64,000 nt of DNA from Streptomyces sp. QL37 (GTDB taxonomy: Bacteria; Actinomycetota; Actinomycetes; Streptomycetales; Streptomycetaceae): positions 1 through 64,000 of the forward strand of contig NZ_PTJS01000001.1 of NCBI RefSeq assembly GCF_002941025.1, in the 5' to 3' direction. The position numbers and the translations under genes are program-made. Shown in pieces: positions 1 through 64,000 of this stretch (its first letter is position 1; each line of letters starts with the position of its first letter). Below the pieces are notes generated by a model. That model was given only the letters and a program-made list of their open reading frames with translations, was not told the origin of the DNA and searched no databases.

Positions 1-15
1 ACACCAGGTCAGCAG

Positions 16-417
16 CTAGCTGATGTTGCAACTACGCAGGTAACTGACAGTCCAGAAGCCGAACAGCGGCATGGCCGGCATCACCACCAGAACATCGTTC
101 AGTTCCGCCAGGTCCTGCACTCTGAACAGGCTTGTCCAGGTCGTGTGGTCGCCGTCCCCGCCCGCGAAGAGGTAGAGCGTGGGCCAGCGGTCACCGGGGC
201 GGCGCCGATCCCAGCCGCGTGGCGTCAACAGGGCCACCGTGCTCCGGCCGCCGAGAGCCGGGGATTCCACGGTCAGTTCGACCAGCCGGTCGTCCAGGCG
301 GCGTTCGAGAAGAACCCTGCCGGTCGCGCCGCTCGGGGCGGCGGCGCCGAGGAGAGCTCCGGCGCCCAGGAGTGCCCCAGCCGTGAGAAGGGTTCGGCGT
401 GTGCGTGTGCGTGACAT
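16..417 (-). pseudogene. Truncated esterase/mycolyltransferase-like secreted hydrolase
   Basis: The 133-residue product begins with a twin-arginine-like leader (MSRTRTRRTLL, then an Ala-rich hydrophobic stretch to about residue 35). It continues with a fold typical of the antigen-85/esterase-D family: the segment around WPTLYLFAGGDGDHTTW (oxyanion-loop region) and VVMPAMP. It stops right after the GFWT motif, where family members normally have a Trp/Tyr/Asn-rich loop, the nucleophile Ser and another 150 or more residues. The reading frame ends in an unrelated tail (VSYLRSCNIS), so the catalytic half is missing. I see this as a 5' fragment broken near position 48 by a deletion or insertion whose other side lies outside the window. 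Start chosen at ATG 415-417 because it gives the leader; no strong ribosome site is visible. Confidence 0.6.
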
Positions 418-756
418 ATCTGAGTATTCGGCCGGCGTCCCCGCCACCTTTAACTCACGACCCGCGCGGTGCGCAGAGTTCGAGTGGTTCCTGCGGCGGC
501 CCTTCGACCGGCCGCGCGTGCCTGGCCGGTGACGGGCCGTCGGCTCTTGACCACCCGGCCTTCGACGCCGGGACGTCGGTCCACTTTCGGCGTACTCCAC
601 GGCCATGACGTCAAAGGAGGTTCGGGTCGCGGCGTGGAAGCGTTCGTCGGGGCATGAGCGTGAAGATCTATGTTCCAGCGTCGGTGTCGCCCCCTGCCGG
701 ACGGGACAGCGTCGGCTCGGTGCGCGTTCGCCGTCCCGTCCGGCATGGTGCCCGGT
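418..756. other. Intergenic, no recognised gene
   Basis: No coding signal that I recognise. A perfect AAAGGAGG ribosome-site-like octamer lies on the plus strand at 613-620, but the frames behind it give only a 7-residue peptide or a 72-codon ORF that overlaps the downstream gene antisense, with no family resemblance. Confidence 0.4.
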
Positions 757-2535
757 TCAGCCGGTGGCCGGGGCCGTCACCCAGTTTGCTGACGCGTCGT
801 GCAACGCGTCCCCGGCGTAGGAGACCGTGTAGAGGGTGCTGCCGAGGGCTGGTGGTGCATCCGTTACGGTGAAGCCGCCGTCGGGGCCCACGAGGGCGGG
901 GCGCAGGTCGGTCACGCCCGTCTTGGTCCAGCGCTGGACGGCGACGAGAGTGCCCTCCGGCAGGGGCGTCCCGGCCGTGCTCAGGGTGCCGTGCAGGACC
1001 AAGCCTGTGGTGGTCGTGCCCTCGGGTTCTTCGAGGGTCAACTCCGTAGGGGCCTTGGCCACTTCCACGTCCACCGTGGCGTCCGGCGCGGGGTCGTGCG
1101 CGGCGTCGCCCGCGAATGAGAGGGTGTAGGTGGTCTTCCCGGTGGTGGACGGGGTGTCCTCCAGGTTGAAGGCGCCGTCCTGGGCGACGGTCACTGCCGG
1201 CACCGCATGGTCCCCGTCCGCGTCGTGGCGTACGGCTGTCACCCGCGTCGCCTCGTCGGGTGCCGGGCCGTTCAGCCGCAGTCTGCCGGAAATCCGGACG
1301 GCCTGGCCCACGAAGGGGCTGCCGGGCTCCACCGTCGGCGGACCGTCGAACGCGGAGTTGTAGCGGGCGTCGGGATTGCTGATGATGTGGAGCCAGTAGG
1401 AGTCCTTCGCGGCGTTGGTGGTCATGGCAAACAGCCGTGAGCCGTCCGAACTGAAGGCAAGGCCGCGGTCGGCCACCTGGTCTCCGCCCGCCGATCCGTC
1501 CGTGAAGGCGTATACCCGCGGCGTGTCGCCCTGCTCAGGCTCCACCCGCTCGACCAGCAGGTCGGCCGCCTTGCCCTCTACCGCGCCGCCGCGGGCAATG
1601 AGCGAGCCGTCCGGGCTGAAGGCGACCGCGGTCGAAGTGGTGCCGGCCGGCAGGGAACCGTAACCGGGCGCTGCGTCGCTGAGACCGGTGGTGGACAGCG
1701 TCTTGGTACCGGCGGTCCCGGCCGCGACTGCCATCACGGAGCCGTCGGGGCTGACGGCGATGTCCTTGGGCAGGGTCGCCGGGTCGGTGGCGGCGGTGTA
1801 GGTGCGCAGGGCCAACTGCTTGGTGTAGGCGGTGGTGGCGTCGTAGACGCCGACGACCAGTTTCGGGGTCCCGTAGGTGGCGTAGGCCTGGACGATCTTG
1901 CCGGGGAACCCCGGCGAGGTGGCGAACTTCGCGCTCACCAGGCTGCCGCTGTAGGTGAAGGTGCCGCCTGTGGGGGCTCCGCTCCACAACGCCTGGACCT
2001 CGGTGGAGCAGTCCTTCGGGTATTCCTGGCTGGACTTCCTTGTGACCCACAGACGCCCGCCGGTGATGCCCAGGTCACCGGAGCACAGGCCGGCCCTGAA
2101 GTCGCTCTTCACCCATCCGCCGCCCACGTACGCGAAGGTGTCGGGGTTGAACACCAGTACGTAGTCGGCCACCGCCACGTAGAGGATGCTGCCGTCCGCT
2201 GAGAGCGTCATGGCGCCCGCGGCGTACGTGGATCCGGTGGTGACCGTGCGGAGCAGATTGCCGGCGAAGTCGTAGACCAGAATCGCGTTGACGGTCGCCG
2301 AAACGCCACCCGTGGTGACATACACCCGTTGGCGTGCTTCGTCGACGAGCATGCGCGAGTAGGTGTCAGCCGGCAGTTCGACCGTGATGTCGGACGGTTC
2401 ACGAGGTTCGTCCGCCTGGGCACCCGGCGTTCCCGTCGCCAGTGCGGCGACGGTGAGCGCGAGTGCGACGACCAGACCTCTTGTGCGTCTGAACCGGGCG
2501 TGGCTGTAGCTGGTCAAGTGGCCCCCCACTGTCAT
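757..2535 (-). CDS. Secreted beta-propeller (YncE-like) protein with C-terminal Ig-like domains
   Basis: 592 residues. A Sec signal peptide (FRRTRGLVVALALTVAALA, cleavage near GAQA-DEP) is followed by a repeat domain at about residues 40-400 with blades such as VDEARQRVYVTTGG, LSADGSILYVAVADYV, DIAVSPDGSVMAVAAG, AFSPDGSLIARGG and LAFSSDGSRLFAM, the typical surface-exposed WD/YncE beta-propeller pattern. About residues 410-592 hold two Ig-like beta-sandwich repeats (VTVAQDGAFNLEDTPSTTGKT and ALVGPDGGFTVTDAPPALGST align with each other, both ending YTxSxAGDAxHD). No catalytic motif is visible; the role is probably extracellular binding or adhesion. ATG at 2533-2535 was preferred over the longer frame because it places the signal peptide near the N-terminus. 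Confidence 0.75.
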   Translation of the reverse strand: MTVGGHLTSYSHARFRRTRGLVVALALTVAALATGTPGAQADEPREPSDITVELPADTYSRMLVDEARQRVYVTTGGVSATVNAILVYDFAGNLLRTVTTGSTYAAGAMTLSADGSILYVAVADYVLVFNPDTFAYVGGGWVKSDFRAGLCSGDLGITGGRLWVTRKSSQEYPKDCSTEVQALWSGAPTGGTFTYSGSLVSAKFATSPGFPGKIVQAYATYGTPKLVVGVYDATTAYTKQLALRTYTAATDPATLPKDIAVSPDGSVMAVAAGTAGTKTLSTTGLSDAAPGYGSLPAGTTSTAVAFSPDGSLIARGGAVEGKAADLLVERVEPEQGDTPRVYAFTDGSAGGDQVADRGLAFSSDGSRLFAMTTNAAKDSYWLHIISNPDARYNSAFDGPPTVEPGSPFVGQAVRISGRLRLNGPAPDEATRVTAVRHDADGDHAVPAVTVAQDGAFNLEDTPSTTGKTTYTLSFAGDAAHDPAPDATVDVEVAKAPTELTLEEPEGTTTTGLVLHGTLSTAGTPLPEGTLVAVQRWTKTGVTDLRPALVGPDGGFTVTDAPPALGSTLYTVSYAGDALHDASANWVTAPATG

Positions 2536-2651
2536 GTCGGATGCGCCGCGAGGGCGACATTTGGACGGATGGAAGGTAACAGGCCGCGGAGGCTCTTGGG
2601 GGGTGATCGGCGACGCGGCACACCCGAGAGGCGATCGGGAAGGCAAGTTGA

Positions 2652-2691
2652 TGACCGCCACGTCCTTGGCCCCGCGCTCACGTGGCGGTCA
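2652..2691 (-). terminator. 12-bp perfect hairpin overlapping the FMN reductase stop codon
   Basis: TGACCGCCACGT (2652-2663) and ACGTGGCGGTCA (2680-2691) are perfect reverse complements with a 16-nt loop. The right arm contains the stop codon of the minus-strand reductase gene (2689-2691). No U-tract follows, as is usual for actinobacterial terminators. It may also separate this gene from the next minus-strand gene, which starts at 2535. Confidence 0.6.
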
Positions 2692-3252
2692 GGCTCGGCG
2701 AAGCGGTGCCAGCGCGTTGGTCCAGGAAATCACTTCGGTGAGCATCTGCCGCAGCGCAGCGTCGTGGCGCTCGGCAGGCGTGAAGGTCGTGAAATTCTCG
2801 AAGTCGGTCACGAGCGACAGGTTGACCTGGGTGCGCACGGTTGCCAGATGAAGTGCTGCCGCTATGAGCCGCAGGTGTTCGACGGCGCGGGCGCCACTGA
2901 CATTGCTTCCGTAGGCGACGAAGCCGGCGGCTTTGTTGCCCCATTCGCTGTACAGGAATTCGATGGCATTCTTGAGCGCAGCCGGGATCGACCGGTTGTA
3001 TTCAGGAGTGACGAATACGAAGCCGTCGAGTTCGGCGATCCGGGCACCCCAGGCGCGGGTGTGGGCATGTTCATATGCGCCCATCAGTGGGGATTGTGGT
3101 TCGTCGAACAGAGGCAGGTCGTAGTCGGCGACGTCGACGAGTTCGAATTCGGCGTCCTCACACCCCCTGGCCGTCTTCTCGATCCACCGCGCGACCTGCG
3201 GGCCGACGCGGCCGGGGCGGGTGGCGCCGAGAACGATCCCGAGTTTGGTCAT
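2689..3252 (-). CDS. NADPH-dependent FMN reductase family protein
   Basis: 187 residues with a flavodoxin-like fold. The N-terminal phosphate loop (LGIVLGATRPGRVG, about residues 4-17) binds the FMN phosphate, and VFVTPEYNRSIPAALKNAIEF (about 72-92) is the hallmark central motif of NAD(P)H:FMN/quinone reductases of the SsuE/ChrR/YieF type. The family transfers electrons from NAD(P)H via FMN to quinones, flavins, azo dyes or metals in the cytoplasm; the true substrate cannot be read. Start MTKL was chosen because GGAG sits 6-7 nt upstream; an in-frame METH start lies 12 nt further up. Monocistronic, with a hairpin at its stop codon. The upstream region carries inverted and direct repeats that suggest its own regulator. 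Confidence 0.85.
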   Translation of the reverse strand: MTKLGIVLGATRPGRVGPQVARWIEKTARGCEDAEFELVDVADYDLPLFDEPQSPLMGAYEHAHTRAWGARIAELDGFVFVTPEYNRSIPAALKNAIEFLYSEWGNKAAGFVAYGSNVSGARAVEHLRLIAAALHLATVRTQVNLSLVTDFENFTTFTPAERHDAALRQMLTEVISWTNALAPLRRA

Positions 3253-3874
3253 ATGCGTCTCCATGTCGCGGCGAAGGCGTCGGGCGGGTGCGGGTGCATG
3301 CCAAAACCTACGGTCAGTATGAAGTGAGGATGCCGGATCCTGCACCGGCATCCCATTACGCACTTTGAAGTCAGTTACGCATTCGCAGGAAAGTATCCAG
3401 TCGGAATTGAGCTGTCGCCGCACCTCGTCTGTGCGAGATTGCCTCCTGCGGCGTGCCGGGTGATGTGAGCGCCGCTACCGGGTCGTTCGACCGCAGGTGT
3501 GTGCCGCCGCGAACATGCAGCAGGCCGTCGCATCCATCGCCTGCCGGCGCGACGAACGCGACCTGGTCCGCCCAGGCGAGTTCGGCCCCGTCCCCGCCTG
3601 CTCGCGGCTCGACGGTCACAACGGCGTCCGAGCCGTACCCGGACACCGGCTGACTACCCCTCAGCTGCCGGTGCGTGTGGTCGGGGCGGGGACAGGGCCC
3701 TCGGGAGCCGATCAGATCGCTGTCGGCGCGTACGTCCTTCGGCAGCCGGGTACGGTGGCGCGGCGCTCGGCCGGCAGGCGGCGGAATCTGTGCCCGGACG
3801 TCCGCCGGGTTCGAGTCGGGCCACCAGGGTTCGCGCGCACTGACGCAGGGGCAGCCGACCGGGTCCGGAGTCCG
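3253..3874. other. Intergenic region with repeats in front of the FMN reductase gene
   Basis: No convincing gene; the open frames here are GC-driven and lack recognisable domains. The 100 bp before the reductase gene carry an 8-bp perfect inverted repeat (GATGCCGG at 3329-3336, CCGGCATC at 3345-3352). Upstream of it TTACGCA is directly repeated at 3356-3362 and 3375-3381, flanking a small palindrome ACTTTGAAGT (3362-3371). These look like regulator sites for the minus-strand gene. Confidence 0.4.
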
Positions 3875-4555
3875 TCAGGCCGCGACAAGTTCGTCCGCGA
3901 GGAACTCCTCCACGAACTTCCGTGCCCGATGGTCGAAAGCGGTGTACTGCGCCTCCCGTTCGGCGCCGGTGACCGCATCGCCGACCAGCAGATTGCCCTC
4001 GGCGTCGACGCGCTGCGGTCGCTCCTCCGCGTCCAGGAGCAGGCCTACGGTGGAGCGGGAGAAGCCGCAGTAGTAGGCGATGCCGTCGCTCAGGTTGGTT
4101 TCGAGCACGGACTGCATCGACTCCGCGATGGGGTCGTCTGCGGTGGCCCCGGCCAGGGCCAGCCACAGCATGCGCTTGCCCGCCAGGCGGGGCTTGCTGC
4201 GGCCGTAGGCGAACCCGTAATTCCATACGCGGTCGATCCATCCCTTGAGGACGGCGGGCACGCTCTGCCAGTACACCGGGAAGGCGGCGACGACAACATC
4301 GGCGTCGAGGATCCGCCGCATGTGGGCGTGCGTCTCGTCCGAGTACGGCTTCTCCCGGTTGCCCCAGTCCGGCTGGTCCTCCACGTTCATCCGAGGGTCG
4401 AACCCCTCGGCGTGCAGGTCGAGCAGGTCGATGCGGAAGCCGGCGGCCTCGAGCTGGGCAGCCGCGCGGCGGGCGGTGTGGGCGGTGAGGGAATCGCTGC
4501 GGTGGTGCGCGACGACCACGAGGGCTGTCCTGGTGTCACTGCTGTGCTGCGGCAT
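3875..4555 (-). CDS. NAD(P)H oxidoreductase, flavodoxin-fold (quinone reductase/YwrO-like)
   Basis: 226 residues. The N-terminal flavodoxin-2 fold shows a nucleotide/FMN loop (VVVAHHRSDSLT, about residues 14-25), the family-typical FPVYWQSVPAVLKGWIDRVW segment around residues 90-110 and YGRSKPRLAGKRMLWLALAGA about 116-136. Enzymes of this family (MdaB, YwrO and relatives of DT-diaphorase) reduce quinones by two electrons using FAD/FMN and protect against electrophiles. ATG 4553-4555 was chosen for the GGGAGA ribosome site about 6 nt upstream. Divergent from an AraC-type regulator across 110 bp holding symmetrical promoter elements, so that regulator very likely controls it. Confidence 0.85.
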   Translation of the reverse strand: MPQHSSDTRTALVVVAHHRSDSLTAHTARRAAAQLEAAGFRIDLLDLHAEGFDPRMNVEDQPDWGNREKPYSDETHAHMRRILDADVVVAAFPVYWQSVPAVLKGWIDRVWNYGFAYGRSKPRLAGKRMLWLALAGATADDPIAESMQSVLETNLSDGIAYYCGFSRSTVGLLLDAEERPQRVDAEGNLLVGDAVTGAEREAQYTAFDHRARKFVEEFLADELVAA

Positions 4556-4604
4556 GCTGTCTCCCAAGGGCTCGATCTGTGCGGTGAGTCCAGTACAACC
4601 GCGG

Positions 4605-4660
4605 CGTCGTAGATGATCCATGGGAGAAACTCTCCAGGACATAGGAGATCGTCTACGATT
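4605..4660. promoter_or_regulatory. Mirror-image divergent promoters with 21-bp-phased repeats
   Basis: The 14-nt block at 4605-4618 (CGTCGTAGATGATC) and the block at 4647-4660 (GATCGTCTACGATT) form an inverted repeat with 2-3 mismatches, each holding a TCTACGA element that reads as a -10 box (TACGAT/TACGAC) in opposite directions. Between them the direct repeats ATGGGAGA (4620-4627) and ATAGGAGA (4641-4648) are exactly 21 bp apart, two helical turns, as is usual for AraC-family half-sites. The plus-strand box TACGAT (4654-4659) is 6 nt before the GTG start of the AraC gene, implying a leaderless transcript. Confidence 0.55.
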
Positions 4661-4665
4661 GCGCT

Positions 4666-5595
4666 GTGGATCCTCTGAGTTCACTGCTGAGCGGCATCCG
4701 GGCCGAGGGCTCGGTCGTCAGCCATGCCGTCCTGACGGCGCCCTGGAGCATCACCTTCGCCGACGCCGCTCCGCTCACCATGGTCAGCGTGCTGCGCGGT
4801 GGCGGCACGCTGCTGCTGTCCGACGGCACCGAGCGGGCGATCGGCGCGGGCGACACGGCCATCGTCCGGGGCCCCGCACGGTTCCGCCTCGCGGACGAGC
4901 CTGCCACTGTCCACCGCCCCCACACCGCGTACGAGATCCACTGCTTCACCGCGGACGCCGCGTGCACCGGCCAGGAACTCGACGGCATCCACTGGGGCAC
5001 CGGCCCGGTGGGAGCGACCTCGCTGATCGTGGGCGCCTACCGCGCGTCGGGGCGCCGCCATGAACGGCTCCTGCGCGCCCTGCCGCCCGTCCTGGTCGTC
5101 GCAGAGGACGCCGAGGTCTGCGCCTGGCTGGAGAACTCCGCCGCCGACGCCGCCCGGCTCTCAGCCGGTTCGCAGGCGCTGATGGACCGGCTCCTCGACT
5201 GGGCTCTGGTCTGCACCCTGCGCACCTGGTTCGACCGGGCGGGTGCCGACGCGCCCGGCTGGTACCGCGGCCTCGCCGACCGGGTCCTCGCCCCCGCCCT
5301 GCATGCCTTCCACGGGCGGCCCGCCGAGAGCTGGACGGTCGCGTCGCTGGCCGCTCAAGCCGGCGTCTCCCGCGCACTGTTCGCCCGGCGCTTCACCGAG
5401 CTGATGGGCCGTCCGCCTCTCACCTACCTCACCGAGTGCCGCATGGACGACGCCGAGGCGCTCCTGGCCGACACCGATCTCAGCATCGCCCAGATCGCCA
5501 AGACCGTGGGCTACGCCGACGCCTTCGGCTTCAGCGCCGCTTTCAAACGCCACAAGGGCCTCAGCCCCAGCACGTTCCGCACCACGGCGGCGTGA
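4666..5595 (+). CDS. AraC-family transcriptional regulator (cupin N-terminal domain)
   Basis: 309 residues. Residues about 1-195 form an AraC-type cupin sensor (the pattern VSVLRGGGTLLLSDGTERAIGAGDTAIVRGPARFRL is the beta-barrel ligand domain found in AraC_binding_2 proteins). Residues about 205-308 hold two helix-turn-helix motifs: TVASLAAQAGVSRALFARRFTELMG and IAQIAKTVGYADAFGFSAAFKRHKG, the second being the classic AraC signature. It probably senses a small molecule, perhaps a quinone or aromatic, and regulates the divergent quinone-reductase gene and itself. The GTG start at 4666 lies 6 nt after a TACGAT box, so translation may be leaderless; the AGGAG further upstream is too distant to serve as a ribosome site. 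Confidence 0.9.
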   Translation: MDPLSSLLSGIRAEGSVVSHAVLTAPWSITFADAAPLTMVSVLRGGGTLLLSDGTERAIGAGDTAIVRGPARFRLADEPATVHRPHTAYEIHCFTADAACTGQELDGIHWGTGPVGATSLIVGAYRASGRRHERLLRALPPVLVVAEDAEVCAWLENSAADAARLSAGSQALMDRLLDWALVCTLRTWFDRAGADAPGWYRGLADRVLAPALHAFHGRPAESWTVASLAAQAGVSRALFARRFTELMGRPPLTYLTECRMDDAEALLADTDLSIAQIAKTVGYADAFGFSAAFKRHKGLSPSTFRTTAA

Positions 5596-6774
5596 TGCAC
5601 GGCATGCGGCCGCAGAGGCACGGGCCCCACGCTCCGGACCGCAGCACGAACCGAGACGCGCTCCAGGGGGCCGTTCCAGTGTGGGGACGACCGGCGATCA
5701 GCCCGCTCGTCCCCGTAGCCGGCCGGCACCGGCAGCCCTCCCACCCCGCCGCAGATCCGGAAGTCGTCCCACAACTCCCGCTCAACCGCCTCACTCCGTC
5801 CAGCCCGAAGGACGACATCGCCTCCCAGCCATCCACCCGCCCCGAGCCGAACCCGGCAGACATACGATGACCGACATCGGGCCCCGCCGAGCAGCGAGAC
5901 GGGACTCCCGGCGAGGGGAACGCCATGTCGTAGCGCAGGGTGAGGCTCCGGGAGTTGGCGAGGCGACGCAGCCTGCGGCGCACGGTGGCGGGGGCCGGCA
6001 TCGGCGAGGGCGGTCGGGCCGAGGCGGCCGTCGCGGTCCAGCGCGTCGAGCAACGCCCGATCCACGAGGTCGAGTTCGATGCCGGACAGCGTCTCCGGTG
6101 TGCCTGCGCCGGGTGGGCCGGGGGCCGTGAGCTGGGTCAAGGGCGGGCGAGCGGAGCCGCCACCGGCTGCCTTCGACGGACAGGAGGCACTCGACGGAGA
6201 CGAGGACGGCAGCGGTTCTAGTCGCCAGGTGGGTGCCCGGGCCCGCTACGGGGCGCGGGCACCCACCGTCGAGCAGCTCCAGGCCGTACAGCGACGCGTG
6301 CCTGCTTCGAGGCGGGCGCCCTCGCCACGGGTGCCGAACCCGGACCAGCCGCACACGGGCAGGACTTCGCAGACCTGCGCCAGGATCCGTACCTCACCGA
6401 GCCTGCGTCGAAGCGGCCCGTTCCGTGAGCCGCCCGCCCCAGGCCCGCCACGGCGAGACCATCACGTCCACCGACATGGACAGGGTCTCCCACCTGCACC
6501 CCATGATCAACCCGACCATCGGCTACGACACCAGAAGCGCCACCCAGCACACGACCGAGTTGGCGTCGTACAGCGCCTCACCCGGCGCCGACCGCGCGGT
6601 CCTCGACGGATCAACGGCTCTCCCTCACGACGGTGGCGGCAGCCACGGACCTGACGCAGCGGGCGGCACCACTGAGGGAGGTCGCACGTCACCGGAAGGC
6701 CAGTGGTGGCGCTTCCGCTGCGGGAGGGAACGGGATCTTGAGGTCATGAGCAGCCCATGGCAGGCTCGTCCCGC
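5596..6774. other. Degenerate region
   Basis: Nearly 1.2 kb with no intact gene. Apart from the broken Lrp/AsnC gene listed separately, every frame is either short or GC-driven. Around 6460-6600 the minus strand shows short hydrophobic pieces interrupted by stops, which could be the remains of a membrane protein, but I cannot assign it. The stretch reads as decayed DNA between intact genes. Confidence 0.4.
5911..6140 (-). pseudogene. Frameshifted Lrp/AsnC-type regulator remnant
   Basis: From 6140 down to about 5997 one frame reads LDLVDRALLDALDRDGRLG followed by PTALADA, the first helices of an Lrp/AsnC DNA-binding domain. The recognition helix (PATVRRRLRRLANSRSLTLRYDMAFP) then continues in a different frame from about 6001 to 5915, and a third piece (PLAGSPVSLLGG) returns to the first frame. 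At least two frameshifts are therefore present and the ligand domain is unrecognisable. The gene is dead. Apparent start is TTG at 6138-6140, without a ribosome site. Confidence 0.55.
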
Positions 6775-7359
6775 ATGATCGATGAATTCGCGAAGGACAA
6801 CCTGCACGGGAGACTGCGGCGGGACCGCACGGCTCTGCTCTGGAAACTCGACGGCCTGTCCGAATACGACGTCCGCCGACCTTTGACAGTGACCGGGACC
6901 AACCTGCTCGGCCTGGTCAAACACGTGGCCGGCGTCGAGGCCAGGTACTTCGGCGAAGTCTTCGACCGGCCCTCCCCAGAGCCGCTGTCCCGGTGGCAGG
7001 ACCACGACGGCAGCGATCTGTGGGCGGCTGAGGACGAGACGCGTGATCAGATCATGGGGTCCTACCGGCGCACGTGTGAACACTCGGACGCGACGATCGA
7101 CGAGCTTGCCCTGGACGCCCCCGGCCACGTGCCGTGGTGGCCGGAGCCATATCGAAACACGAACCTGTTCGCCATCCTGGTGCACGTCCTCGGCGAAACC
7201 AACCGGCATGCCGGGCACGCCGACATCCTGCGCGAAGGCGTCGACGGCCGGACAGGGATGCGCCCCGAACACGAGGTGCAGATCGATGAGGACGCCCGCA
7301 CCGTCTACTGCGCGAAGATCGAGCAGGCCGCCAGATCGGCCGCATCAGCCGGGGCGTAG
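6775..7359 (+). CDS. DinB family protein (DUF664, mycothiol-transferase type)
   Basis: 194 residues of the DinB/YfiT four-helix-bundle superfamily, DUF664 branch. The metal-site histidines appear in LLGLVKHVAGVEARYFGEV (His about residue 46) and in HVLGETNRHAGHADILRE (two His about residues 140-146), the three-His arrangement that binds a divalent metal. WWPEP and the D-E-x-R-D stretch are family-typical. In actinobacteria these enzymes are thought to transfer mycothiol or related thiols to electrophiles; some act as maleylpyruvate isomerase-like enzymes. Start MIDEFAKDN was chosen because family members begin there; an in-frame ATG 18 nt upstream (6757) is possible. Neither start has a strong ribosome site. 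Its 3' end overlaps an antisense gene fragment. Confidence 0.8.
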   Translation: MIDEFAKDNLHGRLRRDRTALLWKLDGLSEYDVRRPLTVTGTNLLGLVKHVAGVEARYFGEVFDRPSPEPLSRWQDHDGSDLWAAEDETRDQIMGSYRRTCEHSDATIDELALDAPGHVPWWPEPYRNTNLFAILVHVLGETNRHAGHADILREGVDGRTGMRPEHEVQIDEDARTVYCAKIEQAARSAASAGA

Positions 7360-7574
7360 AAGGCCGTCCACGTGACTTGATGTCCGCGCGGCTCGATGAC
7401 TGCCAATTCGCCCAGGACCACCACCTCCCCGATTTCGCTCTGCTCACACACGATCGCGTCGGCCGTCGCGCCCAGATCGCGGTCCGCCGCGGCCAGCGCC
7501 GCGTCCTGGCGTGCCGGGCGGCCACGGGAATCTCTCCGCTGCTTCGAGAGAGCGGCGGCTTCCGTCGACGCCGC
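7305..7574 (-). pseudogene. Possible C-terminal gene fragment, antisense to the end of the DinB gene
   Basis: One minus-strand frame runs from a stop near 7577 to TAG at 7305-7307 and has protein-like rather than random composition: AALAAADRDLGATADAIV, then CEQSEIGEVVVLGELAVIEP and HQVTWTAFYAPADAADLAA. No ATG, GTG or TTG start lies before this block, so it cannot be a complete gene. It overlaps the last 55 bp of the DinB gene antisense. I do not recognise the family. It could be the tail of a lost small protein, or chance. Confidence 0.3.
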
Positions 7575-7714
7575 GACCTACAAGCGACGGCTTCTATCGA
7601 CGCCGATGCCTACGGGGGAACGGACGACTGGCCGGGGCAAGTACTGTCCCGCGGGGTCCGGGCAGACCGTGGCGTCGAAACAGGCCACGGTGTGTCCGGT
7701 GGTCCCGCGGCCGC
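7360..7714. other. Gap between DinB gene and ABC operon
   Basis: Apart from the antisense fragment at its left, nothing recognisable. GC-rich inverted sequence near 7706-7730 (GCGGCCGCC and GCGGCCGG around a short spacer) adjoins the stop codon of the ABC permease and might help terminate it, but the pairing is imperfect. Confidence 0.3.
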
Positions 7715-8575
7715 CTACGCGGCCGGCGCACCGCTCTGCGCCGCCTTGCGGTGGCGGGCGGTCAGCCGCGAGCCGGACTCGCGGCGGGCGGCGCGGCGCA
7801 GGAGCGGTACCGCGAGCAGGAACCCGAGGACCGCCCAGGCGGTGAGGACCAGCGCGACCATGGGCAGTTCCCAGGAGCCGGCCGCTTCGGCGGTCCGTGC
7901 AGAGTCCGGGAGCAGCGCCGAACGCAGGCCCTGCGCCGTCCACTTGAGCGGAAAGACTGCCGCCACCTGCTGGACCGGCACGGGCAGGGCGGTGATCGGG
8001 AACACCGTCCCCGAGGTGAGGAGCAGCCCCATCGTCGGCAGCATGATCAATGCCAGTGCCTCGCGGGGGTTGGGCAGTACGGCGCCTATGGCCGCGCCGA
8101 GCGGTACGACGGCGAGCAGCCCGAGTGCGGTGACCCACAGCAGCGTCATCCAGTCACCCGGTCCGTTCGGCAGTGGCCCGTCCGCCAGCAGCGCCCCGGC
8201 GACCAGGAGCAGCGTCAGGGTGCCGACTGCCAGGACGACCACCAGCAGGCACTTGGCGACGAGGTAGGCCGGTATTCCGCCGGGCGTGGCGCGCAGTCGC
8301 AGCAGGGTGCCCTCCTCCCGCTCGGTCACGAGGATCTGCGGGAGGTTGATCAGCCCGGCCTGGAAGAGGAGGTAGGCGGCGAAGCCCGCCAGCACCAGAT
8401 GGGTCATCGGGGTCCGGGTCCCGGGCACGTCGTCGCTGAGGTAGACGGCGACGAGCAACGCGACGATCACGTTGGTCAGATGGCCGGACATCTCCTTGCC
8501 GTTGCGCAGGAGGTGCCGCAGCTCGATTCCGCCGCGCTGGATCCCGGCACGCCAGCTGTTCGTCATGTTCGTCAT
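7715..8575 (-). CDS. ABC-2 type transporter permease
   Basis: 286 residues with about six membrane spans (VIVALLVAVYLS, LVLAGFAAYLLFQAGL, LLVVVLAVGTLTLLLVAGALL, LLWVTALGLLAVVPLGAAIGAV, LALIMLPTMGLLLTSGTVF, MVALVLTAWAVLGFLLAVPLL). EREEGTLLRLRATP after the second span is the coupling-helix motif of ABC-2 exporters (drug/polyketide or lipid export). It forms the exporter with the adjacent ATPase. Start ATG 8573-8575 has a GGGGGA ribosome site; an alternative ATG at 8588-8590 overlaps the ATPase stop as ATGA. Last gene of a four-gene operon. Confidence 0.85.
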   Translation of the reverse strand: MTNMTNSWRAGIQRGGIELRHLLRNGKEMSGHLTNVIVALLVAVYLSDDVPGTRTPMTHLVLAGFAAYLLFQAGLINLPQILVTEREEGTLLRLRATPGGIPAYLVAKCLLVVVLAVGTLTLLLVAGALLADGPLPNGPGDWMTLLWVTALGLLAVVPLGAAIGAVLPNPREALALIMLPTMGLLLTSGTVFPITALPVPVQQVAAVFPLKWTAQGLRSALLPDSARTAEAAGSWELPMVALVLTAWAVLGFLLAVPLLRRAARRESGSRLTARHRKAAQSGAPAA

Positions 8576-8586
8576 GTGTGTCCCCC

Positions 8587-9519
8587 TCATGCGGCCGGTG
8601 CCTCCTCGTCCGCGTCCCTGTCCGTGCCGCCGGTGACGTCCGTGCCGTCGGCCTCTCGGTGCACCATGTGCAGGTAGGTGTCCTCCAGCGTCGGGCGGCG
8701 GACCTCCAGGTCGGCGATCGGGCCGTCCGCGTGCCGGTGGAGTTCCCAGACCAGATGTGAGGGGTCCTCCGTGCGTTCGCGGCGAGGCGTCCCGTCGTCG
8801 GCCGTCCAGCGGACCTCGGCCTGCGCGGCGGCTCGCAGGGCCAGTTCCGCGGGTGTGCCACAGGCCCGGATCCGGCCGCCGACCAGCATGGCGATCCGGT
8901 CGGCGAGGCGCTCGGCCTCCGCCAGGTCGTGGGTGGTGAGCAGGACGGTGACGCCCTCGTCGCGGGCCAGCTGTTCGACCAGGACGTGGAAGTCGTGCCG
9001 TGCCTGAGGGTCGAAGCCGGTGGTCGGCTCGTCCAGGAAGAGGAGTTCGGGGCGGCCGACAATGCCGAGTGCGACGTCGAGGCGCCGGCGCTGGCCGCCG
9101 GACAGCCGGTCCACGCGCCGGCCGGCCTGGTCGGTGAGGCCGACCAGAGCCAGCAGTTCGGCCGGGTCGCGCGGGTCGGGGTAATAGGTCGCGAAGTGGG
9201 TCAGCAGCTCGGCGACCCGCCAGCGGCGGTGGTCGCGCCAGGACTGCAGGACCAGGCCGATCCGGGCTCGCCACGCGTCGCCGCCCCGCTCGGGATCCAT
9301 GGCGAGGACGCTCACCTCCCCGCCGGAACGCTGCCGGAAACCTTCCAGGATCTCGACGGTGGTGGTCTTTCCCGCGCCGTTGGGTCCGAGCAGCGCGAAG
9401 ACCTCGCCGCGGTGGATGTCCAGATCGACACCACGCAGGACGTCGACGTCGCCGTACGCCATGGCCAGATCGCGTACCTGGATGACGGGCTGGACGCCGG
9501 TGCGTCCGGACGTCGTCAC
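8587..9519 (-). CDS. ABC transporter ATP-binding protein
   Basis: 310 residues. Walker A LLGPNGAGKTTT (about residues 43-54), Q-loop LVLQSW, signature LSGGQRRRLDVALGI (about 139-153), Walker B ELLFLDEPTTGFDP and the switch His in LTTHDLAEAERL. The C-terminal 80 residues (VRWTADDG... LEVRRPTLEDTYLHM) are the extension usual in drug/antibiotic exporters of the DrrA/CcmA type. It powers export with the permease encoded just downstream. Its ATG overlaps the stop of the winged-helix regulator gene (9516-9519), so translation is coupled. Confidence 0.9.
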   Translation of the reverse strand: MTTSGRTGVQPVIQVRDLAMAYGDVDVLRGVDLDIHRGEVFALLGPNGAGKTTTVEILEGFRQRSGGEVSVLAMDPERGGDAWRARIGLVLQSWRDHRRWRVAELLTHFATYYPDPRDPAELLALVGLTDQAGRRVDRLSGGQRRRLDVALGIVGRPELLFLDEPTTGFDPQARHDFHVLVEQLARDEGVTVLLTTHDLAEAERLADRIAMLVGGRIRACGTPAELALRAAAQAEVRWTADDGTPRRERTEDPSHLVWELHRHADGPIADLEVRRPTLEDTYLHMVHREADGTDVTGGTDRDADEEAPAA

Positions 9520-9860
9520 CGGCCCGCCTCCGCGCGGGGCTGCTGCTGCGCCGCCCCGGTCGCGGGTCCGGCGCTGTCGACGATGGCCCGGAGTGCCGCC
9601 ACATGTCCCTCGAAGGCTGAGCGACCGCGGTCCGTCAGCCGTACCTTCGTGCGGCGGTTACGGCCTCCGCCCTCCTTCCGGAGCTCCAGGTATCCGGCCC
9701 CCACCAAAGTGTGCAGTTGCTTGGAGAGCGCGGAGTCGCTGAGCGAGAGGCTGTCGCGGATGAACGCGAAGTCCGCGTACTCGGTCGCGGCGAGCAGCGC
9801 GACCACCGACAGCCGGGTGGCGGGGTGGATCAGCTCGTCGAAGCCGTCGGGTGTGCTCAT
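9516..9860 (-). CDS. Winged-helix transcriptional regulator (MarR/ArsR-like, HTH_27 type)
   Basis: 114 residues, essentially one winged helix. LIHPATRLSVVALLAATEYADFAFIRDSLSLSDSALSKQLHTLVGAGYLEL contains helix-turn-helix residues about 30-60, and the wing is EGGGRNRRTKVRLTDRGRSAF. This compact class usually acts as a local repressor of a membrane protein or exporter operon. It lies inside the operon, overlapping both neighbours by 4 bp (9857-9860 and 9516-9519). The palindromic site over the operon promoter (10394-10432) is the obvious candidate operator, giving negative autoregulation of the exporter. Confidence 0.85.
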   Translation of the reverse strand: MSTPDGFDELIHPATRLSVVALLAATEYADFAFIRDSLSLSDSALSKQLHTLVGAGYLELRKEGGGRNRRTKVRLTDRGRSAFEGHVAALRAIVDSAGPATGAAQQQPRAEAGR

Positions 9861-10369
9861 CGGCCCGCCCCCTGGTCGGCCGCCGGTTCGCCGCCGCTCC
9901 GCACCGAGTCGGCCGCCCAGCGGTTGGCGGGACCGAGGGACAGCAGGTACACGGCCACTGCGGCTGTGGCCTGGACGAGGCCGGCGTGGACCGGGTCCAG
10001 TGGCTCGGTCAGGTGGGCCGACAGCACGATCGTCCCGCCGACCAGCACCGCTGTCCCACCGAACGCGGCCCACATACGCCCGGGGCAGCGAGTGTGGTGC
10101 AGTTGCATGCGGCTCCTGCGGCTGCTCATCACGATCAGCACACCCAACAGGCCGACGTAGGAGGCCACGAACAGCCCGACACCCCACTGGGGCGGGTCCA
10201 TGCCGACGCCGGCGAGGAACACCCACATGAGCGCGGCCGTGCCGTAGGTCATGCCGCGCCCGCCGGACGCGGAGCGCTCGAATTCGTCGTACACCCGCTC
10301 CTGCGGCACTCGGATGCGCTGGAGATCCTTCCATGCCTGTTCGGCATCCACCGGCATGCTCACGCTCAT
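9857..10369 (-). CDS. Small integral membrane protein, first gene of the exporter operon
   Basis: 170 residues with a cytoplasmic N-terminus of about 45 residues and four predicted spans (TYGTAALMWVFLAGVGM; GVGLFVASYVGLLGVLIVMSS; AFGGTAVLVGGTIVLSAHL; LVQATAAVAVYLLSL). No catalytic motif; of the type commonly found in front of a winged-helix regulator in Streptomyces. Ribosome site GGAAGGG precedes ATG 10367-10369. Its promoter is overlapped by a strong palindrome. It may sense the transported compound or be part of the exporter, which is inference only. Confidence 0.75.
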   Translation of the reverse strand: MSVSMPVDAEQAWKDLQRIRVPQERVYDEFERSASGGRGMTYGTAALMWVFLAGVGMDPPQWGVGLFVASYVGLLGVLIVMSSRRSRMQLHHTRCPGRMWAAFGGTAVLVGGTIVLSAHLTEPLDPVHAGLVQATAAVAVYLLSLGPANRWAADSVRSGGEPAADQGAGR

Positions 10370-10702
10370 CGCCCTTCCGCCCCCGATTACTTTCCTACAA
10401 GGAAAGTTACTCTTGGCTTTCCTTGTAGGCAAGTCGGAGGTTCGTCGGCATGGGGAGGCGGGGGCCACGACGGTCAGCCGCCCCCGCGGCACGAAGCACA
10501 CCTGCGGATACCCGCGCCTAGAACTGCCTCATGAGCACATTTCTAGCGAACCGATACGCCAGCAGGCCTGCCGCACGAAGCGCTGACGGGGCTGATGGCC
10601 GGCCAACTGCGGGCTGAGGGCGGTCGCCCCGGCCTCAGCTCCGGCGGCGCGTGTGGAGCTCGGGAGCCGAGGGTCCCGATCCTGCTGGTGGCCGGCTGGT
10701 CG
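10370..10702. other. Promoter region of the exporter operon plus non-coding sequence
   Basis: The left third holds the operator/promoter described separately. From 10435 to 10702 nothing is recognisable beyond a weak 6-bp stem (TCGGGA 10660-10665, TCCCGA 10674-10679) just past the stop of the following minus-strand esterase gene, which could assist termination. Confidence 0.35.
10389..10432 (-). promoter_or_regulatory. Sigma-70-like promoter overlapped by palindromic operator of the exporter operon
   Basis: Read on the minus strand, -35 TTGCCT (10427-10432) and -10 TAACTT (10404-10409) are separated by 17 bp. A perfect 13-bp inverted repeat, CCTACAAGGAAAG (10394-10406) and CTTTCCTTGTAGG (10417-10429), covers both boxes. 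A second, internal palindrome ACTTTCC-N5-GGAAAGT spans 10389-10407. A dimeric winged-helix protein bound here would block RNA polymerase, and the third gene of the operon encodes such a protein. Confidence 0.7.
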
Positions 10703-11965
10703 TCACGCTTCCTTGAGCCGGGTCACGATCCATTCCCCGAGTTCCCGGGTCATGGTGGTGTGGCCTTCGTTGGTGCTGGCGCAGAAATGGTCGTGGAGGT
10801 CGCTGCGCTCGGGGTCGATCTTGGCGTAGAGGGCGTCGTGATCGTTGATGTCGTCGATCGCGACGGCGCTGATGGTGGGGACGAAGGTGGAGGCGTTGTG
10901 CGCGAGTTCCGCCTCGGTCCTGTTGACGCGGCCGGCCAGCATGGCGGCGATGCCGAAGCTTGCGGCGTCGCCGAGGGCGGGGGCCTCGGGGAAGAGGCCT
11001 CCGGGGGCGCCGTCGAGTTCGGGGAAGCCGGTGGTGCGGATCTCCGTCGGTTCCTGGCCGGGCTTGTCCATCCGGGCGACGGTCTGCGAGCCCCTGGCCT
11101 GGGTGTCGAGCCGGCTGATGAGCTCGGGCCCGTAGGAGGCCAGCGCGGTGGTGGCGGCGGGGATGCTGTTCCCGGCGCCGGTGCCGGTGCCGTTGGCGAC
11201 CCCGAGCAGACGCGGGATCTGGGGCCAGCTCCCCATCCTCTCCAGCGCCTCCAGGAAGTCGGTCCGGTCCTGGTGCTGGCCGGCGGAGACATCGACAGTG
11301 GTCCCGGTGGCGGTGTCGAGGTGCCAGCGCAGCATCTGGCGTGCGGCGGGGCTGTTGACCAGGTCGGAGAAGGAGTTGTAGAGCGGCGTGAGAGGGCCTC
11401 CCCAGTGTTCCTTCACGTAGTGGGCGAGGGCCTGGACTCCCAGGGGAAGCCACGCGCCGCGGTGGGGGGTGTCGTAGGAGAGGTAGGTGCCGGTCTCGTG
11501 CTGCTCATGCCGGCGTTCCATCTTGGCCAGGGCGTAGCGGGTGACCAGTCCTCCCATACTGAAGCCGCCCACCGTGAGCGGGGCGTTGCCCTCTCGGTCG
11601 GCGATCGTCCTCCTGATGCATTCGATCGCGAGTTCGGCGTTGCCGAGGACGGACGCGGTGCGGTCGGCGAAGCCCAGCAGGATGACGTCGAAGCCTGCCT
11701 CGCGCAGAGTGGAGATGAACGGGTAGTCCCCGTTCTCCAGGCCGTCGTAAAGGGTGTCGACGTCGGTTGCTCCCGGGGCGAAGCCGTCGGCGAGGATCAC
11801 CGGCCGCTCCACGTTCGTCCGGCCGGCTGAACCGTGGAAGATCCAGGCGGTCCCGCTGGTGATCCTGTTGCCGAGCTCCCACGTGGTGTCCCAGGGTGCA
11901 GGTTGCGCGGCTGCGGGCGCAGCGCCTTCGGGAGTGCCCCAGATGTTGACGACAGGCTTGGACAT
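10703..11965 (-). CDS. Alpha/beta-hydrolase (lipase/esterase-like)
   Basis: 420 residues. The nucleophile elbow is GFSMGGL at residues 134-140 (Ser136), preceded by an oxyanion segment ILADGFAPGATDVDTLYDGL and followed by YLSYDTPHRGAWLPLGVQAL, a pattern typical of large lipases and acyltransferases that act on hydrophobic esters. The C-terminal ADDINDHDALYAKIDPERSDLHDH-like region could supply the catalytic His. No signal peptide is visible, so it is probably cytoplasmic, or secreted non-classically. ATG 11963-11965 has AAGGAGA about 10 nt upstream. Transcribed alone; substrate unknown. Confidence 0.65.
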   Translation of the reverse strand: MSKPVVNIWGTPEGAAPAAAQPAPWDTTWELGNRITSGTAWIFHGSAGRTNVERPVILADGFAPGATDVDTLYDGLENGDYPFISTLREAGFDVILLGFADRTASVLGNAELAIECIRRTIADREGNAPLTVGGFSMGGLVTRYALAKMERRHEQHETGTYLSYDTPHRGAWLPLGVQALAHYVKEHWGGPLTPLYNSFSDLVNSPAARQMLRWHLDTATGTTVDVSAGQHQDRTDFLEALERMGSWPQIPRLLGVANGTGTGAGNSIPAATTALASYGPELISRLDTQARGSQTVARMDKPGQEPTEIRTTGFPELDGAPGGLFPEAPALGDAASFGIAAMLAGRVNRTEAELAHNASTFVPTISAVAIDDINDHDALYAKIDPERSDLHDHFCASTNEGHTTMTRELGEWIVTRLKEA

Positions 11966-12309
11966 GTTTTGACGTCTCCTTCGTGTCGCGGTGATATGCC
12001 GAGCCGTCATCGTTTCGGTGTGTGCATCGCCGTCCCGTACCGATCCGGATAGATCACTCTCCTGAGGACGAAATAGTGATCTTCGGCCCCGTCCTCGCGC
12101 CCCCTCGCGTGCGCGGGCGCGCTCCGGCGCCGGAGAGAACGGCCGGGTCTCGCCCCGTTGCCCTACGCCGCCCCACGCCCACGCGGACAGCCCTTTACGA
12201 GCCCGCGGCTCGCGTGAAGCAGGCAGGCTGTGAGAGGGCGTCCGTAGCGCACGCTCCTTCACGCAGACCATCAGCGGGCCCCTGGGATGAGCTGACAGCC
12301 GGCCGGGAC
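11966..12309. other. Intergenic, no gene seen
   Basis: Contains a very GC-rich block near 12090-12150 with nested CGCGC/GCGCG repeats that could fold into hairpins, but no recognisable coding frame or RNA gene. Confidence 0.35.
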
Positions 12310-12960
12310 TCAGCCCGTGCCAGCCGCTGATGTGCTGCTCGGCGCGCTCTGGACGGTGGAGTCGAGCGGGTTGGATGCCATTCTTTCGGCCAGTCCCGAT
12401 CGCACCGCACCGGCCGCGGAACTGCCGGGTTTGCGAGCGGCCTGGGCCTGGAAGCACGCCAGGAACCGCTCGGTGAGGTCGAGCCTGGGGTAGCGTTCCA
12501 GCACCTCGGCCCGGAAGGCGGCCGAGTAGTCGTCCGCGTCCTTGCCGACGACTTCGGTCGCGGTGGCGCGGGCCAGCAGGTGCCCCTCGGGATCAGTGGA
12601 GGCCTCCACCCGCGGCCGCATATGGCGGGCGATCACGTCCGAGAGGCGTGCGCGGCGCCTGGCCGGCCATCCGGCGCCCGCTGCGAAGACCTGGGCGACG
12701 TGGCCACCTGCCTCCTCGAACGCAACAGTGTGGCTGTCGAAGACCGGCACCAACCCGATGTCGTGGAACAGAGCAGCGACGTAGAGGAGTTCCGCGTCGA
12801 AGGGAATGCTTCCTGCCACGCCGCCTGCGGCCGCCCACACGTACGCACGCAGGGAATGGTTGAGCAGCGCGGGGGAATGGTAGGCGGTCGCCACCTCCAG
12901 GGCGGCGGCCGACGTCATGCTGTCGGGCACGGGAAGTGCGTCGAGCGACATGCGGGTCAC
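12310..12960 (-). CDS. HD-domain phosphohydrolase-like protein (cyanamide hydratase-like)
   Basis: 216 residues. An HD metal-binding domain: His in ALLNHSLRAYVWA (about residue 35), the HD pair in AALFHDIGLVPVFD (66-67), His in FEEAGGHVAQVF (about 87) and IARHMRP. The combination HSLRxYxW + LFHDIGL is that of cyanamide-hydratase/diguanylate-type HD proteins of unknown metabolite. Its GTG start at 12958-12960 overlaps the stop of the upstream oxidoreductase as GTGA, so the two are translationally coupled and probably serve one pathway. The C-terminal 30 residues are Ala/Ser-rich and probably unstructured. Confidence 0.75.
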   Translation of the reverse strand: MTRMSLDALPVPDSMTSAAALEVATAYHSPALLNHSLRAYVWAAAGGVAGSIPFDAELLYVAALFHDIGLVPVFDSHTVAFEEAGGHVAQVFAAGAGWPARRRARLSDVIARHMRPRVEASTDPEGHLLARATATEVVGKDADDYSAAFRAEVLERYPRLDLTERFLACFQAQAARKPGSSAAGAVRSGLAERMASNPLDSTVQSAPSSTSAAGTG

Positions 12961-13901
12961 TGTCGGCCTGCCTCTGTGGCGCTGTCCGACACGATGCGGA
13001 TAATCGTCCTACCGGCCCTGCCGCGGCCGGGCGCGAAGGCCGCGGGCGTTTCGGCGAGCGGACACACTTCCCCGACGATCGGTTTGAGCCTTCCGTCCCT
13101 CACCCGCTGCACGATGTCGGCGAGTCCGACCCGGTCAGCTTCGACGACGAAGAAGACGGCCCGCCCGTCCCGGGGCTTGACCCTCGGTGGTTCCGCGATG
13201 GTGACCAGAGTGCCTCCGGCGCGCACCAGTGCGGCGGAACGGTCGAGGATCTCACCACCGATGACGTCGAACACGACGTCGACCTCTCCGGATTCCGCCA
13301 ACCGGTCCGCCTGGAGGTCCAGAAATTCGTCGGCGCCCAAGCCGAGAGCGGTGTCCCGATCGGCGGACCGGCCGGTGGCGATCACCCGCGCCCCCACCTC
13401 GCGTGCGAGTTGGACCGCGACCGACCCGACACTGCCTGCGGCGCCGTGGATCAGGACTGTCTGCCCCGCCGTGAGCCGTCCGTGGTCGAACAGCCCCTGC
13501 CAGGCGGTCAGCCCCGAGACGGGCAGAGCGGCGGCCACCGTGTAGTCGACGTCCGCCGGAAGCGGGGCGAGGTTGCGGGCCTCCACCGCGGCGTACTCGG
13601 CCAGGGATCCGTCACGCGTCCAGTCGGCCATACCGAAGACCCGCTGGCCGACAGTAAGGCCGGTTGTGCCGTACCCGAGCTCGACGACCACCCCCGACAG
13701 CTCGTGCCCGGGCACGCTCGGCGTCCGGTCCCGGCCCGCTCGGTCGGTCCACGTTCCGGGCCAGTCGAGTTCCCCGCGAGTGAAGCCAGCTGCATGCACC
13801 CGCACGATGACGTCGTTCTCAGCAGCGTGGGGGTAGGGCAGTTCCGTCAGAGCGAGTCCGCCGACACCGGCATCACGGTTGCGGACGGTGATGGCTTGCA
13901 T
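12957..13901 (-). CDS. NADP-dependent zinc-less MDR oxidoreductase (quinone oxidoreductase family)
   Basis: 314 residues. A GroES-like N-terminal domain (VIVRVHAAGFTRGELDWPGTW; PGHELSGVVVELG) and a Rossmann NADP domain (VLIHGAAGSVGSVAVQLAREVGARVIATGRSA, with the GxGxxG-like AAGSVGS). There are no structural-zinc cysteines, as expected of the QOR/crotonyl-CoA-type branch. It reduces alpha,beta-unsaturated carbonyls or quinones in the cytoplasm. ATG 13899-13901 has an AGAGGA ribosome site 8 nt upstream, which decides against the ATG 9 nt further out. First gene of a two-gene unit with the HD protein. Confidence 0.85.
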   Translation of the reverse strand: MQAITVRNRDAGVGGLALTELPYPHAAENDVIVRVHAAGFTRGELDWPGTWTDRAGRDRTPSVPGHELSGVVVELGYGTTGLTVGQRVFGMADWTRDGSLAEYAAVEARNLAPLPADVDYTVAAALPVSGLTAWQGLFDHGRLTAGQTVLIHGAAGSVGSVAVQLAREVGARVIATGRSADRDTALGLGADEFLDLQADRLAESGEVDVVFDVIGGEILDRSAALVRAGGTLVTIAEPPRVKPRDGRAVFFVVEADRVGLADIVQRVRDGRLKPIVGEVCPLAETPAAFAPGRGRAGRTIIRIVSDSATEAGRQ

Positions 13902-14603
13902 AGAGATCATCCTCTGAGGAGCGGAGTAGCGGCGATGGATCAGACAGATGCCCGCTTGGGGCGGCATGGCACGCGATGCATCGTGATCTCGACCGTATGC
14001 GCCATCCGCTGCCTCCGTGTGGGCCACTTCCCAGGCAATGGGATGAGCCACTTTCGTGTCGTCGGCAGTGGTGGAAACGCCGCATCGCTTCCGGGGGGCT
14101 GACCGCCCGCCGCGCCCCGGACCACCAGGCTGAGGCGGTGGTGCGTCTTTTCGGCAACACCGCGACGAGGCAGCGCTCGCGGCCGAGGTCTTGCGTACTG
14201 CTCACGGCGTTTCGCGGTCCCTTCCGAGGCCGGCGACGTCCCCGGGCCGGGCCGGGTTCCAGAGGGGTGGTCTCCCCCACCGGCCGTAGACGGCCGGTGC
14301 TGTCGTAGCGGCACAGCAGGTCAAGGGCCGCGCTCACGCCACGGCGCGAGTTGTCGTCGTCGGCGTCACAGGGACGCTGCACGCCCTTGCTGATGGGCCT
14401 CTACGACGGGGCAGGGCATCAGCGTCCTGCCGCCCGCCCCCTCTGTCACCGAACTGACTCCAGCCGATCCGCGGCCGTACGGGAAGGAGAGCGGCCCCCT
14501 CCGCTGAGCACGAGGCCCGCCACGGTCGGCAGGTGTGCGGCAGCCGGCAGTCGTGCGTGGCGACGGACGCGGCGGGCCAGGCCCTGCAATCGTGAGTGCG
14601 GTG
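13902..14603. other. Intergenic/decayed region
   Basis: 700 bp in which I can support no gene; frames are long only because of GC bias and show Arg/Pro-rich random composition. It leads into the gene remnants at 14604-15031. Confidence 0.4.
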
Positions 14604-14786
14604 TCAGCCGGCGATGCGGATGACGATCTTGCCGAAGGCGCCGCGGACGAGGTGCTCGTACGCCTTGATCGCGTCTTCGAAGGAGTAGACGGTGTCGATG
14701 ACCAGCTCCAGGAGATTGCCGTCGTCGTCATGGAAGTCGATCTGCCGGCCCGCCGTGTGTTTCTCTCCGGGCCGGAGAGCGGCCGG
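14604..14786 (-). pseudogene. Chimeric remnant: glyoxalase C-terminus joined to zinc-dehydrogenase C-terminus
   Basis: In a single frame, residues encoded by about 14786-14703 (GEKHTAGRQIDFHDDDGNLL) match the last strand of glyoxalase/bleomycin-resistance proteins, whose usual pattern is IDFHDPDGNLLEL. It continues without a stop into DTVYSFEDAIKAYEHLVRG and FGKIVIRIAG (14702-14604), the last helix and strand of medium-chain dehydrogenases. No start or upstream domain of either protein is present. The simplest reading is a deletion that fused the 3' ends of two neighbouring genes. Confidence 0.5.
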
Positions 14787-14837
14787 CACGCGGGTGTCGT
14801 GCTGCCTGCGTGACGGCGTCGTATCCGAATCGGTGGG

Positions 14838-15031
14838 GTGCGCATGGGGCGGGGGGGGGATCCAACGGATGCTGAGTGGGCACGGCTGCGGCCGTTCCTG
14901 CGGGGCGGTAACGGGTGTTGGGGCAGGTGGCGGGATCTCCGGCAGGTGCTCGACGGGATTCTGCATCGGGTACGGACCGGGGTGCAGTGGTGTGATCTGC
15001 CCGAGGGGTTCGGGCCGCGGAAGACCGTCCT
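14838..15031 (+). mobile_element. IS5-family transposase N-terminal fragment
   Basis: The frame from GTG 14838 encodes DPTDAEWARLRPFLRGG, then GRWRDLRQVLDGILHRVRTG and VQWCDLPEGFGPRKTV. This is the DUF4096 N-terminal part of IS5-type transposases (TDAEW, W-R-x-HRQV-like, RTGxQWxDLP and FGPxKTV motifs). Homology ends at about 15031, before the catalytic DDE domain, and no terminal inverted repeats could be identified. It is a dead relic lying beside the chimeric remnant, and could mark the event that scrambled this region. Confidence 0.7.
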
Positions 15032-15238
15032 GAGCGCCACCGTCAGTGGTCGTCCGGCGGGACCGGCGAACGTCCGCTCCAGCCGGACACGCCGAAGGCA
15101 GGCTCTGAGCTCTCAGCGCCGGCCGGGGCTGTCGCACACTGAAGTTGCTCGTCATGCGGCACAACGACCACTCTTGCTCTCGACGGCAACGCGGCCGTGA
15201 CAGTCGAAGAAGAAGACCGATCAACCCAGGAGTCCTGC

Positions 15239-15403
15239 ATGATCGAGACCGACCGCCCCAGGGAGGTCGCCCACGCAGAGCCGGGCTACCTGTGGGGCGA
15301 CCTGCACGAGGGCCGCCGGAACGCCATCCGGGACCGGTGGTCCGTCCAGTGCGATGGCAAGGAGCTCATGCTCATGCGCAACGCCTCAAGGAGCTCCGTG
15401 TGA
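15239..15403 (+). CDS. Small hypothetical protein, first gene of the DUF6221 operon
   Basis: 54 residues (MIETDRPREVAHAEPGYLWG... ending MLMRNASRSSV). A good ribosome site (AGGAG, 7 nt before ATG) and a GTGA overlap with the next gene support it as real. Not recognised; the composition is soluble, charged and without a membrane segment. It could be a small DNA- or protein-binding partner of the DUF6221 proteins. Confidence 0.55.
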   Translation: MIETDRPREVAHAEPGYLWGDLHEGRRNAIRDRWSVQCDGKELMLMRNASRSSV

Positions 15404-15726
15404 CCGCCGACCTGGTGGCTTTTATCCGGGCTCGTTTCAACGAGGAGTTGGAGAAGGCCCGCTTCGCCGCCAAAGTGGTGGTCACGCAGCCCGAACGCTT
15501 CGGCGTCGAGCCCGAGGACGCCGCCAAGCACGCCCGTTTCTCCATCGCCGCCGCTGAGGCGCACCTCGCGTTGCTTGACGACACCGTGGTGCCGTATCTG
15601 GGAACGGCGGGGCGGGGCGGCCGGAACGCCGAATTCCAGCTTCGGCTGCTTGCCGCGCCGTACGTGGAGCACCGGGACTACCCGCACGAGCAGGAACCCG
15701 CCAACCAGCCCGGGAGCCAGGCATGA
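15400..15726 (+). CDS. DUF6221 family protein
   Basis: 108 residues starting at GTG 15400, which overlaps the previous stop (GTGA) and has AAGGAG 5 nt upstream. VTADLVAFIRARFNEELEKARFAA at the N-terminus and RLLAAPYVEHRDY near the C-terminus match the DUF6221 pattern (DLVAFLRARLDEDE... LLALPYADHPDY). These proteins are confined to actinobacteria, are often found in phage-like or accessory regions, and have no known function. The predicted structure is mostly helical. Coupled to a second DUF6221 gene downstream. Confidence 0.75.
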   Translation: MTADLVAFIRARFNEELEKARFAAKVVVTQPERFGVEPEDAAKHARFSIAAAEAHLALLDDTVVPYLGTAGRGGRNAEFQLRLLAAPYVEHRDYPHEQEPANQPGSQA

Positions 15727-16145
15727 CGGCCGGCCTGGTGGCCTTCCTCCAGGCCCGTCTCGACGAGCAGGAGGCAGCCGCTGTTGCCGCCGGCGGCACG
15801 AGTGAGGGCTGGCAGGCGTTGGGGACGGGTGTCTACTCGGTGGCCTCTCTGGACGACGACGTCCCGCCTCTGATCACTACCGGCCCGGAGGTCGGCGGGT
15901 CCGACGAGGACGCCGCCCGCGCCGAGCACATCGCCTTGCACGGACCGGCACAGGTGTTGCGTGACATTGAGGCGACACGGGGCCTGCTGAAGCAGTGCAA
16001 GGCGCCCGAGACGAGTGAAGAGCCTTCGGACGCGTGCGATCCCTCCACGGCCGGCATGCAACGCATGGCCGTCGAGATGGCGGTGCGGCACCTGGCGCAG
16101 GCTCACGCCGGCCACCCGGACTATCAGCCCGAGTGGCGCCCATAG
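15723..16145 (+). CDS. DUF6221 family protein
   Basis: 140 residues. The N-terminus MTAGLVAFLQARLDEQEAAA and the C-terminus AVRHLAQAHAGHPDYQPEWRP are the two conserved ends of DUF6221; the central GPAQVLRDIEATRGLLKQC is the usual helix (VLREIEAKRAIL). The start overlaps the previous stop as ATGA. The pair looks like a tandem duplication that diverged: the first copy has lost the central Trp-rich part and carries a shorter C-terminus. Function unknown. Confidence 0.8.
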   Translation: MTAGLVAFLQARLDEQEAAAVAAGGTSEGWQALGTGVYSVASLDDDVPPLITTGPEVGGSDEDAARAEHIALHGPAQVLRDIEATRGLLKQCKAPETSEEPSDACDPSTAGMQRMAVEMAVRHLAQAHAGHPDYQPEWRP

Positions 16146-16735
16146 GCACACGCGCCGGGGCCCCCTGTCCGACTGGCCACGGGGGTCGTTCTCGCTGGTC
16201 GATCAGTTGCGGCGCCGGCACCTCCAGCCGACCAGGGACCTGATTCAGAGGACGGTCGGATCGGCTGAGGAGGCCGCGCTCTGCGGCCCTGTGATCGAGC
16301 AGGCCAGGGCCCGGACTTTCCGGCTCACCTGCCTCGCCGGCCTCACGGGGCGCTGCGCTGTCAGCGTTCCCGTCCGCAGCCGCACCGCCCCCGTGGGCCT
16401 GTGCCTGGTGGGCCCGCGCGGAAGCGGCCGTCATCTTCTTGGCCTCGCGGTCCGCGTAGCGGCGGCCGGGGGGTGAGCGTCCATGCCTGCGGGCGCCGAC
16501 CCCCCAGGTCCCAGGCGCGGCGAAGGGCCGGGCGGGGGCGTCGGTGCCGCCGCACGACCGGTCCCATGATCCCACATTCTGGACAATACCCAACCGATCC
16601 GTGAGATGCATGAGATCGTCAAGGCGCCCGCAGCGGTCACGAGGCCTTGCCACGAGGGGGACCTGCGCAGCCGTGCGGGACCGTCGGCCCTCCAAGTCGA
16701 CGGCCGCACTCCGCCCTCGTGGGAAAGTCCCAGAG
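16146..16735. other. Intergenic, no gene seen
   Basis: No recognisable coding frame, RNA gene or repeat. Ends in the leader of the MHS-family transporter gene. Confidence 0.4.
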
Positions 16736-18163
16736 ATGTACGCTCCCACTACCGGGCCCGGCCAGGCCCCGTCGCAGTCCCCGGCCGAGGCCGCGCCCGC
16801 CAACTCGCGGTCTCGCGTCCTGATCGCCAGCCTCATCGGCACGACGATCGAGTTCTACGACTTCTACGTCTACGCGACCGCCGCGGTCCTGGTCTTCCCG
16901 AAACTCTTCTTCCCGAGCGCAGACGCGACCACAGCCCTGCTCTCCTCCTTCGCGGTCTTCGGCGCGGCGATGGTCGCCCGCCCGATCGGCGCGATCGTCT
17001 TCGGCCACCTCGGCGACCGCCTCGGCCGCAAGGGCACCCTGGTGGCCTCGCTGCTCACGATGGGCATCGCCACCTTCCTGATCGGCGTTCTGCCGACGTA
17101 CGCGCAAGCGGGCTGGGTCGCCACGGCGCTGCTGGTGCTGATGCGGCTCGCCCAGGGCTTCGCGCTCGGCGGCGAGTGGAGCGGCGCGGCGCTGGTCGCC
17201 ACCGAGAACGCACCCGCCGGGAAGCGCGCACTGTGGGGCACGTTCCCGCAGCTGGGCGCCCCGCTCGGGTTCATCATCGGCAATGGCCTCTTCCTGATCA
17301 TCGGCGCGCTGCTGCCCTCCGCGGCGGGCGCCGATCCCTCGCAGCCCTCCGACGCCTTCCTGAGCTGGGGCTGGCGGATCCCGTTCCTGTTCTCGGCTGT
17401 CATGGTCGCGATCGGTCTGTGGGTACGCATGCGCCTGGTCGAGTCGCAGGTCTTCGCGAAGACGCAGGAGACCGGCAAGGTCCGCAAGCTGCCGCTGGCC
17501 ACCGTCTTCCGCCACCACTGGAAGCAGCTGGTCCTCGGCAGCTTCGCAATGCTGGCGACGTACGTCCTCTTCTATCTGATGACGACGTTCTCGCTGAGCT
17601 ACGGCCGCACCGCCGAGGACGCGGACGTCCCGGGCCTCGGCTACAGCTACACCACGTTCGTCCTGATGATGATCTTCGGTGTGCTGTTCTTCGCCGCGTT
17701 CACCCTGATCTCCGGCCCGCTCGCGGACAAGTACGGCCGCCGCAGGACCCTCGCCTGGGTCACCGTCGGCATCATCGTCTTCGGCCTGGTCTGGGTGCCG
17801 CTGATCAACCTGGGCACGCTCGGCGTGGTCCTGTGGCTGGTCCTCGGCTTCACCCTGATGGGTACGACGTTCGGCCCGATGGGCGCGATGCTCCCGGAGC
17901 TCTTCCCGACCAGCGTCCGCTACACCGGCTCCGGCATCGCCTACAACGTCAGTTCCATCCTCGGCGCGGCCGTCGCCCCGTTCGTCGCGGTCGCCCTCTG
18001 GGAGGCCGGCGACGGCTCCCCCTGGCTGGTCGGTGTCTACCTCTCCGTGATGGCCGTCCTCACCCTGACCGCCCTCCTCCTCGGCAAGGAGACGAAGGAC
18101 ATCGCCCTGGACGAGGGCGAGATCCCGGCGGCCCCCGCCCGGACCGAGGCCCCGTCCGCCTGA
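16736..18163 (+). CDS. MFS transporter, metabolite:H+ symporter (MHS) family
   Basis: 475 residues with 12 predicted spans. LIGTTIEFYDFYVYATAAVLVFPKLFF at residues about 30-56 is the MHS-family signature (ShiA/ProP/KgtP group); FGHLGDRLGRKGTL is the loop 2-3 MFS motif and DKYGRRRTLAWVTVG its pseudo-repeat between spans 8 and 9. MRLAQGFALGGEWSGAALVATENAP is typical of the family's span 4-5 loop. It imports a small organic acid or osmolyte with protons; which one cannot be read. ATG 16736 has a weak GGGAAAG ribosome site. Monocistronic. Confidence 0.9.
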   Translation: MYAPTTGPGQAPSQSPAEAAPANSRSRVLIASLIGTTIEFYDFYVYATAAVLVFPKLFFPSADATTALLSSFAVFGAAMVARPIGAIVFGHLGDRLGRKGTLVASLLTMGIATFLIGVLPTYAQAGWVATALLVLMRLAQGFALGGEWSGAALVATENAPAGKRALWGTFPQLGAPLGFIIGNGLFLIIGALLPSAAGADPSQPSDAFLSWGWRIPFLFSAVMVAIGLWVRMRLVESQVFAKTQETGKVRKLPLATVFRHHWKQLVLGSFAMLATYVLFYLMTTFSLSYGRTAEDADVPGLGYSYTTFVLMMIFGVLFFAAFTLISGPLADKYGRRRTLAWVTVGIIVFGLVWVPLINLGTLGVVLWLVLGFTLMGTTFGPMGAMLPELFPTSVRYTGSGIAYNVSSILGAAVAPFVAVALWEAGDGSPWLVGVYLSVMAVLTLTALLLGKETKDIALDEGEIPAAPARTEAPSA

Positions 18164-18636
18164 CGCGGACCTGATGCCGCGGCGGGCAGCGGCGCTGCGT
18201 GAAGTCGCGGCGTCCGGTGCGTCTGCCGGCGTACCGGCCGGAGGCCCTCGTACCGCGCGTACTTGGGTCTTCGGCCGATGCGGCGAGAGGGGGTGCCAGG
18301 TGCCGGGCGGTGCGATGTCGCCTGCCAGGGCAGCAGCGCGGGGTCGACGCCCTGGCAACGGAAATCGGTGAGAGCGCCTGATCCGCGGAGGCTGCACGAC
18401 GTTCCATCGGCTGGGGCACTCGGGCTTCCGTCGTGGAAACCGATCGGCGTCATCCTTGCCGGACCGACGCGCCTCCCTTACGGCCTGACCGTCGGGCAGC
18501 AGCCGGGGTGGACGGCCCGGCACGCCGGATCATCGTCACCTCCTGAGCCTGAGCCCCTGGCACATCGTGGATACTCACCCGGAGCGGGAACGCGTGATGG
18601 TCAGGTCCTTCTGGAGCGCCGCCGGTTTCTTGCGGC
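18164..18636. other. Intergenic between convergent genes
   Basis: Convergent end of the MHS transporter gene and the phosphatase gene. GC-rich, with possible imperfect hairpins but no clear bidirectional terminator and no recognised gene. Confidence 0.35.
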
Positions 18637-21450
18637 TCAGAGGGTGGGATCGTCGAACTGGTCGAGAAGCGCTTCGGTGACTGTGGCGCTCGTTGTGGTG
18701 GCGGCACCTTCGTGCAGCGGTTGTTCAGCCCAGATGACTTTGCCACCGGGTGTGTACCGCGTACCCCACCGTTCGGCGAACTGCGCCACCAGGAACAGCC
18801 CACGTCCACCCTCATCCGTTGTCGCTGCCCTCCGTACGCGTGGCGAGGTGCTGGACCCGTCCGACACCTCGCAGATCAGGCTCCGGTTGTGCAGCAGCCG
18901 CACCTTGATCGGCGCTGAGCCGTATCGGATCGCGTTGGTGATCAGCTCGCTGAGGATCAGCTCCGTGGTGAACCCGACGTCTCCCAGTCCCCACTCCCGC
19001 AGCTGCGCCCCACACTTCGCGCGAACCGGGGCCACCGCCGAAGGGTCCGGTGACACTTCCCAGTGCGCCACCCTCGACGGGTCGAGCAAGCGGGTGCGCG
19101 CCACCAGCATCGCGATGTCATCGGCCGGGCGCTCCGGCACCATCGTGTCGATCACCGCCTGACACGTCTGTTCCGGAGTGCGCCCCGCCCCCGCCAGCGC
19201 CCCACGCAGCAGCTCCAGTCCGGTGTCGATGTCCCGATCGCGACTCTCGATCAGCCCGTCGGTGAACAGCACGAACCCCGAGCCCTCGGGCAGATGGAGC
19301 TCCGTGGTCTCGAAGGGGTGGCTGCCCACGCCCAGGGGCGGCGAAGCGGGCACTTCCGGATACGCCACGGTCCCGTCCGGATGCACCACGGCCGGGCCCG
19401 GGTGTCCTGCTCGCGCCATCACGCACAATCCCGTGACCGAGTCGTAGATCGCGTACAGGCAGGTTGCCCCCGTGACCACGTCGGCGTGGCCCTCCGGGCC
19501 TTCGCCGGTGCTCTCGTCGCTGTCGATGCGGTTGACCAGGTCGTCCAGGCGCCCCAGCAGCTCGTCCGGCGGCAGGTCAAGCGCGGAGAAATTGAGTACC
19601 GCGGTGCGCAGCCGGCCCATTGTCGCCGCCGCGTGCAATCCATGGCCGACCACATCACCGACCACCAGTGCCACCCGGGCGCCCGGCAGCGGGATGACGT
19701 CGAACCAATCCCCGCCGACCCCGGCTCGAGCCGGCAGGTACCGCCACGCCACCTCCAACGCGTCCTGTTCCGGTACCCCCTGCGGCAACAGACTCCGTTG
19801 CAGGGCCACCGCCATCGTGTGCTCCCTGGTGAATCGGCGCGCGTTGTCGATGGCCACCGCCGCCCTCGCTCCCAGCTCCTCCGCGAAGGACAGGTCTTCT
19901 TCCTTGAACGGTGGCGAATCCCCTGTGCGCCAGAAGTTCGTCATCCCCAGCACCACTCCCCGCGCCTGGAGCGGCATTGTCACCAGCGAATGCGCCCCTT
20001 TCGCCAGTGCTGCGCGTGCCCCCTCAGGGTCCTGTTCCCGCCACCCGTGCGCCTGCCGCAGGTCCCCCTCCAGTACTGCCTGCCCTGCCTCCAAGGCCCG
20101 CGCCTGCGGCGCCGTCCGCGAATATGTGATCACCTTCCCGACCGGGTGGAACCCCTCCCTTTCGTGGCGCCCGCCGCTGGCTGCCGTGCGGCGCATGCTC
20201 GCCGTCCTGGTCGGCTCCTCACCCCGCACCACCGGCTCCAGCAGATCGACGGTGACGATGTCGGCGAACCGTGGGGTCGCCACCTCCGCCAGTTCCTGGG
20301 CGGTGCGCACCACGTCCAGCGTGTTACCGATCCGCGCCCCCGCGTCGTACAGGAGTGCCAGGCGCTCCCGCGCCACCGCGGCCCGCCCCGAGACCGCCGC
20401 CAGCTCTGTGGTGTCCCGCAACGTCACCGCCCAGCCCGCCGGGCCACCGTACGGAGCTGTGGGCCTCATGTTGACCGCCAGCAACCGATCCCCTGCGCGA
20501 TGCACCTCATCCGTGGTCGACTCACCCGACGCCAGCAGCCGGGCGGTATCCGGATCCAACTTCAGCTCTCCCACCTGCCGCTGCTCGGCATCCGCAGGAA
20601 GCTCCAGGAGCCGCCGCGCCTCGTCATTGGCCAGCAGCAGTCGGCCGTCGGCACCGATGATCAGCACTCCTTCCCGGACGGCGTGCAGCACCGCGTCGTG
20701 GTGCTCGTACATCCGCGTCATCTCGGCCGGTCCCAGGCCGTGCGTCTGCCTGCTCAGCCGCCTGGCCACCAGTGCCGTCCCGACGGTGGACAGGACGAGT
20801 GCGGCCGCCCCGGTACCGAAAATGATCGGCAGCTGCCGTGCGGAGAGGCTGGTCACCTTATGGACCTTGATTGCGACGGACACCAGTCCGACGACCGAAC
20901 CCTGGTCATCGGTCACCGGAACCACCGCCTGAATGACCGGGCCGCTGCCCTCGGGCAGCGGCAGCCCGCGTGCCCGCTCAATGGTGGTGCGGCCTTCCAG
21001 TGCCGGTTCGATGGTGCCGATGAATTTCTTCCCGATCCGTTTCGGATCGGGGTGCGTATAGCGAATTCCTTTGGTGTCCATGACAACGATGGAGGTCACG
21101 CCCGCCCTCTTCCGAGCCTCTTCTGCAGACGGCTGGAGCAAGGCCGCCGGATCCGGGCTGTTCAACGCCTGGACCGTGCCCGGTGCGTTCGCGAAAGTCT
21201 CTGCGGCCGTCAACGCCTGACGCTCGGCCTCCCGCGAACTGTCGCGCCCCGCCTGGAGCACAAGGGCCGTCACTGCGGCCGCTACCAGAAGCGCCACAAT
21301 CACAACCTGCAATACGAACACCTGTCCGGCAGCACTGCGCAGATTCAGCAAAGAGCGCAAACCGGAGCTCGCGGGCTCACCTTGATCGCGCGCCCGGTCG
21401 TCCAAGGGCTGATGCGTTTTACGATGCTTCAGCCTAAAAAAATCCCTCAT
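18637..21450 (-). CDS. Membrane sensor SpoIIE-type phosphatase fused to anti-sigma-factor kinase
   Basis: 937 residues. Two spans (VLQVVIVALLVAAAVTALVL, about 48-67; PIIFGTGAAALVLSTVGTAL, about 208-228) bracket an extracellular CitA/DcuS-like Cache sensor (SIVVMDTKGIRYTHPDPKRIG). Then come a PAS domain (about 250-350, GVLIIGADGRLLLANDEARRLL), a GAF domain (about 360-560), a PP2C/SpoIIE phosphatase (GGDWFDVIPLPGARVALVVGDVVGHG; FTDGLIESRDRDID) and a C-terminal HATPase_c domain (LILSELITNAIRYG; DEGGRGLFLVAQFAERWG). The last two are the RsbU-like phosphatase and RsbW/SpoIIAB-like kinase in one chain, which can set the phosphorylation of an anti-anti-sigma factor. A TAAAAA box 6 nt before ATG suggests leaderless expression. 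Monocistronic. Confidence 0.9.
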   Translation of the reverse strand: MRDFFRLKHRKTHQPLDDRARDQGEPASSGLRSLLNLRSAAGQVFVLQVVIVALLVAAAVTALVLQAGRDSSREAERQALTAAETFANAPGTVQALNSPDPAALLQPSAEEARKRAGVTSIVVMDTKGIRYTHPDPKRIGKKFIGTIEPALEGRTTIERARGLPLPEGSGPVIQAVVPVTDDQGSVVGLVSVAIKVHKVTSLSARQLPIIFGTGAAALVLSTVGTALVARRLSRQTHGLGPAEMTRMYEHHDAVLHAVREGVLIIGADGRLLLANDEARRLLELPADAEQRQVGELKLDPDTARLLASGESTTDEVHRAGDRLLAVNMRPTAPYGGPAGWAVTLRDTTELAAVSGRAAVARERLALLYDAGARIGNTLDVVRTAQELAEVATPRFADIVTVDLLEPVVRGEEPTRTASMRRTAASGGRHEREGFHPVGKVITYSRTAPQARALEAGQAVLEGDLRQAHGWREQDPEGARAALAKGAHSLVTMPLQARGVVLGMTNFWRTGDSPPFKEEDLSFAEELGARAAVAIDNARRFTREHTMAVALQRSLLPQGVPEQDALEVAWRYLPARAGVGGDWFDVIPLPGARVALVVGDVVGHGLHAAATMGRLRTAVLNFSALDLPPDELLGRLDDLVNRIDSDESTGEGPEGHADVVTGATCLYAIYDSVTGLCVMARAGHPGPAVVHPDGTVAYPEVPASPPLGVGSHPFETTELHLPEGSGFVLFTDGLIESRDRDIDTGLELLRGALAGAGRTPEQTCQAVIDTMVPERPADDIAMLVARTRLLDPSRVAHWEVSPDPSAVAPVRAKCGAQLREWGLGDVGFTTELILSELITNAIRYGSAPIKVRLLHNRSLICEVSDGSSTSPRVRRAATTDEGGRGLFLVAQFAERWGTRYTPGGKVIWAEQPLHEGAATTTSATVTEALLDQFDDPTL

Positions 21451-21903
21451 AGCTGTTTTTTAGCACCGGCAACGGCCTCCACTACGCAGTCCGAGCCCTC
21501 GCCACACTCCACGACCACGCTCCGGCCGCCTGATCAGCAAAGGCACAGGACCCGGCTTCAGCTGCCCAACCTCGGCCTTCGGCAACACAACATTTTTCAG
21601 GACTCCGGTCCGGGGTGCGGCCATGGTGTGATCGCGTCAGCCAGGCGTTACCCGGATCGCGGGACGATCCGGCCGCGTTGAGCCCGGGGCGGCTGTCCGC
21701 GCCGGCGAGTCCGGCCATGCACAACAGGCCTGGGGAAACCGTGCAGAGGTTCTCGAATAGCTCGCCGTGACCGCCAGCGGTCCTGCTCCCGGCACTCGGC
21801 GGATCGAGGTGACCGAGTCGTCGGTACGTAAGGGGCGCGCCCGCCGGTGAACAATCGGCGGGCCCGCTTCTTGCTCGTGCCAGAGGCGGCGAACCAGTGC
21901 CGG
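21451..21903. other. Intergenic, no gene seen
   Basis: An AT-rich patch at 21450-21480 is the phosphatase promoter (T6 tract at 21456-21461; on the minus strand a TAAAAA -10-like box 6 nt before the start codon). The remainder carries no recognised gene. Confidence 0.4.
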
Positions 21904-22908
21904 TCACTCCATCGGGCTCGCAGCGCGCAGCAAGGACGCCCCCGCCGGGGTGAGGGTGTGCAGCACGGTCGGGCCGTTCCGGATGGTCGTGATGAGGCCT
22001 GCGTCGCGCAGTACGGTGGCATGCCTGCTGGCGGATGATGCCGACACTCCGGCGGCACGGGCGATCTCGCCGGTCGTGGCACCGGTGGACACGGTGAGCA
22101 GGGCAACCGCTCGGGCGCGCCCGAGCAGGGTGCTCAAGGACTTCTCGGGGGCATCGACCCCACGCGGGGCGCCGGAAGCGCTCGGCTCGTGGAGGAGCGA
22201 GTACCAGAGCACGGGTGGCATTTCCGGGTCGGCGAAGGTGACCGGCTCGCCCCAGTTGAAGTACGAGGGGGCGAGGGTGAGCCCACGTCCGTTCAGATAC
22301 AGGTCCCGGTCCTCGACCTGCCGGGGATAGACGGCCTCCAGGACCGGAGGACGCCAGCGCAGCATCGGTCCGAGACCCGAGAGCATGCCCTCGACCCCGC
22401 CGTCCAGAAGCCCGCGGGCACGCGCCGCTCGCTCCGCCTCGATGCGGGCCTGTGCCTGTTCCTCGTACGGGGCGATCACCGCGTCGTGGTAAGCCCGCAG
22501 CATCCCGACGAACTCCTTGCGCGCCTCCAGCCGGGCCAGTTGCCCGGCCCACGCGGGAGCGCCGACGGTCCGGTCGAGGATCGTCACTTCCTTCAGAATT
22601 CGTCGCGGAGGCGTGGCCAGAATCGATTCCAGTCCGGCGTCCAGATCACCCACCGCATCAGCGGGCGTCAGAAAGTCCGGAAAGTAGGCGGCCCTTGGGT
22701 ACAAGGGCAGGAAGACGCTTGGCAGGACACGCCCCAGGCCCCTCTCCCGCATCTGCTGCCTTGCCATGCGGTACCACCCGGCGTAGGCCCACCGCCCTCT
22801 GCGCGACTGCAATCGGTGCATACTCGCGGCGACTTCCCAGAGCGGATCGGGGGCGGCGGCGATCCTGGTCTTCGCCAGGTCTGTATGGCTGAAATGAATG
22901 CGGAGCAT
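21904..22908 (-). CDS. ArsR-like winged-helix regulator with DUF5937-type N-terminal domain
   Basis: 334 residues. The C-terminal about 70 residues are a winged helix: ARAVALLTVSTGATTGEIARAAGVSASSASRHATVLRDAGLI, followed by the wing NGPTVLHTLTPAG. The N-terminal 240 residues (LRIHFSHTDLAKTRIAAAPDPLWE...) are the long domain seen in many Streptomyces ArsR-like regulators, where it probably binds a ligand. ATG 22906-22908 gives the usual MLRIHF start; the ribosome site (GGGG) is weak. No partner gene is adjacent, so the target is unclear; it may regulate itself. Confidence 0.85.
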   Translation of the reverse strand: MLRIHFSHTDLAKTRIAAAPDPLWEVAASMHRLQSRRGRWAYAGWYRMARQQMRERGLGRVLPSVFLPLYPRAAYFPDFLTPADAVGDLDAGLESILATPPRRILKEVTILDRTVGAPAWAGQLARLEARKEFVGMLRAYHDAVIAPYEEQAQARIEAERAARARGLLDGGVEGMLSGLGPMLRWRPPVLEAVYPRQVEDRDLYLNGRGLTLAPSYFNWGEPVTFADPEMPPVLWYSLLHEPSASGAPRGVDAPEKSLSTLLGRARAVALLTVSTGATTGEIARAAGVSASSASRHATVLRDAGLITTIRNGPTVLHTLTPAGASLLRAASPME

Positions 22909-23427
22909 GTCGTACCCCGTTCGATATGGTCGGCTTGGCGATCGTAGATCGCGGGACTCAATACGCGATAAACGGGGGTTCAACAGAAATGACCCGCCTG
23001 TTTAGTTCCGCCTGAGCTGCAAGGGATCGCGCCTCCGCCGGCGCCCGGGCCCCGTCTTCGGCGTCCCACAGCCCCCGGCGCGGACCTCACTCGGGCGGCC
23101 CCCGAGGCCGAGGACGGCCCGCGGTTCGGCTTCGGCCTGGCCTCGGCTTCCATGGTCCGGGTGATGGTGCGCACCGACCGGCTCAAGACACTGGACGCTC
23201 ACAGCCCCGCAACGGCTCCCGCACCCAGAGGGTGCCTCTGCCCGGTCCATGGCGGTCCTGCTGCGACGCCGCCGCCGCCGGCCGTACACCTGGCGTGAAC
23301 GTTGGAGCGGAGAGCGGGGGCGCCGCCGTGGAAGTGACGAGGGGCCGTATTGCCGCTCCCCACGCTGGGCTGGGCCTCGGCAGCGGAGCGGCCAGGCTGC
23401 GGTGCGAGGCGTCGTCACATCATCAGG
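22909..23427. other. Intergenic, no gene seen
   Basis: Contains the leader of the winged-helix regulator (AT-richer near 22940-23000) and GC-rich sequence without a supported gene. Confidence 0.4.
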
Positions 23428-24249
23428 TCAGTTGAGGTTCTTCTCCAGGGCACTGACGTATGCGTCGATGAAGTGGTCGCGTACCCCGTCGCCCACCGGG
23501 GCCAGGGCATCGGCGGTCAGGCCCCTGGCGCGATCGGTGAGCGAGCCGAGCAAGGGCATCGTCTCGTGCAGCTTGCCGCGTGAGTCGATGTAGCGCAGCA
23601 CGTCGACGTGGGTGTAGGCAGGCTCCGGTGGCAGCTGCGGCACGATGTCGTTGTTGTTGACGAAGCGGTACATGCGGTTGGTGTAGCCCTTGTTGTACGC
23701 GGCGGCCAGCAGCCGGTCGCAGGTGCGGGGCTGACCGTAGGTGTAGACGCCGTCGGCGGCCAGGCGCGGCTCCTCCAGATACATGCGGGCTCCGGCGAGC
23801 ATGGCCAGGGCGCCACCTAGGCTGTGGCCGGTGAACCACACGCTCTGTCCGTTGGTGCGGTACTCCGCGAGAGTGTCCCTGACATCGGGGTAGATCGACT
23901 CCAGTGCTTCGGCGAAGCCGTAGTGGACGTATCCGGTGCCGCCCGGCCCGGGGCGAGGCGGCGTGGTGGCATCCGAGAGCCAGTCCTTGATCTGCACCGG
24001 TTCGGTACCGCGGAACGCGATGACGATCATGTGGTCGCTGGCCGCGGTGTAGGCCTGGGTGTCCTGCAGCGGGAAGGGCGGGCTGAATCGCGTCTGGTGG
24101 TGACGTACCCGGTCGAAGCCCCAGGCGCGGGCCTGCTCCTCGATCACCGCCTCGGCCTGGTAGGCAAGGCCGGATGCCTTCGCCAGCCAGGAGGCATGGG
24201 CCAGGCTGTAACTGGTGGCCCGGTGGTCTACGTCGGACGGCATGGTCAT
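23428..24249 (-). CDS. Class 3 lipase family protein
   Basis: 273 residues. Nucleophile elbow GHSLGGA at residues 141-147 (Ser143), oxyanion region VIAFRGTEPVQIKDWLSD, the TYGQPRTCD segment that follows the nucleophile in class 3 (fungal-type) lipases, and FVNNNDIVPQLPP with the catalytic Asp. THVDVLRYID supplies the likely His. There is no signal peptide, so it is probably an intracellular triacylglycerol or phospholipid lipase. ATG 24247-24249 has GAGGAG 8 nt upstream. Monocistronic. Confidence 0.88.
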   Translation of the reverse strand: MTMPSDVDHRATSYSLAHASWLAKASGLAYQAEAVIEEQARAWGFDRVRHHQTRFSPPFPLQDTQAYTAASDHMIVIAFRGTEPVQIKDWLSDATTPPRPGPGGTGYVHYGFAEALESIYPDVRDTLAEYRTNGQSVWFTGHSLGGALAMLAGARMYLEEPRLAADGVYTYGQPRTCDRLLAAAYNKGYTNRMYRFVNNNDIVPQLPPEPAYTHVDVLRYIDSRGKLHETMPLLGSLTDRARGLTADALAPVGDGVRDHFIDAYVSALEKNLN

Positions 24250-24455
24250 GCTGCTGGCTCCTCGCAACTGCGGTGTGACGCGCCCGTACCCAACCGGGCG
24301 CCTTCACTCCTTGTTACATGCGCACTTGCGAGCGGCCGGAGCCCCGCGCCTGAGTGTCACCCGGACGGCGTGACTGCGCCGTCGACGCGGCTCAGGTCGT
24401 GGCGGCGGGCGGCCTTCAGGCCGAAGGCGGACCAGGGCGGTACGCCCCGTCGCTG

Positions 24456-24961
24456 TCAGGATGTCGGAAGGTCCTTGCGGATGAGCGTCGTGAACTCGGC
24501 TGGTGATACTTCTTGCTGTGCGTCCACACTCGGCGCCGGGCAGCTCACCACCGGGAGTTGAAGGCCGCTGATCGCGGAGGCCTCGATGTTCTCCCGGGCG
24601 AGGCCCAGAGTCACGTGCGGCCAGAAATCGTCCTCGACGATGTTCAGGCCGTGGGTGATGTCCTCTTGGACGCTGGCCGGCTCGGGGCTGTAATCGATGC
24701 CCAGGCGGATCTGTTCGCGCCTCTGCCCGATGTTCTCGTCATAGCGATGGGCCGGATCGTTCTGCAAGTTCCAGCTGCCCCACACGGCGGACTGCCGAAC
24801 CGGCCGGGTCGCGTTCGTGGCGCACGAGCCGGGTAGGACGGCGGGTCGTACGACGACGAGTCGCTCGCCCTTGCCGTCCTGCGACGTACGTCGGGGCAGA
24901 GGCGGACGCGAAGCGCGTCGGCTGCGGCGAGGTGAGTGTGAACATGCCAGGTAACCCCCAT
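24456..24961 (-). pseudogene. Frameshifted small gene with an HxTxL motif (possible 2H-type protein)
   Basis: ATG 24959-24961 with a GGAG ribosome site opens MGVTWHVHTHLAAADALRVR (to about 24900). That frame then turns to Ser/Tyr-rich nonsense, while the neighbouring frame continues smoothly as RTSQDGKGERLVVVRPAVLP, WNLQNDPAHRYDENIGQRRE and EDDFWPHVTLGLARENIEAS to the stop at 24456. The two halves meet at about 24880-24900 with a one-base shift. PHVTLGLA resembles the second H-x-T-x-L motif of 2H phosphoesterases, but the first motif is not clear. It could be a real frameshift mutation, a sequencing error or a slippage site. Lies 48 bp downstream of the epoxide hydrolase gene. Confidence 0.5.
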
Positions 24962-25009
24962 GCCTGCTCCGCAAGGGGAAGGCATGACCGCGTCGCCGCC
25001 GAACCGTGC

Positions 25010-26182
25010 TCACCGAGGGGCGGCCAGTACTGCCGCGAGGCCCGCTCGCAGGTCTTGCACGAAATACTCGGGAACCTCCAGCGACGGGAAGTGTCCCCCG
25101 GCTTCGGGCGAGCTCCATCGGACGATCTGCCGGTACCGCTCCTGCGCCCAGGGGCGCGGGCACTTCTCGACGTCTCGGGGATACATGGTGAGTGCTGACG
25201 GGACGTCGACCCGAAGTTCGGGGTCCAGCGCGTTGTGGCTTTCGTAGTAGATGCGGGCTGCCGACGCACCGGTCCGCGTCAGCCAGTACAGGGTGACGTC
25301 GTCGAGAACGCGGTCTCTGGAGATCGTCTCGAACGGGCTGTCCTCGGTGTCCGACCACTCGGCGAACTTGTCGAGGATCCAGGCAAGAAGCCCGATCGGT
25401 GAGTCGACGAGCGAGTAGCCGATGGTCTGCGGCCGGGTGGCCTGCTGCTTCGCGTACGCCGCGCGGTGGCGCCAGAAGGCACGGGTTTCCTCGACCCACC
25501 TGCGTTCGACCGCCGTCAGCCCGTCCGTTGTCAGGCCCGGCGGTCCTTCCGCGAACGTGGTGTGGATGCCGAGAACGTGGGCCGGGAACCTGCCGCCGAG
25601 AACCGTGGTGATGTTGCCTCCCCAGTCACCGCCGTGGGCTGCGAACCTGTCGTAGCCCAGCCTTCCCATCAGCTCCACCCATGCGGCCGCGATCCTTTCG
25701 GTTCCCCACCCGGTGGTGGCCGGCTTGTCGCTGTAGCCGAAGCCGGGTAGCGACGGGACCACGACGTGGAACGCGGGCGCGTCCGCGTCTTTCGGATCCG
25801 CCAGCTCGTCCACTGCATCGATGAACCGAGCGATGCTGTCCGGCCAGCCGTGCGTCAAGATCAGAGGAGTGGCATCGGCGCGTGGGGAGCGGCGGTGCAG
25901 GAAGTGGATTCCCAGGCCGTCGATGGTCGTGCGGAACTGGCCGATCTGGTCGAGGCGCTCTTCGAACGACCGCCAGTTGTACCCGGTGCGCCAGTAGTTC
26001 ACGACCTCGACGAGGTCGGCGAGTGGAACGCCCTGATCCCATCGCCCAGGGCCGGGGGCGGCGCCATGGACCGTCTCGGCCTCCGGCAGCCGCGCCGCGG
26101 CCAGTCGCGCGCGCAGATCGTCGAGTTCGGCGTCGGTGGCGTGGGCTTCGAATGATTGCACATCGCTGGTGGGACGGGGCAT
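25010..26182 (-). CDS. Epoxide hydrolase (alpha/beta-hydrolase, EHN domain)
   Basis: 390 residues. The N-terminal EHN domain (residues about 8-115) precedes a full alpha/beta-hydrolase domain: oxyanion HGWPDS (111-116), nucleophile Asp186 in HGGDWGGN, and His near 366 in SPEAGGHFPSLEVPE. Two tyrosines that activate the epoxide are plausible in the cap (YYESHNALDP; MYPRD). It converts epoxides to diols in the cytoplasm; relatives act on xenobiotic or polyketide epoxides and juvenile-hormone-like substrates. Divergent from a CGNR regulator; the 100-bp spacer carries three phased repeats, so that regulator is the likely controller. Confidence 0.9.
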   Translation of the reverse strand: MPRPTSDVQSFEAHATDAELDDLRARLAAARLPEAETVHGAAPGPGRWDQGVPLADLVEVVNYWRTGYNWRSFEERLDQIGQFRTTIDGLGIHFLHRRSPRADATPLILTHGWPDSIARFIDAVDELADPKDADAPAFHVVVPSLPGFGYSDKPATTGWGTERIAAAWVELMGRLGYDRFAAHGGDWGGNITTVLGGRFPAHVLGIHTTFAEGPPGLTTDGLTAVERRWVEETRAFWRHRAAYAKQQATRPQTIGYSLVDSPIGLLAWILDKFAEWSDTEDSPFETISRDRVLDDVTLYWLTRTGASAARIYYESHNALDPELRVDVPSALTMYPRDVEKCPRPWAQERYRQIVRWSSPEAGGHFPSLEVPEYFVQDLRAGLAAVLAAPR

Positions 26183-26203
26183 GAGACCTCCTGGCCGTCG
26201 TGG

Positions 26204-26278
26204 AACCGGCTACGAGGCGTCGCGAACCGGCTATGACGGTTCTAGCAGCCCTCCGAGCCTCGTCGCAACCGGCTAAGG
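26204..26278. promoter_or_regulatory. Helically phased AACCGGCTA repeats and leaderless promoter
   Basis: AACCGGCTA occurs at 26204-26212, 26225-26233 and 26267-26275, all in the same orientation, with start-to-start distances of 21 and 42 bp, multiples of two helical turns. The second lies in a palindrome GAACCG-N7-CGGTTC and the third in AACC-N9-GGTT. TAAGGT (26273-26278) is 6-7 nt before the CGNR-protein ATG, a leaderless -10 arrangement, so the third repeat covers that promoter. Probable operator array for both divergent genes. Confidence 0.6.
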
Positions 26279-26285
26279 TGGTTCC

Positions 26286-26861
26286 ATGTGTGCCGCGTTC
26301 CCTGACTTCCGCCTCGGCAAGGTGCTCTCGATGAGCTTCACGGGGACCTTGTCCGAGCGTCATGGCGTTGCCGTGGAGCGGATTCCCACGCCTCACCGAC
26401 TCGTCGACTGGCTGGCAGTGAGCGGTCTCGCCGTGGACTCCTGTACCGCGGCCCAGCTCGGCCTCGCCCGGGAACTGAGGGAGTCGATCCACGTCGCCGC
26501 GACAGCGGCCGCGGTCCAGGACACTCTTCCCGTAGCCGCTGTCCAGGTCATCAACGACTGCAGCGCTCGCGGGCGGGCCGCAGCGATCCTGACACCGGAG
26601 GGCGACCGGCGATGGCGGCTGAGCTCGGCTTCCCGCGTGGAAGACGCCCTCGGCGTGATCGCCTCCGACGCGATCAGCGTCATCGCAGGCGAACGGGACG
26701 GGAAACTGGCCTTGTGCGCATCGCCGACCTGCCAAGCCGCCTTCTTCGACACCAGCCGGAGCCGCACCCGCAGATGGTGCGACATGAACACGTGCGGGAA
26801 TCGCCAGAAAAAGGCGCGCTTCAACGCGAACCAGCGCAAAGACCCCGGATCGGCGGAGTGA
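26286..26861 (+). CDS. CGNR zinc-finger / ABATE-domain regulator
   Basis: 191 residues. The C-terminal zinc finger reads CASPTCQAAFFDTSRSRTRRWC followed by MNTCGNRQKKARF, with the family-defining CGNR at about residues 169-172. The N-terminal ABATE domain (FTGTLSERHGVAVERIPTPHRLVDWL) is the stress-sensing half. Proteins of this kind are thought to be DNA-binding regulators of stress or xenobiotic-response genes. Divergent from the epoxide hydrolase. The ATG is preceded by a TAAGGT box 7 nt away rather than a ribosome site. Confidence 0.88.
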   Translation: MCAAFPDFRLGKVLSMSFTGTLSERHGVAVERIPTPHRLVDWLAVSGLAVDSCTAAQLGLARELRESIHVAATAAAVQDTLPVAAVQVINDCSARGRAAAILTPEGDRRWRLSSASRVEDALGVIASDAISVIAGERDGKLALCASPTCQAAFFDTSRSRTRRWCDMNTCGNRQKKARFNANQRKDPGSAE

Positions 26862-27124
26862 TCGTCACCCTCGGTACATCCGAGCGGGTCCACCCCTGCC
26901 GCGTGCTGGGGTTCTCTCCGAGCAGGCCCGATGACTGACAGGAACGGCGAGCGGCCATGACGGAGCCCTGCGCGCGCCATACACGGCCGTCTTCGCCCGG
27001 CTCCTCGACGACACCTCGTCCGTACGGCTGTCGAGGCCGGTGGAGCGGGACAGCGACGCCCCTGCCCCATCGGCGGTGGGGCCGGATCGGCGGCATCTGC
27101 GGACCACGACCGTACCCTGGGGGC

Positions 27125-28030
27125 ATGCGTATGCGCCCCACTCTGAGCTGGACCCCTACCGAGGACCTGCCGCCGGGCACCACGGATCTGGAACCGGTCG
27201 CCGATGCGCTGGGCAGCGGCGGCGTGCTGGTGCTCAGCGGGGCCGGCATCTCCACGGAGTCGGGCATCCCCGACTACCGCGGCGAGGGCGGAAGCCTGAG
27301 CCGGCACACCCCGATGACCTACCAGGACTTCACCGCCAGCACCCAGGCCAGGCGCCGGTACTGGGCGCGCAGCCACCTCGGCTGGCGCACGTTCGGCCGC
27401 GCCCGCCCCAACGCCGGGCACCGGGCCGTGGCCGCTTTCGGTCGGCACGGCCGGCTCTCGGGTGTGATCACCCAGAACGTCGACAGCCTGCACCAGGCCG
27501 CCGGCAGCGAGGGGGTCGTGGATCTCCACGGAAGCCTGGACCGTGTGGTCTGCCTGTCCTGCGGCGCCTACAGTCCTCGCCGTGATCTCGCGAGGCGGCT
27601 CGAGGCGGCCAATGCCGGGTTCAGGCCGGTGGCCTCCGGGATCAATCCGGACGGTGACGCCGACCTCACCGACGAGCAGGTCGGGGACTTCCGCGTGGTG
27701 CCCTGCACGGTCTGTGGCGGCATCCTCAAACCGGACGTGGTCTTCTTCGGCGAATCCGTGCCTCTTCGGCGGGTCGAACAGTGCCGTGAAATGGTCAGCG
27801 AGGCGGCCTCGCTGCTGGTTCTCGGCTCCTCACTGACCGTGATGTCCGGGCTTCGGTTCGTCCGCCAGGCGGCCCGGGCCGGGAAGCCGGTTCTGATCGT
27901 CAACCAGGACGTGACCCGGGGCGACCCTCTCGCCGTCACCCGCATCGCGCTCCCGCTGGGAACGGCCCTCACCACCGTGGCCGCCCGGCTCGGCATCCCC
28001 GTCGACGAGGAGGCGGCAGGGCCCGAGTGA
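27125..28030 (+). CDS. NAD-dependent protein deacetylase, Sir2 family
   Basis: 301 residues. NAD-binding GAGISTESGIPDYRGEGG (about 38-55), TQNVDSLHQAAGS with the catalytic-site Gln/Asn/Asp, LHGSLDRVVCLSCG and VPCTVCGGILKPDVVFFGE with the two CxxC pairs that bind structural zinc, and LGSSLTVMSGL plus VNQDVT for NAD contacts. It removes acyl groups from lysine using NAD. A TACCCT box (27113-27118) lies 6 nt before ATG 27125, indicating a leaderless transcript. The region between the two zinc pairs is somewhat longer than in CobB, with a GINPDGDADLTDEQ insert seen in other actinobacterial sirtuins. Confidence 0.92.
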   Translation: MRMRPTLSWTPTEDLPPGTTDLEPVADALGSGGVLVLSGAGISTESGIPDYRGEGGSLSRHTPMTYQDFTASTQARRRYWARSHLGWRTFGRARPNAGHRAVAAFGRHGRLSGVITQNVDSLHQAAGSEGVVDLHGSLDRVVCLSCGAYSPRRDLARRLEAANAGFRPVASGINPDGDADLTDEQVGDFRVVPCTVCGGILKPDVVFFGESVPLRRVEQCREMVSEAASLLVLGSSLTVMSGLRFVRQAARAGKPVLIVNQDVTRGDPLAVTRIALPLGTALTTVAARLGIPVDEEAAGPE

Positions 28031-28260
28031 GGCGGGCCGGGCCGGGTGGCACCCATCCGCCGCACTCCCCAGCAGCTGAGATCTCGCTTACTTTACTGTG
28101 CCGAAACCTCTGAAATACCTCAGATTTGTTTTCGCCAGGTACTGCGCACTGCCAGAATCACAGGGTTCCTGATCATGCGCCTTCGAGCCATCGCCGGGCT
28201 CCTCCCCCACGGGCCCGGCCGGGATCGGCCATCTTCCCCTCACAAAGGCGAACCCCCTCC

Positions 28261-29718
28261 ATGAGTGACGGCAGCATCGCAGCAGCCGGCAAGCCCGCCG
28301 CCGGGACACCGGCGAGCTCCCCCCACGTGGACGCCGGCGACGCCGGTTACAGCAAGGACCTCAAATCCCGCCACATCAACATGATCGCCATCGGAGGAGC
28401 GATCGGCACCGGCCTCTTCCTGGGCGCGGGAGGCCGTCTCGCCGACGCCGGCCCCTCGCTCGCCATCGCTTACGCCGTCTGCGGTGTCTTCGCGTTCTTC
28501 GTCGTACGCGCGCTGGGTGAGCTGGTGCTCTACCGCCCGTCGTCCGGAGCCTTCGTCTCCTACGCGCGTGAGTTCATGGGCGAGAAGGGCGCCTTCGCGG
28601 CCGGCTGGCTGTACTTCCTGAACTGGTCCACCACCGCGATCGCGGACATCACCGCGGCGGCGACGTACGCCCACTTCTGGGGCATGTTCAGTGACATCCC
28701 GCAGTGGATCCTCGCGTTGACCGCGCTCGCCGTGGTGCTCGCGGCCAACCTCATCTCGGTGAAGTACTTCGGCGAGATGGAGTTCTGGTTCGCGATCATC
28801 AAGGTGGCGGCACTGGTCGCCTTCATGCTGATCGGCATCTTCCTCATCGTCACCCAGCACCCGGTGGACGGCCACACCCCGGGCCTGTCCACCGTCTCGG
28901 ACACCGGCGCCTTCCCCGTCGGCATGCTGCCGATGCTTCTCGTGATCCAGGGCGTCGTCTTCGCCTACGCCTCCGTCGAGCTGTGCGGTGTCGCCGCCGG
29001 CGAGACCGAGAATCCCGAGAAGATCATGCCCCGTGCGATCAACTCCATCATGTGGCGGGTCGGACTGTTCTACGTCGGCTCGGTGGTGCTGCTCGCGCTG
29101 CTGCTGCCGTACACCGCCTACTCCGGGGACCAGAGCCCGTTCGTCACCGTCATGGACAAGCTCGGTGTTCCGGGGGCGGCCGGTGTGATGAACCTGGTCG
29201 TACTGACCGCCGCCCTGTCCAGCCTGAACTCCGGCCTCTACTCCACCGGCCGCATCCTGCGCTCCATGGCGCTGTCGGGTTCCGCTCCCCGCTTCACCGG
29301 CCTGATGAACAAGGGACAGGTCCCCTACGGCGGCATTCTGCTGACGGCGGGCTTCGGGGTGCTGGGCGTCGGGCTGAACTACGTGGTGCCCGGCCAGGCA
29401 TTCGAGATCGTGCTGAACTTCGCGTCCATCGGGATCCTCGGGACCTGGGGCATGATCATGCTCTGCTCGCTGGTCTTCTGGCACCGCGCGCAGGACGGCC
29501 GGGTCACCAGGCCCGCCTATCGCCTGCCCTGGGCCCCGTACACCCAGATCGTCACGCTGCTGTTCCTCGGCTGCGTGGCCTTCCTGATGTGGTGGGGCGG
29601 CGGGGTCGGCCGGACCACCGTTATGTGCCTGCCGCTGATCGCTGCTGCGCTGGTCGGCGGCTGGTTCATCGTCCGCGGCCGGGTGCGCGAGGTGGCACGC
29701 GCCAGGCAGGACGCCTGA
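28261..29718 (+). CDS. Amino-acid permease (APC family, AnsP/CycA-like)
   Basis: 485 residues with 12 spans. SRHINMIAIGGAIGTGLFLGAG (about 36-57) is the APC substrate/Na-site motif of amino-acid transporters. GELVLYRPSSGAFVSYAREF and AAGETENPEKIMPRAINSI are the family's conserved loops and place it near L-asparagine, D-alanine/glycine and GABA permeases. It imports an amino acid with protons. ATG 28261 has an AAAGG ribosome site at slightly long distance. A small inverted repeat, TCTGA-N6-TCAGA, lies in the AT-rich leader near 28110. A 10-bp hairpin follows the gene. Confidence 0.9.
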   Translation: MSDGSIAAAGKPAAGTPASSPHVDAGDAGYSKDLKSRHINMIAIGGAIGTGLFLGAGGRLADAGPSLAIAYAVCGVFAFFVVRALGELVLYRPSSGAFVSYAREFMGEKGAFAAGWLYFLNWSTTAIADITAAATYAHFWGMFSDIPQWILALTALAVVLAANLISVKYFGEMEFWFAIIKVAALVAFMLIGIFLIVTQHPVDGHTPGLSTVSDTGAFPVGMLPMLLVIQGVVFAYASVELCGVAAGETENPEKIMPRAINSIMWRVGLFYVGSVVLLALLLPYTAYSGDQSPFVTVMDKLGVPGAAGVMNLVVLTAALSSLNSGLYSTGRILRSMALSGSAPRFTGLMNKGQVPYGGILLTAGFGVLGVGLNYVVPGQAFEIVLNFASIGILGTWGMIMLCSLVFWHRAQDGRVTRPAYRLPWAPYTQIVTLLFLGCVAFLMWWGGGVGRTTVMCLPLIAAALVGGWFIVRGRVREVARARQDA

Positions 29719-29761
29719 CCCTCCTTCGCCGCCGGAGGCTTCCCCTCCGCCCAGCTGAACG

Positions 29762-29793
29762 GTGTGGCCCCTGCCTGCGGGTGGGGGCCACAC
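29762..29793 (+). terminator. 10-bp perfect hairpin after the amino-acid permease gene
   Basis: GTGTGGCCCC (29762-29771) pairs perfectly with GGGGCCACAC (29784-29793) across a 12-nt loop, 43 bp after the stop codon. No U-tract, as usual in Streptomyces. It could also stop the convergent MarR transcript ending at 29966. Confidence 0.7.
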
Positions 29794-29965
29794 GCGTTCG
29801 GACGTCCGGGGGCGAGGTCGTACCGCCCCCTGCGCGGCAGTGGTGCGGGAGACGGCGCGCTTGCGCCCTCCCGGCCTGCCGGCCGAAGTCCTCGTACTGA
29901 ACGCGCTCGGGCTTTCGGCCGGTGCGCGAAGGGGTCCGCCGACGCGGCTCGTCGGGGCGCTGGCT

Positions 29966-30388
29966 TCAGCGCGTGGCGAGCCGCTCCAGCAGCGCGGCAC
30001 TGCTTGCCAGCAGCGTCCGCTCCTCTTCCGTGAGTTCGGCTTCGATGGCCTGGGCCAGCCAGCCCGCCCTGCGGCCGCGCTCCGCTTCGAGTGCGGCCCG
30101 GCCGGCGTCCGACAGTTCGACCAGCGACTTACGCCCGTCCGTGGGGTGCGCCCGGCGCGTGATCAGGTTCTGCTCCATGAGCAGCCCCACCGCCCGGGCC
30201 ATCGACTGGGGTCGTACGCGCTGGTCGGCGGCGAGGTCACTGGTGGTCATGGCGCCGTCGCGGTCGAGTACGCCGAGCACGGCGACCTGGCCCAGCGGGA
30301 TGCGGTCCTCGTGTTTGACGCGTCGGGTGAGCTTGCCCATCGCCGTACGCAGTTCAGCGGCGATGGCGGCGGCTTCCGAGGTGGGCAT
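29966..30388 (-). CDS. MarR-family transcriptional regulator
   Basis: 140 residues. A winged helix at about residues 28-95: [49 protein letters not shown] followed by the wing [20 protein letters not shown], then a C-terminal dimerisation helix with [17 protein letters not shown]. It represses in the absence of ligand in most MarR systems. Divergent from an enolase gene; two palindromes in the shared region are its probable operators. ATG 30386-30388 sits 5-6 nt after TAGAGT (30394-30399 read on the minus strand), so its own transcript may be leaderless. Confidence 0.9.
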
Positions 30389-30434
30389 AGGGCACTCTAC
30401 CCCGCTGGTCAGCGTTGCTGCGCACCTGACCTGC

Positions 30435-30478
30435 ACAGCAATGCTGTACAGCCAAACTGAGCAGCATTGCTGTAGTGT
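30435..30478. promoter_or_regulatory. Twin MarR operators between marR-type gene and enolase gene
   Basis: ACAGCA-A-TGCTGT (30435-30447) is a perfect 13-bp palindrome. CAGCA-T-TGCTG (30462-30472) is a second perfect one whose centre lies 26 bp away. The second partly overlaps the -10-like TAGTGT (30473-30478) of the enolase gene. Binding of the divergent MarR protein to both would repress the enolase gene and probably itself. Confidence 0.65.
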
Positions 30479-30551
30479 TTGCACCTGTCGGGGTCAGCGC
30501 CAGCGTTGTCGCAGCCGGGGCCACGGCACACGACAACGGGAAGGAACTCCC

Positions 30552-31868
30552 ATGTCCGCGAACGCAGTCGAACCCGCCGAGAACACTGGCTCCACCATCG
30601 AGACCGTCATCGCCCGCCGGATCATCGACAGCCGGGGCAATCCCACGGTCGAGGTCGACGTCGTCCTGACGGACGGCTCCCTGGGGCGCGCGGCCGTCCC
30701 CTCCGGCGCCTCCACCGGTGCCCGGGAGGCCGTGGAACTGCGCGACGGGGACTCCGCGCGCTGGCACGGCAAGGGTGTCGACCGCGCGGTGGCTCACGTC
30801 AACGGGGAGATCGCGGCGTCGGTGCGCGGACGGAACGGGACGGACCAGGCGGGTCTCGACGCCGCCCTGGTCGCTCTCGACGGCACCGCCACGAAGTCCC
30901 GGCTCGGGGCAAACGCGATCCTCGGCGTCTCCCTCGCCGCCGCCAAGGCCGCTGCGGCAGCCCGACGCAGCCCCCTCTACCGCCACCTCGGCGGCCCTGA
31001 CGCCCACCTCCTTCCGCTGCCGATGATGAACATCGTCAACGGCGGAGCCCACGCCGACAATCCGCTGGATTTCCAGGAGTTCATGATCGCCCCCGTGGGT
31101 GCGGACACCTTCGCCGAGGCCGTCCGCATGGGCAGCGAGGTGTTCCACACCCTGCGCCGCGATCTGCTGGCCGCCGGGCACTCCACCGGCGTCGGCGACG
31201 AAGGCGGCTTCGCTCCCTCGCTGCGTACCGCCGAGGAGGCGCTCGACTTCGTGATGGCCGCCATCGAGCGCACCGGCTATCGCCCCGGCACGGACATCGG
31301 CCTGCTGATGGATCCGGCGTCGTCGGAGTTCTTCCGCGACGGGGTGTACGACTACGCGGGCGAGGGGGTGCGTCGCACCCCCTCCGAGAACGCCGACTAC
31401 CTGGCCAAGCTCATCGACGCCTACCCGGTCATCTCCATCGAGGACCCGATGGCGGAGAACGATCTGGACGGCTGGCGGGAGCTGACCGCCCGCGTGGGCG
31501 ACCGCTGCCAGCTCGTCGGCGACGACGTGTTCTGCACCAACGAGACACTGCTGCGCGAGGGCATCCGTACCGGCGTAGGAAATTCGGTCCTGGTCAAGGT
31601 CAATCAGATCGGGACTCTGACCGAGGCGCTGGCCGCGGTGGCCACGGCTCACCAGGCGGGCTGGACAGCAGTCATGTCGCACCGCTCGGGTGAGACGGAG
31701 GACACCACCATCGCGGATCTGGCGGTGGCGACCGGATGCGGTCAGATCAAGACCGGCTCGCTCTCGCGCTCCGACCGCACGGCGAAGTACAACCAACTGA
31801 TCCGGATCGAGGAGGAGCTGGGCGACTCGGCGCGCTACGCGGGGCGCTCCGCGCTGCGCCAGGCGTGA
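30552..31868 (+). CDS. eno: Enolase (phosphopyruvate hydratase), probably a second copy
   Basis: 438 residues, full family length. [15 protein letters not shown] (N-terminal), [25 protein letters not shown] (catalytic Glu), [14 protein letters not shown] and [10 protein letters not shown] (catalytic Lys), [17 protein letters not shown] and [10 protein letters not shown] are all intact, so it should convert 2-phosphoglycerate to phosphoenolpyruvate. Residue 3 onwards is longer and more acidic at the N-terminus than housekeeping enolases. It stands alone, not beside the septum-formation genes that usually flank the main actinobacterial eno, and is divergent from a MarR regulator with twin operators. 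This suggests an inducible secondary enolase. AAGGA precedes ATG 30552. Confidence 0.9.
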
Positions 31869-32020
31869 AGGTGCCGGTGCGGCGCCTGGCGGGGATCGGC
31901 TTCCCGGGGTGACGACGACTTCGTCTTCGTCAACCGGGAACCGGTGGTTCGGAACACCGCTGCGCGATGCTCCTGATCCGGAGCGCTGACGGGGTCGGGC
32001 CGCTGCCGCCTGTCCGTACC

Positions 32021-32572
32021 TCAGCAGGACGGTGCGGCCGAGGTCCGCACACCGAACCACTGTTCCGCACCGTACTCCTCGAAGCGATCCACCTCGGTGA
32101 ACCCCAGTCTGGCCGCGAGGCGCATCGAGCGTTCGTTGGCGGTCTGGGTGCAGAGAACCACCGGCTCGCCGGGGAGTACGTGGGCGAGCCAGCCGAGTGC
32201 GGCTGCGCACGCCTCGACGGCATACCCGCGGCCCCACGCTTCCGGCAGGAAGGTGTAACCGAGCTCGGCTTCCCCTGCATCCGGACGGACGTGCCCGGGT
32301 CGTTCGGCCTCGCGCCGATCGAGCGCGACCATGCCGATCATCGCTCCGTCGAGGTCGGCCACGAATAGGCCGGGGCGCCGCCCGGGCACCTCGGGCACCG
32401 CGCGTTCGAGCTCTTCACGCGGCCGTGGGCCACCGAGGTAGGTGCGCACCTCCGGCGAGGAGAACAGCTCGATGAACGCCGCACGGTCCCGGGCCTCCGA
32501 CTCGCGGAGCACAAGCCGTTCGGTCCTTATCGGGGCGGGTGGCCAGGCGGCGACGGGTCCGAGTCCGGTCAT
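32021..32572 (-). CDS. GNAT family N-acetyltransferase (RimJ/RimL-like)
   Basis: 183 residues. TERLVLRESEARDRAAFIELF is the usual start of the RimJ/RimL branch; ELGYTFLPEAWGRGYAVEACAAALGWL carries the acetyl-CoA pyrophosphate loop (WGRGYA), and CTQTANERSMRLAARLGFTEVDRF is motif B. It transfers acetyl from acetyl-CoA to an amine, often a protein N-terminus or small molecule. ATG 32570-32572. Stands alone between the enolase gene and a reductase gene. Confidence 0.88.
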   Translation of the reverse strand: MTGLGPVAAWPPAPIRTERLVLRESEARDRAAFIELFSSPEVRTYLGGPRPREELERAVPEVPGRRPGLFVADLDGAMIGMVALDRREAERPGHVRPDAGEAELGYTFLPEAWGRGYAVEACAAALGWLAHVLPGEPVVLCTQTANERSMRLAARLGFTEVDRFEEYGAEQWFGVRTSAAPSC

Positions 32573-33025
32573 GGGGGGAACCTATCGCACGCCGTGCGGG
32601 GGCGCCCCGGATCCGAATCCGTGGCGGACCGGGGGCCAGCCACTATCCCCTCCGTGACTGAGCATCCAGGTAGGCGAGTTGAGTGCCTCGGCGCCCGCCG
32701 ACCCCGAGTTTCCCCTTCCGTCGGTCAGCGGCGCACCTCTGACCCGCTACGAGCGGTGCGCAACTGACCGGATGAAGCACGCACTCGCCAACCCGCTGGT
32801 GGCAGAAGGCGATTGCTTGAGTACCTGTGACCGGTCGAATGCATCGATGATTGCGGAGCTCGGTGAATCAGTGCCGCCGGCGACGACTTCATGACACGTC
32901 GTGGACGGACGATCCGCCTCGCCCCGCAGGAACCCAGGTCCCCTCGGAGACCCAGGGCCAACCGGTCGGCCGGCACCGACAGGACCCCATGGCGCACGTC
33001 CGGCCACCGCGCGCGGCGGTGCTTC
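32573..33025. other. Intergenic, no gene seen
   Basis: 450 bp without a convincing gene; the small plus-strand frames here have no family resemblance or ribosome site. Confidence 0.4.
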
Positions 33026-33622
33026 CTAGGGTGTCCCAGGGCTCTGCGGACGAGCCTGCTGACGCGCTGTGCGGTAGCGGAGGTAGACGAACTTCGAGCT
33101 GAAGGTGCGGGTCTCCACGAGTTCGAGGTCCATCCGTTGCTCGCGCCGGGGGAAGAACGGGATGCCGCCACCGACCAGCACGGGGTGGACGATGATCCGG
33201 TACTCGTCGACCAGACCCGACGCGACCGCCTCGGCGGCCAGGGTCGCGCCGCCGATCGCGATGTCGCCCTCCCCCGGCTCGGCCCGCAACCGTGCGATCT
33301 CCTGCGCCAGGCCGCCCGAGGCGAGGCGGGCATTGCCCTGCACCGCCGACAGCGTGGTGGAGAACACGACCTTGGGGAGCGGCTTCCAGAGGGCGGTCCA
33401 CTCGAGCATCGAGTCGTCGAGCGCCGGGTCCTCGTCTGCGGTCTCCCAGTACAGCATCGTCTCGTACAGCCGTCGCCCCATCAGGTGGACGCCGACCTCT
33501 CGGATGTCGTCGATCCAGAAGCGAAAGACCTCCTCGTCGGGTTCCGTCCAGTCGAAGTCGCCGTCCGGGCCGACGATGTAGCCGTCGAGTGAGACGCCCA
33601 TCGAATAGGTCACGCTGCGCAT
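33026..33622 (-). CDS. Dihydrofolate reductase / RibD C-terminal family protein
   Basis: 198 residues. MRSVTYSMGVSLDGYIVGPDGDFDWTEP is the standard start of RibD-C proteins, LMGRRLYETMLYWE and FSTTLS follow the DHFR fold, and IAIGGATLAAEAVASGLVDEYRIIVHPVLVGGGIPFF carries the NADPH-binding GG and the C-terminal strand. These reduce small pyrimidine- or pterin-like substrates with NADPH; the physiological substrate of stand-alone members is mostly unknown. GAGGAGGA lies 6 nt before ATG 33620-33622. Confidence 0.88.
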   Translation of the reverse strand: MRSVTYSMGVSLDGYIVGPDGDFDWTEPDEEVFRFWIDDIREVGVHLMGRRLYETMLYWETADEDPALDDSMLEWTALWKPLPKVVFSTTLSAVQGNARLASGGLAQEIARLRAEPGEGDIAIGGATLAAEAVASGLVDEYRIIVHPVLVGGGIPFFPRREQRMDLELVETRTFSSKFVYLRYRTARQQARPQSPGTP

Positions 33623-33882
33623 CAGCAGTCCTCCTCGGTAACGGGTTCGACAGTACGGCCGCCGCACGCCGCAGGGCTCTCACGGCTCGCGGAACTCCCC
33701 CGGCCGGTCACCCGACGAGGTCACCGGACGTTTCGTGCCGACGGCCCGTGAGCCCGGCGCCGGTGGGACTTCGGCGGTGTGCACCGCGTCTCAGGAGCGG
33801 GGCGACCGTTCGTCCTCGGGTTCGCTGCCGTGCAATGCTGAAGGGCACATGTGTTCATGACGGGTAGCGGAGAAAGTGCAGG

Positions 33883-36144
33883 GTGAGGGCAGTGCGGCGG
33901 GGCGGGGCCAGGTTGTGGGATCGGTTCGCGGCGTCCGATCCGGGGCTGCTGCGGCTCATGGCGGGGCTGCGGACCGTCTCGGCGATCGCCCTGGCCCTGG
34001 TGGTTCTGGCCCTGCTCGGTACCGGCGTCAACCACATGGTCGCCGGCGCGATGACGGCGATGACCGCCACCTTCGCCATCAAGGACAAGCTGGTTCGCGA
34101 CCAGGCGGTCACGCTCGCCCTCGGCCTGCCGGTCTCCCTCGCCGCGATGTCGCTGGGCGCGCTGTTGACGTCGCAGGTCGTCGCGGGCGACCTGTTCTTC
34201 ATCGCTCTCATCTTCGGTGCCGTCTACTGCCGACGGTTCGGCGAGCGTGGGACCGCGCTCGGCCTCATCGGCTTCCAGATCTATTTCCTCTCGCTGTTCG
34301 TGGGTGCCTCGACGGCTGCCCTGCCGGAGCTCTGTCTGGCTCTGGCCGTCGGATTCGGATGCAGCGCCGTGGTGCGGTTCGGCGTCGTTCCGGAAACGCC
34401 CCAACGTGTCCTGGCACGGCTGCGCGACGCCTTCCGGACTCGACTCGCCCAGCTCGTCTCCGTGCAGATCGAACTCCTCGACGCGGGCCCCGAGCAGTTG
34501 GAGAAGGTGCTCGACGACATGCGGCAGCGCACCGCGCGGCTGCATGAAGCCGCTCTGATGATCCAGGGGCGCCTGGAGGAGGGCACCTCGGACGCGGACA
34601 AGGCGGCGCTGCTGCAACGCCGGGTCGCGGACGCCGAGATCGCCACGGAGCGACTGGGGATGCTGCTGTTGAACGCCCGCAGCGTCGAGCGGGCCGACAC
34701 CCTCACCCTGCATCTGCCGCACGCGCCCGTCCCGCTCACCGGGGACTGGAGGCCGGCCGAGGACGACGCGACCATCGCCCTGCGCCGGGACCTCAAGGCG
34801 CTGCACCTCCTGGTGAGCCGTCCGGCGGCGCGCGACGGCGGCACAGCGGTGGCCCACATACGTAACAGGCTGCTCGGCTACCGCGAGGAGGAGAAGCTTC
34901 CGTCCGCGCCGGCGGGCATCCAGGACGCGTTCCGGGGCATCGGCGAGGCTGCCCGGTCCGTCCTGGGGCTGCGACTCGCGCTGGACGGGCCCCAGGACGA
35001 GTCGGACGACTCCCCGGCCACGACCCGTTCGCGTGAGGAGTTCGACGCGGAGGACATCGCGCTGGCCTCCTCCGAAGCTCCGGAGGACAAGGACCCCGCC
35101 GGGTTGAAGCGTCCCACCACGAGGGCGGCCTTCCAGGTGTCGGTGGGCTCGGTGCTGGCCATGATCGGCGGTGAGTTCCTCTCCTCCCAGCGTTGGTACT
35201 GGGCCGTTCTCACGTGCTGGGTGGTCTTCCTCAACACCGCCTCCACCGGTGAGATCCTGGTCAAGGGATACCGGCGGCTTCTGGGCACGATGCTGGGCGC
35301 GGTCGCGGGTGTCGCGCTGGCGGGGCTGGTCGGTGACCACACGTGGATCTCGTTCGCTCTGGTCCTCGTCTTCATCTTCGCGATGTTCTTCACGGCTCCG
35401 CTGTCCTACGCGGTCATGTCCTTCTTCGTCACGGCCATGCTGGGTCTGCTGTACACCTTGCTGAACTCGTACAGCTTCGACGTGCTGGTGCTGCGCATCG
35501 AGGAGACCGCGATCGGCGCGGCGTGCGGCGTCATCGCCGCCGTCCTGGTGCTGCCGGTGCGCACCGACCGCCGTACCGACGAACTGCTGGGAACCGTCCT
35601 GGAACGGCTGGGTGATGTCGCGTCCGCGGCGGTGGAGCAGCTCAGCGGCGGGCCCGCGTCCGACCTGCTCGGCAAGGCGCGCAGTCTGGACACGGCGCTG
35701 GACGAGCTGCGCGACTCCACCAACCCGTTGACCTACCCGATCACTCCGCTGCGTGGCCGCCGTCAGACGGTCCGCTATCTGGTGGCGCTCCTGGAGACGT
35801 GTGCGTATCACGCCCGTTCGCTGGCGGCGACCGCGGAGCTCGTGCCGCACAGCAGGACCGTCGCGGCCGATCCCCGGCTCCACCGGGCGGGGCAGCGGAT
35901 CGCCCACAACATCGAGGTGCTCGCCGCCCATGTCGAGGACGAGGGCGCCCAGGGCGAGGTCGAGTCCGGTGCGAGCATCGCGTCGACGCTGCGGGACGAC
36001 GGGTCCGGCACCCAGCCGTCGGGCACGGTGACCTTCCGTGTGCTGCGTCATCTTCAGCGTCTCGACGAGGGTGTGGTGGGGCTCGCCCGCCCGCTGGACG
36101 TGCCGGTGGCCGACCGCGCGGAGTCGAAGGCCGTACGCGGCTGA
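33883..36144 (+). CDS. FUSC family membrane protein (aromatic-acid exporter type)
   Basis: 753 residues in two similar halves. The N-terminal membrane block (about 25-155) begins LLRLMAGLRTVSAIALALVVLALL; a soluble helical middle (about 160-390) follows; a second membrane block at about 400-565 is FUSC_2-like (RAAFQVSVGSVLAMIGGEFLSSQRWYWAVLTCWVVFLN, then GYRRLLGTMLGAVAGVAL). The C-terminal 190 residues are soluble. Proteins of this fold (AaeB, YccS, plant ALMT) export organic or aromatic acids. GTG 33883 was chosen with GGAGAAAG upstream; a second GTG lies 9 nt further in. Monocistronic. Confidence 0.85.
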   Translation: MRAVRRGGARLWDRFAASDPGLLRLMAGLRTVSAIALALVVLALLGTGVNHMVAGAMTAMTATFAIKDKLVRDQAVTLALGLPVSLAAMSLGALLTSQVVAGDLFFIALIFGAVYCRRFGERGTALGLIGFQIYFLSLFVGASTAALPELCLALAVGFGCSAVVRFGVVPETPQRVLARLRDAFRTRLAQLVSVQIELLDAGPEQLEKVLDDMRQRTARLHEAALMIQGRLEEGTSDADKAALLQRRVADAEIATERLGMLLLNARSVERADTLTLHLPHAPVPLTGDWRPAEDDATIALRRDLKALHLLVSRPAARDGGTAVAHIRNRLLGYREEEKLPSAPAGIQDAFRGIGEAARSVLGLRLALDGPQDESDDSPATTRSREEFDAEDIALASSEAPEDKDPAGLKRPTTRAAFQVSVGSVLAMIGGEFLSSQRWYWAVLTCWVVFLNTASTGEILVKGYRRLLGTMLGAVAGVALAGLVGDHTWISFALVLVFIFAMFFTAPLSYAVMSFFVTAMLGLLYTLLNSYSFDVLVLRIEETAIGAACGVIAAVLVLPVRTDRRTDELLGTVLERLGDVASAAVEQLSGGPASDLLGKARSLDTALDELRDSTNPLTYPITPLRGRRQTVRYLVALLETCAYHARSLAATAELVPHSRTVAADPRLHRAGQRIAHNIEVLAAHVEDEGAQGEVESGASIASTLRDDGSGTQPSGTVTFRVLRHLQRLDEGVVGLARPLDVPVADRAESKAVRG

Positions 36145-36336
36145 GGTCCCCCTGGGCTCCCTCGGCTTCCACGCGCCCGGGCCGGTCGTCCCGGCCATCG
36201 GGTTCCGCCGCGGACCGGGTGCAGCCGACAGGCCGGCGGCTGCGCCGGACGTCCGCACGGCGTATAGGTCCGGATCAGCGACTCGTCGGACCGAGGAATG
36301 TCGAGGCCGTTGCGCCGACGGCACACGGCTCGGTGA

Positions 36337-36981
36337 TCATCGGCCGGACAGGCCCTGGCACGGACGGGTCGTGTGCGCGGTGTACTCGGTGACCGTCCAC
36401 CGATGCCCCTCCACCCGCTCCAACTTCGCCGTGGCCGCGTACCTGACCGGCTGTCCGTGCGGCGTCGGCAGCCGCCAGCCGGTCGTCGTGTCGAGGGTCT
36501 GCCACCGCGACCTGTCCACGCAGTCCTTCACCGTCGCTGCGGGCGGCTCGGCGCCGGCGAGCACGGTGACCTCCGGCTGGTGCCGGAGCTCGCCGCGCAT
36601 CTCCGTACGCGCCTCCCTCATGCGGGCCAGATCCGTCTCGAACGCGCTCCACACGTCGGGCGCCGTGTACCGCTTCAGCTCTGTCCCGTCCGCCGAGGCG
36701 GCCCGGTAGGCCTTCGTCCGCTCCGCCCACATCAGGCCGTACGCCTTCAGCACCTCGGCCTCGGCCGTCCCGTCGGCTGTGCCGGTCGGCGAGGGGGAGT
36801 GGGCGGACTTGGGCACCGGCGCGGCGGGCATGACCGTGGTGGGCGTGTCAGCGGACGGCTTCGCGTCGCTCTCGTCGTAGCCACCGCCGCCACCGCAGCC
36901 GGTGAGGACGAGTACGAATGTCGAGGCACCGCACCGGAGCGCGACGCGCGCCCGGGAACACTTCTGCCGAGCCGTCATCAT
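36337..36981 (-). CDS. Putative lipoprotein
   Basis: 214 residues. The signal (ARVALRCGASTFVLVLTGCGGGGG) carries a lipobox LTGC, so the protein should be lipid-anchored at Cys about 29 on the outer face of the membrane. A Ser/Thr/Pro-rich linker to about residue 70 is followed by a folded domain of about 140 residues (VLKAYGLMWAERTKAYRAAS... EVTVLAGAEPPAATVKDCVDRSRW) resembling NTF2/SnoaL-like secreted domains common in actinobacterial lipoproteins. Function unknown. Convergent with the FUSC gene. Confidence 0.75.
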   Translation of the reverse strand: MMTARQKCSRARVALRCGASTFVLVLTGCGGGGGYDESDAKPSADTPTTVMPAAPVPKSAHSPSPTGTADGTAEAEVLKAYGLMWAERTKAYRAASADGTELKRYTAPDVWSAFETDLARMREARTEMRGELRHQPEVTVLAGAEPPAATVKDCVDRSRWQTLDTTTGWRLPTPHGQPVRYAATAKLERVEGHRWTVTEYTAHTTRPCQGLSGR

Positions 36982-37159
36982 CAGTACTCCTGGTTCGCCG
37001 TGCGATCTCGGTCAGCGGCTCAACGAGGACGGCCTCCTCCGGTCACCGCCCCCGCCGTCGCGTCGCGGAACGGCGCGGCCCCGGCCGGTGGCGGGGCACG
37101 CCACTCGGTCAAGTTCTCATGTATGAACACCGGTTGAGCAGTTGATCTGCCGTAGGACC

Positions 37160-37188
37160 TTGACGGGTTTCTGGTCTGTACCTATGGT
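37160..37188 (+). promoter_or_regulatory. Sigma-70/HrdB-like promoter of the alginate-lyase-family gene
   Basis: -35 TTGACG (37160-37165) and -10 TATGGT (37183-37188) with a 17-bp spacer, near the actinobacterial vegetative consensus. Transcription would start near 37195, giving a leader of about 59 nt before ATG 37254. Confidence 0.65.
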
Positions 37189-37223
37189 CACCGGTCAGCG
37201 CGAGTGTTCAACATCCAGTGCAT

Positions 37224-37237
37224 CGTTCACGTAAACG
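37224..37237. promoter_or_regulatory. LacI-type operator candidate upstream of the alginate-lyase-family gene
   Basis: CGTTCACGTAAACG is a 14-bp palindrome centred on CG with a single mismatched pair, the shape of LacI-family operators. It lies about 30 bp downstream of the predicted transcription start and 16 bp before ATG 37254, where a bound repressor would block elongation. No LacI gene is in the window. Confidence 0.45.
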
Positions 37238-37253
37238 AACGGATGGCCCCCAC

Positions 37254-38474
37254 ATGCCCGACATTTCCGCGTTCCACCGCTCCGGACGGCGTCCGGCGCT
37301 CATGCTCACCGCTGCCGTCGCGACCGCCGTTCTGACCGCCGGCTTCCTCTCCCTGCCCGGCGCCCGCTCAGCCGAGGCCGCGCCCGCCACGTTCACGCAC
37401 CCCGGCGTCACGGTCTCCAGAGGCCAACTGGACTTCGCCCGTGGCAAGGTCGACGCCGGGGCCCAGCCCTGGAAGGGCGCGTTCGACCAGATGATGGCGA
37501 GCAGGTACGCCGACCCGAGCCGCACCGCCAAGCCGCGGGCGACCGTCGAGTGCGGTTCCTACTCGAACCCGAACTACGGGTGCACGGACGAACGTGAGGA
37601 CGCGATAGCCGCATACACCAACGCCCTCGCCTGGTACATCACGCGCGACGAGCGGTACGCGAAGAAGTCGATCGAGCTGATGGACGCCTGGTCGGCGGTG
37701 ATCAGGAGCCACACCAACAGCAACGCCCCGCTTCAGACCGGCTGGGCCGCCTCCTCCTGGCCGAAGGCGGCCGAGATCATCAAGTACACCTACACGGGGA
37801 CGTGGTCGAACTCCGGTCGCTTCGCGACCATGCTGCGCGACGTCTACCTGCCCCAGGTCATCAACGGCTCCAACTCCAACGGCAACTGGGAGCTTTCGAT
37901 GATGGAGGCCGCCGTCGGCATATCGGTGTTCCTCGACGACAAGGCGTCCTACGACAAGGCCATGGCGAAGTTCCGGACGCGGACGGCCGCGTACGTCTAC
38001 CTCGCGTCCGACGGCGCCGTGCCCAGGACCGTGCCCAGCCAGAACCTCGACAGCACCGCGAAGATCGTCAAGTACTGGCAGGGTCAGTCCACCTTCGTGA
38101 CCGGGCTCACCCAGGAGACGTGCCGCGACTTCACGCACACGGGGTACGGCATCTCCGCCATCGCCCATGTCGCGGAGACCAGCCGGATCCAGGGTCAGGA
38201 TCTCTACGGCACGGACGTCGGTGAGCGGCTGCGGCAGGCGCTCGGCTTCCAGTCCAAGTACGAACTGGGCGAGCCCGCGCCGGCCTGGCTGTGCGGCGGG
38301 TCGCTGCATCCGGGCCTGGGCCCCGTCACCGAGGTCGGCTACAACGCGCTGCACAACCGCCTCGGCACCGCCATGACCAACACCCAGCGGCTGACCGAGC
38401 GGAACCGCCCGGCCGGCAGCAACAACCTCTTCGTGGCCTGGGAGACGCTCACCCACGGCGACAACCCGAACTGA
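37254..38474 (+). CDS. Secreted alginate lyase family protein (PF05426-type)
   Basis: 406 residues. Signal peptide MPDISAFHRSGRRPALMLTAAV, hydrophobic to about 36, cleavage near AEA-APA. The mature chain has the alpha/alpha-barrel pattern of the alginate_lyase family: AAYTNALAWYITRDERYAKKSIELMDAWSA, NAPLQTGWAASSWPKAAEIIKYT, NGNWELSMMEAAVGISVFLDD and a late HTGYGISAIAHVAE with the catalytic His/Tyr region. These enzymes cleave uronic-acid-containing polysaccharides by beta-elimination; alginate itself is not assured. ATG 37254 is favoured over an in-frame GTG at 37218 that would overlap the operator. Strong promoter and terminator flank it. Confidence 0.82.
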   Translation: MPDISAFHRSGRRPALMLTAAVATAVLTAGFLSLPGARSAEAAPATFTHPGVTVSRGQLDFARGKVDAGAQPWKGAFDQMMASRYADPSRTAKPRATVECGSYSNPNYGCTDEREDAIAAYTNALAWYITRDERYAKKSIELMDAWSAVIRSHTNSNAPLQTGWAASSWPKAAEIIKYTYTGTWSNSGRFATMLRDVYLPQVINGSNSNGNWELSMMEAAVGISVFLDDKASYDKAMAKFRTRTAAYVYLASDGAVPRTVPSQNLDSTAKIVKYWQGQSTFVTGLTQETCRDFTHTGYGISAIAHVAETSRIQGQDLYGTDVGERLRQALGFQSKYELGEPAPAWLCGGSLHPGLGPVTEVGYNALHNRLGTAMTNTQRLTERNRPAGSNNLFVAWETLTHGDNPN

Positions 38475-38511
38475 TCCGGCTGGATCCTCGGGCCACCGTC
38501 CTTGCCCGGGC

Positions 38512-38555
38512 GGAGGGGAGGCCCCGCGACCGCGCGCCGCGGGGGCCTCTCCTCC
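38512..38555 (+). terminator. Strong GC-rich hairpin after the alginate-lyase-family gene
   Basis: A 17-nt left arm (38512-38528, beginning GGAGGGGAGG) pairs with an 18-nt right arm (38538-38555, ending CTCTCCTCC) with one bulge and one G-U/mismatch, separated by about 9 nt. It lies 38 bp after the stop codon. Confidence 0.7.
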
Positions 38556-38648
38556 GGCACCGCGGGCGGGATCCTCCCCCGGGCGTGAACGGCTCCACCT
38601 TGGACCCGGTCCGGAGCCCGGCCGACCGGATGCTGTACGAAGACCTGT

Positions 38649-39245
38649 GTGAACGAACAGACCCAGCCCGCGACCGTACGCGTGTTCATCGCCCTCGCCC
38701 CGCCCGACCACGCGAAGGAGGAGCTGGCCCGGGAGCTGCGCCCGGCGTACGACACGCACCCTCGGATGCGATGGAACCGCATCGAGGACTGGCACATCAC
38801 CCTGGCCTTTCTCGGGGAGCTTCCGGCCGAGACCGTTCCGCTCCTGCGCCGGCCGCTCGCCGTCCTCGCTGCGGACCACCGGCCGCCCCTGCTGGCCCTG
38901 CGCAGCAGCGGCACCTTCGACGACCGGGTGCTGTGGAGCGGAGTCGACGGAGCACTCGACGAACTGCTGATGCTCGCCGCCGATGTGCGTACGGCGGTGA
39001 AGGGTGCCGGTATCGCCTTCGAGGACCGGCCTCTGCGTCCCCATCTGACATTGGCCCGAGCCCGCCGAGGAGACCGGACCTCGGCGGCAGAGATCGCGGA
39101 CGGGCTCACCGGATTCGCCGGCAGCCCCTGGCCGGCCGAACGTCTGCATCTGGTCGGCAGCAACGCCGGCCGCAGCCGTGGGCCGATCCACTACCGGGAC
39201 ATCGAGGCCTGGGCCCTCGGCGGCGGAGAACGGGCCGGATCGTGA
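38649..39245 (+). CDS. thpR: RNA 2',3'-cyclic phosphodiesterase (2'-5' RNA ligase family)
   Basis: 198 residues. The two H-x-T-x-L motifs that define 2H phosphoesterases are intact: DWHITLAFLG (His about residue 43) and RPHLTLARAR (His about residue 127). N-terminal RVFIALAPPDHAKEEL is the usual ThpR start. It hydrolyses 2',3'-cyclic phosphates to 2'-phosphates in RNA fragments. GTG 38649; no obvious operon partner. Confidence 0.9.
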   Translation: MNEQTQPATVRVFIALAPPDHAKEELARELRPAYDTHPRMRWNRIEDWHITLAFLGELPAETVPLLRRPLAVLAADHRPPLLALRSSGTFDDRVLWSGVDGALDELLMLAADVRTAVKGAGIAFEDRPLRPHLTLARARRGDRTSAAEIADGLTGFAGSPWPAERLHLVGSNAGRSRGPIHYRDIEAWALGGGERAGS

Positions 39246-39336
39246 CCGGGGCGGCCAGGAGGCGGTCCGCTCGAAGTACGGGGCGGTCCGCTCGGAACGC
39301 GTACGGTTCGGACTCCCGCCGCACCGGGCGGGGCCG

Positions 39337-40113
39337 TCAGTTCACCACCGGTTCCGCGAGCAGGACTTCGACGCCGCGGGTGCGCAGGGCGCTCACCTGG
39401 TCCGGGTCCGCCGTCGCGTCGGTCACCAGGGTCCAGCCCGGCTGCCAGGGAGCCCAGGCGTGAAAGGGGGCCCTGCCCAGCTTGGCCGCGTCCGCGAGGA
39501 CGTACACCCGGCGCGAACGGCGGGCCATGAGCTCCTTGAGCCTGATCTGCTCCGCGCCCGCCTCGCAGATGCCGAGCTCGGGTGAGACACCGTCGGTTCC
39601 GAGGAACGCCGCGTCGAAGGTCATGCGCTCGAGGGCGGCCTCGGTCAGTGGCCCGACGAATGCGTGACTGAGCGGCCGGTAGTGGCCGCCCAGGCAGGTG
39701 ACGTGCACGCCTTCGGCTCCCCCGAGTTCGAGCACCGCCGACAAGCTGGGCGTCACGACGGTCAGATCGTCCCTCCCGCCGTGGAGTGCGCGGGCGAGTG
39801 CGGCGACCGTGGAGCCCGCGTCGAGCAGCACCGTCGCGCCCGGCGCGACGTGGGTGGCCGCGAGGGCCGCGATGGCCCGCTTGGCCTCGGGGGCCTGTGC
39901 CGTACGCCGGTGGAGCGGGGCCTCGGGTGGTGCCATGGCGCCGCCGTAGGTACGGGCGAGGCGTCCGTCGGCGGTGAGCCTGGCGAGGTCACGGCGGATC
40001 GTGGACGGGCTCACCACGAACCGCGTGCTGAGTTCGTCGACCCCGGCGAGCCCGCTCTCCTGGGCCAGGGCGACGATGGTTTCGCGCCGGGCGCGTGCGG
40101 CTGCGCTGGTCAT
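39337..40113 (-). CDS. DeoR/GlpR-family transcriptional regulator
   Basis: 258 residues. N-terminal HTH (RRETIVALAQESGLAGVDELSTRFVVSPSTIRRDLARLTADGRLARTYGG, about 8-57) and the DeoRC sugar-phosphate-sensing domain from about 75 (LLDAGSTVAALARAL, DAAFLGTDGVSPELGI, YVLADAAKLG). These repressors usually respond to a phosphorylated intermediate of the pathway they control. Last gene of the acid-sugar operon, its ATG overlapping the stop of the PdxA-type gene (ATGA). The perfect palindrome at 42488-42504 upstream of the operon is its likely operator. Confidence 0.9.
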   Translation of the reverse strand: MTSAAARARRETIVALAQESGLAGVDELSTRFVVSPSTIRRDLARLTADGRLARTYGGAMAPPEAPLHRRTAQAPEAKRAIAALAATHVAPGATVLLDAGSTVAALARALHGGRDDLTVVTPSLSAVLELGGAEGVHVTCLGGHYRPLSHAFVGPLTEAALERMTFDAAFLGTDGVSPELGICEAGAEQIRLKELMARRSRRVYVLADAAKLGRAPFHAWAPWQPGWTLVTDATADPDQVSALRTRGVEVLLAEPVVN

Positions 40114-41162
40114 CGGTGCCTTTCGGTGGCGAGTGCGACCGCCTGCCGGAGCGCCTCGACCATGCTGTCTCCCCGGGCGGTGCCGGTTCCCGCTATGTCG
40201 AAGGCGGTGCCGTGGTCGACGGAGGTGCGTATGACGGGGAGTCCGACCGTGACGTTGACGCCGTTCTCGATGCCGAGGACCTTGACCGGGGCGTGGCCCT
40301 GGTCGTGGTACATCGCCACGATCAGATCGTAGTCGCCGCGGGCCGCGAGGAAGAACGCGGTGTCGGCGGGGAGCGGGCCCCGGGCGTCGATGCCGTCGGC
40401 GCGCAGCGCGGTGATCGCGGGGACGATCTTCGACTCCTCCTCGCCGTTGCCGAAGAGGCCGTTCTCGCCGGCGTGGGGGTTGATGCCGCACACGCCGATG
40501 ACCGGCTCGGGGGCACCGGCACGGACCAGGGCTTCGTGGCCGCGGCGCACGGTGCGCTCGACGAGCGGCGGGTCGATCCGGTGTACGGCGTCGAGCAGGC
40601 CGAGGTGCGTGGTGACGTGGATGACGTTGAGGCCGGGTGTAGTGAGCATCATCGACACCTCGTCCACGCCGGTGAGTTCCGCGAGCAGTTCGGTGTGCCC
40701 GGCGTAGGTGTGTCCGGCGAGTCGCAGGGCTTCCTTGTTCAGGGGTGCCGTGCAGATCGCGTCGACTTCGCCACGCACCGCGAGTCGTGCGGCCTCCTCC
40801 ACATAGCGGTAGGCGGCTTCGCCCGCCTCGGCGGAGAGCCGGCCCCAGGCCAGATCCGCGGGAAGCAGGTCCAGGTCGACGACGTTCACTCGTCCCGGGG
40901 TCCAGTCCGCCTGACCGGGGCCGGGGACGGCTACGACGGTGTCCTCACCGCCGACGAGCACGGCGGCCTGCCTCAGCCTGCGGGCGTCACCGATGACGAG
41001 GGGGCGGCACCGGAGCACGGTGTCAGGGTCTCCGAGCGCCGCCATGACGACTTCGGGGCCGATCCCCGCCCCGTCCCCCATGGTCACGGCGACCAGCGGG
41101 CGGCGGTCGGGGGGCGGCGTGGTCGTGCGGGCGAGGCCGGGGGTGTGCTCGGCGGGGTTCAT
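40110..41162 (-). CDS. pdxA: PdxA-family dehydrogenase (PdxA2, 4-phospho-threonate/erythronate dehydrogenase)
   Basis: 350 residues. VAVTMGDGAGIGPEVVMAAL (about 24-43) is the PdxA start; AGHTELLAELTG, THLGLLDAV, GINPHAGENGLFG and MYHDQGHAPVK carry the three metal-binding histidines and the substrate loop. In vitamin B6 synthesis PdxA oxidises 4-phosphohydroxythreonine. The PdxA2 branch instead oxidatively decarboxylates 4-phospho-D-threonate or erythronate and is encoded next to a DUF1537 kinase, exactly as here, where the kinase gene lies directly upstream with an ATGA overlap. I therefore favour the catabolic role. Confidence 0.88.
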   Translation of the reverse strand: MNPAEHTPGLARTTTPPPDRRPLVAVTMGDGAGIGPEVVMAALGDPDTVLRCRPLVIGDARRLRQAAVLVGGEDTVVAVPGPGQADWTPGRVNVVDLDLLPADLAWGRLSAEAGEAAYRYVEEAARLAVRGEVDAICTAPLNKEALRLAGHTYAGHTELLAELTGVDEVSMMLTTPGLNVIHVTTHLGLLDAVHRIDPPLVERTVRRGHEALVRAGAPEPVIGVCGINPHAGENGLFGNGEEESKIVPAITALRADGIDARGPLPADTAFFLAARGDYDLIVAMYHDQGHAPVKVLGIENGVNVTVGLPVIRTSVDHGTAFDIAGTGTARGDSMVEALRQAVALATERHR

Positions 41163-42421
41163 CGCGGTCCTCCGTCGGATGTGTGCGGTGTCTGCGGTAC
41201 TTCGTGGCCGGGCTGTTCGCGCAGGGCGCCCACCATGCGCACGAGGGAGTCGGTGCCGCCGAAACTTCCGGGGCGGGTGACGACGCCGCGCCCGTCCGCC
41301 GTCCGGCAGAGCACGGCGCCGTGGTGCACCTGGCCGACCGGCAGCAGCGAGGTGACGGCGAGTTCGTCCAGGAGGCTGCGGGCGGTCTCTCCGCCGGTGA
41401 GGACGAGGTCGGCGTCTTCGGGCAGGAGCCGGGCGACGGTGCGGGCGAGGGCCCGGGCCAGATGAGGGGCGGCCGAGGGGTCGGCCGCCGGGGTGGGCGC
41501 GATGCTGAACACGAGGACCGGGGCGCGGCCCGGGACGGTCGGGGTGACGGCGGCCGGGTGGCCGGCGTCGGGATGGGCGAGCAGGGACGCGGCGTGGAAG
41601 ACGAGGTGGTGGGCGCCTCGCCGCGTCAGTTGCGCGATCTGCGCACGGGCGCCGGGGTGCGCGGTGCCGACGACGACCACGACGGGGCGTGGTCCACCGC
41701 GGGGACGGCCGGGGTCCGCGCGGTCTTCCGCCGGGGCTGACAGCCGTCCCAGGGCCGCCGCCATGCCGCCTGAGCCGATGGTCCGCACGGTCTCCGGCAG
41801 TCGGAGCAGGGTCTCGGCGACGGCGTCCAGGTCGGCGTCGGTCTCGCCGTCGCAGATCATGGCCGCTCCATCGGCGAGTCCGGAGCGCAGGCGGTGTTCG
41901 AGGTGCGGGAGGCCCGCGCGGATCTCCGTGAGAGGTATGACGGTCGCGGGGGCTCCCAACGTCCGGGCCACGGAGCGGGGCGGCGGTCCGGGCTCCGCGT
42001 GCCAGGCGTCGGTCAGGTGAAGGGGCACACCACGGAGGTGTACGACGCCGTCGCGGACGGTCCGGCCGGCGGCCGGCAGGGCCATCGCGACGACGAGACC
42101 GTCCGCGCCGGCCGCGAAGGCCGAGGTCTCGGCGGCGAAATGACCACGGAGCAGCGAGTCGCTCTTCTTGAGCAGTCGGACGCCGCCCGCCCCGTGCCGC
42201 CGGACCGCCTGTGCGACGAGCCCTGACGCCTGGGTGACGGTGCGTCTGCGCGTGTCGAGGTCGGCCACCAGGGCCTCCCCCGGCGGTGGGGTTGCGGCCG
42301 GGGCGAGTACGAGGTTCCGGCAGGACGGCAGCACGGAGGCGCACTCGGCCGCGCCGGACAGGTCGTCCGCCAGCACGACGAGGGGTGGACAGGTCCTCCG
42401 GGCCAGCAGGTCGTGCGGCAC
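41159..42421 (-). CDS. Four-carbon acid sugar kinase (DUF1537), first gene of the acid-sugar operon
   Basis: 420 residues. N-terminal substrate domain with LADDLSGAAECA (about 17-28) and LKKSDSLLRGHF (the KxDSxLRGH motif), C-terminal nucleotide domain with VVVVVGTAHPGARAQI and LVLTGGETARSLLDEL. This is the threonate/2-oxo-tetronate kinase family; with the downstream PdxA-type enzyme it would phosphorylate D-threonate or a related acid sugar at C4 and lead to dihydroxyacetone phosphate. GTG 42419-42421 has a GGGGGGCGG ribosome site; an ATG 36 nt upstream (42457) is an alternative. Confidence 0.85.
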   Translation of the reverse strand: MPHDLLARRTCPPLVVLADDLSGAAECASVLPSCRNLVLAPAATPPPGEALVADLDTRRRTVTQASGLVAQAVRRHGAGGVRLLKKSDSLLRGHFAAETSAFAAGADGLVVAMALPAAGRTVRDGVVHLRGVPLHLTDAWHAEPGPPPRSVARTLGAPATVIPLTEIRAGLPHLEHRLRSGLADGAAMICDGETDADLDAVAETLLRLPETVRTIGSGGMAAALGRLSAPAEDRADPGRPRGGPRPVVVVVGTAHPGARAQIAQLTRRGAHHLVFHAASLLAHPDAGHPAAVTPTVPGRAPVLVFSIAPTPAADPSAAPHLARALARTVARLLPEDADLVLTGGETARSLLDELAVTSLLPVGQVHHGAVLCRTADGRGVVTRPGSFGGTDSLVRMVGALREQPGHEVPQTPHTSDGGPR

Positions 42422-42466
42422 GAGCCGCCCCCCTTTCTCGTTCCGGCGACTCAGCATGGCATCTAT

Positions 42467-42504
42467 GCGTGATTCGCGCGATGAGTCTTGCGTGAATCAC
42501 GCAA
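42467..42504. promoter_or_regulatory. DeoR-type operator between the kinase and aldo/keto reductase genes
   Basis: TTGCGTGA-A-TCACGCAA (42488-42504) is a perfect 17-bp palindrome. A second, imperfect copy GCGTGA-T-TCGCGC lies at 42467-42479, with centres 23 bp apart. Both sit between the divergent kinase and aldo/keto reductase genes, so one regulator, most simply the DeoR protein encoded at the operon's end, could control both directions. Confidence 0.7.
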
Positions 42505-42603
42505 CACTGTCACCGTCGTGCCGACGGCCGCGGGTCGGCCTCCGAGGCCTGAAGCGCCGTGCGGAATCACCGCAGTTGCCGCCTCCGTGGAAGGGGTCTC
42601 CCG

Positions 42604-43599
42604 ATGTCCACCGCCCATGACATTCGCCTGCCGGGCATTTCCGTCCCGCTGTCCCCCCTGGTACTCGGCACCATGACGTTCGGCGACACCGTCGGCCGCG
42701 CGGATGCCGCCCGTCTCCTGGACATGGCCCTGGACGCCGGTGTCACAGGCGTGGACACGGCGAACGTCTATGCCGACGGCGAGACGGAGCGCATCCTCGC
42801 CGGACTGCTCCCCGCCCGCCGCGACCGCCTGGTCCTCGCCACCAAGGCGGGGATGCCGCACGAGGACCATCAGGGCCACGCTCCGCTGTCCCGCGCCGGA
42901 TTGCGCGCGGCGCTCGACGGCAGCCTGAAGCGGCTCGGCACCGACCATGTCGACATCTTCTATCTGCACCAGCCCGACCACGTCACCCCGGTCGCCGAAA
43001 CCCTGGAGGCGGTGGCGGAGTTCGCCGCCCAAGGACGCATCCGGGCTCTGGGGGTCTCCAACCATTCCGCCTGGCGGATCGCCCATCTCAATTGCGTAGC
43101 GGACGAGTTGGGTGCGCCCCGGCCGGTGATCGCCCAGCAGTTGCACAACCTGCTCGCCCGTCGCATCGAGGAGGAGTACACCGGGTTCACCGCGCACCCC
43201 GCCTCGCGCGGACTGCGCACCATGGCGTACAACGCCCTGGCCGGCGGTCTGCTGACCGGCCGCTACGCCGGTGGCAGGGAACCCGGCGCGGGGCGGTTCG
43301 GTACGTCGCGTCTCGCGGAGGCCTACCACGACCGCTACTGGAACGACGGACTGTTCTCGGCCGTGGCCCGGCTGCGGGCCGTCGCGGACGGCGCGGCGAT
43401 TCCGCTTGCCGCGCTCGCGCTGCGGTGGCTGCTGCACCGGGAGTCGACCGACGCGGTACTGATCGGCTGCTCCGGTCCCGGCCAGTTGCTCGCCAACATG
43501 GAGGCGGCCTCGGCGGGCCCGCTGCCCGACGACGTGCTCGCGGCCTGTGAAGAGGTGGGGACCGAACTGCGCGGTCCCATGCCTCCGTATCACCGCTGA
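42604..43599 (+). CDS. Aldo/keto reductase
   Basis: 331 residues, a complete TIM-barrel AKR. GVDTANVYADGETERILAGLL gives the catalytic Asp and Tyr, VLATKAGMP the Lys, YLHQPDHVTPV the His, and GVSNHSAWRIA and LIGCSGPGQLLAN the NADPH-binding segments. It reduces an aldehyde or ketone sugar with NADPH. ATG 42604 is preceded by GGAAGGGG. Divergent from the acid-sugar operon and sharing its operator, it probably acts in the same pathway. Its stop is 5 bp from the convergent rhamnosidase gene. Confidence 0.88.
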   Translation: MSTAHDIRLPGISVPLSPLVLGTMTFGDTVGRADAARLLDMALDAGVTGVDTANVYADGETERILAGLLPARRDRLVLATKAGMPHEDHQGHAPLSRAGLRAALDGSLKRLGTDHVDIFYLHQPDHVTPVAETLEAVAEFAAQGRIRALGVSNHSAWRIAHLNCVADELGAPRPVIAQQLHNLLARRIEEEYTGFTAHPASRGLRTMAYNALAGGLLTGRYAGGREPGAGRFGTSRLAEAYHDRYWNDGLFSAVARLRAVADGAAIPLAALALRWLLHRESTDAVLIGCSGPGQLLANMEAASAGPLPDDVLAACEEVGTELRGPMPPYHR

Positions 43600-43604
43600 T
43601 CCCG

Positions 43605-46316
43605 TCACCGGGCGGGGGCCTCCTCGTGCGGCGCCGCGGACGGCGAGCCGCAGCCGCAGTCGCGGTCGCTCCCCGCGACGAACGGGTGGCCCGTCACCGT
43701 GACGGGCCGGTCGTCGATGATGTGCGGGGCCTCGACGACATGGCGTCCCGCACCTCTGGTCAGGGGCGCGGCCCGGCCCGGGAGGTGGATGTCGGCCCGG
43801 GCCCCCGGCGGCACCAGGACCTCCACCACGAGGGTGGGCCCTTCGATGCGCCAGCCCGCCTCCGCGCGCCCGTAGGGGGTGAGGTGCGCGGCCCGTGCCC
43901 GGGTGAGCGTGCCGCCCGGGGACGGCGACACCCGGATGCGGCGCCAACCGGGTTCGGCGGCCGAGAGTCCGGCGACGCTCCGGTGGAGCCAGTCGGCGAC
44001 GGAGCCGAGGGCGTAGTGGTTGAAGGACGTCATCTGCCCGGGGTTGACGGTGCCGTCGGGAAGCATCGAGTCCCAGCGCTCCCACACGGTCGTCGCCCCC
44101 ATGGTCACGGGGTACAGCCATGAGGGGCAGTGCTGCTCCGCGACCATGCGGTGGGCGAGACGGGCATGGCCCGCCAGGGACAGTGCGTCGCAGATCAGGG
44201 GGGTCCCCGCGAAGCCGGTGGCGATGCGGAAGCCGGCCCGGCGGACCAGTTGGGCCAGGCGGTCCCCGGCCCGCAGCCGCTGTCGCTCCCCGGGGATCAG
44301 TCCGAAGCACAGGGCAAGGGCGTAAGCGGTCTGCGAGTCGGACGCCAGGCGGCCGGCCGGGGTGACGAACTCGTCGGCGAACGCGGAACGCAGGCGTGCT
44401 GCCAGGGCGCGGTGCCGGGCGGCATCGTCCTTCTCGTCGAGGAGTTCCCCGATCTCGGCCAGGAGGTCGGTGGAGTGGATGAGGTGTGCCGCGGCCACGA
44501 GTTCGGCGTCGGTGCGGGCGGCGGCGGGATCATGGGGCGGGGCAGCCGGGTCGAGCCAGTCACCGAGCTGATCCGGGTCCCGCCACAGTCCTCCGCCCTC
44601 CGCCGCGCGTCCGGCCGCGAGACCCACCCAGGCCGTCATGGAGGGGTACTGGGCGCGCAGCAGTCCGAGGTCGCCGCTGTCGCGGTACAGGGCCCACGGC
44701 ACCAGGACGGCGGCGTCGCCCCACAGAGCGTGCGGCTGATGGCCCGCCGGCGGGTCGAGGATGTCGGGGACGACCAGCGGCACGGAGTGGTCCGGGCGGG
44801 CCAGCTGCTCGGCCGCGAGGTCGCGCAGCCAGCCTCCCAGCATGCCGGTGCAGTCGTGGAGGAAGGCGGCGGTGGGCGCGAAGACAGCGATGTCGCCGGT
44901 CCAGCCCAGCCGCTCGTCTCGCTGCGGGCAGTCGGTCGGGATGTCGAGGAAGTTGCCGAGCATGGAGTGCACGACGTTCTCGTGGAACCGGTCGAGGAGC
45001 GGGTCGGAGCTCTCGAACCAGCCGGTGCGCTCCAAGTCGGTGTGCAGGACGACGGCCTCGACGGCGGCGGGGTCGAACGGTCCGGGCCAGCCGTCGATCT
45101 CGGCGTACCGGAAGCCGTGCACGGTGAAGCGGGGTTCGTAGGTCTCGGGCCTGCCCGTGCCTCGTATCACGTACCGGTCCGTGGCGGAGGCCTGCCGCAG
45201 GGGCCGCAGGGCGAGTTCGCCCTTCTCAAGGGCCTCCGCATGACGCAGGGTGACGGTATGTCCGGCCGGCCCGGTCACCCGCAGGCGGAGCCGTCCCACC
45301 AGGTTCTGCCCGAAGTCGGCCACGGTGCGCCCGGAGGGTGTCGTGAGCACCTCGCGGACGGGGACGGTGCGGGTGCGGCGGACCGGCGGGCCGGTGGGGG
45401 CGGTGAGCCGGGCGGTGGGTGGGGGCAGTTCGCGCACCCGTGTCCAGGCGCGGCTGTCGTGGCCCGGACGGGACCAGCCGTCCTGCTCCAGGCGGGCGTC
45501 GTAGGTCTCACCGTCGTAGAGCTCGGAGCGCACCAGCGGCCCCGTCGCCCAGGTCCAGCGGTCGTCGGTGGTGACGAGCTGGGTGGTGCCGTCCGTCCGG
45601 TGGATCTCCAGTTGGGCGAGCAGTGACCGGTGGCGGCCGTAGTGGTGGCGCCGGCCGCCGTCCCACCCGAGGCGCCCGGAGTACCAGCCCTCCCCCAGCA
45701 GCGCGCCGATGGTGTTGGGTCCGGGCCGCAGCAGGGCGGTGACGTCGTGGGTGCGGTAGCGCAGCCGGTGGTGGTAGGAGGTCCAGCCGGGTTCCAGCAC
45801 CTCGTCCCCCACACGTGTGCCGTTGATCTCGGGCTCGTACGTGCCGTGGGCGGTGATGTACAGGCGGGCCGAGGCGATGTCGCCCTCGATCCGGAAGTCC
45901 CTGCGCAGCAGCGCCACCGGCAGGGCGTCCTCGTCGTCGCCGCTGTCGGGGGTGACGAGCCGGGCGCACCAGTCGGAGGGGTCCAGCAGCCCGGTCTCGA
46001 CGGTGGAGGCCTCGGACCAGGGGCTGGGTGCACCGTCCGCGCCGCCCCACACCCGCACCTGCACGGTGGCGCGGGTGCGGGAGGCCAGCGGCGGGCCGGG
46101 CCAGGACACCAGCACGCAGTCGGCTCCCGGGGTGCGGCCGGTGTCGGCGAGTGTGGTGCCGTCGGCCCCCACGATCCTGATCCGGTAGGCGTGTTGGACC
46201 CAGTCGGGTTCGTCGGTGCGGGTCCGCCAGCTCAGACGCGGGGCGGGCTCGCCGATGCCGAGGGCGAGGCGGTGGTGTTCGAGGACGGGTGCGGTCACTG
46301 TCGTCGGATGCTGCAC
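43605..46316 (-). CDS. Alpha-L-rhamnosidase (GH78), copy 1
   Basis: 903 residues. N-terminal Fn3-like and beta-sandwich domains (1-350; APRLSWRT, VWGGADGAPSPWSEASTVETG, GTYEPEINGTRVGDEVLEPGWTSY) precede the (alpha/alpha)6 catalytic barrel at about 430-790. The acid motif is intact: DCPQRDERLGWTGD at 462-475. Further on, TTVWERWDS carries the general base. It removes terminal alpha-L-rhamnose from pectic or glycoside substrates. No signal peptide, so it acts inside the cell on imported oligosaccharides. 11 bp downstream of the fucosidase gene, forming a two-gene operon with it. Confidence 0.92.
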   Translation of the reverse strand: MQHPTTVTAPVLEHHRLALGIGEPAPRLSWRTRTDEPDWVQHAYRIRIVGADGTTLADTGRTPGADCVLVSWPGPPLASRTRATVQVRVWGGADGAPSPWSEASTVETGLLDPSDWCARLVTPDSGDDEDALPVALLRRDFRIEGDIASARLYITAHGTYEPEINGTRVGDEVLEPGWTSYHHRLRYRTHDVTALLRPGPNTIGALLGEGWYSGRLGWDGGRRHHYGRHRSLLAQLEIHRTDGTTQLVTTDDRWTWATGPLVRSELYDGETYDARLEQDGWSRPGHDSRAWTRVRELPPPTARLTAPTGPPVRRTRTVPVREVLTTPSGRTVADFGQNLVGRLRLRVTGPAGHTVTLRHAEALEKGELALRPLRQASATDRYVIRGTGRPETYEPRFTVHGFRYAEIDGWPGPFDPAAVEAVVLHTDLERTGWFESSDPLLDRFHENVVHSMLGNFLDIPTDCPQRDERLGWTGDIAVFAPTAAFLHDCTGMLGGWLRDLAAEQLARPDHSVPLVVPDILDPPAGHQPHALWGDAAVLVPWALYRDSGDLGLLRAQYPSMTAWVGLAAGRAAEGGGLWRDPDQLGDWLDPAAPPHDPAAARTDAELVAAAHLIHSTDLLAEIGELLDEKDDAARHRALAARLRSAFADEFVTPAGRLASDSQTAYALALCFGLIPGERQRLRAGDRLAQLVRRAGFRIATGFAGTPLICDALSLAGHARLAHRMVAEQHCPSWLYPVTMGATTVWERWDSMLPDGTVNPGQMTSFNHYALGSVADWLHRSVAGLSAAEPGWRRIRVSPSPGGTLTRARAAHLTPYGRAEAGWRIEGPTLVVEVLVPPGARADIHLPGRAAPLTRGAGRHVVEAPHIIDDRPVTVTGHPFVAGSDRDCGCGSPSAAPHEEAPAR

Positions 46317-46327
46317 GCCGGATCTCC

Positions 46328-47842
46328 TCAGTCCAGTTCGATGCGCAGGACCTGCGCGTAGGGGGTGGGGGGCGGCCCGGGGGGCAGGCGGACGTCGAGG
46401 GCGTCACGGCCCGACGTCCACCGGACCGGGGCGCCGGTCCCGAGCAGGCTGATCCGACGGGGCGGTGCGGTGACGAGCCCCCGTCCCGTGCCGAGGCTCT
46501 CGATCCGGACGGTGCGGTCGTCGGGCCAGGCCATGAGGAAGGCGTAGAGGGCAGGGCGGTCTCCCTGCCCTGTGGTGAAGCGGACGTCGCGGGAGGTGTA
46601 GGTGAGTGTCTTCTCCCGGGCGCAGTCTCCGGTGACGTTGGTCGGGCCCTCCCCGTAGACCTTCCAGGGGCGGCTGCCGAAGACGGCCTCTCCGCACAGT
46701 GCGGTCCAGGCGCCGAGGGAGTCGAGGACGGCGCCGGTCGGTTCGTCGACGGTGCCGTCCGGGAGCTGGGGGACGTTGAGCAGCAGGCAGCCGTTCTTCG
46801 CCACGGTGTCGACCAGCAGGTGCACGATCTCGGGGGCCGTCTTGTAGCGCTCGCCGTCGCAGTAGAACCAGTCGCCGATGCTGGTGTCGTACTGCCAGGG
46901 GTGCGGGTCGAGACCGCCGAGCTGGCCGCGTTCGACGTCCAGGAGCACGGCCCCGCGGTCCTCGTCGGGGATCGTCTTGATGGAGACGGTGCCCTCGGGC
47001 CGCCGGGCGTAGTAGTCGGCGAGGAATTCCAGGCCGCGGCGGGTGGGCGGGGCGGCCTGGCACACGCTGCCCTCGTCGAAGGGCATGCGGGAGTCGTCGA
47101 GGTAGACGAGGTCGGCGTCGTGGCGGAACGCGACGTCGCGCAGCCGGGCGTAGAAGTCGTCCACGAAGGCCGTGTCCGGCTTCTCGCCGGGCCTGCGCGG
47201 GCGGCCGTAGAGATCTCGCGGGTCGAGCCCTTCCCACCAGGAGCCCGCCCCGTCGGCCGCGGTGAGGTGTCCGTCGTACGGAACGCCGGCGTGGGGACCC
47301 TCCGCGTCCTGCCCGAACGCGGCGTCGAGCCAGCGCCAGGTCCATGACCCGGCGTGCATGCTCACGCCGAAGCGCAGACCGGCGGAGCGGGCGGCGTCGG
47401 CCCAGCGGGCGACGATGTCGGTGCGCGGTCCCACGTTGACGGAGTTCCAGGGCTGGTGGGCCGAGTTCCACAGGTCGAAGTTGTCGCAGTGCGTCGCGAG
47501 CGAGACGAAGTACCGGGCCCCGGTCCGGCGGAAGCGGTCCATCAGCGCCTCCGGGTCGAACCGGTCGGCCTTCCAGGAGTGGCACAGGTCCTTGTGGCCG
47601 AACACGGAGGGGTGTCCGAAGTGTTCGCGGTGGTGGGCGGTCTGCCGGGCGGTCCTCTTCCGCTCGAAGCCCTCGGTGCCCTCGTAGGGGCCGTAGAGGT
47701 GGCGGGCGTACCAGTCGCCCCTGCGGGCCGCGGACTGCGGACCCCAGTGCGCCCAGATGCCCAGCTTGGCATCGCGGAACCAGTCCGGGACGCGGTGCTC
47801 GCGCAGCGACTCCCAGTCGGGCCGGTAGGTGCTGGTGTTCAT
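46328..47842 (-). CDS. Alpha-L-fucosidase family protein (GH29)
   Basis: 504 residues. PDWFRDAKLGIWAHWGPQSAARRGDWYARHLYG (about 18-50) is the GH29 N-terminal signature. LATHCDNFDLWNS and DLVYLDDSRMPFDEGS (Asp nucleophile region) follow. NGCLLLNVPQLPDGTVDE closes the barrel before a C-terminal beta-sandwich. It cleaves alpha-L-fucosides with retention; some GH29 members act on related 6-deoxy sugars. No signal peptide. AAGGGGAG precedes ATG 47840-47842. Divergent from the GH42 gene across 50 bp holding a 16-bp palindrome. Confidence 0.9.
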   Translation of the reverse strand: MNTSTYRPDWESLREHRVPDWFRDAKLGIWAHWGPQSAARRGDWYARHLYGPYEGTEGFERKRTARQTAHHREHFGHPSVFGHKDLCHSWKADRFDPEALMDRFRRTGARYFVSLATHCDNFDLWNSAHQPWNSVNVGPRTDIVARWADAARSAGLRFGVSMHAGSWTWRWLDAAFGQDAEGPHAGVPYDGHLTAADGAGSWWEGLDPRDLYGRPRRPGEKPDTAFVDDFYARLRDVAFRHDADLVYLDDSRMPFDEGSVCQAAPPTRRGLEFLADYYARRPEGTVSIKTIPDEDRGAVLLDVERGQLGGLDPHPWQYDTSIGDWFYCDGERYKTAPEIVHLLVDTVAKNGCLLLNVPQLPDGTVDEPTGAVLDSLGAWTALCGEAVFGSRPWKVYGEGPTNVTGDCAREKTLTYTSRDVRFTTGQGDRPALYAFLMAWPDDRTVRIESLGTGRGLVTAPPRRISLLGTGAPVRWTSGRDALDVRLPPGPPPTPYAQVLRIELD

Positions 47843-47869
47843 TCAACTCCCCTTCCATTGACGGCATTC

Positions 47870-47885
47870 AGGTGGCATGCCACCT
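47870..47885. promoter_or_regulatory. 16-bp perfect palindrome with TGGCATGCCA core (operator 1)
   Basis: AGGTGGCATGCCACCT is fully self-complementary and fills the middle of the 50-bp gap between the fucosidase and GH42 genes, ending 7 bp before the GH42 ATG. The same TGGCATGCCA core recurs in the other divergent region of the island (59409-59418 and, with one change, 59610-59619), pointing to one shared regulator, probably LacI- or GntR-like. Confidence 0.65.
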
Positions 47886-47892
47886 TCGGGCC

Positions 47893-53039
<5,147 letters not shown>

Positions 53040-53084
53040 TCACTCCTCGTCGAAGGTCGTCGCTGTCGGCGTGGTCCGGGTCGT

Positions 53085-55634
53085 TCACGCATCGCGCGAC
53101 CAGTCGCCGGGGACGGTGAACTCCCAGCTGCCGCAGGGCACTTCCCGTACGTCCCGGCCACCGTCCGGGAGCGGCAGCTCCACCCGTGAGGGCACGCCGG
53201 GCGGCAGGGTGACGGTCAGCCTGAACTCGTCCCGGCCCCGGTACCAGGTCACCGCGGCGCGTCCGCGCGGCGTCTCGTACCAGGCGCTCGCCCGGGTGAT
53301 GCCGCCCACGGGGGCGGGCCGGACGACGATGTGTTCGTAGGCGACGGAGTCCGCGGCCTGCCGCAGGCCCGCCAGGGAGACGGTGAGCCATTCCGCGGCG
53401 GCGCCCAGCATGAAGTGGTTCTGCGAGGACCCGCGGGTGGGGCCGTCCCAGCGTTCCGTCAGAGCGGTCGCTCCGTGGGCGAGCTGGTAGCCGTAGCTGG
53501 GGCTGTCCGTGCGGGCGAGCACGTCCGCGACGACGTCGTCGCGGTCGTGCGCGGACAGTACGCGCAGGAGCGCAGGAAGGGCGATCTCACCGACGGTGAC
53601 GTGGTCGTTCTCCGCGCGGATGGCGTCGACCAGATGGGCCAGCACCGCCGGGGCCTCCTCCGCGGGCACCGCGCCCATGTCCAGGGCGAGCGCGTCGCAG
53701 GCCTGGCTGCCGCTGCCGTAGGTGTGGTCGAGCGGGTCGAAGAACCGGGCGTGGAAGGCTTCGGCGATCCGGTCGGCGAGCTGCCGGTGGGCTGCTGCTT
53801 CGTCCGGCCGCCCGATCGCCTCGGCGATGTCGCCCAGCGCGGTGGCGATGCGGTGGTGGGCATGGGTCGCGGTGACGGCCTTGGGGGTGGAGTCGTCGAA
53901 GGTGATCCAGTCGCCCAGACCGTGGTGGAGCAGCAGTCCGTCGTCGGAGCGGGAGTGCAGGTGGCCGAGGAAGCGCAGCATGTCCGGGTAGTGGGCGCGC
54001 AGCGTCGTGGTGTCGCCGTACGTCCGGTACAGGTACCAGGGTGCGAGGACGAGGGCGCCTCCCCAGTTGGCGTCGTCGCGGAACTTGTCCTCGAAGACCG
54101 TGTATTCGGGGGCGATGCCCGGCACGAGTCCTGACGCGGTCTGCGCGTCGGCCATGTCGCGCACGAGTTTGCGGTAGTGGGCGGCGACGTCGTAGCCCTG
54201 CGCGACCGCGGGGAAGACGAGGTGGGTCTGTTCCAGCCAGCCGAGCTTCTCGCGGTGCGGGCAGTCGGTGAGGACGCTGAACATGTTGCTCTGGGCGGCG
54301 CGGTCGATGATCCGGTGGATCCCGTTCAGCAGGTCCGACGAGCAGCTGAAGCCGCCGGCGCGTGCGTTGGCGGTTCGCATCACCTCGCCGTGCACGGTAT
54401 CCGGTGAGGGTGAGCCGGGCAGTTGCTCGACCTGGAGGTAGCGGAAGCCGTGGTACACGGTGGCGGGGGCCCACTCCTCGCCCGCCGGGTCCCCTCGCAG
54501 GGTGTAGCGGTCGTAGCAGGGTGTTCCGGTGAAGCGCTGATTCACCGTCCCGTCCTCGGCGAGCAGTTCGGCCGGGTGGATCGCGACGGAGGCTCCGGCG
54601 GGTCCGGTGACGCGCAGTCGCGGGCGGCCGGCGATGTTCACGCCGAGGTCGAAGACGTGTGTCCCGGGGCGGGGTTCGCTCACCGAGACCGGGGTGACGG
54701 TGTCGACGACCTCGACGGCCGGGTGGGTGCGTGCGTCGAGCGTCACGCCGTCGAGCAGGGTGGGAACGGCGGCGCTCCAGCTCCGGCGGTCGTGGCCGGG
54801 GCTGTTCCAGCCGGGCAGTTCGAGGCGGGCGTCGTGCTCCTCGCCGCCGAACCAGGCGGACAGGGTGACGGGGCCTTCCTCGGTCAGCCAGGTGTCGTCG
54901 GTGACGATCGTGGTGGTCGTGCCGTCCGCGTGGACGGCGGACAGGACGGCGATCGCCCGCGGCCTGCCGTGGTCGATGTGGAGTTTGGCGTAGCGGCCGG
55001 GTACGCGTGGTGCGTGCGCGATGCCGTTGCCGAGGCTCAGCCCCACGGTGTTGTCGCCCGCGCGCAGCGCTCCGGTGATGTCGTAGACCGCGTACAGGAG
55101 GCGCTTGCCGTAGGCGGTGTAGCCGGGTTCCAGCAGGGCACGCCCGGCGCGGACCCCGTTGACGGAAGCCTCGTAGGTGCCCAGGGCGGTCGCGTACAGG
55201 CGTGCCGTGACCGGGGCGGACGGCAGCCGGAAGTCCTTCGCGAGGAGCGGAAGCCGGGAGGTGGTGTCCGGGGCGGTGATCCAGCGGGCGCCCGCCCAGT
55301 CGGATTCCGTGGGCAGGCCGGTCTCCCAGGTGGCGGCGGAGCTCCAGGGCGAGGGGCCGTCGTCGCACCGGGTGCGCACCCGCCACCAGACGCGCCTCCG
55401 GGCGCCCGGCGGCTTGCCGTCGTAGCGGATCCCGGTGCTGCGGGAGTCCTCCACGTCTCCGCTGTCCCACAGGTCGCAACGGCCGGAATCCAGGAGGCCG
55501 GGGCCGGTGGCGGCCTGGATCCGGTACACCCGCTGCCGCCCGCCGGGCCGCCAGGAAAGGTCGGGGTGCTGGTCGTCGATGCCGAGCGGTTCGGTGAGGT
55601 GGGAGGTGCGCAGAGTGTGCGGTGCGGTCGTCAT
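53085..55634 (-). CDS. Alpha-L-rhamnosidase (GH78), copy 2
   Basis: 849 residues with the same plan as copy 1 but low identity: ATGPGLLDS and WWRVRTRCDDGPSPWSS (Fn3-like), GTYEASVNGVRAGRALLEPGYTAY (beta-sandwich), DCPHREKLGWLEQT (457-470) with the catalytic Glu462, and ATALTERWDG with the base. The REKLGW form of the acid motif is typical of a distinct GH78 subgroup, so the two rhamnosidases probably attack different linkages. Intracellular. Its ATG overlaps the stop of the DUF1537 kinase gene (ATGA), tying it directly to the branched-acid module. Confidence 0.92.
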   Translation of the reverse strand: MTTAPHTLRTSHLTEPLGIDDQHPDLSWRPGGRQRVYRIQAATGPGLLDSGRCDLWDSGDVEDSRSTGIRYDGKPPGARRRVWWRVRTRCDDGPSPWSSAATWETGLPTESDWAGARWITAPDTTSRLPLLAKDFRLPSAPVTARLYATALGTYEASVNGVRAGRALLEPGYTAYGKRLLYAVYDITGALRAGDNTVGLSLGNGIAHAPRVPGRYAKLHIDHGRPRAIAVLSAVHADGTTTTIVTDDTWLTEEGPVTLSAWFGGEEHDARLELPGWNSPGHDRRSWSAAVPTLLDGVTLDARTHPAVEVVDTVTPVSVSEPRPGTHVFDLGVNIAGRPRLRVTGPAGASVAIHPAELLAEDGTVNQRFTGTPCYDRYTLRGDPAGEEWAPATVYHGFRYLQVEQLPGSPSPDTVHGEVMRTANARAGGFSCSSDLLNGIHRIIDRAAQSNMFSVLTDCPHREKLGWLEQTHLVFPAVAQGYDVAAHYRKLVRDMADAQTASGLVPGIAPEYTVFEDKFRDDANWGGALVLAPWYLYRTYGDTTTLRAHYPDMLRFLGHLHSRSDDGLLLHHGLGDWITFDDSTPKAVTATHAHHRIATALGDIAEAIGRPDEAAAHRQLADRIAEAFHARFFDPLDHTYGSGSQACDALALDMGAVPAEEAPAVLAHLVDAIRAENDHVTVGEIALPALLRVLSAHDRDDVVADVLARTDSPSYGYQLAHGATALTERWDGPTRGSSQNHFMLGAAAEWLTVSLAGLRQAADSVAYEHIVVRPAPVGGITRASAWYETPRGRAAVTWYRGRDEFRLTVTLPPGVPSRVELPLPDGGRDVREVPCGSWEFTVPGDWSRDA

Positions 55635-57058
55635 GTCCCGGGCTCCCCGCGTGGGTCGGTGGTCAGGTCGATGGCGCCGGTCCGTCCGGCGACCCGGTCG
55701 AAGATGTCGACAGGGCCGGCCTGCCCTCCCTTGAGGAGGAGCGACACCCCGTCGACGTGCGGGTCGTCGCAGGTCAGGCGGCACATGGCCGCGCCGGGAG
55801 AGAGCAGGGTGTCGATCTCGGCCGCTCGGGCGCCCAGCCGGTCCGTCACCCGGCCCGCCGTATCCCCGCCGACCACCACCACACGGCGCACGCCGCCGTC
55901 GGCCACGGCGGTCCGCACGGCGTGGGCGAGGCTGTCGCCGAGCGTGTCGCGGGGGTCGGTGCCGGGCTCGTCCCGGTGGCCGGCGGGCAGGGCGTGCACC
56001 ACCACGCCGGGCGCGTCCGTGGCCAGGGAGCGCAGCACCGCGTCGCGCAGCCCGGCCAGCGCGGCGGGCGAGGTGTCGCAGCCGTCCGACGGGTCAACGG
56101 GGATGGGCACGGTGGCCCATCCGTGTTCCGTCGCCCGGCGTATCTGGGCCGTGGTCCGGGCGGCGCGGCTGCCGGAGACGACGATGACGCGGCCGGGCCC
56201 GGGTGCGCCGTAGGGCTCGGTGGTCCCCGTTCCGTTCAGCAGTTGTCCGACCGCGAGGCTGAGACCGCCGGAGCCCAGGGCGAAGAGGGGGGACGGGCCG
56301 CCGGTCAGGGCCAGTCGGGCCGCGTACCGGGCGTGCTCACACGTCAGGGCGTCGAGGACGACGATGCCGGGGCCGTCCCCGGTCGTCGCGTCGTAGCGGC
56401 GCCGCGCCCGGTGGAACGGCAGCTCGTAGGCCGTCAGGTCGAAGGAGGCGACGGGCAGTGCCGTCTGCCCGGTGAGGTGCAGCACCAGGTCGGATTCGCC
56501 CATGGGGGTCACCGGGTGACGGGACATGGTGGGCTGTCGGTCGAGGCGGTGGACGCGGCCGTCGTCGTCCCGGGCGAAGTGGTGACCGAAGGCCGTGTAC
56601 CGCCCGAATTCGGGCTGCGCGGCCAGCAGCGGGACGGGCACCGCCCCGAAGACCTCCCGGCCGGCCTCCGCCGCGCGCCCGAGGCTTCCCCGCACGGGCG
56701 ACGAGTCGGCGGTGGAGCACATCTTGTACTGCACGAAACCCGCTCCGGTCTGCCGCAGCGCCTCCAGCGCGGGGCGGATCTCGTCGGCCATGCGTTCGGT
56801 GGGGAGCGAGCGGGCGACTCCGGCCACCCCGACCACGTCGTGCCCGCTCCGGCCGGCGGCGGCCGCCGCGGCGTCGCGCCCGAAGTGCAGCACGCCGCGC
56901 AGGCCGGCCCGGTGGAACTGGGCGAGGGCGTCCGTGGATCCGGTGACGTCGTCGCCGTAGAAGGCCACGCGAGGGGCCTCCGGGGGATCGGGCACGCCGG
57001 TCCTGCGCGTGCGGTCGGGGTCCGAGGGCGTGCCACCTGACGTGGGCGTGCCCGTCAT
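55631..57058 (-). CDS. DUF1537 acid-sugar kinase next to the RuBisCO-like gene (OiaK-like)
   Basis: 475 residues. N-terminal VAFYGDDVTGSTDAL (35-45) and QYKMCSTADSSPVRGSLGRA substitute for the KxDSxLRGH motif of the other kinase; the CST-DSSP form is characteristic of the group that is encoded with RuBisCO-like proteins. The C-terminal domain has RVIVVSGSRAARTTAQI and VVVGGDTAGRVTDRL for ATP. By analogy with the 3-oxo-isoapionate kinase (OiaK) it would phosphorylate a branched or linear oxo-acid sugar for the RuBisCO-like enzyme. 4-bp overlaps on both sides. Confidence 0.85.
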   Translation of the reverse strand: MTGTPTSGGTPSDPDRTRRTGVPDPPEAPRVAFYGDDVTGSTDALAQFHRAGLRGVLHFGRDAAAAAAGRSGHDVVGVAGVARSLPTERMADEIRPALEALRQTGAGFVQYKMCSTADSSPVRGSLGRAAEAGREVFGAVPVPLLAAQPEFGRYTAFGHHFARDDDGRVHRLDRQPTMSRHPVTPMGESDLVLHLTGQTALPVASFDLTAYELPFHRARRRYDATTGDGPGIVVLDALTCEHARYAARLALTGGPSPLFALGSGGLSLAVGQLLNGTGTTEPYGAPGPGRVIVVSGSRAARTTAQIRRATEHGWATVPIPVDPSDGCDTSPAALAGLRDAVLRSLATDAPGVVVHALPAGHRDEPGTDPRDTLGDSLAHAVRTAVADGGVRRVVVVGGDTAGRVTDRLGARAAEIDTLLSPGAAMCRLTCDDPHVDGVSLLLKGGQAGPVDIFDRVAGRTGAIDLTTDPRGEPGT

Positions 57059-58335
57059 GCGCGTACTCCGCCGAACCGCTCCAGGGCCAGGGCGAGCGAA
57101 GGGTCGCGGGCCGCCCGGTCGGCCAGGGGTTCCCCTTCGGCGGCCGCCCGCCACGCCGAACGCATGGCGGCGACCCCGGCCGCGGGTCCTGCCGGGTGGG
57201 CGTGGATTCCGCCGCCGGCGAGGACCAGCAGATCCGTCGTGCCGGTCAGCTCCAGGGTGCGGTGGGCGAGGCCCGGCCACTGCCCCGACGACAGCACGGG
57301 CAGGGCCTCGTACCCGCCGAGGAACGGGGTGCGCATCGCCCGCACGGACGCGACGACGTCTTCGTCCTTCTCGTAGAACTTGCTCGCGATGCCGCCGACG
57401 TGCAGCTGGTCGACGCCGGCCAGCCGGGCGAGTCTCTGGAAGACCAGCGGTCCCAGGCCGATCTGCGGGCTGCGCAGCAGCGCGCCGCTCATGGCCCGGT
57501 GTCCGTGCACCGGCAGCGCCGCGCGTTCGCGCAGGTGCGCGACTGCCGCCAGTCCGACGGTCTGCACACACACCATGACGCAGGTGCCGCCCGCCGCGAG
57601 CACCAGGTCGTGGTTGGCTTCGAGGCGGCCTATGTCGTCGGTGATGTTGAAGGCGTACATGGTGCGGCGGCCGGTGCGGTCCGCGGCCCGGTCGAGTTCT
57701 TCCGTGACGACGGCGACCCGGTCCCGCAGCGGGGCGTGCGGCGGATTCCCGGTCAGCTCGTCGTCCTTGATGAAGTCGATTCCGGCCGAGGCGAGTTCGC
57801 GTACCAGGGCGCGGAGTGCGTCGAGCTGGAGTCCGACACCTGGCTTGATGATCGTGCCGATCAGCGCACCGTCGGGTGCGCCCATCAGGCGCCGGGTCCC
57901 CGTCACGCCGAAGGCGGGTCCGGGGTAGCGTCCGGCGAAGGCGGCGGGCAGTTCGAGGTCGACGAGGCGTACGGCGGCCAGTTCGCGCAGCTCGAAGAGG
58001 TTGCCCGCGACCGCCGCCAGCAGATTCGGCATCGAGGGGCCGAAGTTGCGCAGCGGGAAGGCGATCCGGACGCGCGCGCGGTGGGGTCTCGGGCCGGCGC
58101 CCGGGGGTCTGGTCGCTCCGGGCAGGGGCGTGTGCCCCGCGTCCGGGAGCTCCGTCACATCGAGGACGGTGGCCCCGAACCGGTGGCGGAGGGCTTCGCT
58201 CTCGCCGGGGACCCGTACGAACGTACCGGTGGACTGCTCGTTCGCCAGCACCTCGGCCGCCCGCGCGGGCGGTAACCAGCTCTCCACGTCGTAGACCGCC
58301 ACGACCTGTTCGTCCGTCATGCCTGCCTCACTCAT
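57055..58335 (-). CDS. RuBisCO-like protein (form IV, OiaX/OiaT-like)
   Basis: 426 residues, shorter than true RuBisCO large subunits. The metal/carbamate motif is kept: FIKDDE at 188-193 (carbamylated Lys190, Asp192, Glu193), with GTIIKPGVG (160-168) where the first catalytic Lys is kept but the second Lys of KPK is Gly. HGHRAMSGAL (277-286), HVGGIASKF with the loop-6 Lys319, SSGQWPG (349-355) and GGGIHAHPAG (374-383) follow. It therefore should bind Mg and an enediolate intermediate but not fix CO2. Beside a DUF1537 kinase, the best precedent is decarboxylation or transcarboxylation of 3-oxo-isoapionate 4-phosphate (OiaX/OiaT). ATG 58333-58335 has AGAGG upstream. Confidence 0.85.
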   Translation of the reverse strand: MSEAGMTDEQVVAVYDVESWLPPARAAEVLANEQSTGTFVRVPGESEALRHRFGATVLDVTELPDAGHTPLPGATRPPGAGPRPHRARVRIAFPLRNFGPSMPNLLAAVAGNLFELRELAAVRLVDLELPAAFAGRYPGPAFGVTGTRRLMGAPDGALIGTIIKPGVGLQLDALRALVRELASAGIDFIKDDELTGNPPHAPLRDRVAVVTEELDRAADRTGRRTMYAFNITDDIGRLEANHDLVLAAGGTCVMVCVQTVGLAAVAHLRERAALPVHGHRAMSGALLRSPQIGLGPLVFQRLARLAGVDQLHVGGIASKFYEKDEDVVASVRAMRTPFLGGYEALPVLSSGQWPGLAHRTLELTGTTDLLVLAGGGIHAHPAGPAAGVAAMRSAWRAAAEGEPLADRAARDPSLALALERFGGVRA

Positions 58336-58353
58336 GTACGGGCCTCTCGGGGG

Positions 58354-59364
58354 TCAGCGCGCCGGATCCAGGAGGAACTTCATGACGTCGCTCCCCCTGT
58401 CCAGCGCGTCGAAGGCGTCCTGGGTCCCGGTCAGCGGCGCAGGGTCCGCCGTGATCAGGGGGCGGACGTCGAGCGTGCGGGCCGCCACGGCGCGGGCCGC
58501 CGCGCGGAAGTCCTCGGCGGCGTACAGGGAGGAGCCCTTGATCCGGATCTCCTTCAGCACCAGGGGGTCGAGCACGGCGCGCACCGCTTCGGGGAACATC
58601 GGCAGGACGACCACGGTTCCCCGGGACCGGCACAGGGCCAGTGCCTCGTCCACGCAGGCCTGGTGGCCGGAGGCGACGACGACGGCGTCGAAGGCGTCGG
58701 CCCGGTCCTCCCCGGTCACCGCCCCGTCGCCCGCGTCTACGGTGCGGCAGCCCGTGGCCCGGGCGGCGAGCCTCAGTGCGGGCCTGCGCACGTCGGTGAC
58801 CAGGACGTCCTCGGCCCCGTGCAGCCGGGCGACCGCGGCCGTCAGATGGCCGATGGTGCCCGCCCCGAGGACGGCGAGGCTCGTGCCGTGACGGACACCC
58901 GCCGCACGGACGGTGTGCCAGGCGACCGCCGCAGGCTCGACCAGGGCGCCCTCGGCGTAGGTCAGGTCGTCGGGCAGCGGCACCAGGGTGCTCGCCGGCA
59001 GCGCCACGTACCGGCTGAGGAGCCCCGGCAGTCCTGCGCCCGGAAGCCTGCGGTGCGCGCACAGGTGCGACAGCCCCTGTTCGCAGCGCCCGCACCGTCG
59101 GCAGGACGCCAGAGGCAGCACGGCCACCCTCGCGCCGGCCGGGACCGCACCGTCGGTCGCGGCCACCACCACCCGGCCGGCGCCTTCATGGCCGAGGACC
59201 ACCGGGGGCGCCCGGAACGGATGCCGGCCGCGGAAGGCAGCCACGTCACTGCCGCACAGACCCACCGCCCGCATCTCCACGAGCGCTTCTCCCCCACCCG
59301 GCCGGGGGTCGGACGATTCCTCGATTTCGATCCTGCCGACCTGCTTCAGCACGGCACTGCGCAT
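58354..59364 (-). CDS. Zinc-dependent alcohol/sugar-acid dehydrogenase (MDR family)
   Basis: 336 residues. Catalytic zinc ligands in GLCGSDVAAF (Cys about 37) and GHEGAG (His about 60), four structural-zinc cysteines in CRRCGRCEQGLSHLC (about 87-101), and NAD-binding VLGAGTIGHLTAAVARL. Family members oxidise polyols and sugar acids (threonine, sorbitol, galactitol type). As first gene of the operon with the RuBisCO-like protein and kinase, it probably makes the oxo-acid that is then phosphorylated. ATG 59362-59364 with GGAGGG was chosen; an in-frame GTG 15 nt upstream is an alternative. Confidence 0.88.
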   Translation of the reverse strand: MRSAVLKQVGRIEIEESSDPRPGGGEALVEMRAVGLCGSDVAAFRGRHPFRAPPVVLGHEGAGRVVVAATDGAVPAGARVAVLPLASCRRCGRCEQGLSHLCAHRRLPGAGLPGLLSRYVALPASTLVPLPDDLTYAEGALVEPAAVAWHTVRAAGVRHGTSLAVLGAGTIGHLTAAVARLHGAEDVLVTDVRRPALRLAARATGCRTVDAGDGAVTGEDRADAFDAVVVASGHQACVDEALALCRSRGTVVVLPMFPEAVRAVLDPLVLKEIRIKGSSLYAAEDFRAAARAVAARTLDVRPLITADPAPLTGTQDAFDALDRGSDVMKFLLDPAR

Positions 59365-59408
59365 CAGCCCTCCGCTCACTCCCCGCCTCTCTCCCTCGCA
59401 ATCACTGC

Positions 59409-59418
59409 TGGCATGCCA
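59409..59418. promoter_or_regulatory. TGGCATGCCA operator (operator 2)
   Basis: Perfect 10-bp palindrome 45 bp upstream of the dehydrogenase ATG, about 17-26 bp downstream of that operon's predicted transcription start. Same core as the 16-bp palindrome at 47870-47885. Confidence 0.6.
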
Positions 59419-59441
59419 CTTGAGAGGGGCGGACGTCCGGA

Positions 59442-59470
59442 ACCGTAGAACCCCTGGAGGGACGCGTCAA
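59442..59470 (-). promoter_or_regulatory. Sigma-70-like promoter of the dehydrogenase/RuBisCO-like operon
   Basis: On the minus strand -35 TTGACG (59465-59470) and -10 TACGGT (59442-59447) are 17 bp apart. Transcription would start near 59435 and read through operator 2. Confidence 0.65.
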
Positions 59471-59520
59471 CACCCCGCGCTCTACCGTCACATGGCCTTG
59501 TACTGCGCTTTCGGGCCCCC

Positions 59521-59549
59521 TTGACGCCCTTCACCACCACGCCTAGCGT
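59521..59549 (+). promoter_or_regulatory. Sigma-70-like promoter of the GH127/GH28 operon
   Basis: -35 TTGACG (59521-59526) and -10 TAGCGT (59544-59549), spacer 17 bp. Transcription would start near 59556, 50 nt before ATG 59605. Confidence 0.6.
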
Positions 59550-59604
59550 CTTTGCCGGACGCCTGCATCACTGTTCCTTCGGACTCCGAGACGGCGTGAA
59601 AATT

Positions 59605-61326
59605 ATGACTGGCATACCAGCAACCCTCCTCCTGGAAGAACGCGCCGAGCTGGCCATGAACGCTGTCGTCGGCCTGGCGGACCCCGACCTCGGCGGCATC
59701 CCCTTCTTCGGCGCGGACCTTCTCGCCGAACCGGCCGAACTACGCCACGGCGACTGGGACTACGGCTCGAGCCACGGCAGGCTCACGGACGCCGCGGTCC
59801 TGGCCGGGCAGATGACCGGAGCCTCGTCGTGGGGCGTCGTCGAGGCGATGTACAAGAAGACGCTCCTCGCCCTCATGGGTGAGGACGGGCTCACCCGGCG
59901 GCGCAGCCATCCGCGCGGCCACTGGGAGCCGCACGCCAACCTGATCGACCAGCGGGCCACCCTGCTCGCACTCACCACCTGGTACCAGCAGACCGGCGAC
60001 GAGGAGGTGGCGGCCGCCGCCGACCGGCTGGTGGCCGCGCTGCACCGGATCGCGGTCAAGGAACGGGACGTCTGGTACTACCCCGCGTCGGAGTACACGG
60101 ACAGGGGCTGGCCGTCGGCCAACGCCGTGCAGCTCCACCTGGCGCCGGACCCGGCGTCCTTCTGCGGACGCCTCATCATGCCGCTGCTGCGGTGGCACCG
60201 GCTTACGGGGAACGAACAGGCCTGGGAGCTCTGCGGCTGGTTCACCCGCCTGATCACCGAGTACAGCGGCGTGTTCCTGCCTGACGGGTCGTTCAATCCG
60301 GCGCTCGCCTACCGCAGCGGGCACTTCCACACCCGTCTCGGCACCCTGGACGGCATCGCCCGGTACGCGCGGGACTCCGGCAACCACGCGCTGACCGAGT
60401 TCGTGCGTCGCTCCTTCGACTGGGCGCTGAGCCGGTGCACAGCCTTCGGCTGGACGCCGGGCGACCTGGCCGGTCAGCGCTTCGAGCACGAGACCTGCTC
60501 CCTGGTGGACCTGATCGCCATCGCGGGCACACTGGCCGGTGCGGGCCACGAGCGCTACTGGGGCGTCCTGGAACGCTTCCTGCGCGGACACCTGACGTCC
60601 GCTCAGCTCCTCGACGTCTCCTGGGTCCGTTCGGCGCCCGGCCGGGAGCTCGACGAACCGGGGTGGGTCACCCGTCACCGGGTCGGCGAGCGGCTGCGCG
60701 GCGCGTTCGCCGGCTACGGCGCCCCCAACGACTACGTCTCGGACAGCGTCCTCGGCCGGGGCCATACGGCCGACGTGCAGGCCTGCTGCGTGGGCTCGGG
60801 GGTGCGCGGCCTGTTCACCGGCTGGTCCCTCGCGGTTACCGGCGACGCACGGCTGGTCCGTGTCAACCTGCTGCTCAACCGCGGCAGCAGATTCGTGAAC
60901 GTACTCAGCCATCTGCCCCACACCGGGCGGGTGGACCTCGACATCCGCGAGGACTGTCGCGAGCTGCGCCTGCGTGTCCCCGACTGGGCGGGCTACGCCC
61001 ACGTCCGGGTCGTCCGCACCGCGGCCGGAGGCCCCGAACACACGCGGCAGGGCAGCGAGCCCGGCGTGTGGGCGCCGGACGGCTCACTCTCCGTTCTCGG
61101 TCCACGCGCCGGTGAACGCGTCACCGTCACCTTTCCCCTGCCGGAGACCGTCACCGACGAGACCGCCGCCGGACGCGACTACCGAGTGCGCTGGCGGGGC
61201 GACGACGTCATCGGCATCGAACCGGAAGGAAGGACCCGACCCATGTACCCGCACCGCACCCCTGCGCCGCAGGCACCCCTGCGTGAGCGCGCCCTGCACG
61301 TTCCCACGAAGGAGTGGTCCTGGTGA
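59605..61326 (+). CDS. GH127-like beta-L-arabinofuranosidase (six-hairpin glycosidase)
   Basis: 573 residues with an (alpha/alpha)6 barrel and a C-terminal beta-sandwich. The zinc-thiolate catalytic set of GH127/146 appears intact: Glu296 and Cys298 in HETCSLVDLIA and the Cys pair 394-395 in VQACCVGSG, matching the family's ETC and CC motifs. The usual CCPPN is replaced by CCVGS, so the enzyme is divergent. The family removes beta-L-arabinofuranose, including from rhamnogalacturonan II. No signal peptide. ATG 59605 is the best start, though it has a poor ribosome site and the TGGCATACCA site (59610-59619) would lie inside codons 2-5; ATG 59656 is an alternative. Confidence 0.75.
   Translation: MTGIPATLLLEERAELAMNAVVGLADPDLGGIPFFGADLLAEPAELRHGDWDYGSSHGRLTDAAVLAGQMTGASSWGVVEAMYKKTLLALMGEDGLTRRRSHPRGHWEPHANLIDQRATLLALTTWYQQTGDEEVAAAADRLVAALHRIAVKERDVWYYPASEYTDRGWPSANAVQLHLAPDPASFCGRLIMPLLRWHRLTGNEQAWELCGWFTRLITEYSGVFLPDGSFNPALAYRSGHFHTRLGTLDGIARYARDSGNHALTEFVRRSFDWALSRCTAFGWTPGDLAGQRFEHETCSLVDLIAIAGTLAGAGHERYWGVLERFLRGHLTSAQLLDVSWVRSAPGRELDEPGWVTRHRVGERLRGAFAGYGAPNDYVSDSVLGRGHTADVQACCVGSGVRGLFTGWSLAVTGDARLVRVNLLLNRGSRFVNVLSHLPHTGRVDLDIREDCRELRLRVPDWAGYAHVRVVRTAAGGPEHTRQGSEPGVWAPDGSLSVLGPRAGERVTVTFPLPETVTDETAAGRDYRVRWRGDDVIGIEPEGRTRPMYPHRTPAPQAPLRERALHVPTKEWSW
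59610..59619. promoter_or_regulatory. TGGCATACCA operator-like site (operator 3)
   Basis: Differs by one base from TGGCATGCCA and lies 50-60 bp downstream of the predicted start of the GH127 transcript, overlapping the chosen start codon region. With operator 2 about 200 bp away it could support a repression loop across the divergent promoters. Confidence 0.45.
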
Positions 61327-62732
61327 GCGGCCCCGACCGCCGGACGTTCCTGACCGCGGCGGGTCTCGTCGCCGCCGGTGCCGCGGCCGCCCCGGCCGCG
61401 CACGCCGAGGAGAAGCCTGCCCCGCCCGGGGCACGACGTCGCGCCGCCCGCATCCTCGCCGGGGTGCACGACCCGCGCTTCCCGCGCCGGCGTGTGCCGA
61501 TCACCGACCACGGCGCGGTCGGCGACGGCGTGCAGGACTGTACGGAGGCGATCCGCGCGGCCGTCGAGACATGCGCGCGGGCGGGCGGCGGGCACGTCGT
61601 CGTACCGCCCGGCGACTGGCTGACCGGAGCCGTCCATCTGCGCAGCCGGATCGACCTCCATCTGGAGGAGGGCGCCACCCTGCGCTTCCGGCAGGAGCCG
61701 CAGGCCTATCTGCCGCCCGTCTACAGCCGGTACGAGGGCACCGAGTGCTTCAACTACTCGCCGTTCGTCTACGCCTTCGACTGTCACACGGTGGCGGTCA
61801 CCGGGCGCGGCACCCTCGACGGGCAGGCCGACTGGACGCACTGGTGGGACTGGACGAAGGGGATCGGTGAGGCGCCCGCACCGCAGAACGCGGACATCCG
61901 GCAGCTGCTGGCCTGGGGTGACGCGGGCACCCCCGTCCACGAGCGGGTGTTCGGCGGGGGCCACTTCCTGCGGCCGAACCTGGTCCAGTTCTACCGCTGT
62001 CGTGACGTCCTCATCGAGGGCGTCACCGTCCGCAACTCCCCGATGTGGAACATCCATCCGGTCCTGTGCACCAATGTCACCGTCCGCGGTGTGACCGTGG
62101 ACAGCCCGGTCGGCCCCAACAACGACGGTGTCGACCCCGAGTCCTGTTCCTACGTCCTCATCCAGGACTGCCTCTTCGACACCGGCGACGACTGCATCGC
62201 CTTCAAGGCGGGCAAGAACACCGACGGGCGGCGGGTCGGCGTGCCCATGCAGCACGCCCTGGTCGAGCGCTGCGAGATGCGCGACGGCCACGGCGGCGTG
62301 ACCATCGGCAGTGAGACCTCGGGCGGCGTCTCTGACATCGTCGCGCGGGACTGTGTGATGGACAGCCCTCGCCTCGACCGGGCCATCCGTCTCAAGTCCA
62401 GTCCGCTGCGCGGTGGTTACATCCGCGACGTACTGTGCCACGACATCACGGTGGGCGAGGTCGGTGACGCGGTCGTGGAGATCGCCCTCGACTACGAGCG
62501 TGTGGAGACCGGCGACTTCTATCCCGATGTGCGCGACATCGCGATCCACCGGGTCACCACCACGGCGGGGCCCCGCGCCTGGACCTTCATCGGCAACGAC
62601 GCGAACCCGATCCGCGACGTGCTGCTGAGCGACTGTGTCTTCGACGGCATGACGGGGCCGAACGAGCAGCGGAACATCGAGGGCCTGGTCCTGCGCCGCG
62701 TCACGATCAACGGCCAGGAGGCGTCGTCTTGA
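61323..62732 (+). CDS. GH28 polygalacturonase-family protein with Tat-like signal
   Basis: 469 residues. A twin-arginine-type leader (SGPDRRTFLTAAGLVAAGAA, cleavage near AHA) indicates export folded. The parallel beta-helix carries all four GH28 motifs: NND 266-268, DD 289-290 (DTGDDCIAF), GHG 322-324 and R-x-K 356-358 (IRLKS). It should hydrolyse galacturonan or rhamnogalacturonan; exo-acting relatives share the SPMWNIHPVLC segment. GTG 61323 overlaps the previous stop (GTGA), with AAGGAG 8 nt upstream. Second gene of the plus-strand operon. Confidence 0.9.
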   Translation: MSGPDRRTFLTAAGLVAAGAAAAPAAHAEEKPAPPGARRRAARILAGVHDPRFPRRRVPITDHGAVGDGVQDCTEAIRAAVETCARAGGGHVVVPPGDWLTGAVHLRSRIDLHLEEGATLRFRQEPQAYLPPVYSRYEGTECFNYSPFVYAFDCHTVAVTGRGTLDGQADWTHWWDWTKGIGEAPAPQNADIRQLLAWGDAGTPVHERVFGGGHFLRPNLVQFYRCRDVLIEGVTVRNSPMWNIHPVLCTNVTVRGVTVDSPVGPNNDGVDPESCSYVLIQDCLFDTGDDCIAFKAGKNTDGRRVGVPMQHALVERCEMRDGHGGVTIGSETSGGVSDIVARDCVMDSPRLDRAIRLKSSPLRGGYIRDVLCHDITVGEVGDAVVEIALDYERVETGDFYPDVRDIAIHRVTTTAGPRAWTFIGNDANPIRDVLLSDCVFDGMTGPNEQRNIEGLVLRRVTINGQEASS

Positions 62733-64000
62733 CGGGCCCGACGCACGCCCCCGGCGCGGCGGGGGTGCCCCGGGATCCTTGGCGCGAGGCCGACGCGGTC
62801 GTCGCCCGCGTCGTGCCGCCCCGGTTTCCCGGCCGTACCTTTCCGGTGACCTCGTTCGGAGCGATCGGCGACGGCCGGACCGACTGCACGTCGGCGCTCC
62901 GGCGCGCGGTGGCCGCCTGCCACTCGGCGGGGGGCGGGCGGGTCGCCGTTCCTCCGGGGGTCTTCCTCACCGGCCCCGTGCGGCTGCGCAGCCATGTCGA
63001 ACTCCACCTGGAGGAGGGCGCCACGCTGCGCTTCAGCCAGGACCCGGATCGTTACCTGCCGCCGGTGCTCACCCGTTTCCAGGGCGTCGAGTGCTACGGC
63101 TACTCCCCGTTCGTCTACGCCCGGGACGAGCGTGACATCGCGGTCACGGGTCCCGGGACCCTGGACGGCCAGGCCGACGAGGAGCACTGGTGGCCGTGGT
63201 CGGGCCAGGAGGAGTTCGGCTGGCGGCCCGGTATGCGTCACCAGGAGGAGGACTGGCCGGACCTGTGGCGACAGGCCGAGGACGGTGATCCGGTCGAGCA
63301 GCGGGTGTACGCCGACGGGCGGTACTTCCGGCCGAACTTCATCGAGTTCCAGCGGTGCCACGGCGTCCTGATCGAGGGCGTGACGATCGTCCGGTCCCCC
63401 ATGTGGGAGATCCACCCGGTGCTGTGCGGCAACGTCACCGTCCAGGACGTCGTCATCGACAGCCCCGGACCCAACAACGACGGCATCGACCCCGAGTCCT
63501 GCCACGACGTCGTGATCCGGCGCTGCGACATCACGGCGGGGGACGACTGCATCGCCATCAAGTCGGGCCGCGAGGCCGACGGGCGCCGCGTGGCGACGCC
63601 CAGCGAGAACATCGTGATCGAGGACTGCGTGCTGCGCCACCGCTACGGGGCGGTCACGCTGGGCAGTGACATGACCGGAGGCATCCGCAACGTGTACGTA
63701 CGCCGCTGCCGCGTCGGCGGCCCCGGCCTCTACTTCGGCCTCTACATCAAGACGAACTCGGTACGCGGCGGCTTCGCCGAGAACGTCCATCTCGCGGATC
63801 TCACGGTCACGCACCTCACCAAGGAGTTCATCACCTGCGACTTCGAGCGGGGAGAGGGGGACGCGGGGGCGTACCCGCCTCGGGTACGGAACGTCAGCGT
63901 GAGCCGGACGACGGTTGAGCGGGCGCGCCGCGGTGTCCTGGCCCGCGGCTACGCGCACGCTCCCATCCGTGAACTGCGGCTGGAGGAATGCCACTTCGTG
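62729..64000 (+). CDS. GH28 family protein without signal peptide, 3' end beyond the window
   Basis: 424 codons, open to the last base. TTG 62729-62731 overlaps the previous stop as TTGA and has GGAGG 8 nt upstream; an in-frame GTG at 62765 is the alternative. It is a paralog of the preceding GH28 (TSFGAIGDGRTDC, LRSHVELHLEEGATLRF, SPMWEIHPVLC) with NND 249-251 and DD 272-273 (GDDCIAIKSG) kept. In the third motif GHG is replaced by R-Y-G (Tyr306), and in the fourth the Arg of R-x-K is Tyr339 with only Lys341 left. No leader, so it is intracellular. It is either altered in specificity or weakly active. Confidence 0.85.
   Translation, partial: MTGPTHAPGAAGVPRDPWREADAVVARVVPPRFPGRTFPVTSFGAIGDGRTDCTSALRRAVAACHSAGGGRVAVPPGVFLTGPVRLRSHVELHLEEGATLRFSQDPDRYLPPVLTRFQGVECYGYSPFVYARDERDIAVTGPGTLDGQADEEHWWPWSGQEEFGWRPGMRHQEEDWPDLWRQAEDGDPVEQRVYADGRYFRPNFIEFQRCHGVLIEGVTIVRSPMWEIHPVLCGNVTVQDVVIDSPGPNNDGIDPESCHDVVIRRCDITAGDDCIAIKSGREADGRRVATPSENIVIEDCVLRHRYGAVTLGSDMTGGIRNVYVRRCRVGGPGLYFGLYIKTNSVRGGFAENVHLADLTVTHLTKEFITCDFERGEGDAGAYPPRVRNVSVSRTTVERARRGVLARGYAHAPIRELRLEECHFV

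Follow-up and report, generated by a model that had tools for sequence, protein, structure and literature searches.

A RuBisCO-like protein as a candidate enzyme of aceric acid breakdown in a probable rhamnogalacturonan-II island of Streptomyces sp. QL37

The window, i.e., the whole 64,000-nucleotide stretch of DNA that was analysed from this soil actinobacterium, contains the left part of a gene island of ca. 80 kb (contig positions ca. 39–121 kb, the right end being set by judgement), which is very probably a locus for the uptake and degradation of rhamnogalacturonan-II (RG-II), a pectin of great complexity from plant cell walls. Within it, an operon comprising a zinc MDR dehydrogenase, a RuBisCO-like protein (RLP), and a DUF1537-family kinase (kinase B) probably serves the breakdown of aceric acid, one of the rare sugar acids in RG-II, rather than apionate, a reading to which we assign a probability of roughly 0.58. 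Gene content, gene order, position in the tree, conserved catalytic motifs, and genome co-occurrence were observed, and from them we infer every substrate and reaction. Among the matches listed in the literature searched there was no description of aceric acid catabolism after release from RG-II; in the retrieved portions of these papers aceric acid appears only as a component of RG-II or as a substrate of a hydrolase or a galactosidase. If the reading is correct, an RLP would close this gap, and the RuBisCO superfamily would gain a substrate. The genes are as follows.

39337–40113, minus strand: DeoR-family regulator (PF00455/PF08220), start ATG at 40113, in the ATGA that it shares with the PdxA-like gene
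40110–41162, minus strand: PdxA-family dehydrogenase, PdxA or PdxA2-like (PF04166, 341 bits; TIGR00557 pdxA, 352 bits, above the cut-off of 290)
41159–42457, minus strand: DUF1537-family acid-sugar kinase A (PF07005 and PF17042; 92 bits with the D-threonate kinase model, whose cut-off is 450)
42559–43599, plus strand: aldo-keto reductase (PF00248), a possible but unconserved partner
43605–46316, minus strand: GH78 alpha-L-rhamnosidase (PF17389, 396 bits, plus matches to four other GH78 domains)
46328–47842, minus strand: GH29 alpha-L-fucosidase family (PF01120, 249 bits)
47872–50088, plus strand: GH42 beta-galactosidase family (PF02449, 267 bits)
50031–53033, minus strand: GH2 beta-galactosidase family (PF02836, 332 bits)
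53085–55634, minus strand: GH78 alpha-L-rhamnosidase (PF17389, 296 bits), start ATG at 55634 in a 4-bp overlap with kinase B
55631–57058, minus strand: DUF1537-family kinase B, OiaK-like (PF07005, 166 bits), ATGA overlap with the RLP gene
57055–58335, minus strand: RLP (PF00016, 204 bits), candidate decarboxylase of phosphorylated keto aceric acid
58354–59379, minus strand: zinc MDR dehydrogenase (PF08240/PF00107), 18 nt upstream of the RLP gene
59521–61326, plus strand: divergent GH127-like protein (GH127L) with E-x-C and CC motifs, transcribed divergently from the MDR-RLP-kinase operon
61314–62732, plus strand: GH28, alpha-galacturonidase/rhamnogalacturonidase-like (PF00295; BT4155 model, 317 against a cut-off of 800)
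62729–64000, plus strand: second GH28 (PF00295), continuing to contig position 64081

All the glycosidase, RLP, DUF1537 kinase, and dehydrogenase genes named in a preliminary description of this DNA are present in the window; Pfam identifies two GH78, GH29, GH42, GH2, and two GH28 genes, the zinc MDR dehydrogenase, the RLP, and the kinase. Its "GH127-like" gene appears real as judged by the codon pattern, but the likeness to GH127 is only distant. The 4-bp overlaps that it reported hold on direct reading of the sequence: kinase B and GH78 are joined by ATGA at 55634/55631, and so are the RLP and kinase B at 57058/57055, while the gap between the MDR and RLP genes is 18 nt. Two sets of genes go unmentioned there. 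The first is a second DUF1537 kinase with the PdxA-family and DeoR genes (42457–39337, both junctions ATGA); the PdxA-family dehydrogenase reaches 328 bits against the D-threonate-4-P dehydrogenase model, whose cut-off is 583. The second is the aldo-keto reductase at 42559–43599, with no match in the loci of 80 RLP relatives at the thresholds used, which speaks against its part in the aldose-to-ketose step discussed below.

Past the window, the island comprises GH95, GH141-like (matching 5mqp, BT_1002, E 8e-12), GH127, third GH28, pectinesterase, apiosidase-domain, and BNR genes. The preliminary description had suggested looking beyond position 64000 for a GH140 apiosidase and an importer; the island has uptake genes and a PF13204 apiosidase-domain gene (contig positions 70352–71881, 74.8 bits), though the sole PDB match of the latter's product is 4n0r, a putative glycoside hydrolase. 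Glycosidases for the RG-II side chains form one cluster with genes for pectin enzymes and uptake, and the RG-II reading already proposed for the locus is well supported by the genes within and beyond the window. GH137, 138, 139, 142, and 143, which are RG-II families, were absent from the Pfam scans of the island, in which some genes, e.g., 80364–82655, were not included. Since loci for RG-II encode enzymes acting on many different sugars, a single substrate cannot be fixed from the neighbourhood alone.

The preliminary description assigned the RLP to apionate breakdown. The RLP and kinase B would then form an OiaX/OiaK pair, decarboxylating 3-oxo-isoapionate 4-phosphate derived from apiose that the island's apiosidase-domain protein would release; we regard this as unlikely, if slightly less so than the other alternatives. 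The RLP, the sole PF00016 match in the genome (E ≤ 0.001), and kinase B do find their best NCBIfam matches in OiaX (NF042437, 395.6 bits) and OiaK (NF042436, 256.9 bits), both below the cut-off of 700. Six other RLPs also scored under 700 (405–549 bits), and since the three ApnO-associated ones among them miss the OiaX cut-off too (L066, 498; L071, 470; L063, 549 bits), the miss by the window RLP proves little. Apionate breakdown would also agree, as would the aceric acid reading, with the conserved KDDE, HxR, loop-6 Lys, and phosphate-site Ser motifs (carbamylation, metal, and phosphate), assigned by RuBisCO residue numbers; in the KPK motif, Gly takes the place of the second Lys. It would further agree with the apiosidase-domain protein, whose relatives, at 54–56%, occur in all five Kribbella RLP loci, but its only PDB match, mentioned above, counts the other way. 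Assignment to RuBisCO type III or MtnW was rejected (TIGR03326, 270 of 497 bits; TIGR03332, 174 of 514 bits).

The tree argues against apionate. The RLP belongs to a 45-row clade (bootstrap/SH-aLRT 100/100) apart from most apionate-linked RLPs, its rows being actinobacterial by title with the exception of L036, titled Planococcus. An ApnO-like gene is found in one of the 44 other loci within the clade versus 14 of the 36 outside it, which leaves the window RLP outside the group holding 14 of the 15 ApnO-associated loci. Clustering with methionine-salvage or other RLP groups, which the preliminary description had named as refuting its reading, applies in part: the protein is no methionine-salvage RLP, but it lies outside the mostly apionate-linked group. 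Clade members and ApnO-linked RLPs differ near the catalytic motifs (A108/T, L174/T, M282/G, L356/Q); however, the ApnO-type letters are also those of the RLPs from Bacteroidota, including one encoded on the same contig as a GH127 that exceeds the aceric-hydrolase cut-off, and therefore these four positions do not track the proposed substrate.

Apionate also appears to be provided for elsewhere. At C1:3.71 Mb of the same genome, Dak1/Dak2 kinase, RpiB, TIM, xylose-isomerase-like, and ApnO-like genes lie in a row (Pfam), preceded by GntR and MFS genes labelled from their translations; no RLP or DUF1537 kinase was seen in this operon, and its gene order is kept in Streptomyces NBC_01669. This set presumably corresponds to the RLP-free apionate pathway (ApnO, OiaC, LerK, LerI, EryI), making it, by gene content, a complete-looking RLP-free apionate operon. 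The one ApnO-like gene that stands out in the genome belongs to it (E 6.4e-47, followed by a match at 0.013); in the window locus there is none within 142 kb, and none was found at E ≤ 1e-20 in the five Kribbella genomes carrying this RLP type. In Microbacterium Leaf288 and Jiangella asiatica, an apionate operon and a GH127-RLP-kinase unit share one contig, with ApnO ca. 19 kb and ca. 23 kb from the RLP, respectively. An apionate role of the RLP is left unsupported by its clade, the OiaX/OiaK scores, the separate RLP-free operon, and the ties to BT1003-type GH127 described below.

The aceric acid reading draws on these ties. BT1003 is described as an aceric acid hydrolase (PMC10850190; PMC5698469), its distant homologs acting on other sugars (PMC5698469), and the GH127 family contains other activities besides this one. 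In 35 of the 44 clade loci other than the window, tblastn with the GH127 of L012 as a query detected a GH127 at 450 bits or more, placed immediately upstream of the RLP and in the same orientation in 31 of them (aligned ends 2–72 nt apart) and just after the kinase in the remaining four; the 36 RLP loci outside the clade had none within the stretches examined. The nearest solved structure for the RLP-adjacent GH127 is BT_1003 (5mqo) in both members tested, ahead of the next GH127 structure (634 vs 346 and 494 vs 334 bits). With NF049879, the model for aceric acid hydrolase in NCBIfam, all eight actinobacterial members tested scored 619–786 bits, and only the GH127 of Echinicola (1099 bits), found on the same contig as an RLP-kinase-PF01177 unit ca. 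21 kb away, passed the cut-off of 950; eight of the nine BT1003-type proteins scored are thus below it. Among 199 genomes sampled around Microbacterium Leaf288, such a GH127 (E ≤ 1e-120) occurs in six, and the same six carry an RLP at 59–63% identity, directly adjacent in five and ca. 1.25 kb away in one, while four further genomes with RLPs at 49–52% have no such GH127. The RLP and DUF1537 kinase beside a BT1003-type GH127 in Microbacterium are a named pair that makes the question directly testable.

In the lineage of the window (two Streptomyces, five Kribbella) no BT1003-type GH127 was found (best score 315 bits); what suggests aceric acid in this lineage is the evidence from the relatives and the presence of GH127L. 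The latter reaches 14.5 bits with PF07944 (cut-off 24.9) and has no NCBIfam match at 1e-3, hence none to NF049879. Its comparison with the GH127 profile gave an hhalign probability of 93%, the E-x-C and CC motifs are kept, and Foldseek gave 19 matches (E ≤ 0.001), all of them to structures of GH127, GH146, or beta-L-arabinofuranosidase, but at TM-scores of ca. 0.3 and from a model of mean pLDDT 48.5. GH127L is present in six of 16 genomes (Streptomyces NBC_01669 and five Kribbella), all without a BT1003-type GH127, which occurs in eight of the ten genomes lacking GH127L. On this pattern, GH127L is a candidate replacement for the aceric acid hydrolase.

Aceric acid is 3-C-carboxy-5-deoxy-L-xylose (PMC8218411). 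In the proposed route, chain B would be stripped by the GH2, GH42, GH29, and GH78 enzymes, and aceric acid would be freed by an enzyme of the GH127 type (GH127L in the window). BT_0993, a GH2 of Bacteroides thetaiotaomicron, is reported to take galactose off aceric acid (PMC11739564); the window operon also includes a gene of family GH2, and a GH2 match is found in 21 of the 44 other clade loci. The aldose would then be converted into the 2-ketose CH2OH-CO-C(OH)(COOH)-CHOH-CH3, which corresponds to 3-oxo-isoapionate with CH(OH)CH3 replacing CH2OH, by a PF01177 protein in most relatives and here perhaps by the zinc MDR together with a reductase. Two observations weigh against this: loci with ApnO can contain PF01177 as well (L075 and, within the RLP clade, L035), and a search of the QL37 genome, run without a positive control, found no such partner.

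The MDR adjoins the RLP also in Streptomyces NBC_01669 and in four of the five Kribbella loci (L009 has no MDR beside it, a point against the MDR in the aldose-to-ketose step). It might instead produce a 3-oxo acid from another branched sugar acid, e.g., a 2-carboxy-alditol, for kinase B and the RLP, with the placement in a pectin island reflecting loose co-regulation. Besides the 18-nt spacing in the window, five Bacillota loci favour this: they hold RLP-kinase-MDR units, accompanied in every case by a gene of the class II aldolase family (checked with Pfam in L038 alone), and match none of the window's glycosidases, so that the MDR variant may serve another acid. The window RLP, however, falls in the clade of the BT1003-type GH127 and outside the Bacillota group, and its RG-II-type surroundings recur in Streptomyces NBC_01669 and Kribbella; we consider this second alternative improbable.

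In the aceric acid route, the OiaK-like kinase would next phosphorylate the CH2OH group of the 2-ketose, the RLP would decarboxylate the product to 5-deoxypentulose 1-phosphate, as OiaX does with 3-oxo-isoapionate 4-phosphate, and an aldolase would split it into dihydroxyacetone phosphate and acetaldehyde. The separate operon at 3.71 Mb would take care of apiose. For the aldolase step the island offered no gene, and tblastn with relatives over 142 kb gave no class II aldolase. RLPs either decarboxylate or transcarboxylate/hydrolyse 3-oxo-isoapionate 4-phosphate (PMC6302742), and both this duality and the missing aldolase would suit an OiaT-like hydrolysis of phosphorylated keto aceric acid, in which phosphoglycolate and 2,3-dihydroxybutanoate would arise rather than CO2 and 5-deoxypentulose phosphate, but the only apiose-pathway RLP model matched is the decarboxylase OiaX (a one-sided comparison made without an OiaT model), and we hold hydrolysis to be quite improbable. 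More tentatively, at somewhat below even odds, the RLP would represent a new function in the RuBisCO superfamily, a decarboxylase of phosphorylated keto aceric acid acting with an OiaK-like kinase, the substrate being made in two ways, by a PF01177 protein as an aceric acid isomerase in most of the actinobacteria concerned and in Bacteroidota, and by the zinc dehydrogenase in Streptomyces and Kribbella, the latter two with a new, highly divergent GH127-like aceric acid hydrolase. As far as could be found, such a route would have no described predecessor in the catabolism of this RG-II sugar. On the aceric acid reading, not every RLP-DUF1537 pair should be annotated as apionate catabolism.

Of the known systems, the closest is the OiaX/OiaK branch of apionate catabolism reportedly described by Carter et al. 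in 2018, in which an RLP, 3-oxo-isoapionate-4-phosphate decarboxylase, acts with a DUF1537 kinase. Like it, the window RLP adjoins a DUF1537 kinase, keeps the catalytic motifs, and presumably performs the same type of reaction; unlike it, the window pair reaches 396 and 257 bits against 700-bit cut-offs, lacks ApnO alongside, and belongs to a different clade whose neighbours point to aceric acid. The RLP-free apionate operon has its complete-looking copy in the same genome, at C1:3.71 Mb, separate from the window locus. The RG-II degradome of B. thetaiotaomicron, reportedly described by Ndeh et al. in 2017, presumably has the GH families 78, 2, 28, 95, and 127 in common with the island, whose GH141-like gene matches BT_1002; it differs from the island, which is actinobacterial, combines ABC uptake with monosaccharide catabolism genes, and lies in a genome in which no BT1003-type GH127 was found. 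Finally, 5-deoxyribose salvage, which starts from 5-deoxyribose and for which the opening of the abstract mentions no RLP step, resembles the last steps proposed here, through 5-deoxypentulose 1-phosphate and its aldol cleavage (PMC6079011).

Every gene named in the preliminary description is confirmed as present in the window, which makes up the opening 64 kb of a contig of 8.77 Mb, with a G+C content of 71%. The gene for the RuBisCO-like protein (RLP, 57055..58335, minus strand) is separated by 18 nt from a zinc dehydrogenase gene (MDR, 58354..59379, minus strand) and overlaps a DUF1537 kinase gene (55631..57058, minus strand) by the 4-bp ATGA, as does the kinase gene with that of a GH78. 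The same overlap links a second DUF1537 kinase gene (41159..42457, minus strand) to a PdxA-like gene and the latter to a DeoR gene; the three form one operon (window 39337-42457), which resembles those of D-threonate/erythronate catabolism, but with low NCBIfam scores of the kinase. A PdxA-like gene is also found near RLPs in two other loci (L058, L070). Rhamnogalacturonan II (RG-II) as the target of the island, as originally proposed, is well supported by the gene set within the window and past it, the latter comprising (contig coordinates):

64062-65741, hexapeptide-repeat protein
65687-67744 (L002:3688-5745), 685-aa protein without a family match
67802-69376, solute-binding protein
69378-70484, DUF5605 protein
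70352-71881, DUF5060-apiosidase-domain-DUF5605 protein
71770-72876, BNR-repeat protein
before 76136, oligopeptide-type ABC ATPase and second permease (read from translations)
76136-77137, oligopeptide-type ABC permease (Pfam)
77156-79168, oligopeptide-type ABC binding protein (Pfam)
ending at 80169, DHDPS-family gene
83983-85560, pectinesterase
86703-88634, GH127
88642-91440, GH95
92679-94763, GH141-like protein
96204-97766, third GH28
98123-99490, enolase-superfamily dehydratase
up to about 121 kb, rhamnose mutarotase, further beta-helix protein, second enolase-superfamily protein and CoA-transferase

GH137, GH138, GH139, GH142, and GH143, which we take to be RG-II families, have no match among the island genes scanned with Pfam. 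Neither Pfam nor NCBIfam nor the PDB gives a match to the 685-aa protein. Relatives of it occur in loci of RG-II type in Streptomyces NBC_01669, Kribbella, and Occultella, and it possibly represents a new RG-II enzyme family. The GH127 at 86703-88634 was rejected as an aceric acid hydrolase, its nearest structures being beta-L-arabinofuranosidases (391 bits vs 289 for BT_1003); its sole NCBIfam match is the aceric acid hydrolase model (384 bits). The island occupies the stretch about 40-120 kb from the contig end, possibly in a chromosome arm, and an alginate-lyase-domain protein (PF05426) is encoded immediately to its left (window 37218-38474).

Aceric acid is a better candidate than apionate for the substrate of the RLP, with a probability that we put a little below 60%. 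The role in apionate breakdown ascribed to this protein at first finds no support in the QL37 genome, owing to a separate RLP-free operon, the position of the RLP in the tree, and Kribbella genomes devoid of ApnO, a marker of the apionate pathway. The operon, at 3.71 Mb of contig C1, codes, according to Pfam, for a Dak1+Dak2 kinase, RpiB, a triosephosphate-isomerase family protein, a xylose-isomerase-like protein, and an ApnO-like protein (PGDH_C with a KARI_N-like match; 95% identity between QL37 and Streptomyces sp. NBC_01669), and is preceded by GntR and MFS genes (labels read from translations). We take it to be the RLP-free apionate route via 3-oxo-isoapionate decarboxylase, reportedly described by Carter et al. 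(2018).

Marker proteins were scored in 80 loci, the best 80 of at least 518 confirmed RLP relatives. The window RLP, which shares 88% identity with its counterpart in Streptomyces sp. NBC_01669, belongs to a clade of 45 rows with 100/100 support in a careful tree of 82 rows, from which six of the 88 (L044, L065, L077, L086, L087, and L088) are omitted for long branches or a stop-shortened frame; the same 45 rows group together in a quick tree of all 88 (SH-aLRT 96). Support is 92/81 for the 14-row subclade of the window and 84/44 for the seven Streptomyces/Kribbella rows. The clade is actinobacterial by title with the sole exception of L036, titled Planococcus, whose record carries a high-identity actinobacterial-type GH127-RLP-kinase locus, perhaps by mislabelling, contamination, or transfer. 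An ApnO-like gene is found near the RLP in 14 of the 36 loci outside the clade vs one of the 44 inside (L035, with 71% identity to the ApnO of QL37), and at E<=1e-20 ApnO is absent from all five Kribbella genomes sharing the window-type RLP. The scores against the models of OiaX and OiaK, the RLP and kinase of the apionate pathway (396 and 257 bits, both cut-offs being 700), also speak against apionate, but weakly, three ApnO-associated RLPs likewise scoring below the OiaX cut-off (470-549 bits). A methionine-salvage enolase or a carboxylase can be dismissed, the model scores being far below the cut-offs. At E<=1e-60 the RLP occurs in one of 394 genomes sampled from its own family, that of QL37, and is thus rare there.

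The link to aceric acid comes from GH127 proteins closest to BT1003, an aceric acid hydrolase according to PMC10850190 and PMC5698469. Of the 44 other clade loci, 35 have a GH127 that reaches 450 bits or more against the one of Microbacterium Leaf288; it immediately precedes the RLP, on the same strand, in 31 (aligned ends 2-72 nt apart) and comes after the kinase in four. In the 36 loci outside the clade no such GH127 is present within the stretch examined around the RLP. The nearest solved structure to the GH127 beside the RLP is BT_1003 (634 bits vs 346 for the next; 494 vs 334 in a second example), and by sequence this protein is different from the usual arabinofuranosidase. In NCBIfam the clade GH127 matches the aceric acid hydrolase model alone (619-786 bits in all eight actinobacterial members tested); the cut-off of that model, 950, is exceeded by the GH127 of Echinicola (1099), located on the same contig about 21 kb from an RLP-kinase-PF01177 (Asp/Glu racemase family) unit.

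Among 199 genomes sampled around Microbacterium Leaf288, with relatedness uncorrected, ten carry the RLP (E<=1e-60), and the six in which it shows 59-63% identity are exactly the six with the GH127 (E<=1e-120), at least two of which (G406, G409) were already among the RLP relatives above. The two genes are directly adjacent in five and about 1.25 kb apart in one, while the four genomes with RLPs of 49-52% identity lack a BT1003-type GH127. Two genomes, those of Microbacterium Leaf288 and Jiangella asiatica, have on one contig both the GH127-RLP-kinase unit and the RLP-free apionate operon, the operon being adjoined by apiosidase-domain and GH42 matches and, in J. asiatica, showing no MFS match. 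ApnO lies about 19 and 23 kb from the RLP, respectively, and the sharing of one region by the two systems argues for different sugars as their targets. Six of seven actinobacterial ApnO loci have the decarboxylase-like and kinase genes of the operon alongside; the seventh stops at a contig edge. According to PMC11739564, galactose is split off aceric acid by BT_0993, a GH2 enzyme of B. thetaiotaomicron; the RLP operon of the window contains a GH2 match, as do 21 of the 44 other loci of the clade, and these share at least the family with BT_0993. In the open literature searched, we found no account of how aceric acid is catabolised, or of an RLP that uses it.

The BT1003-type GH127 is not located beside the RLP in the window, NBC_01669, or the five Kribbella loci, nor was it found elsewhere in the QL37 genome (best match 302 bits) or in the genomes of the other six (best 315 bits, in the arabinofuranosidase range). 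Its replacement is probably a divergent GH127-like protein (59521..61326, plus strand), found in six of 16 genomes searched (NBC_01669 and the five Kribbella), where it adjoins the RLP operon; eight of the ten genomes without it carry the BT1003-type GH127. Among 396 genomes sampled across the phylum it occurs in QL37 only. It retains the E-x-C and CC motifs of its GH127 relatives, and the probability of its match to the BT1003-type profile is 93%; the top Foldseek matches of its AlphaFold model (five sequences) are GH127/GH146 structures, a weak support in view of the mean pLDDT of 48.5. Nine clade loci lack the BT1003-type GH127, three of them (L029, L040, and L047) also the GH127-like protein in the stretch examined, which in L029 and L040 stops shortly past the RLP; the L029 genome has a 602-bit GH127 elsewhere, and the best in the L047 genome scores 226 bits. 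The MDR gene adjoins the RLP in the window, NBC_01669, and four of five Kribbella loci, L009 being without it.

A PF01177 protein, a candidate isomerase, is encoded in 35 of the 44 clade loci in the stretch examined around the RLP; a search without a positive control found no relative in the QL37 genome. This protein of about 220 aa (L014:3951-4601, L082:12627-13289) accompanies RLP-kinase pairs in 49 of the 80 loci, mostly ApnO-less, of actinobacteria, Bacteroidota, Paenibacillus, and others. A xylose-reductase/xylitol-dehydrogenase-like route via the aldo-keto reductase of the window is possible, but the reductase has no match near related RLPs. RLP-kinase-MDR units of Bacillota (L038, L043, L045, L049, and L051) comprise a class II aldolase family gene, some also transporter-like genes, and no match to the glycosidases of the window; they possibly represent an RLP pathway for another imported branched acid.

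Aceric acid is 3-C-carboxy-5-deoxy-L-xylose (PMC8218411). Its 2-ketose would be CH2OH-CO-C(OH)(COOH)-CHOH-CH3. This is the 3-oxo-isoapionate skeleton with CH(OH)CH3 replacing CH2OH. PMC6302742 describes RLPs from Agrobacterium radiobacter and Xanthobacter autotrophicus as decarboxylases, or transcarboxylases/hydrolases, of 3-oxo-isoapionate 4-phosphate; given this activity and the likeness of the two compounds, the kinase and the RLP could act on the ketose. The window RLP retains the KDDE, HxR, loop-6 Lys, and phosphate-site motifs. Near the motifs (comparison omitting 10 of the 88 rows) the clade differs from the ApnO-linked group at A108/T, L174/T, M282/G, and L356/Q; seven Bacteroidota-type RLPs compared have mostly the ApnO-type letters, so these positions do not settle the substrate. 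For aceric acid we infer, at every enzymatic step, a route in which an OiaK-like kinase would phosphorylate the ketose, an OiaX-like RLP would decarboxylate the product to a 5-deoxypentulose 1-phosphate, and an aldolase would split the latter. With relatives as tblastn queries, no class II aldolase came up within 142 kb. The proposed last step is comparable to the aldolase split in 5-deoxyribose salvage (PMC6079011).
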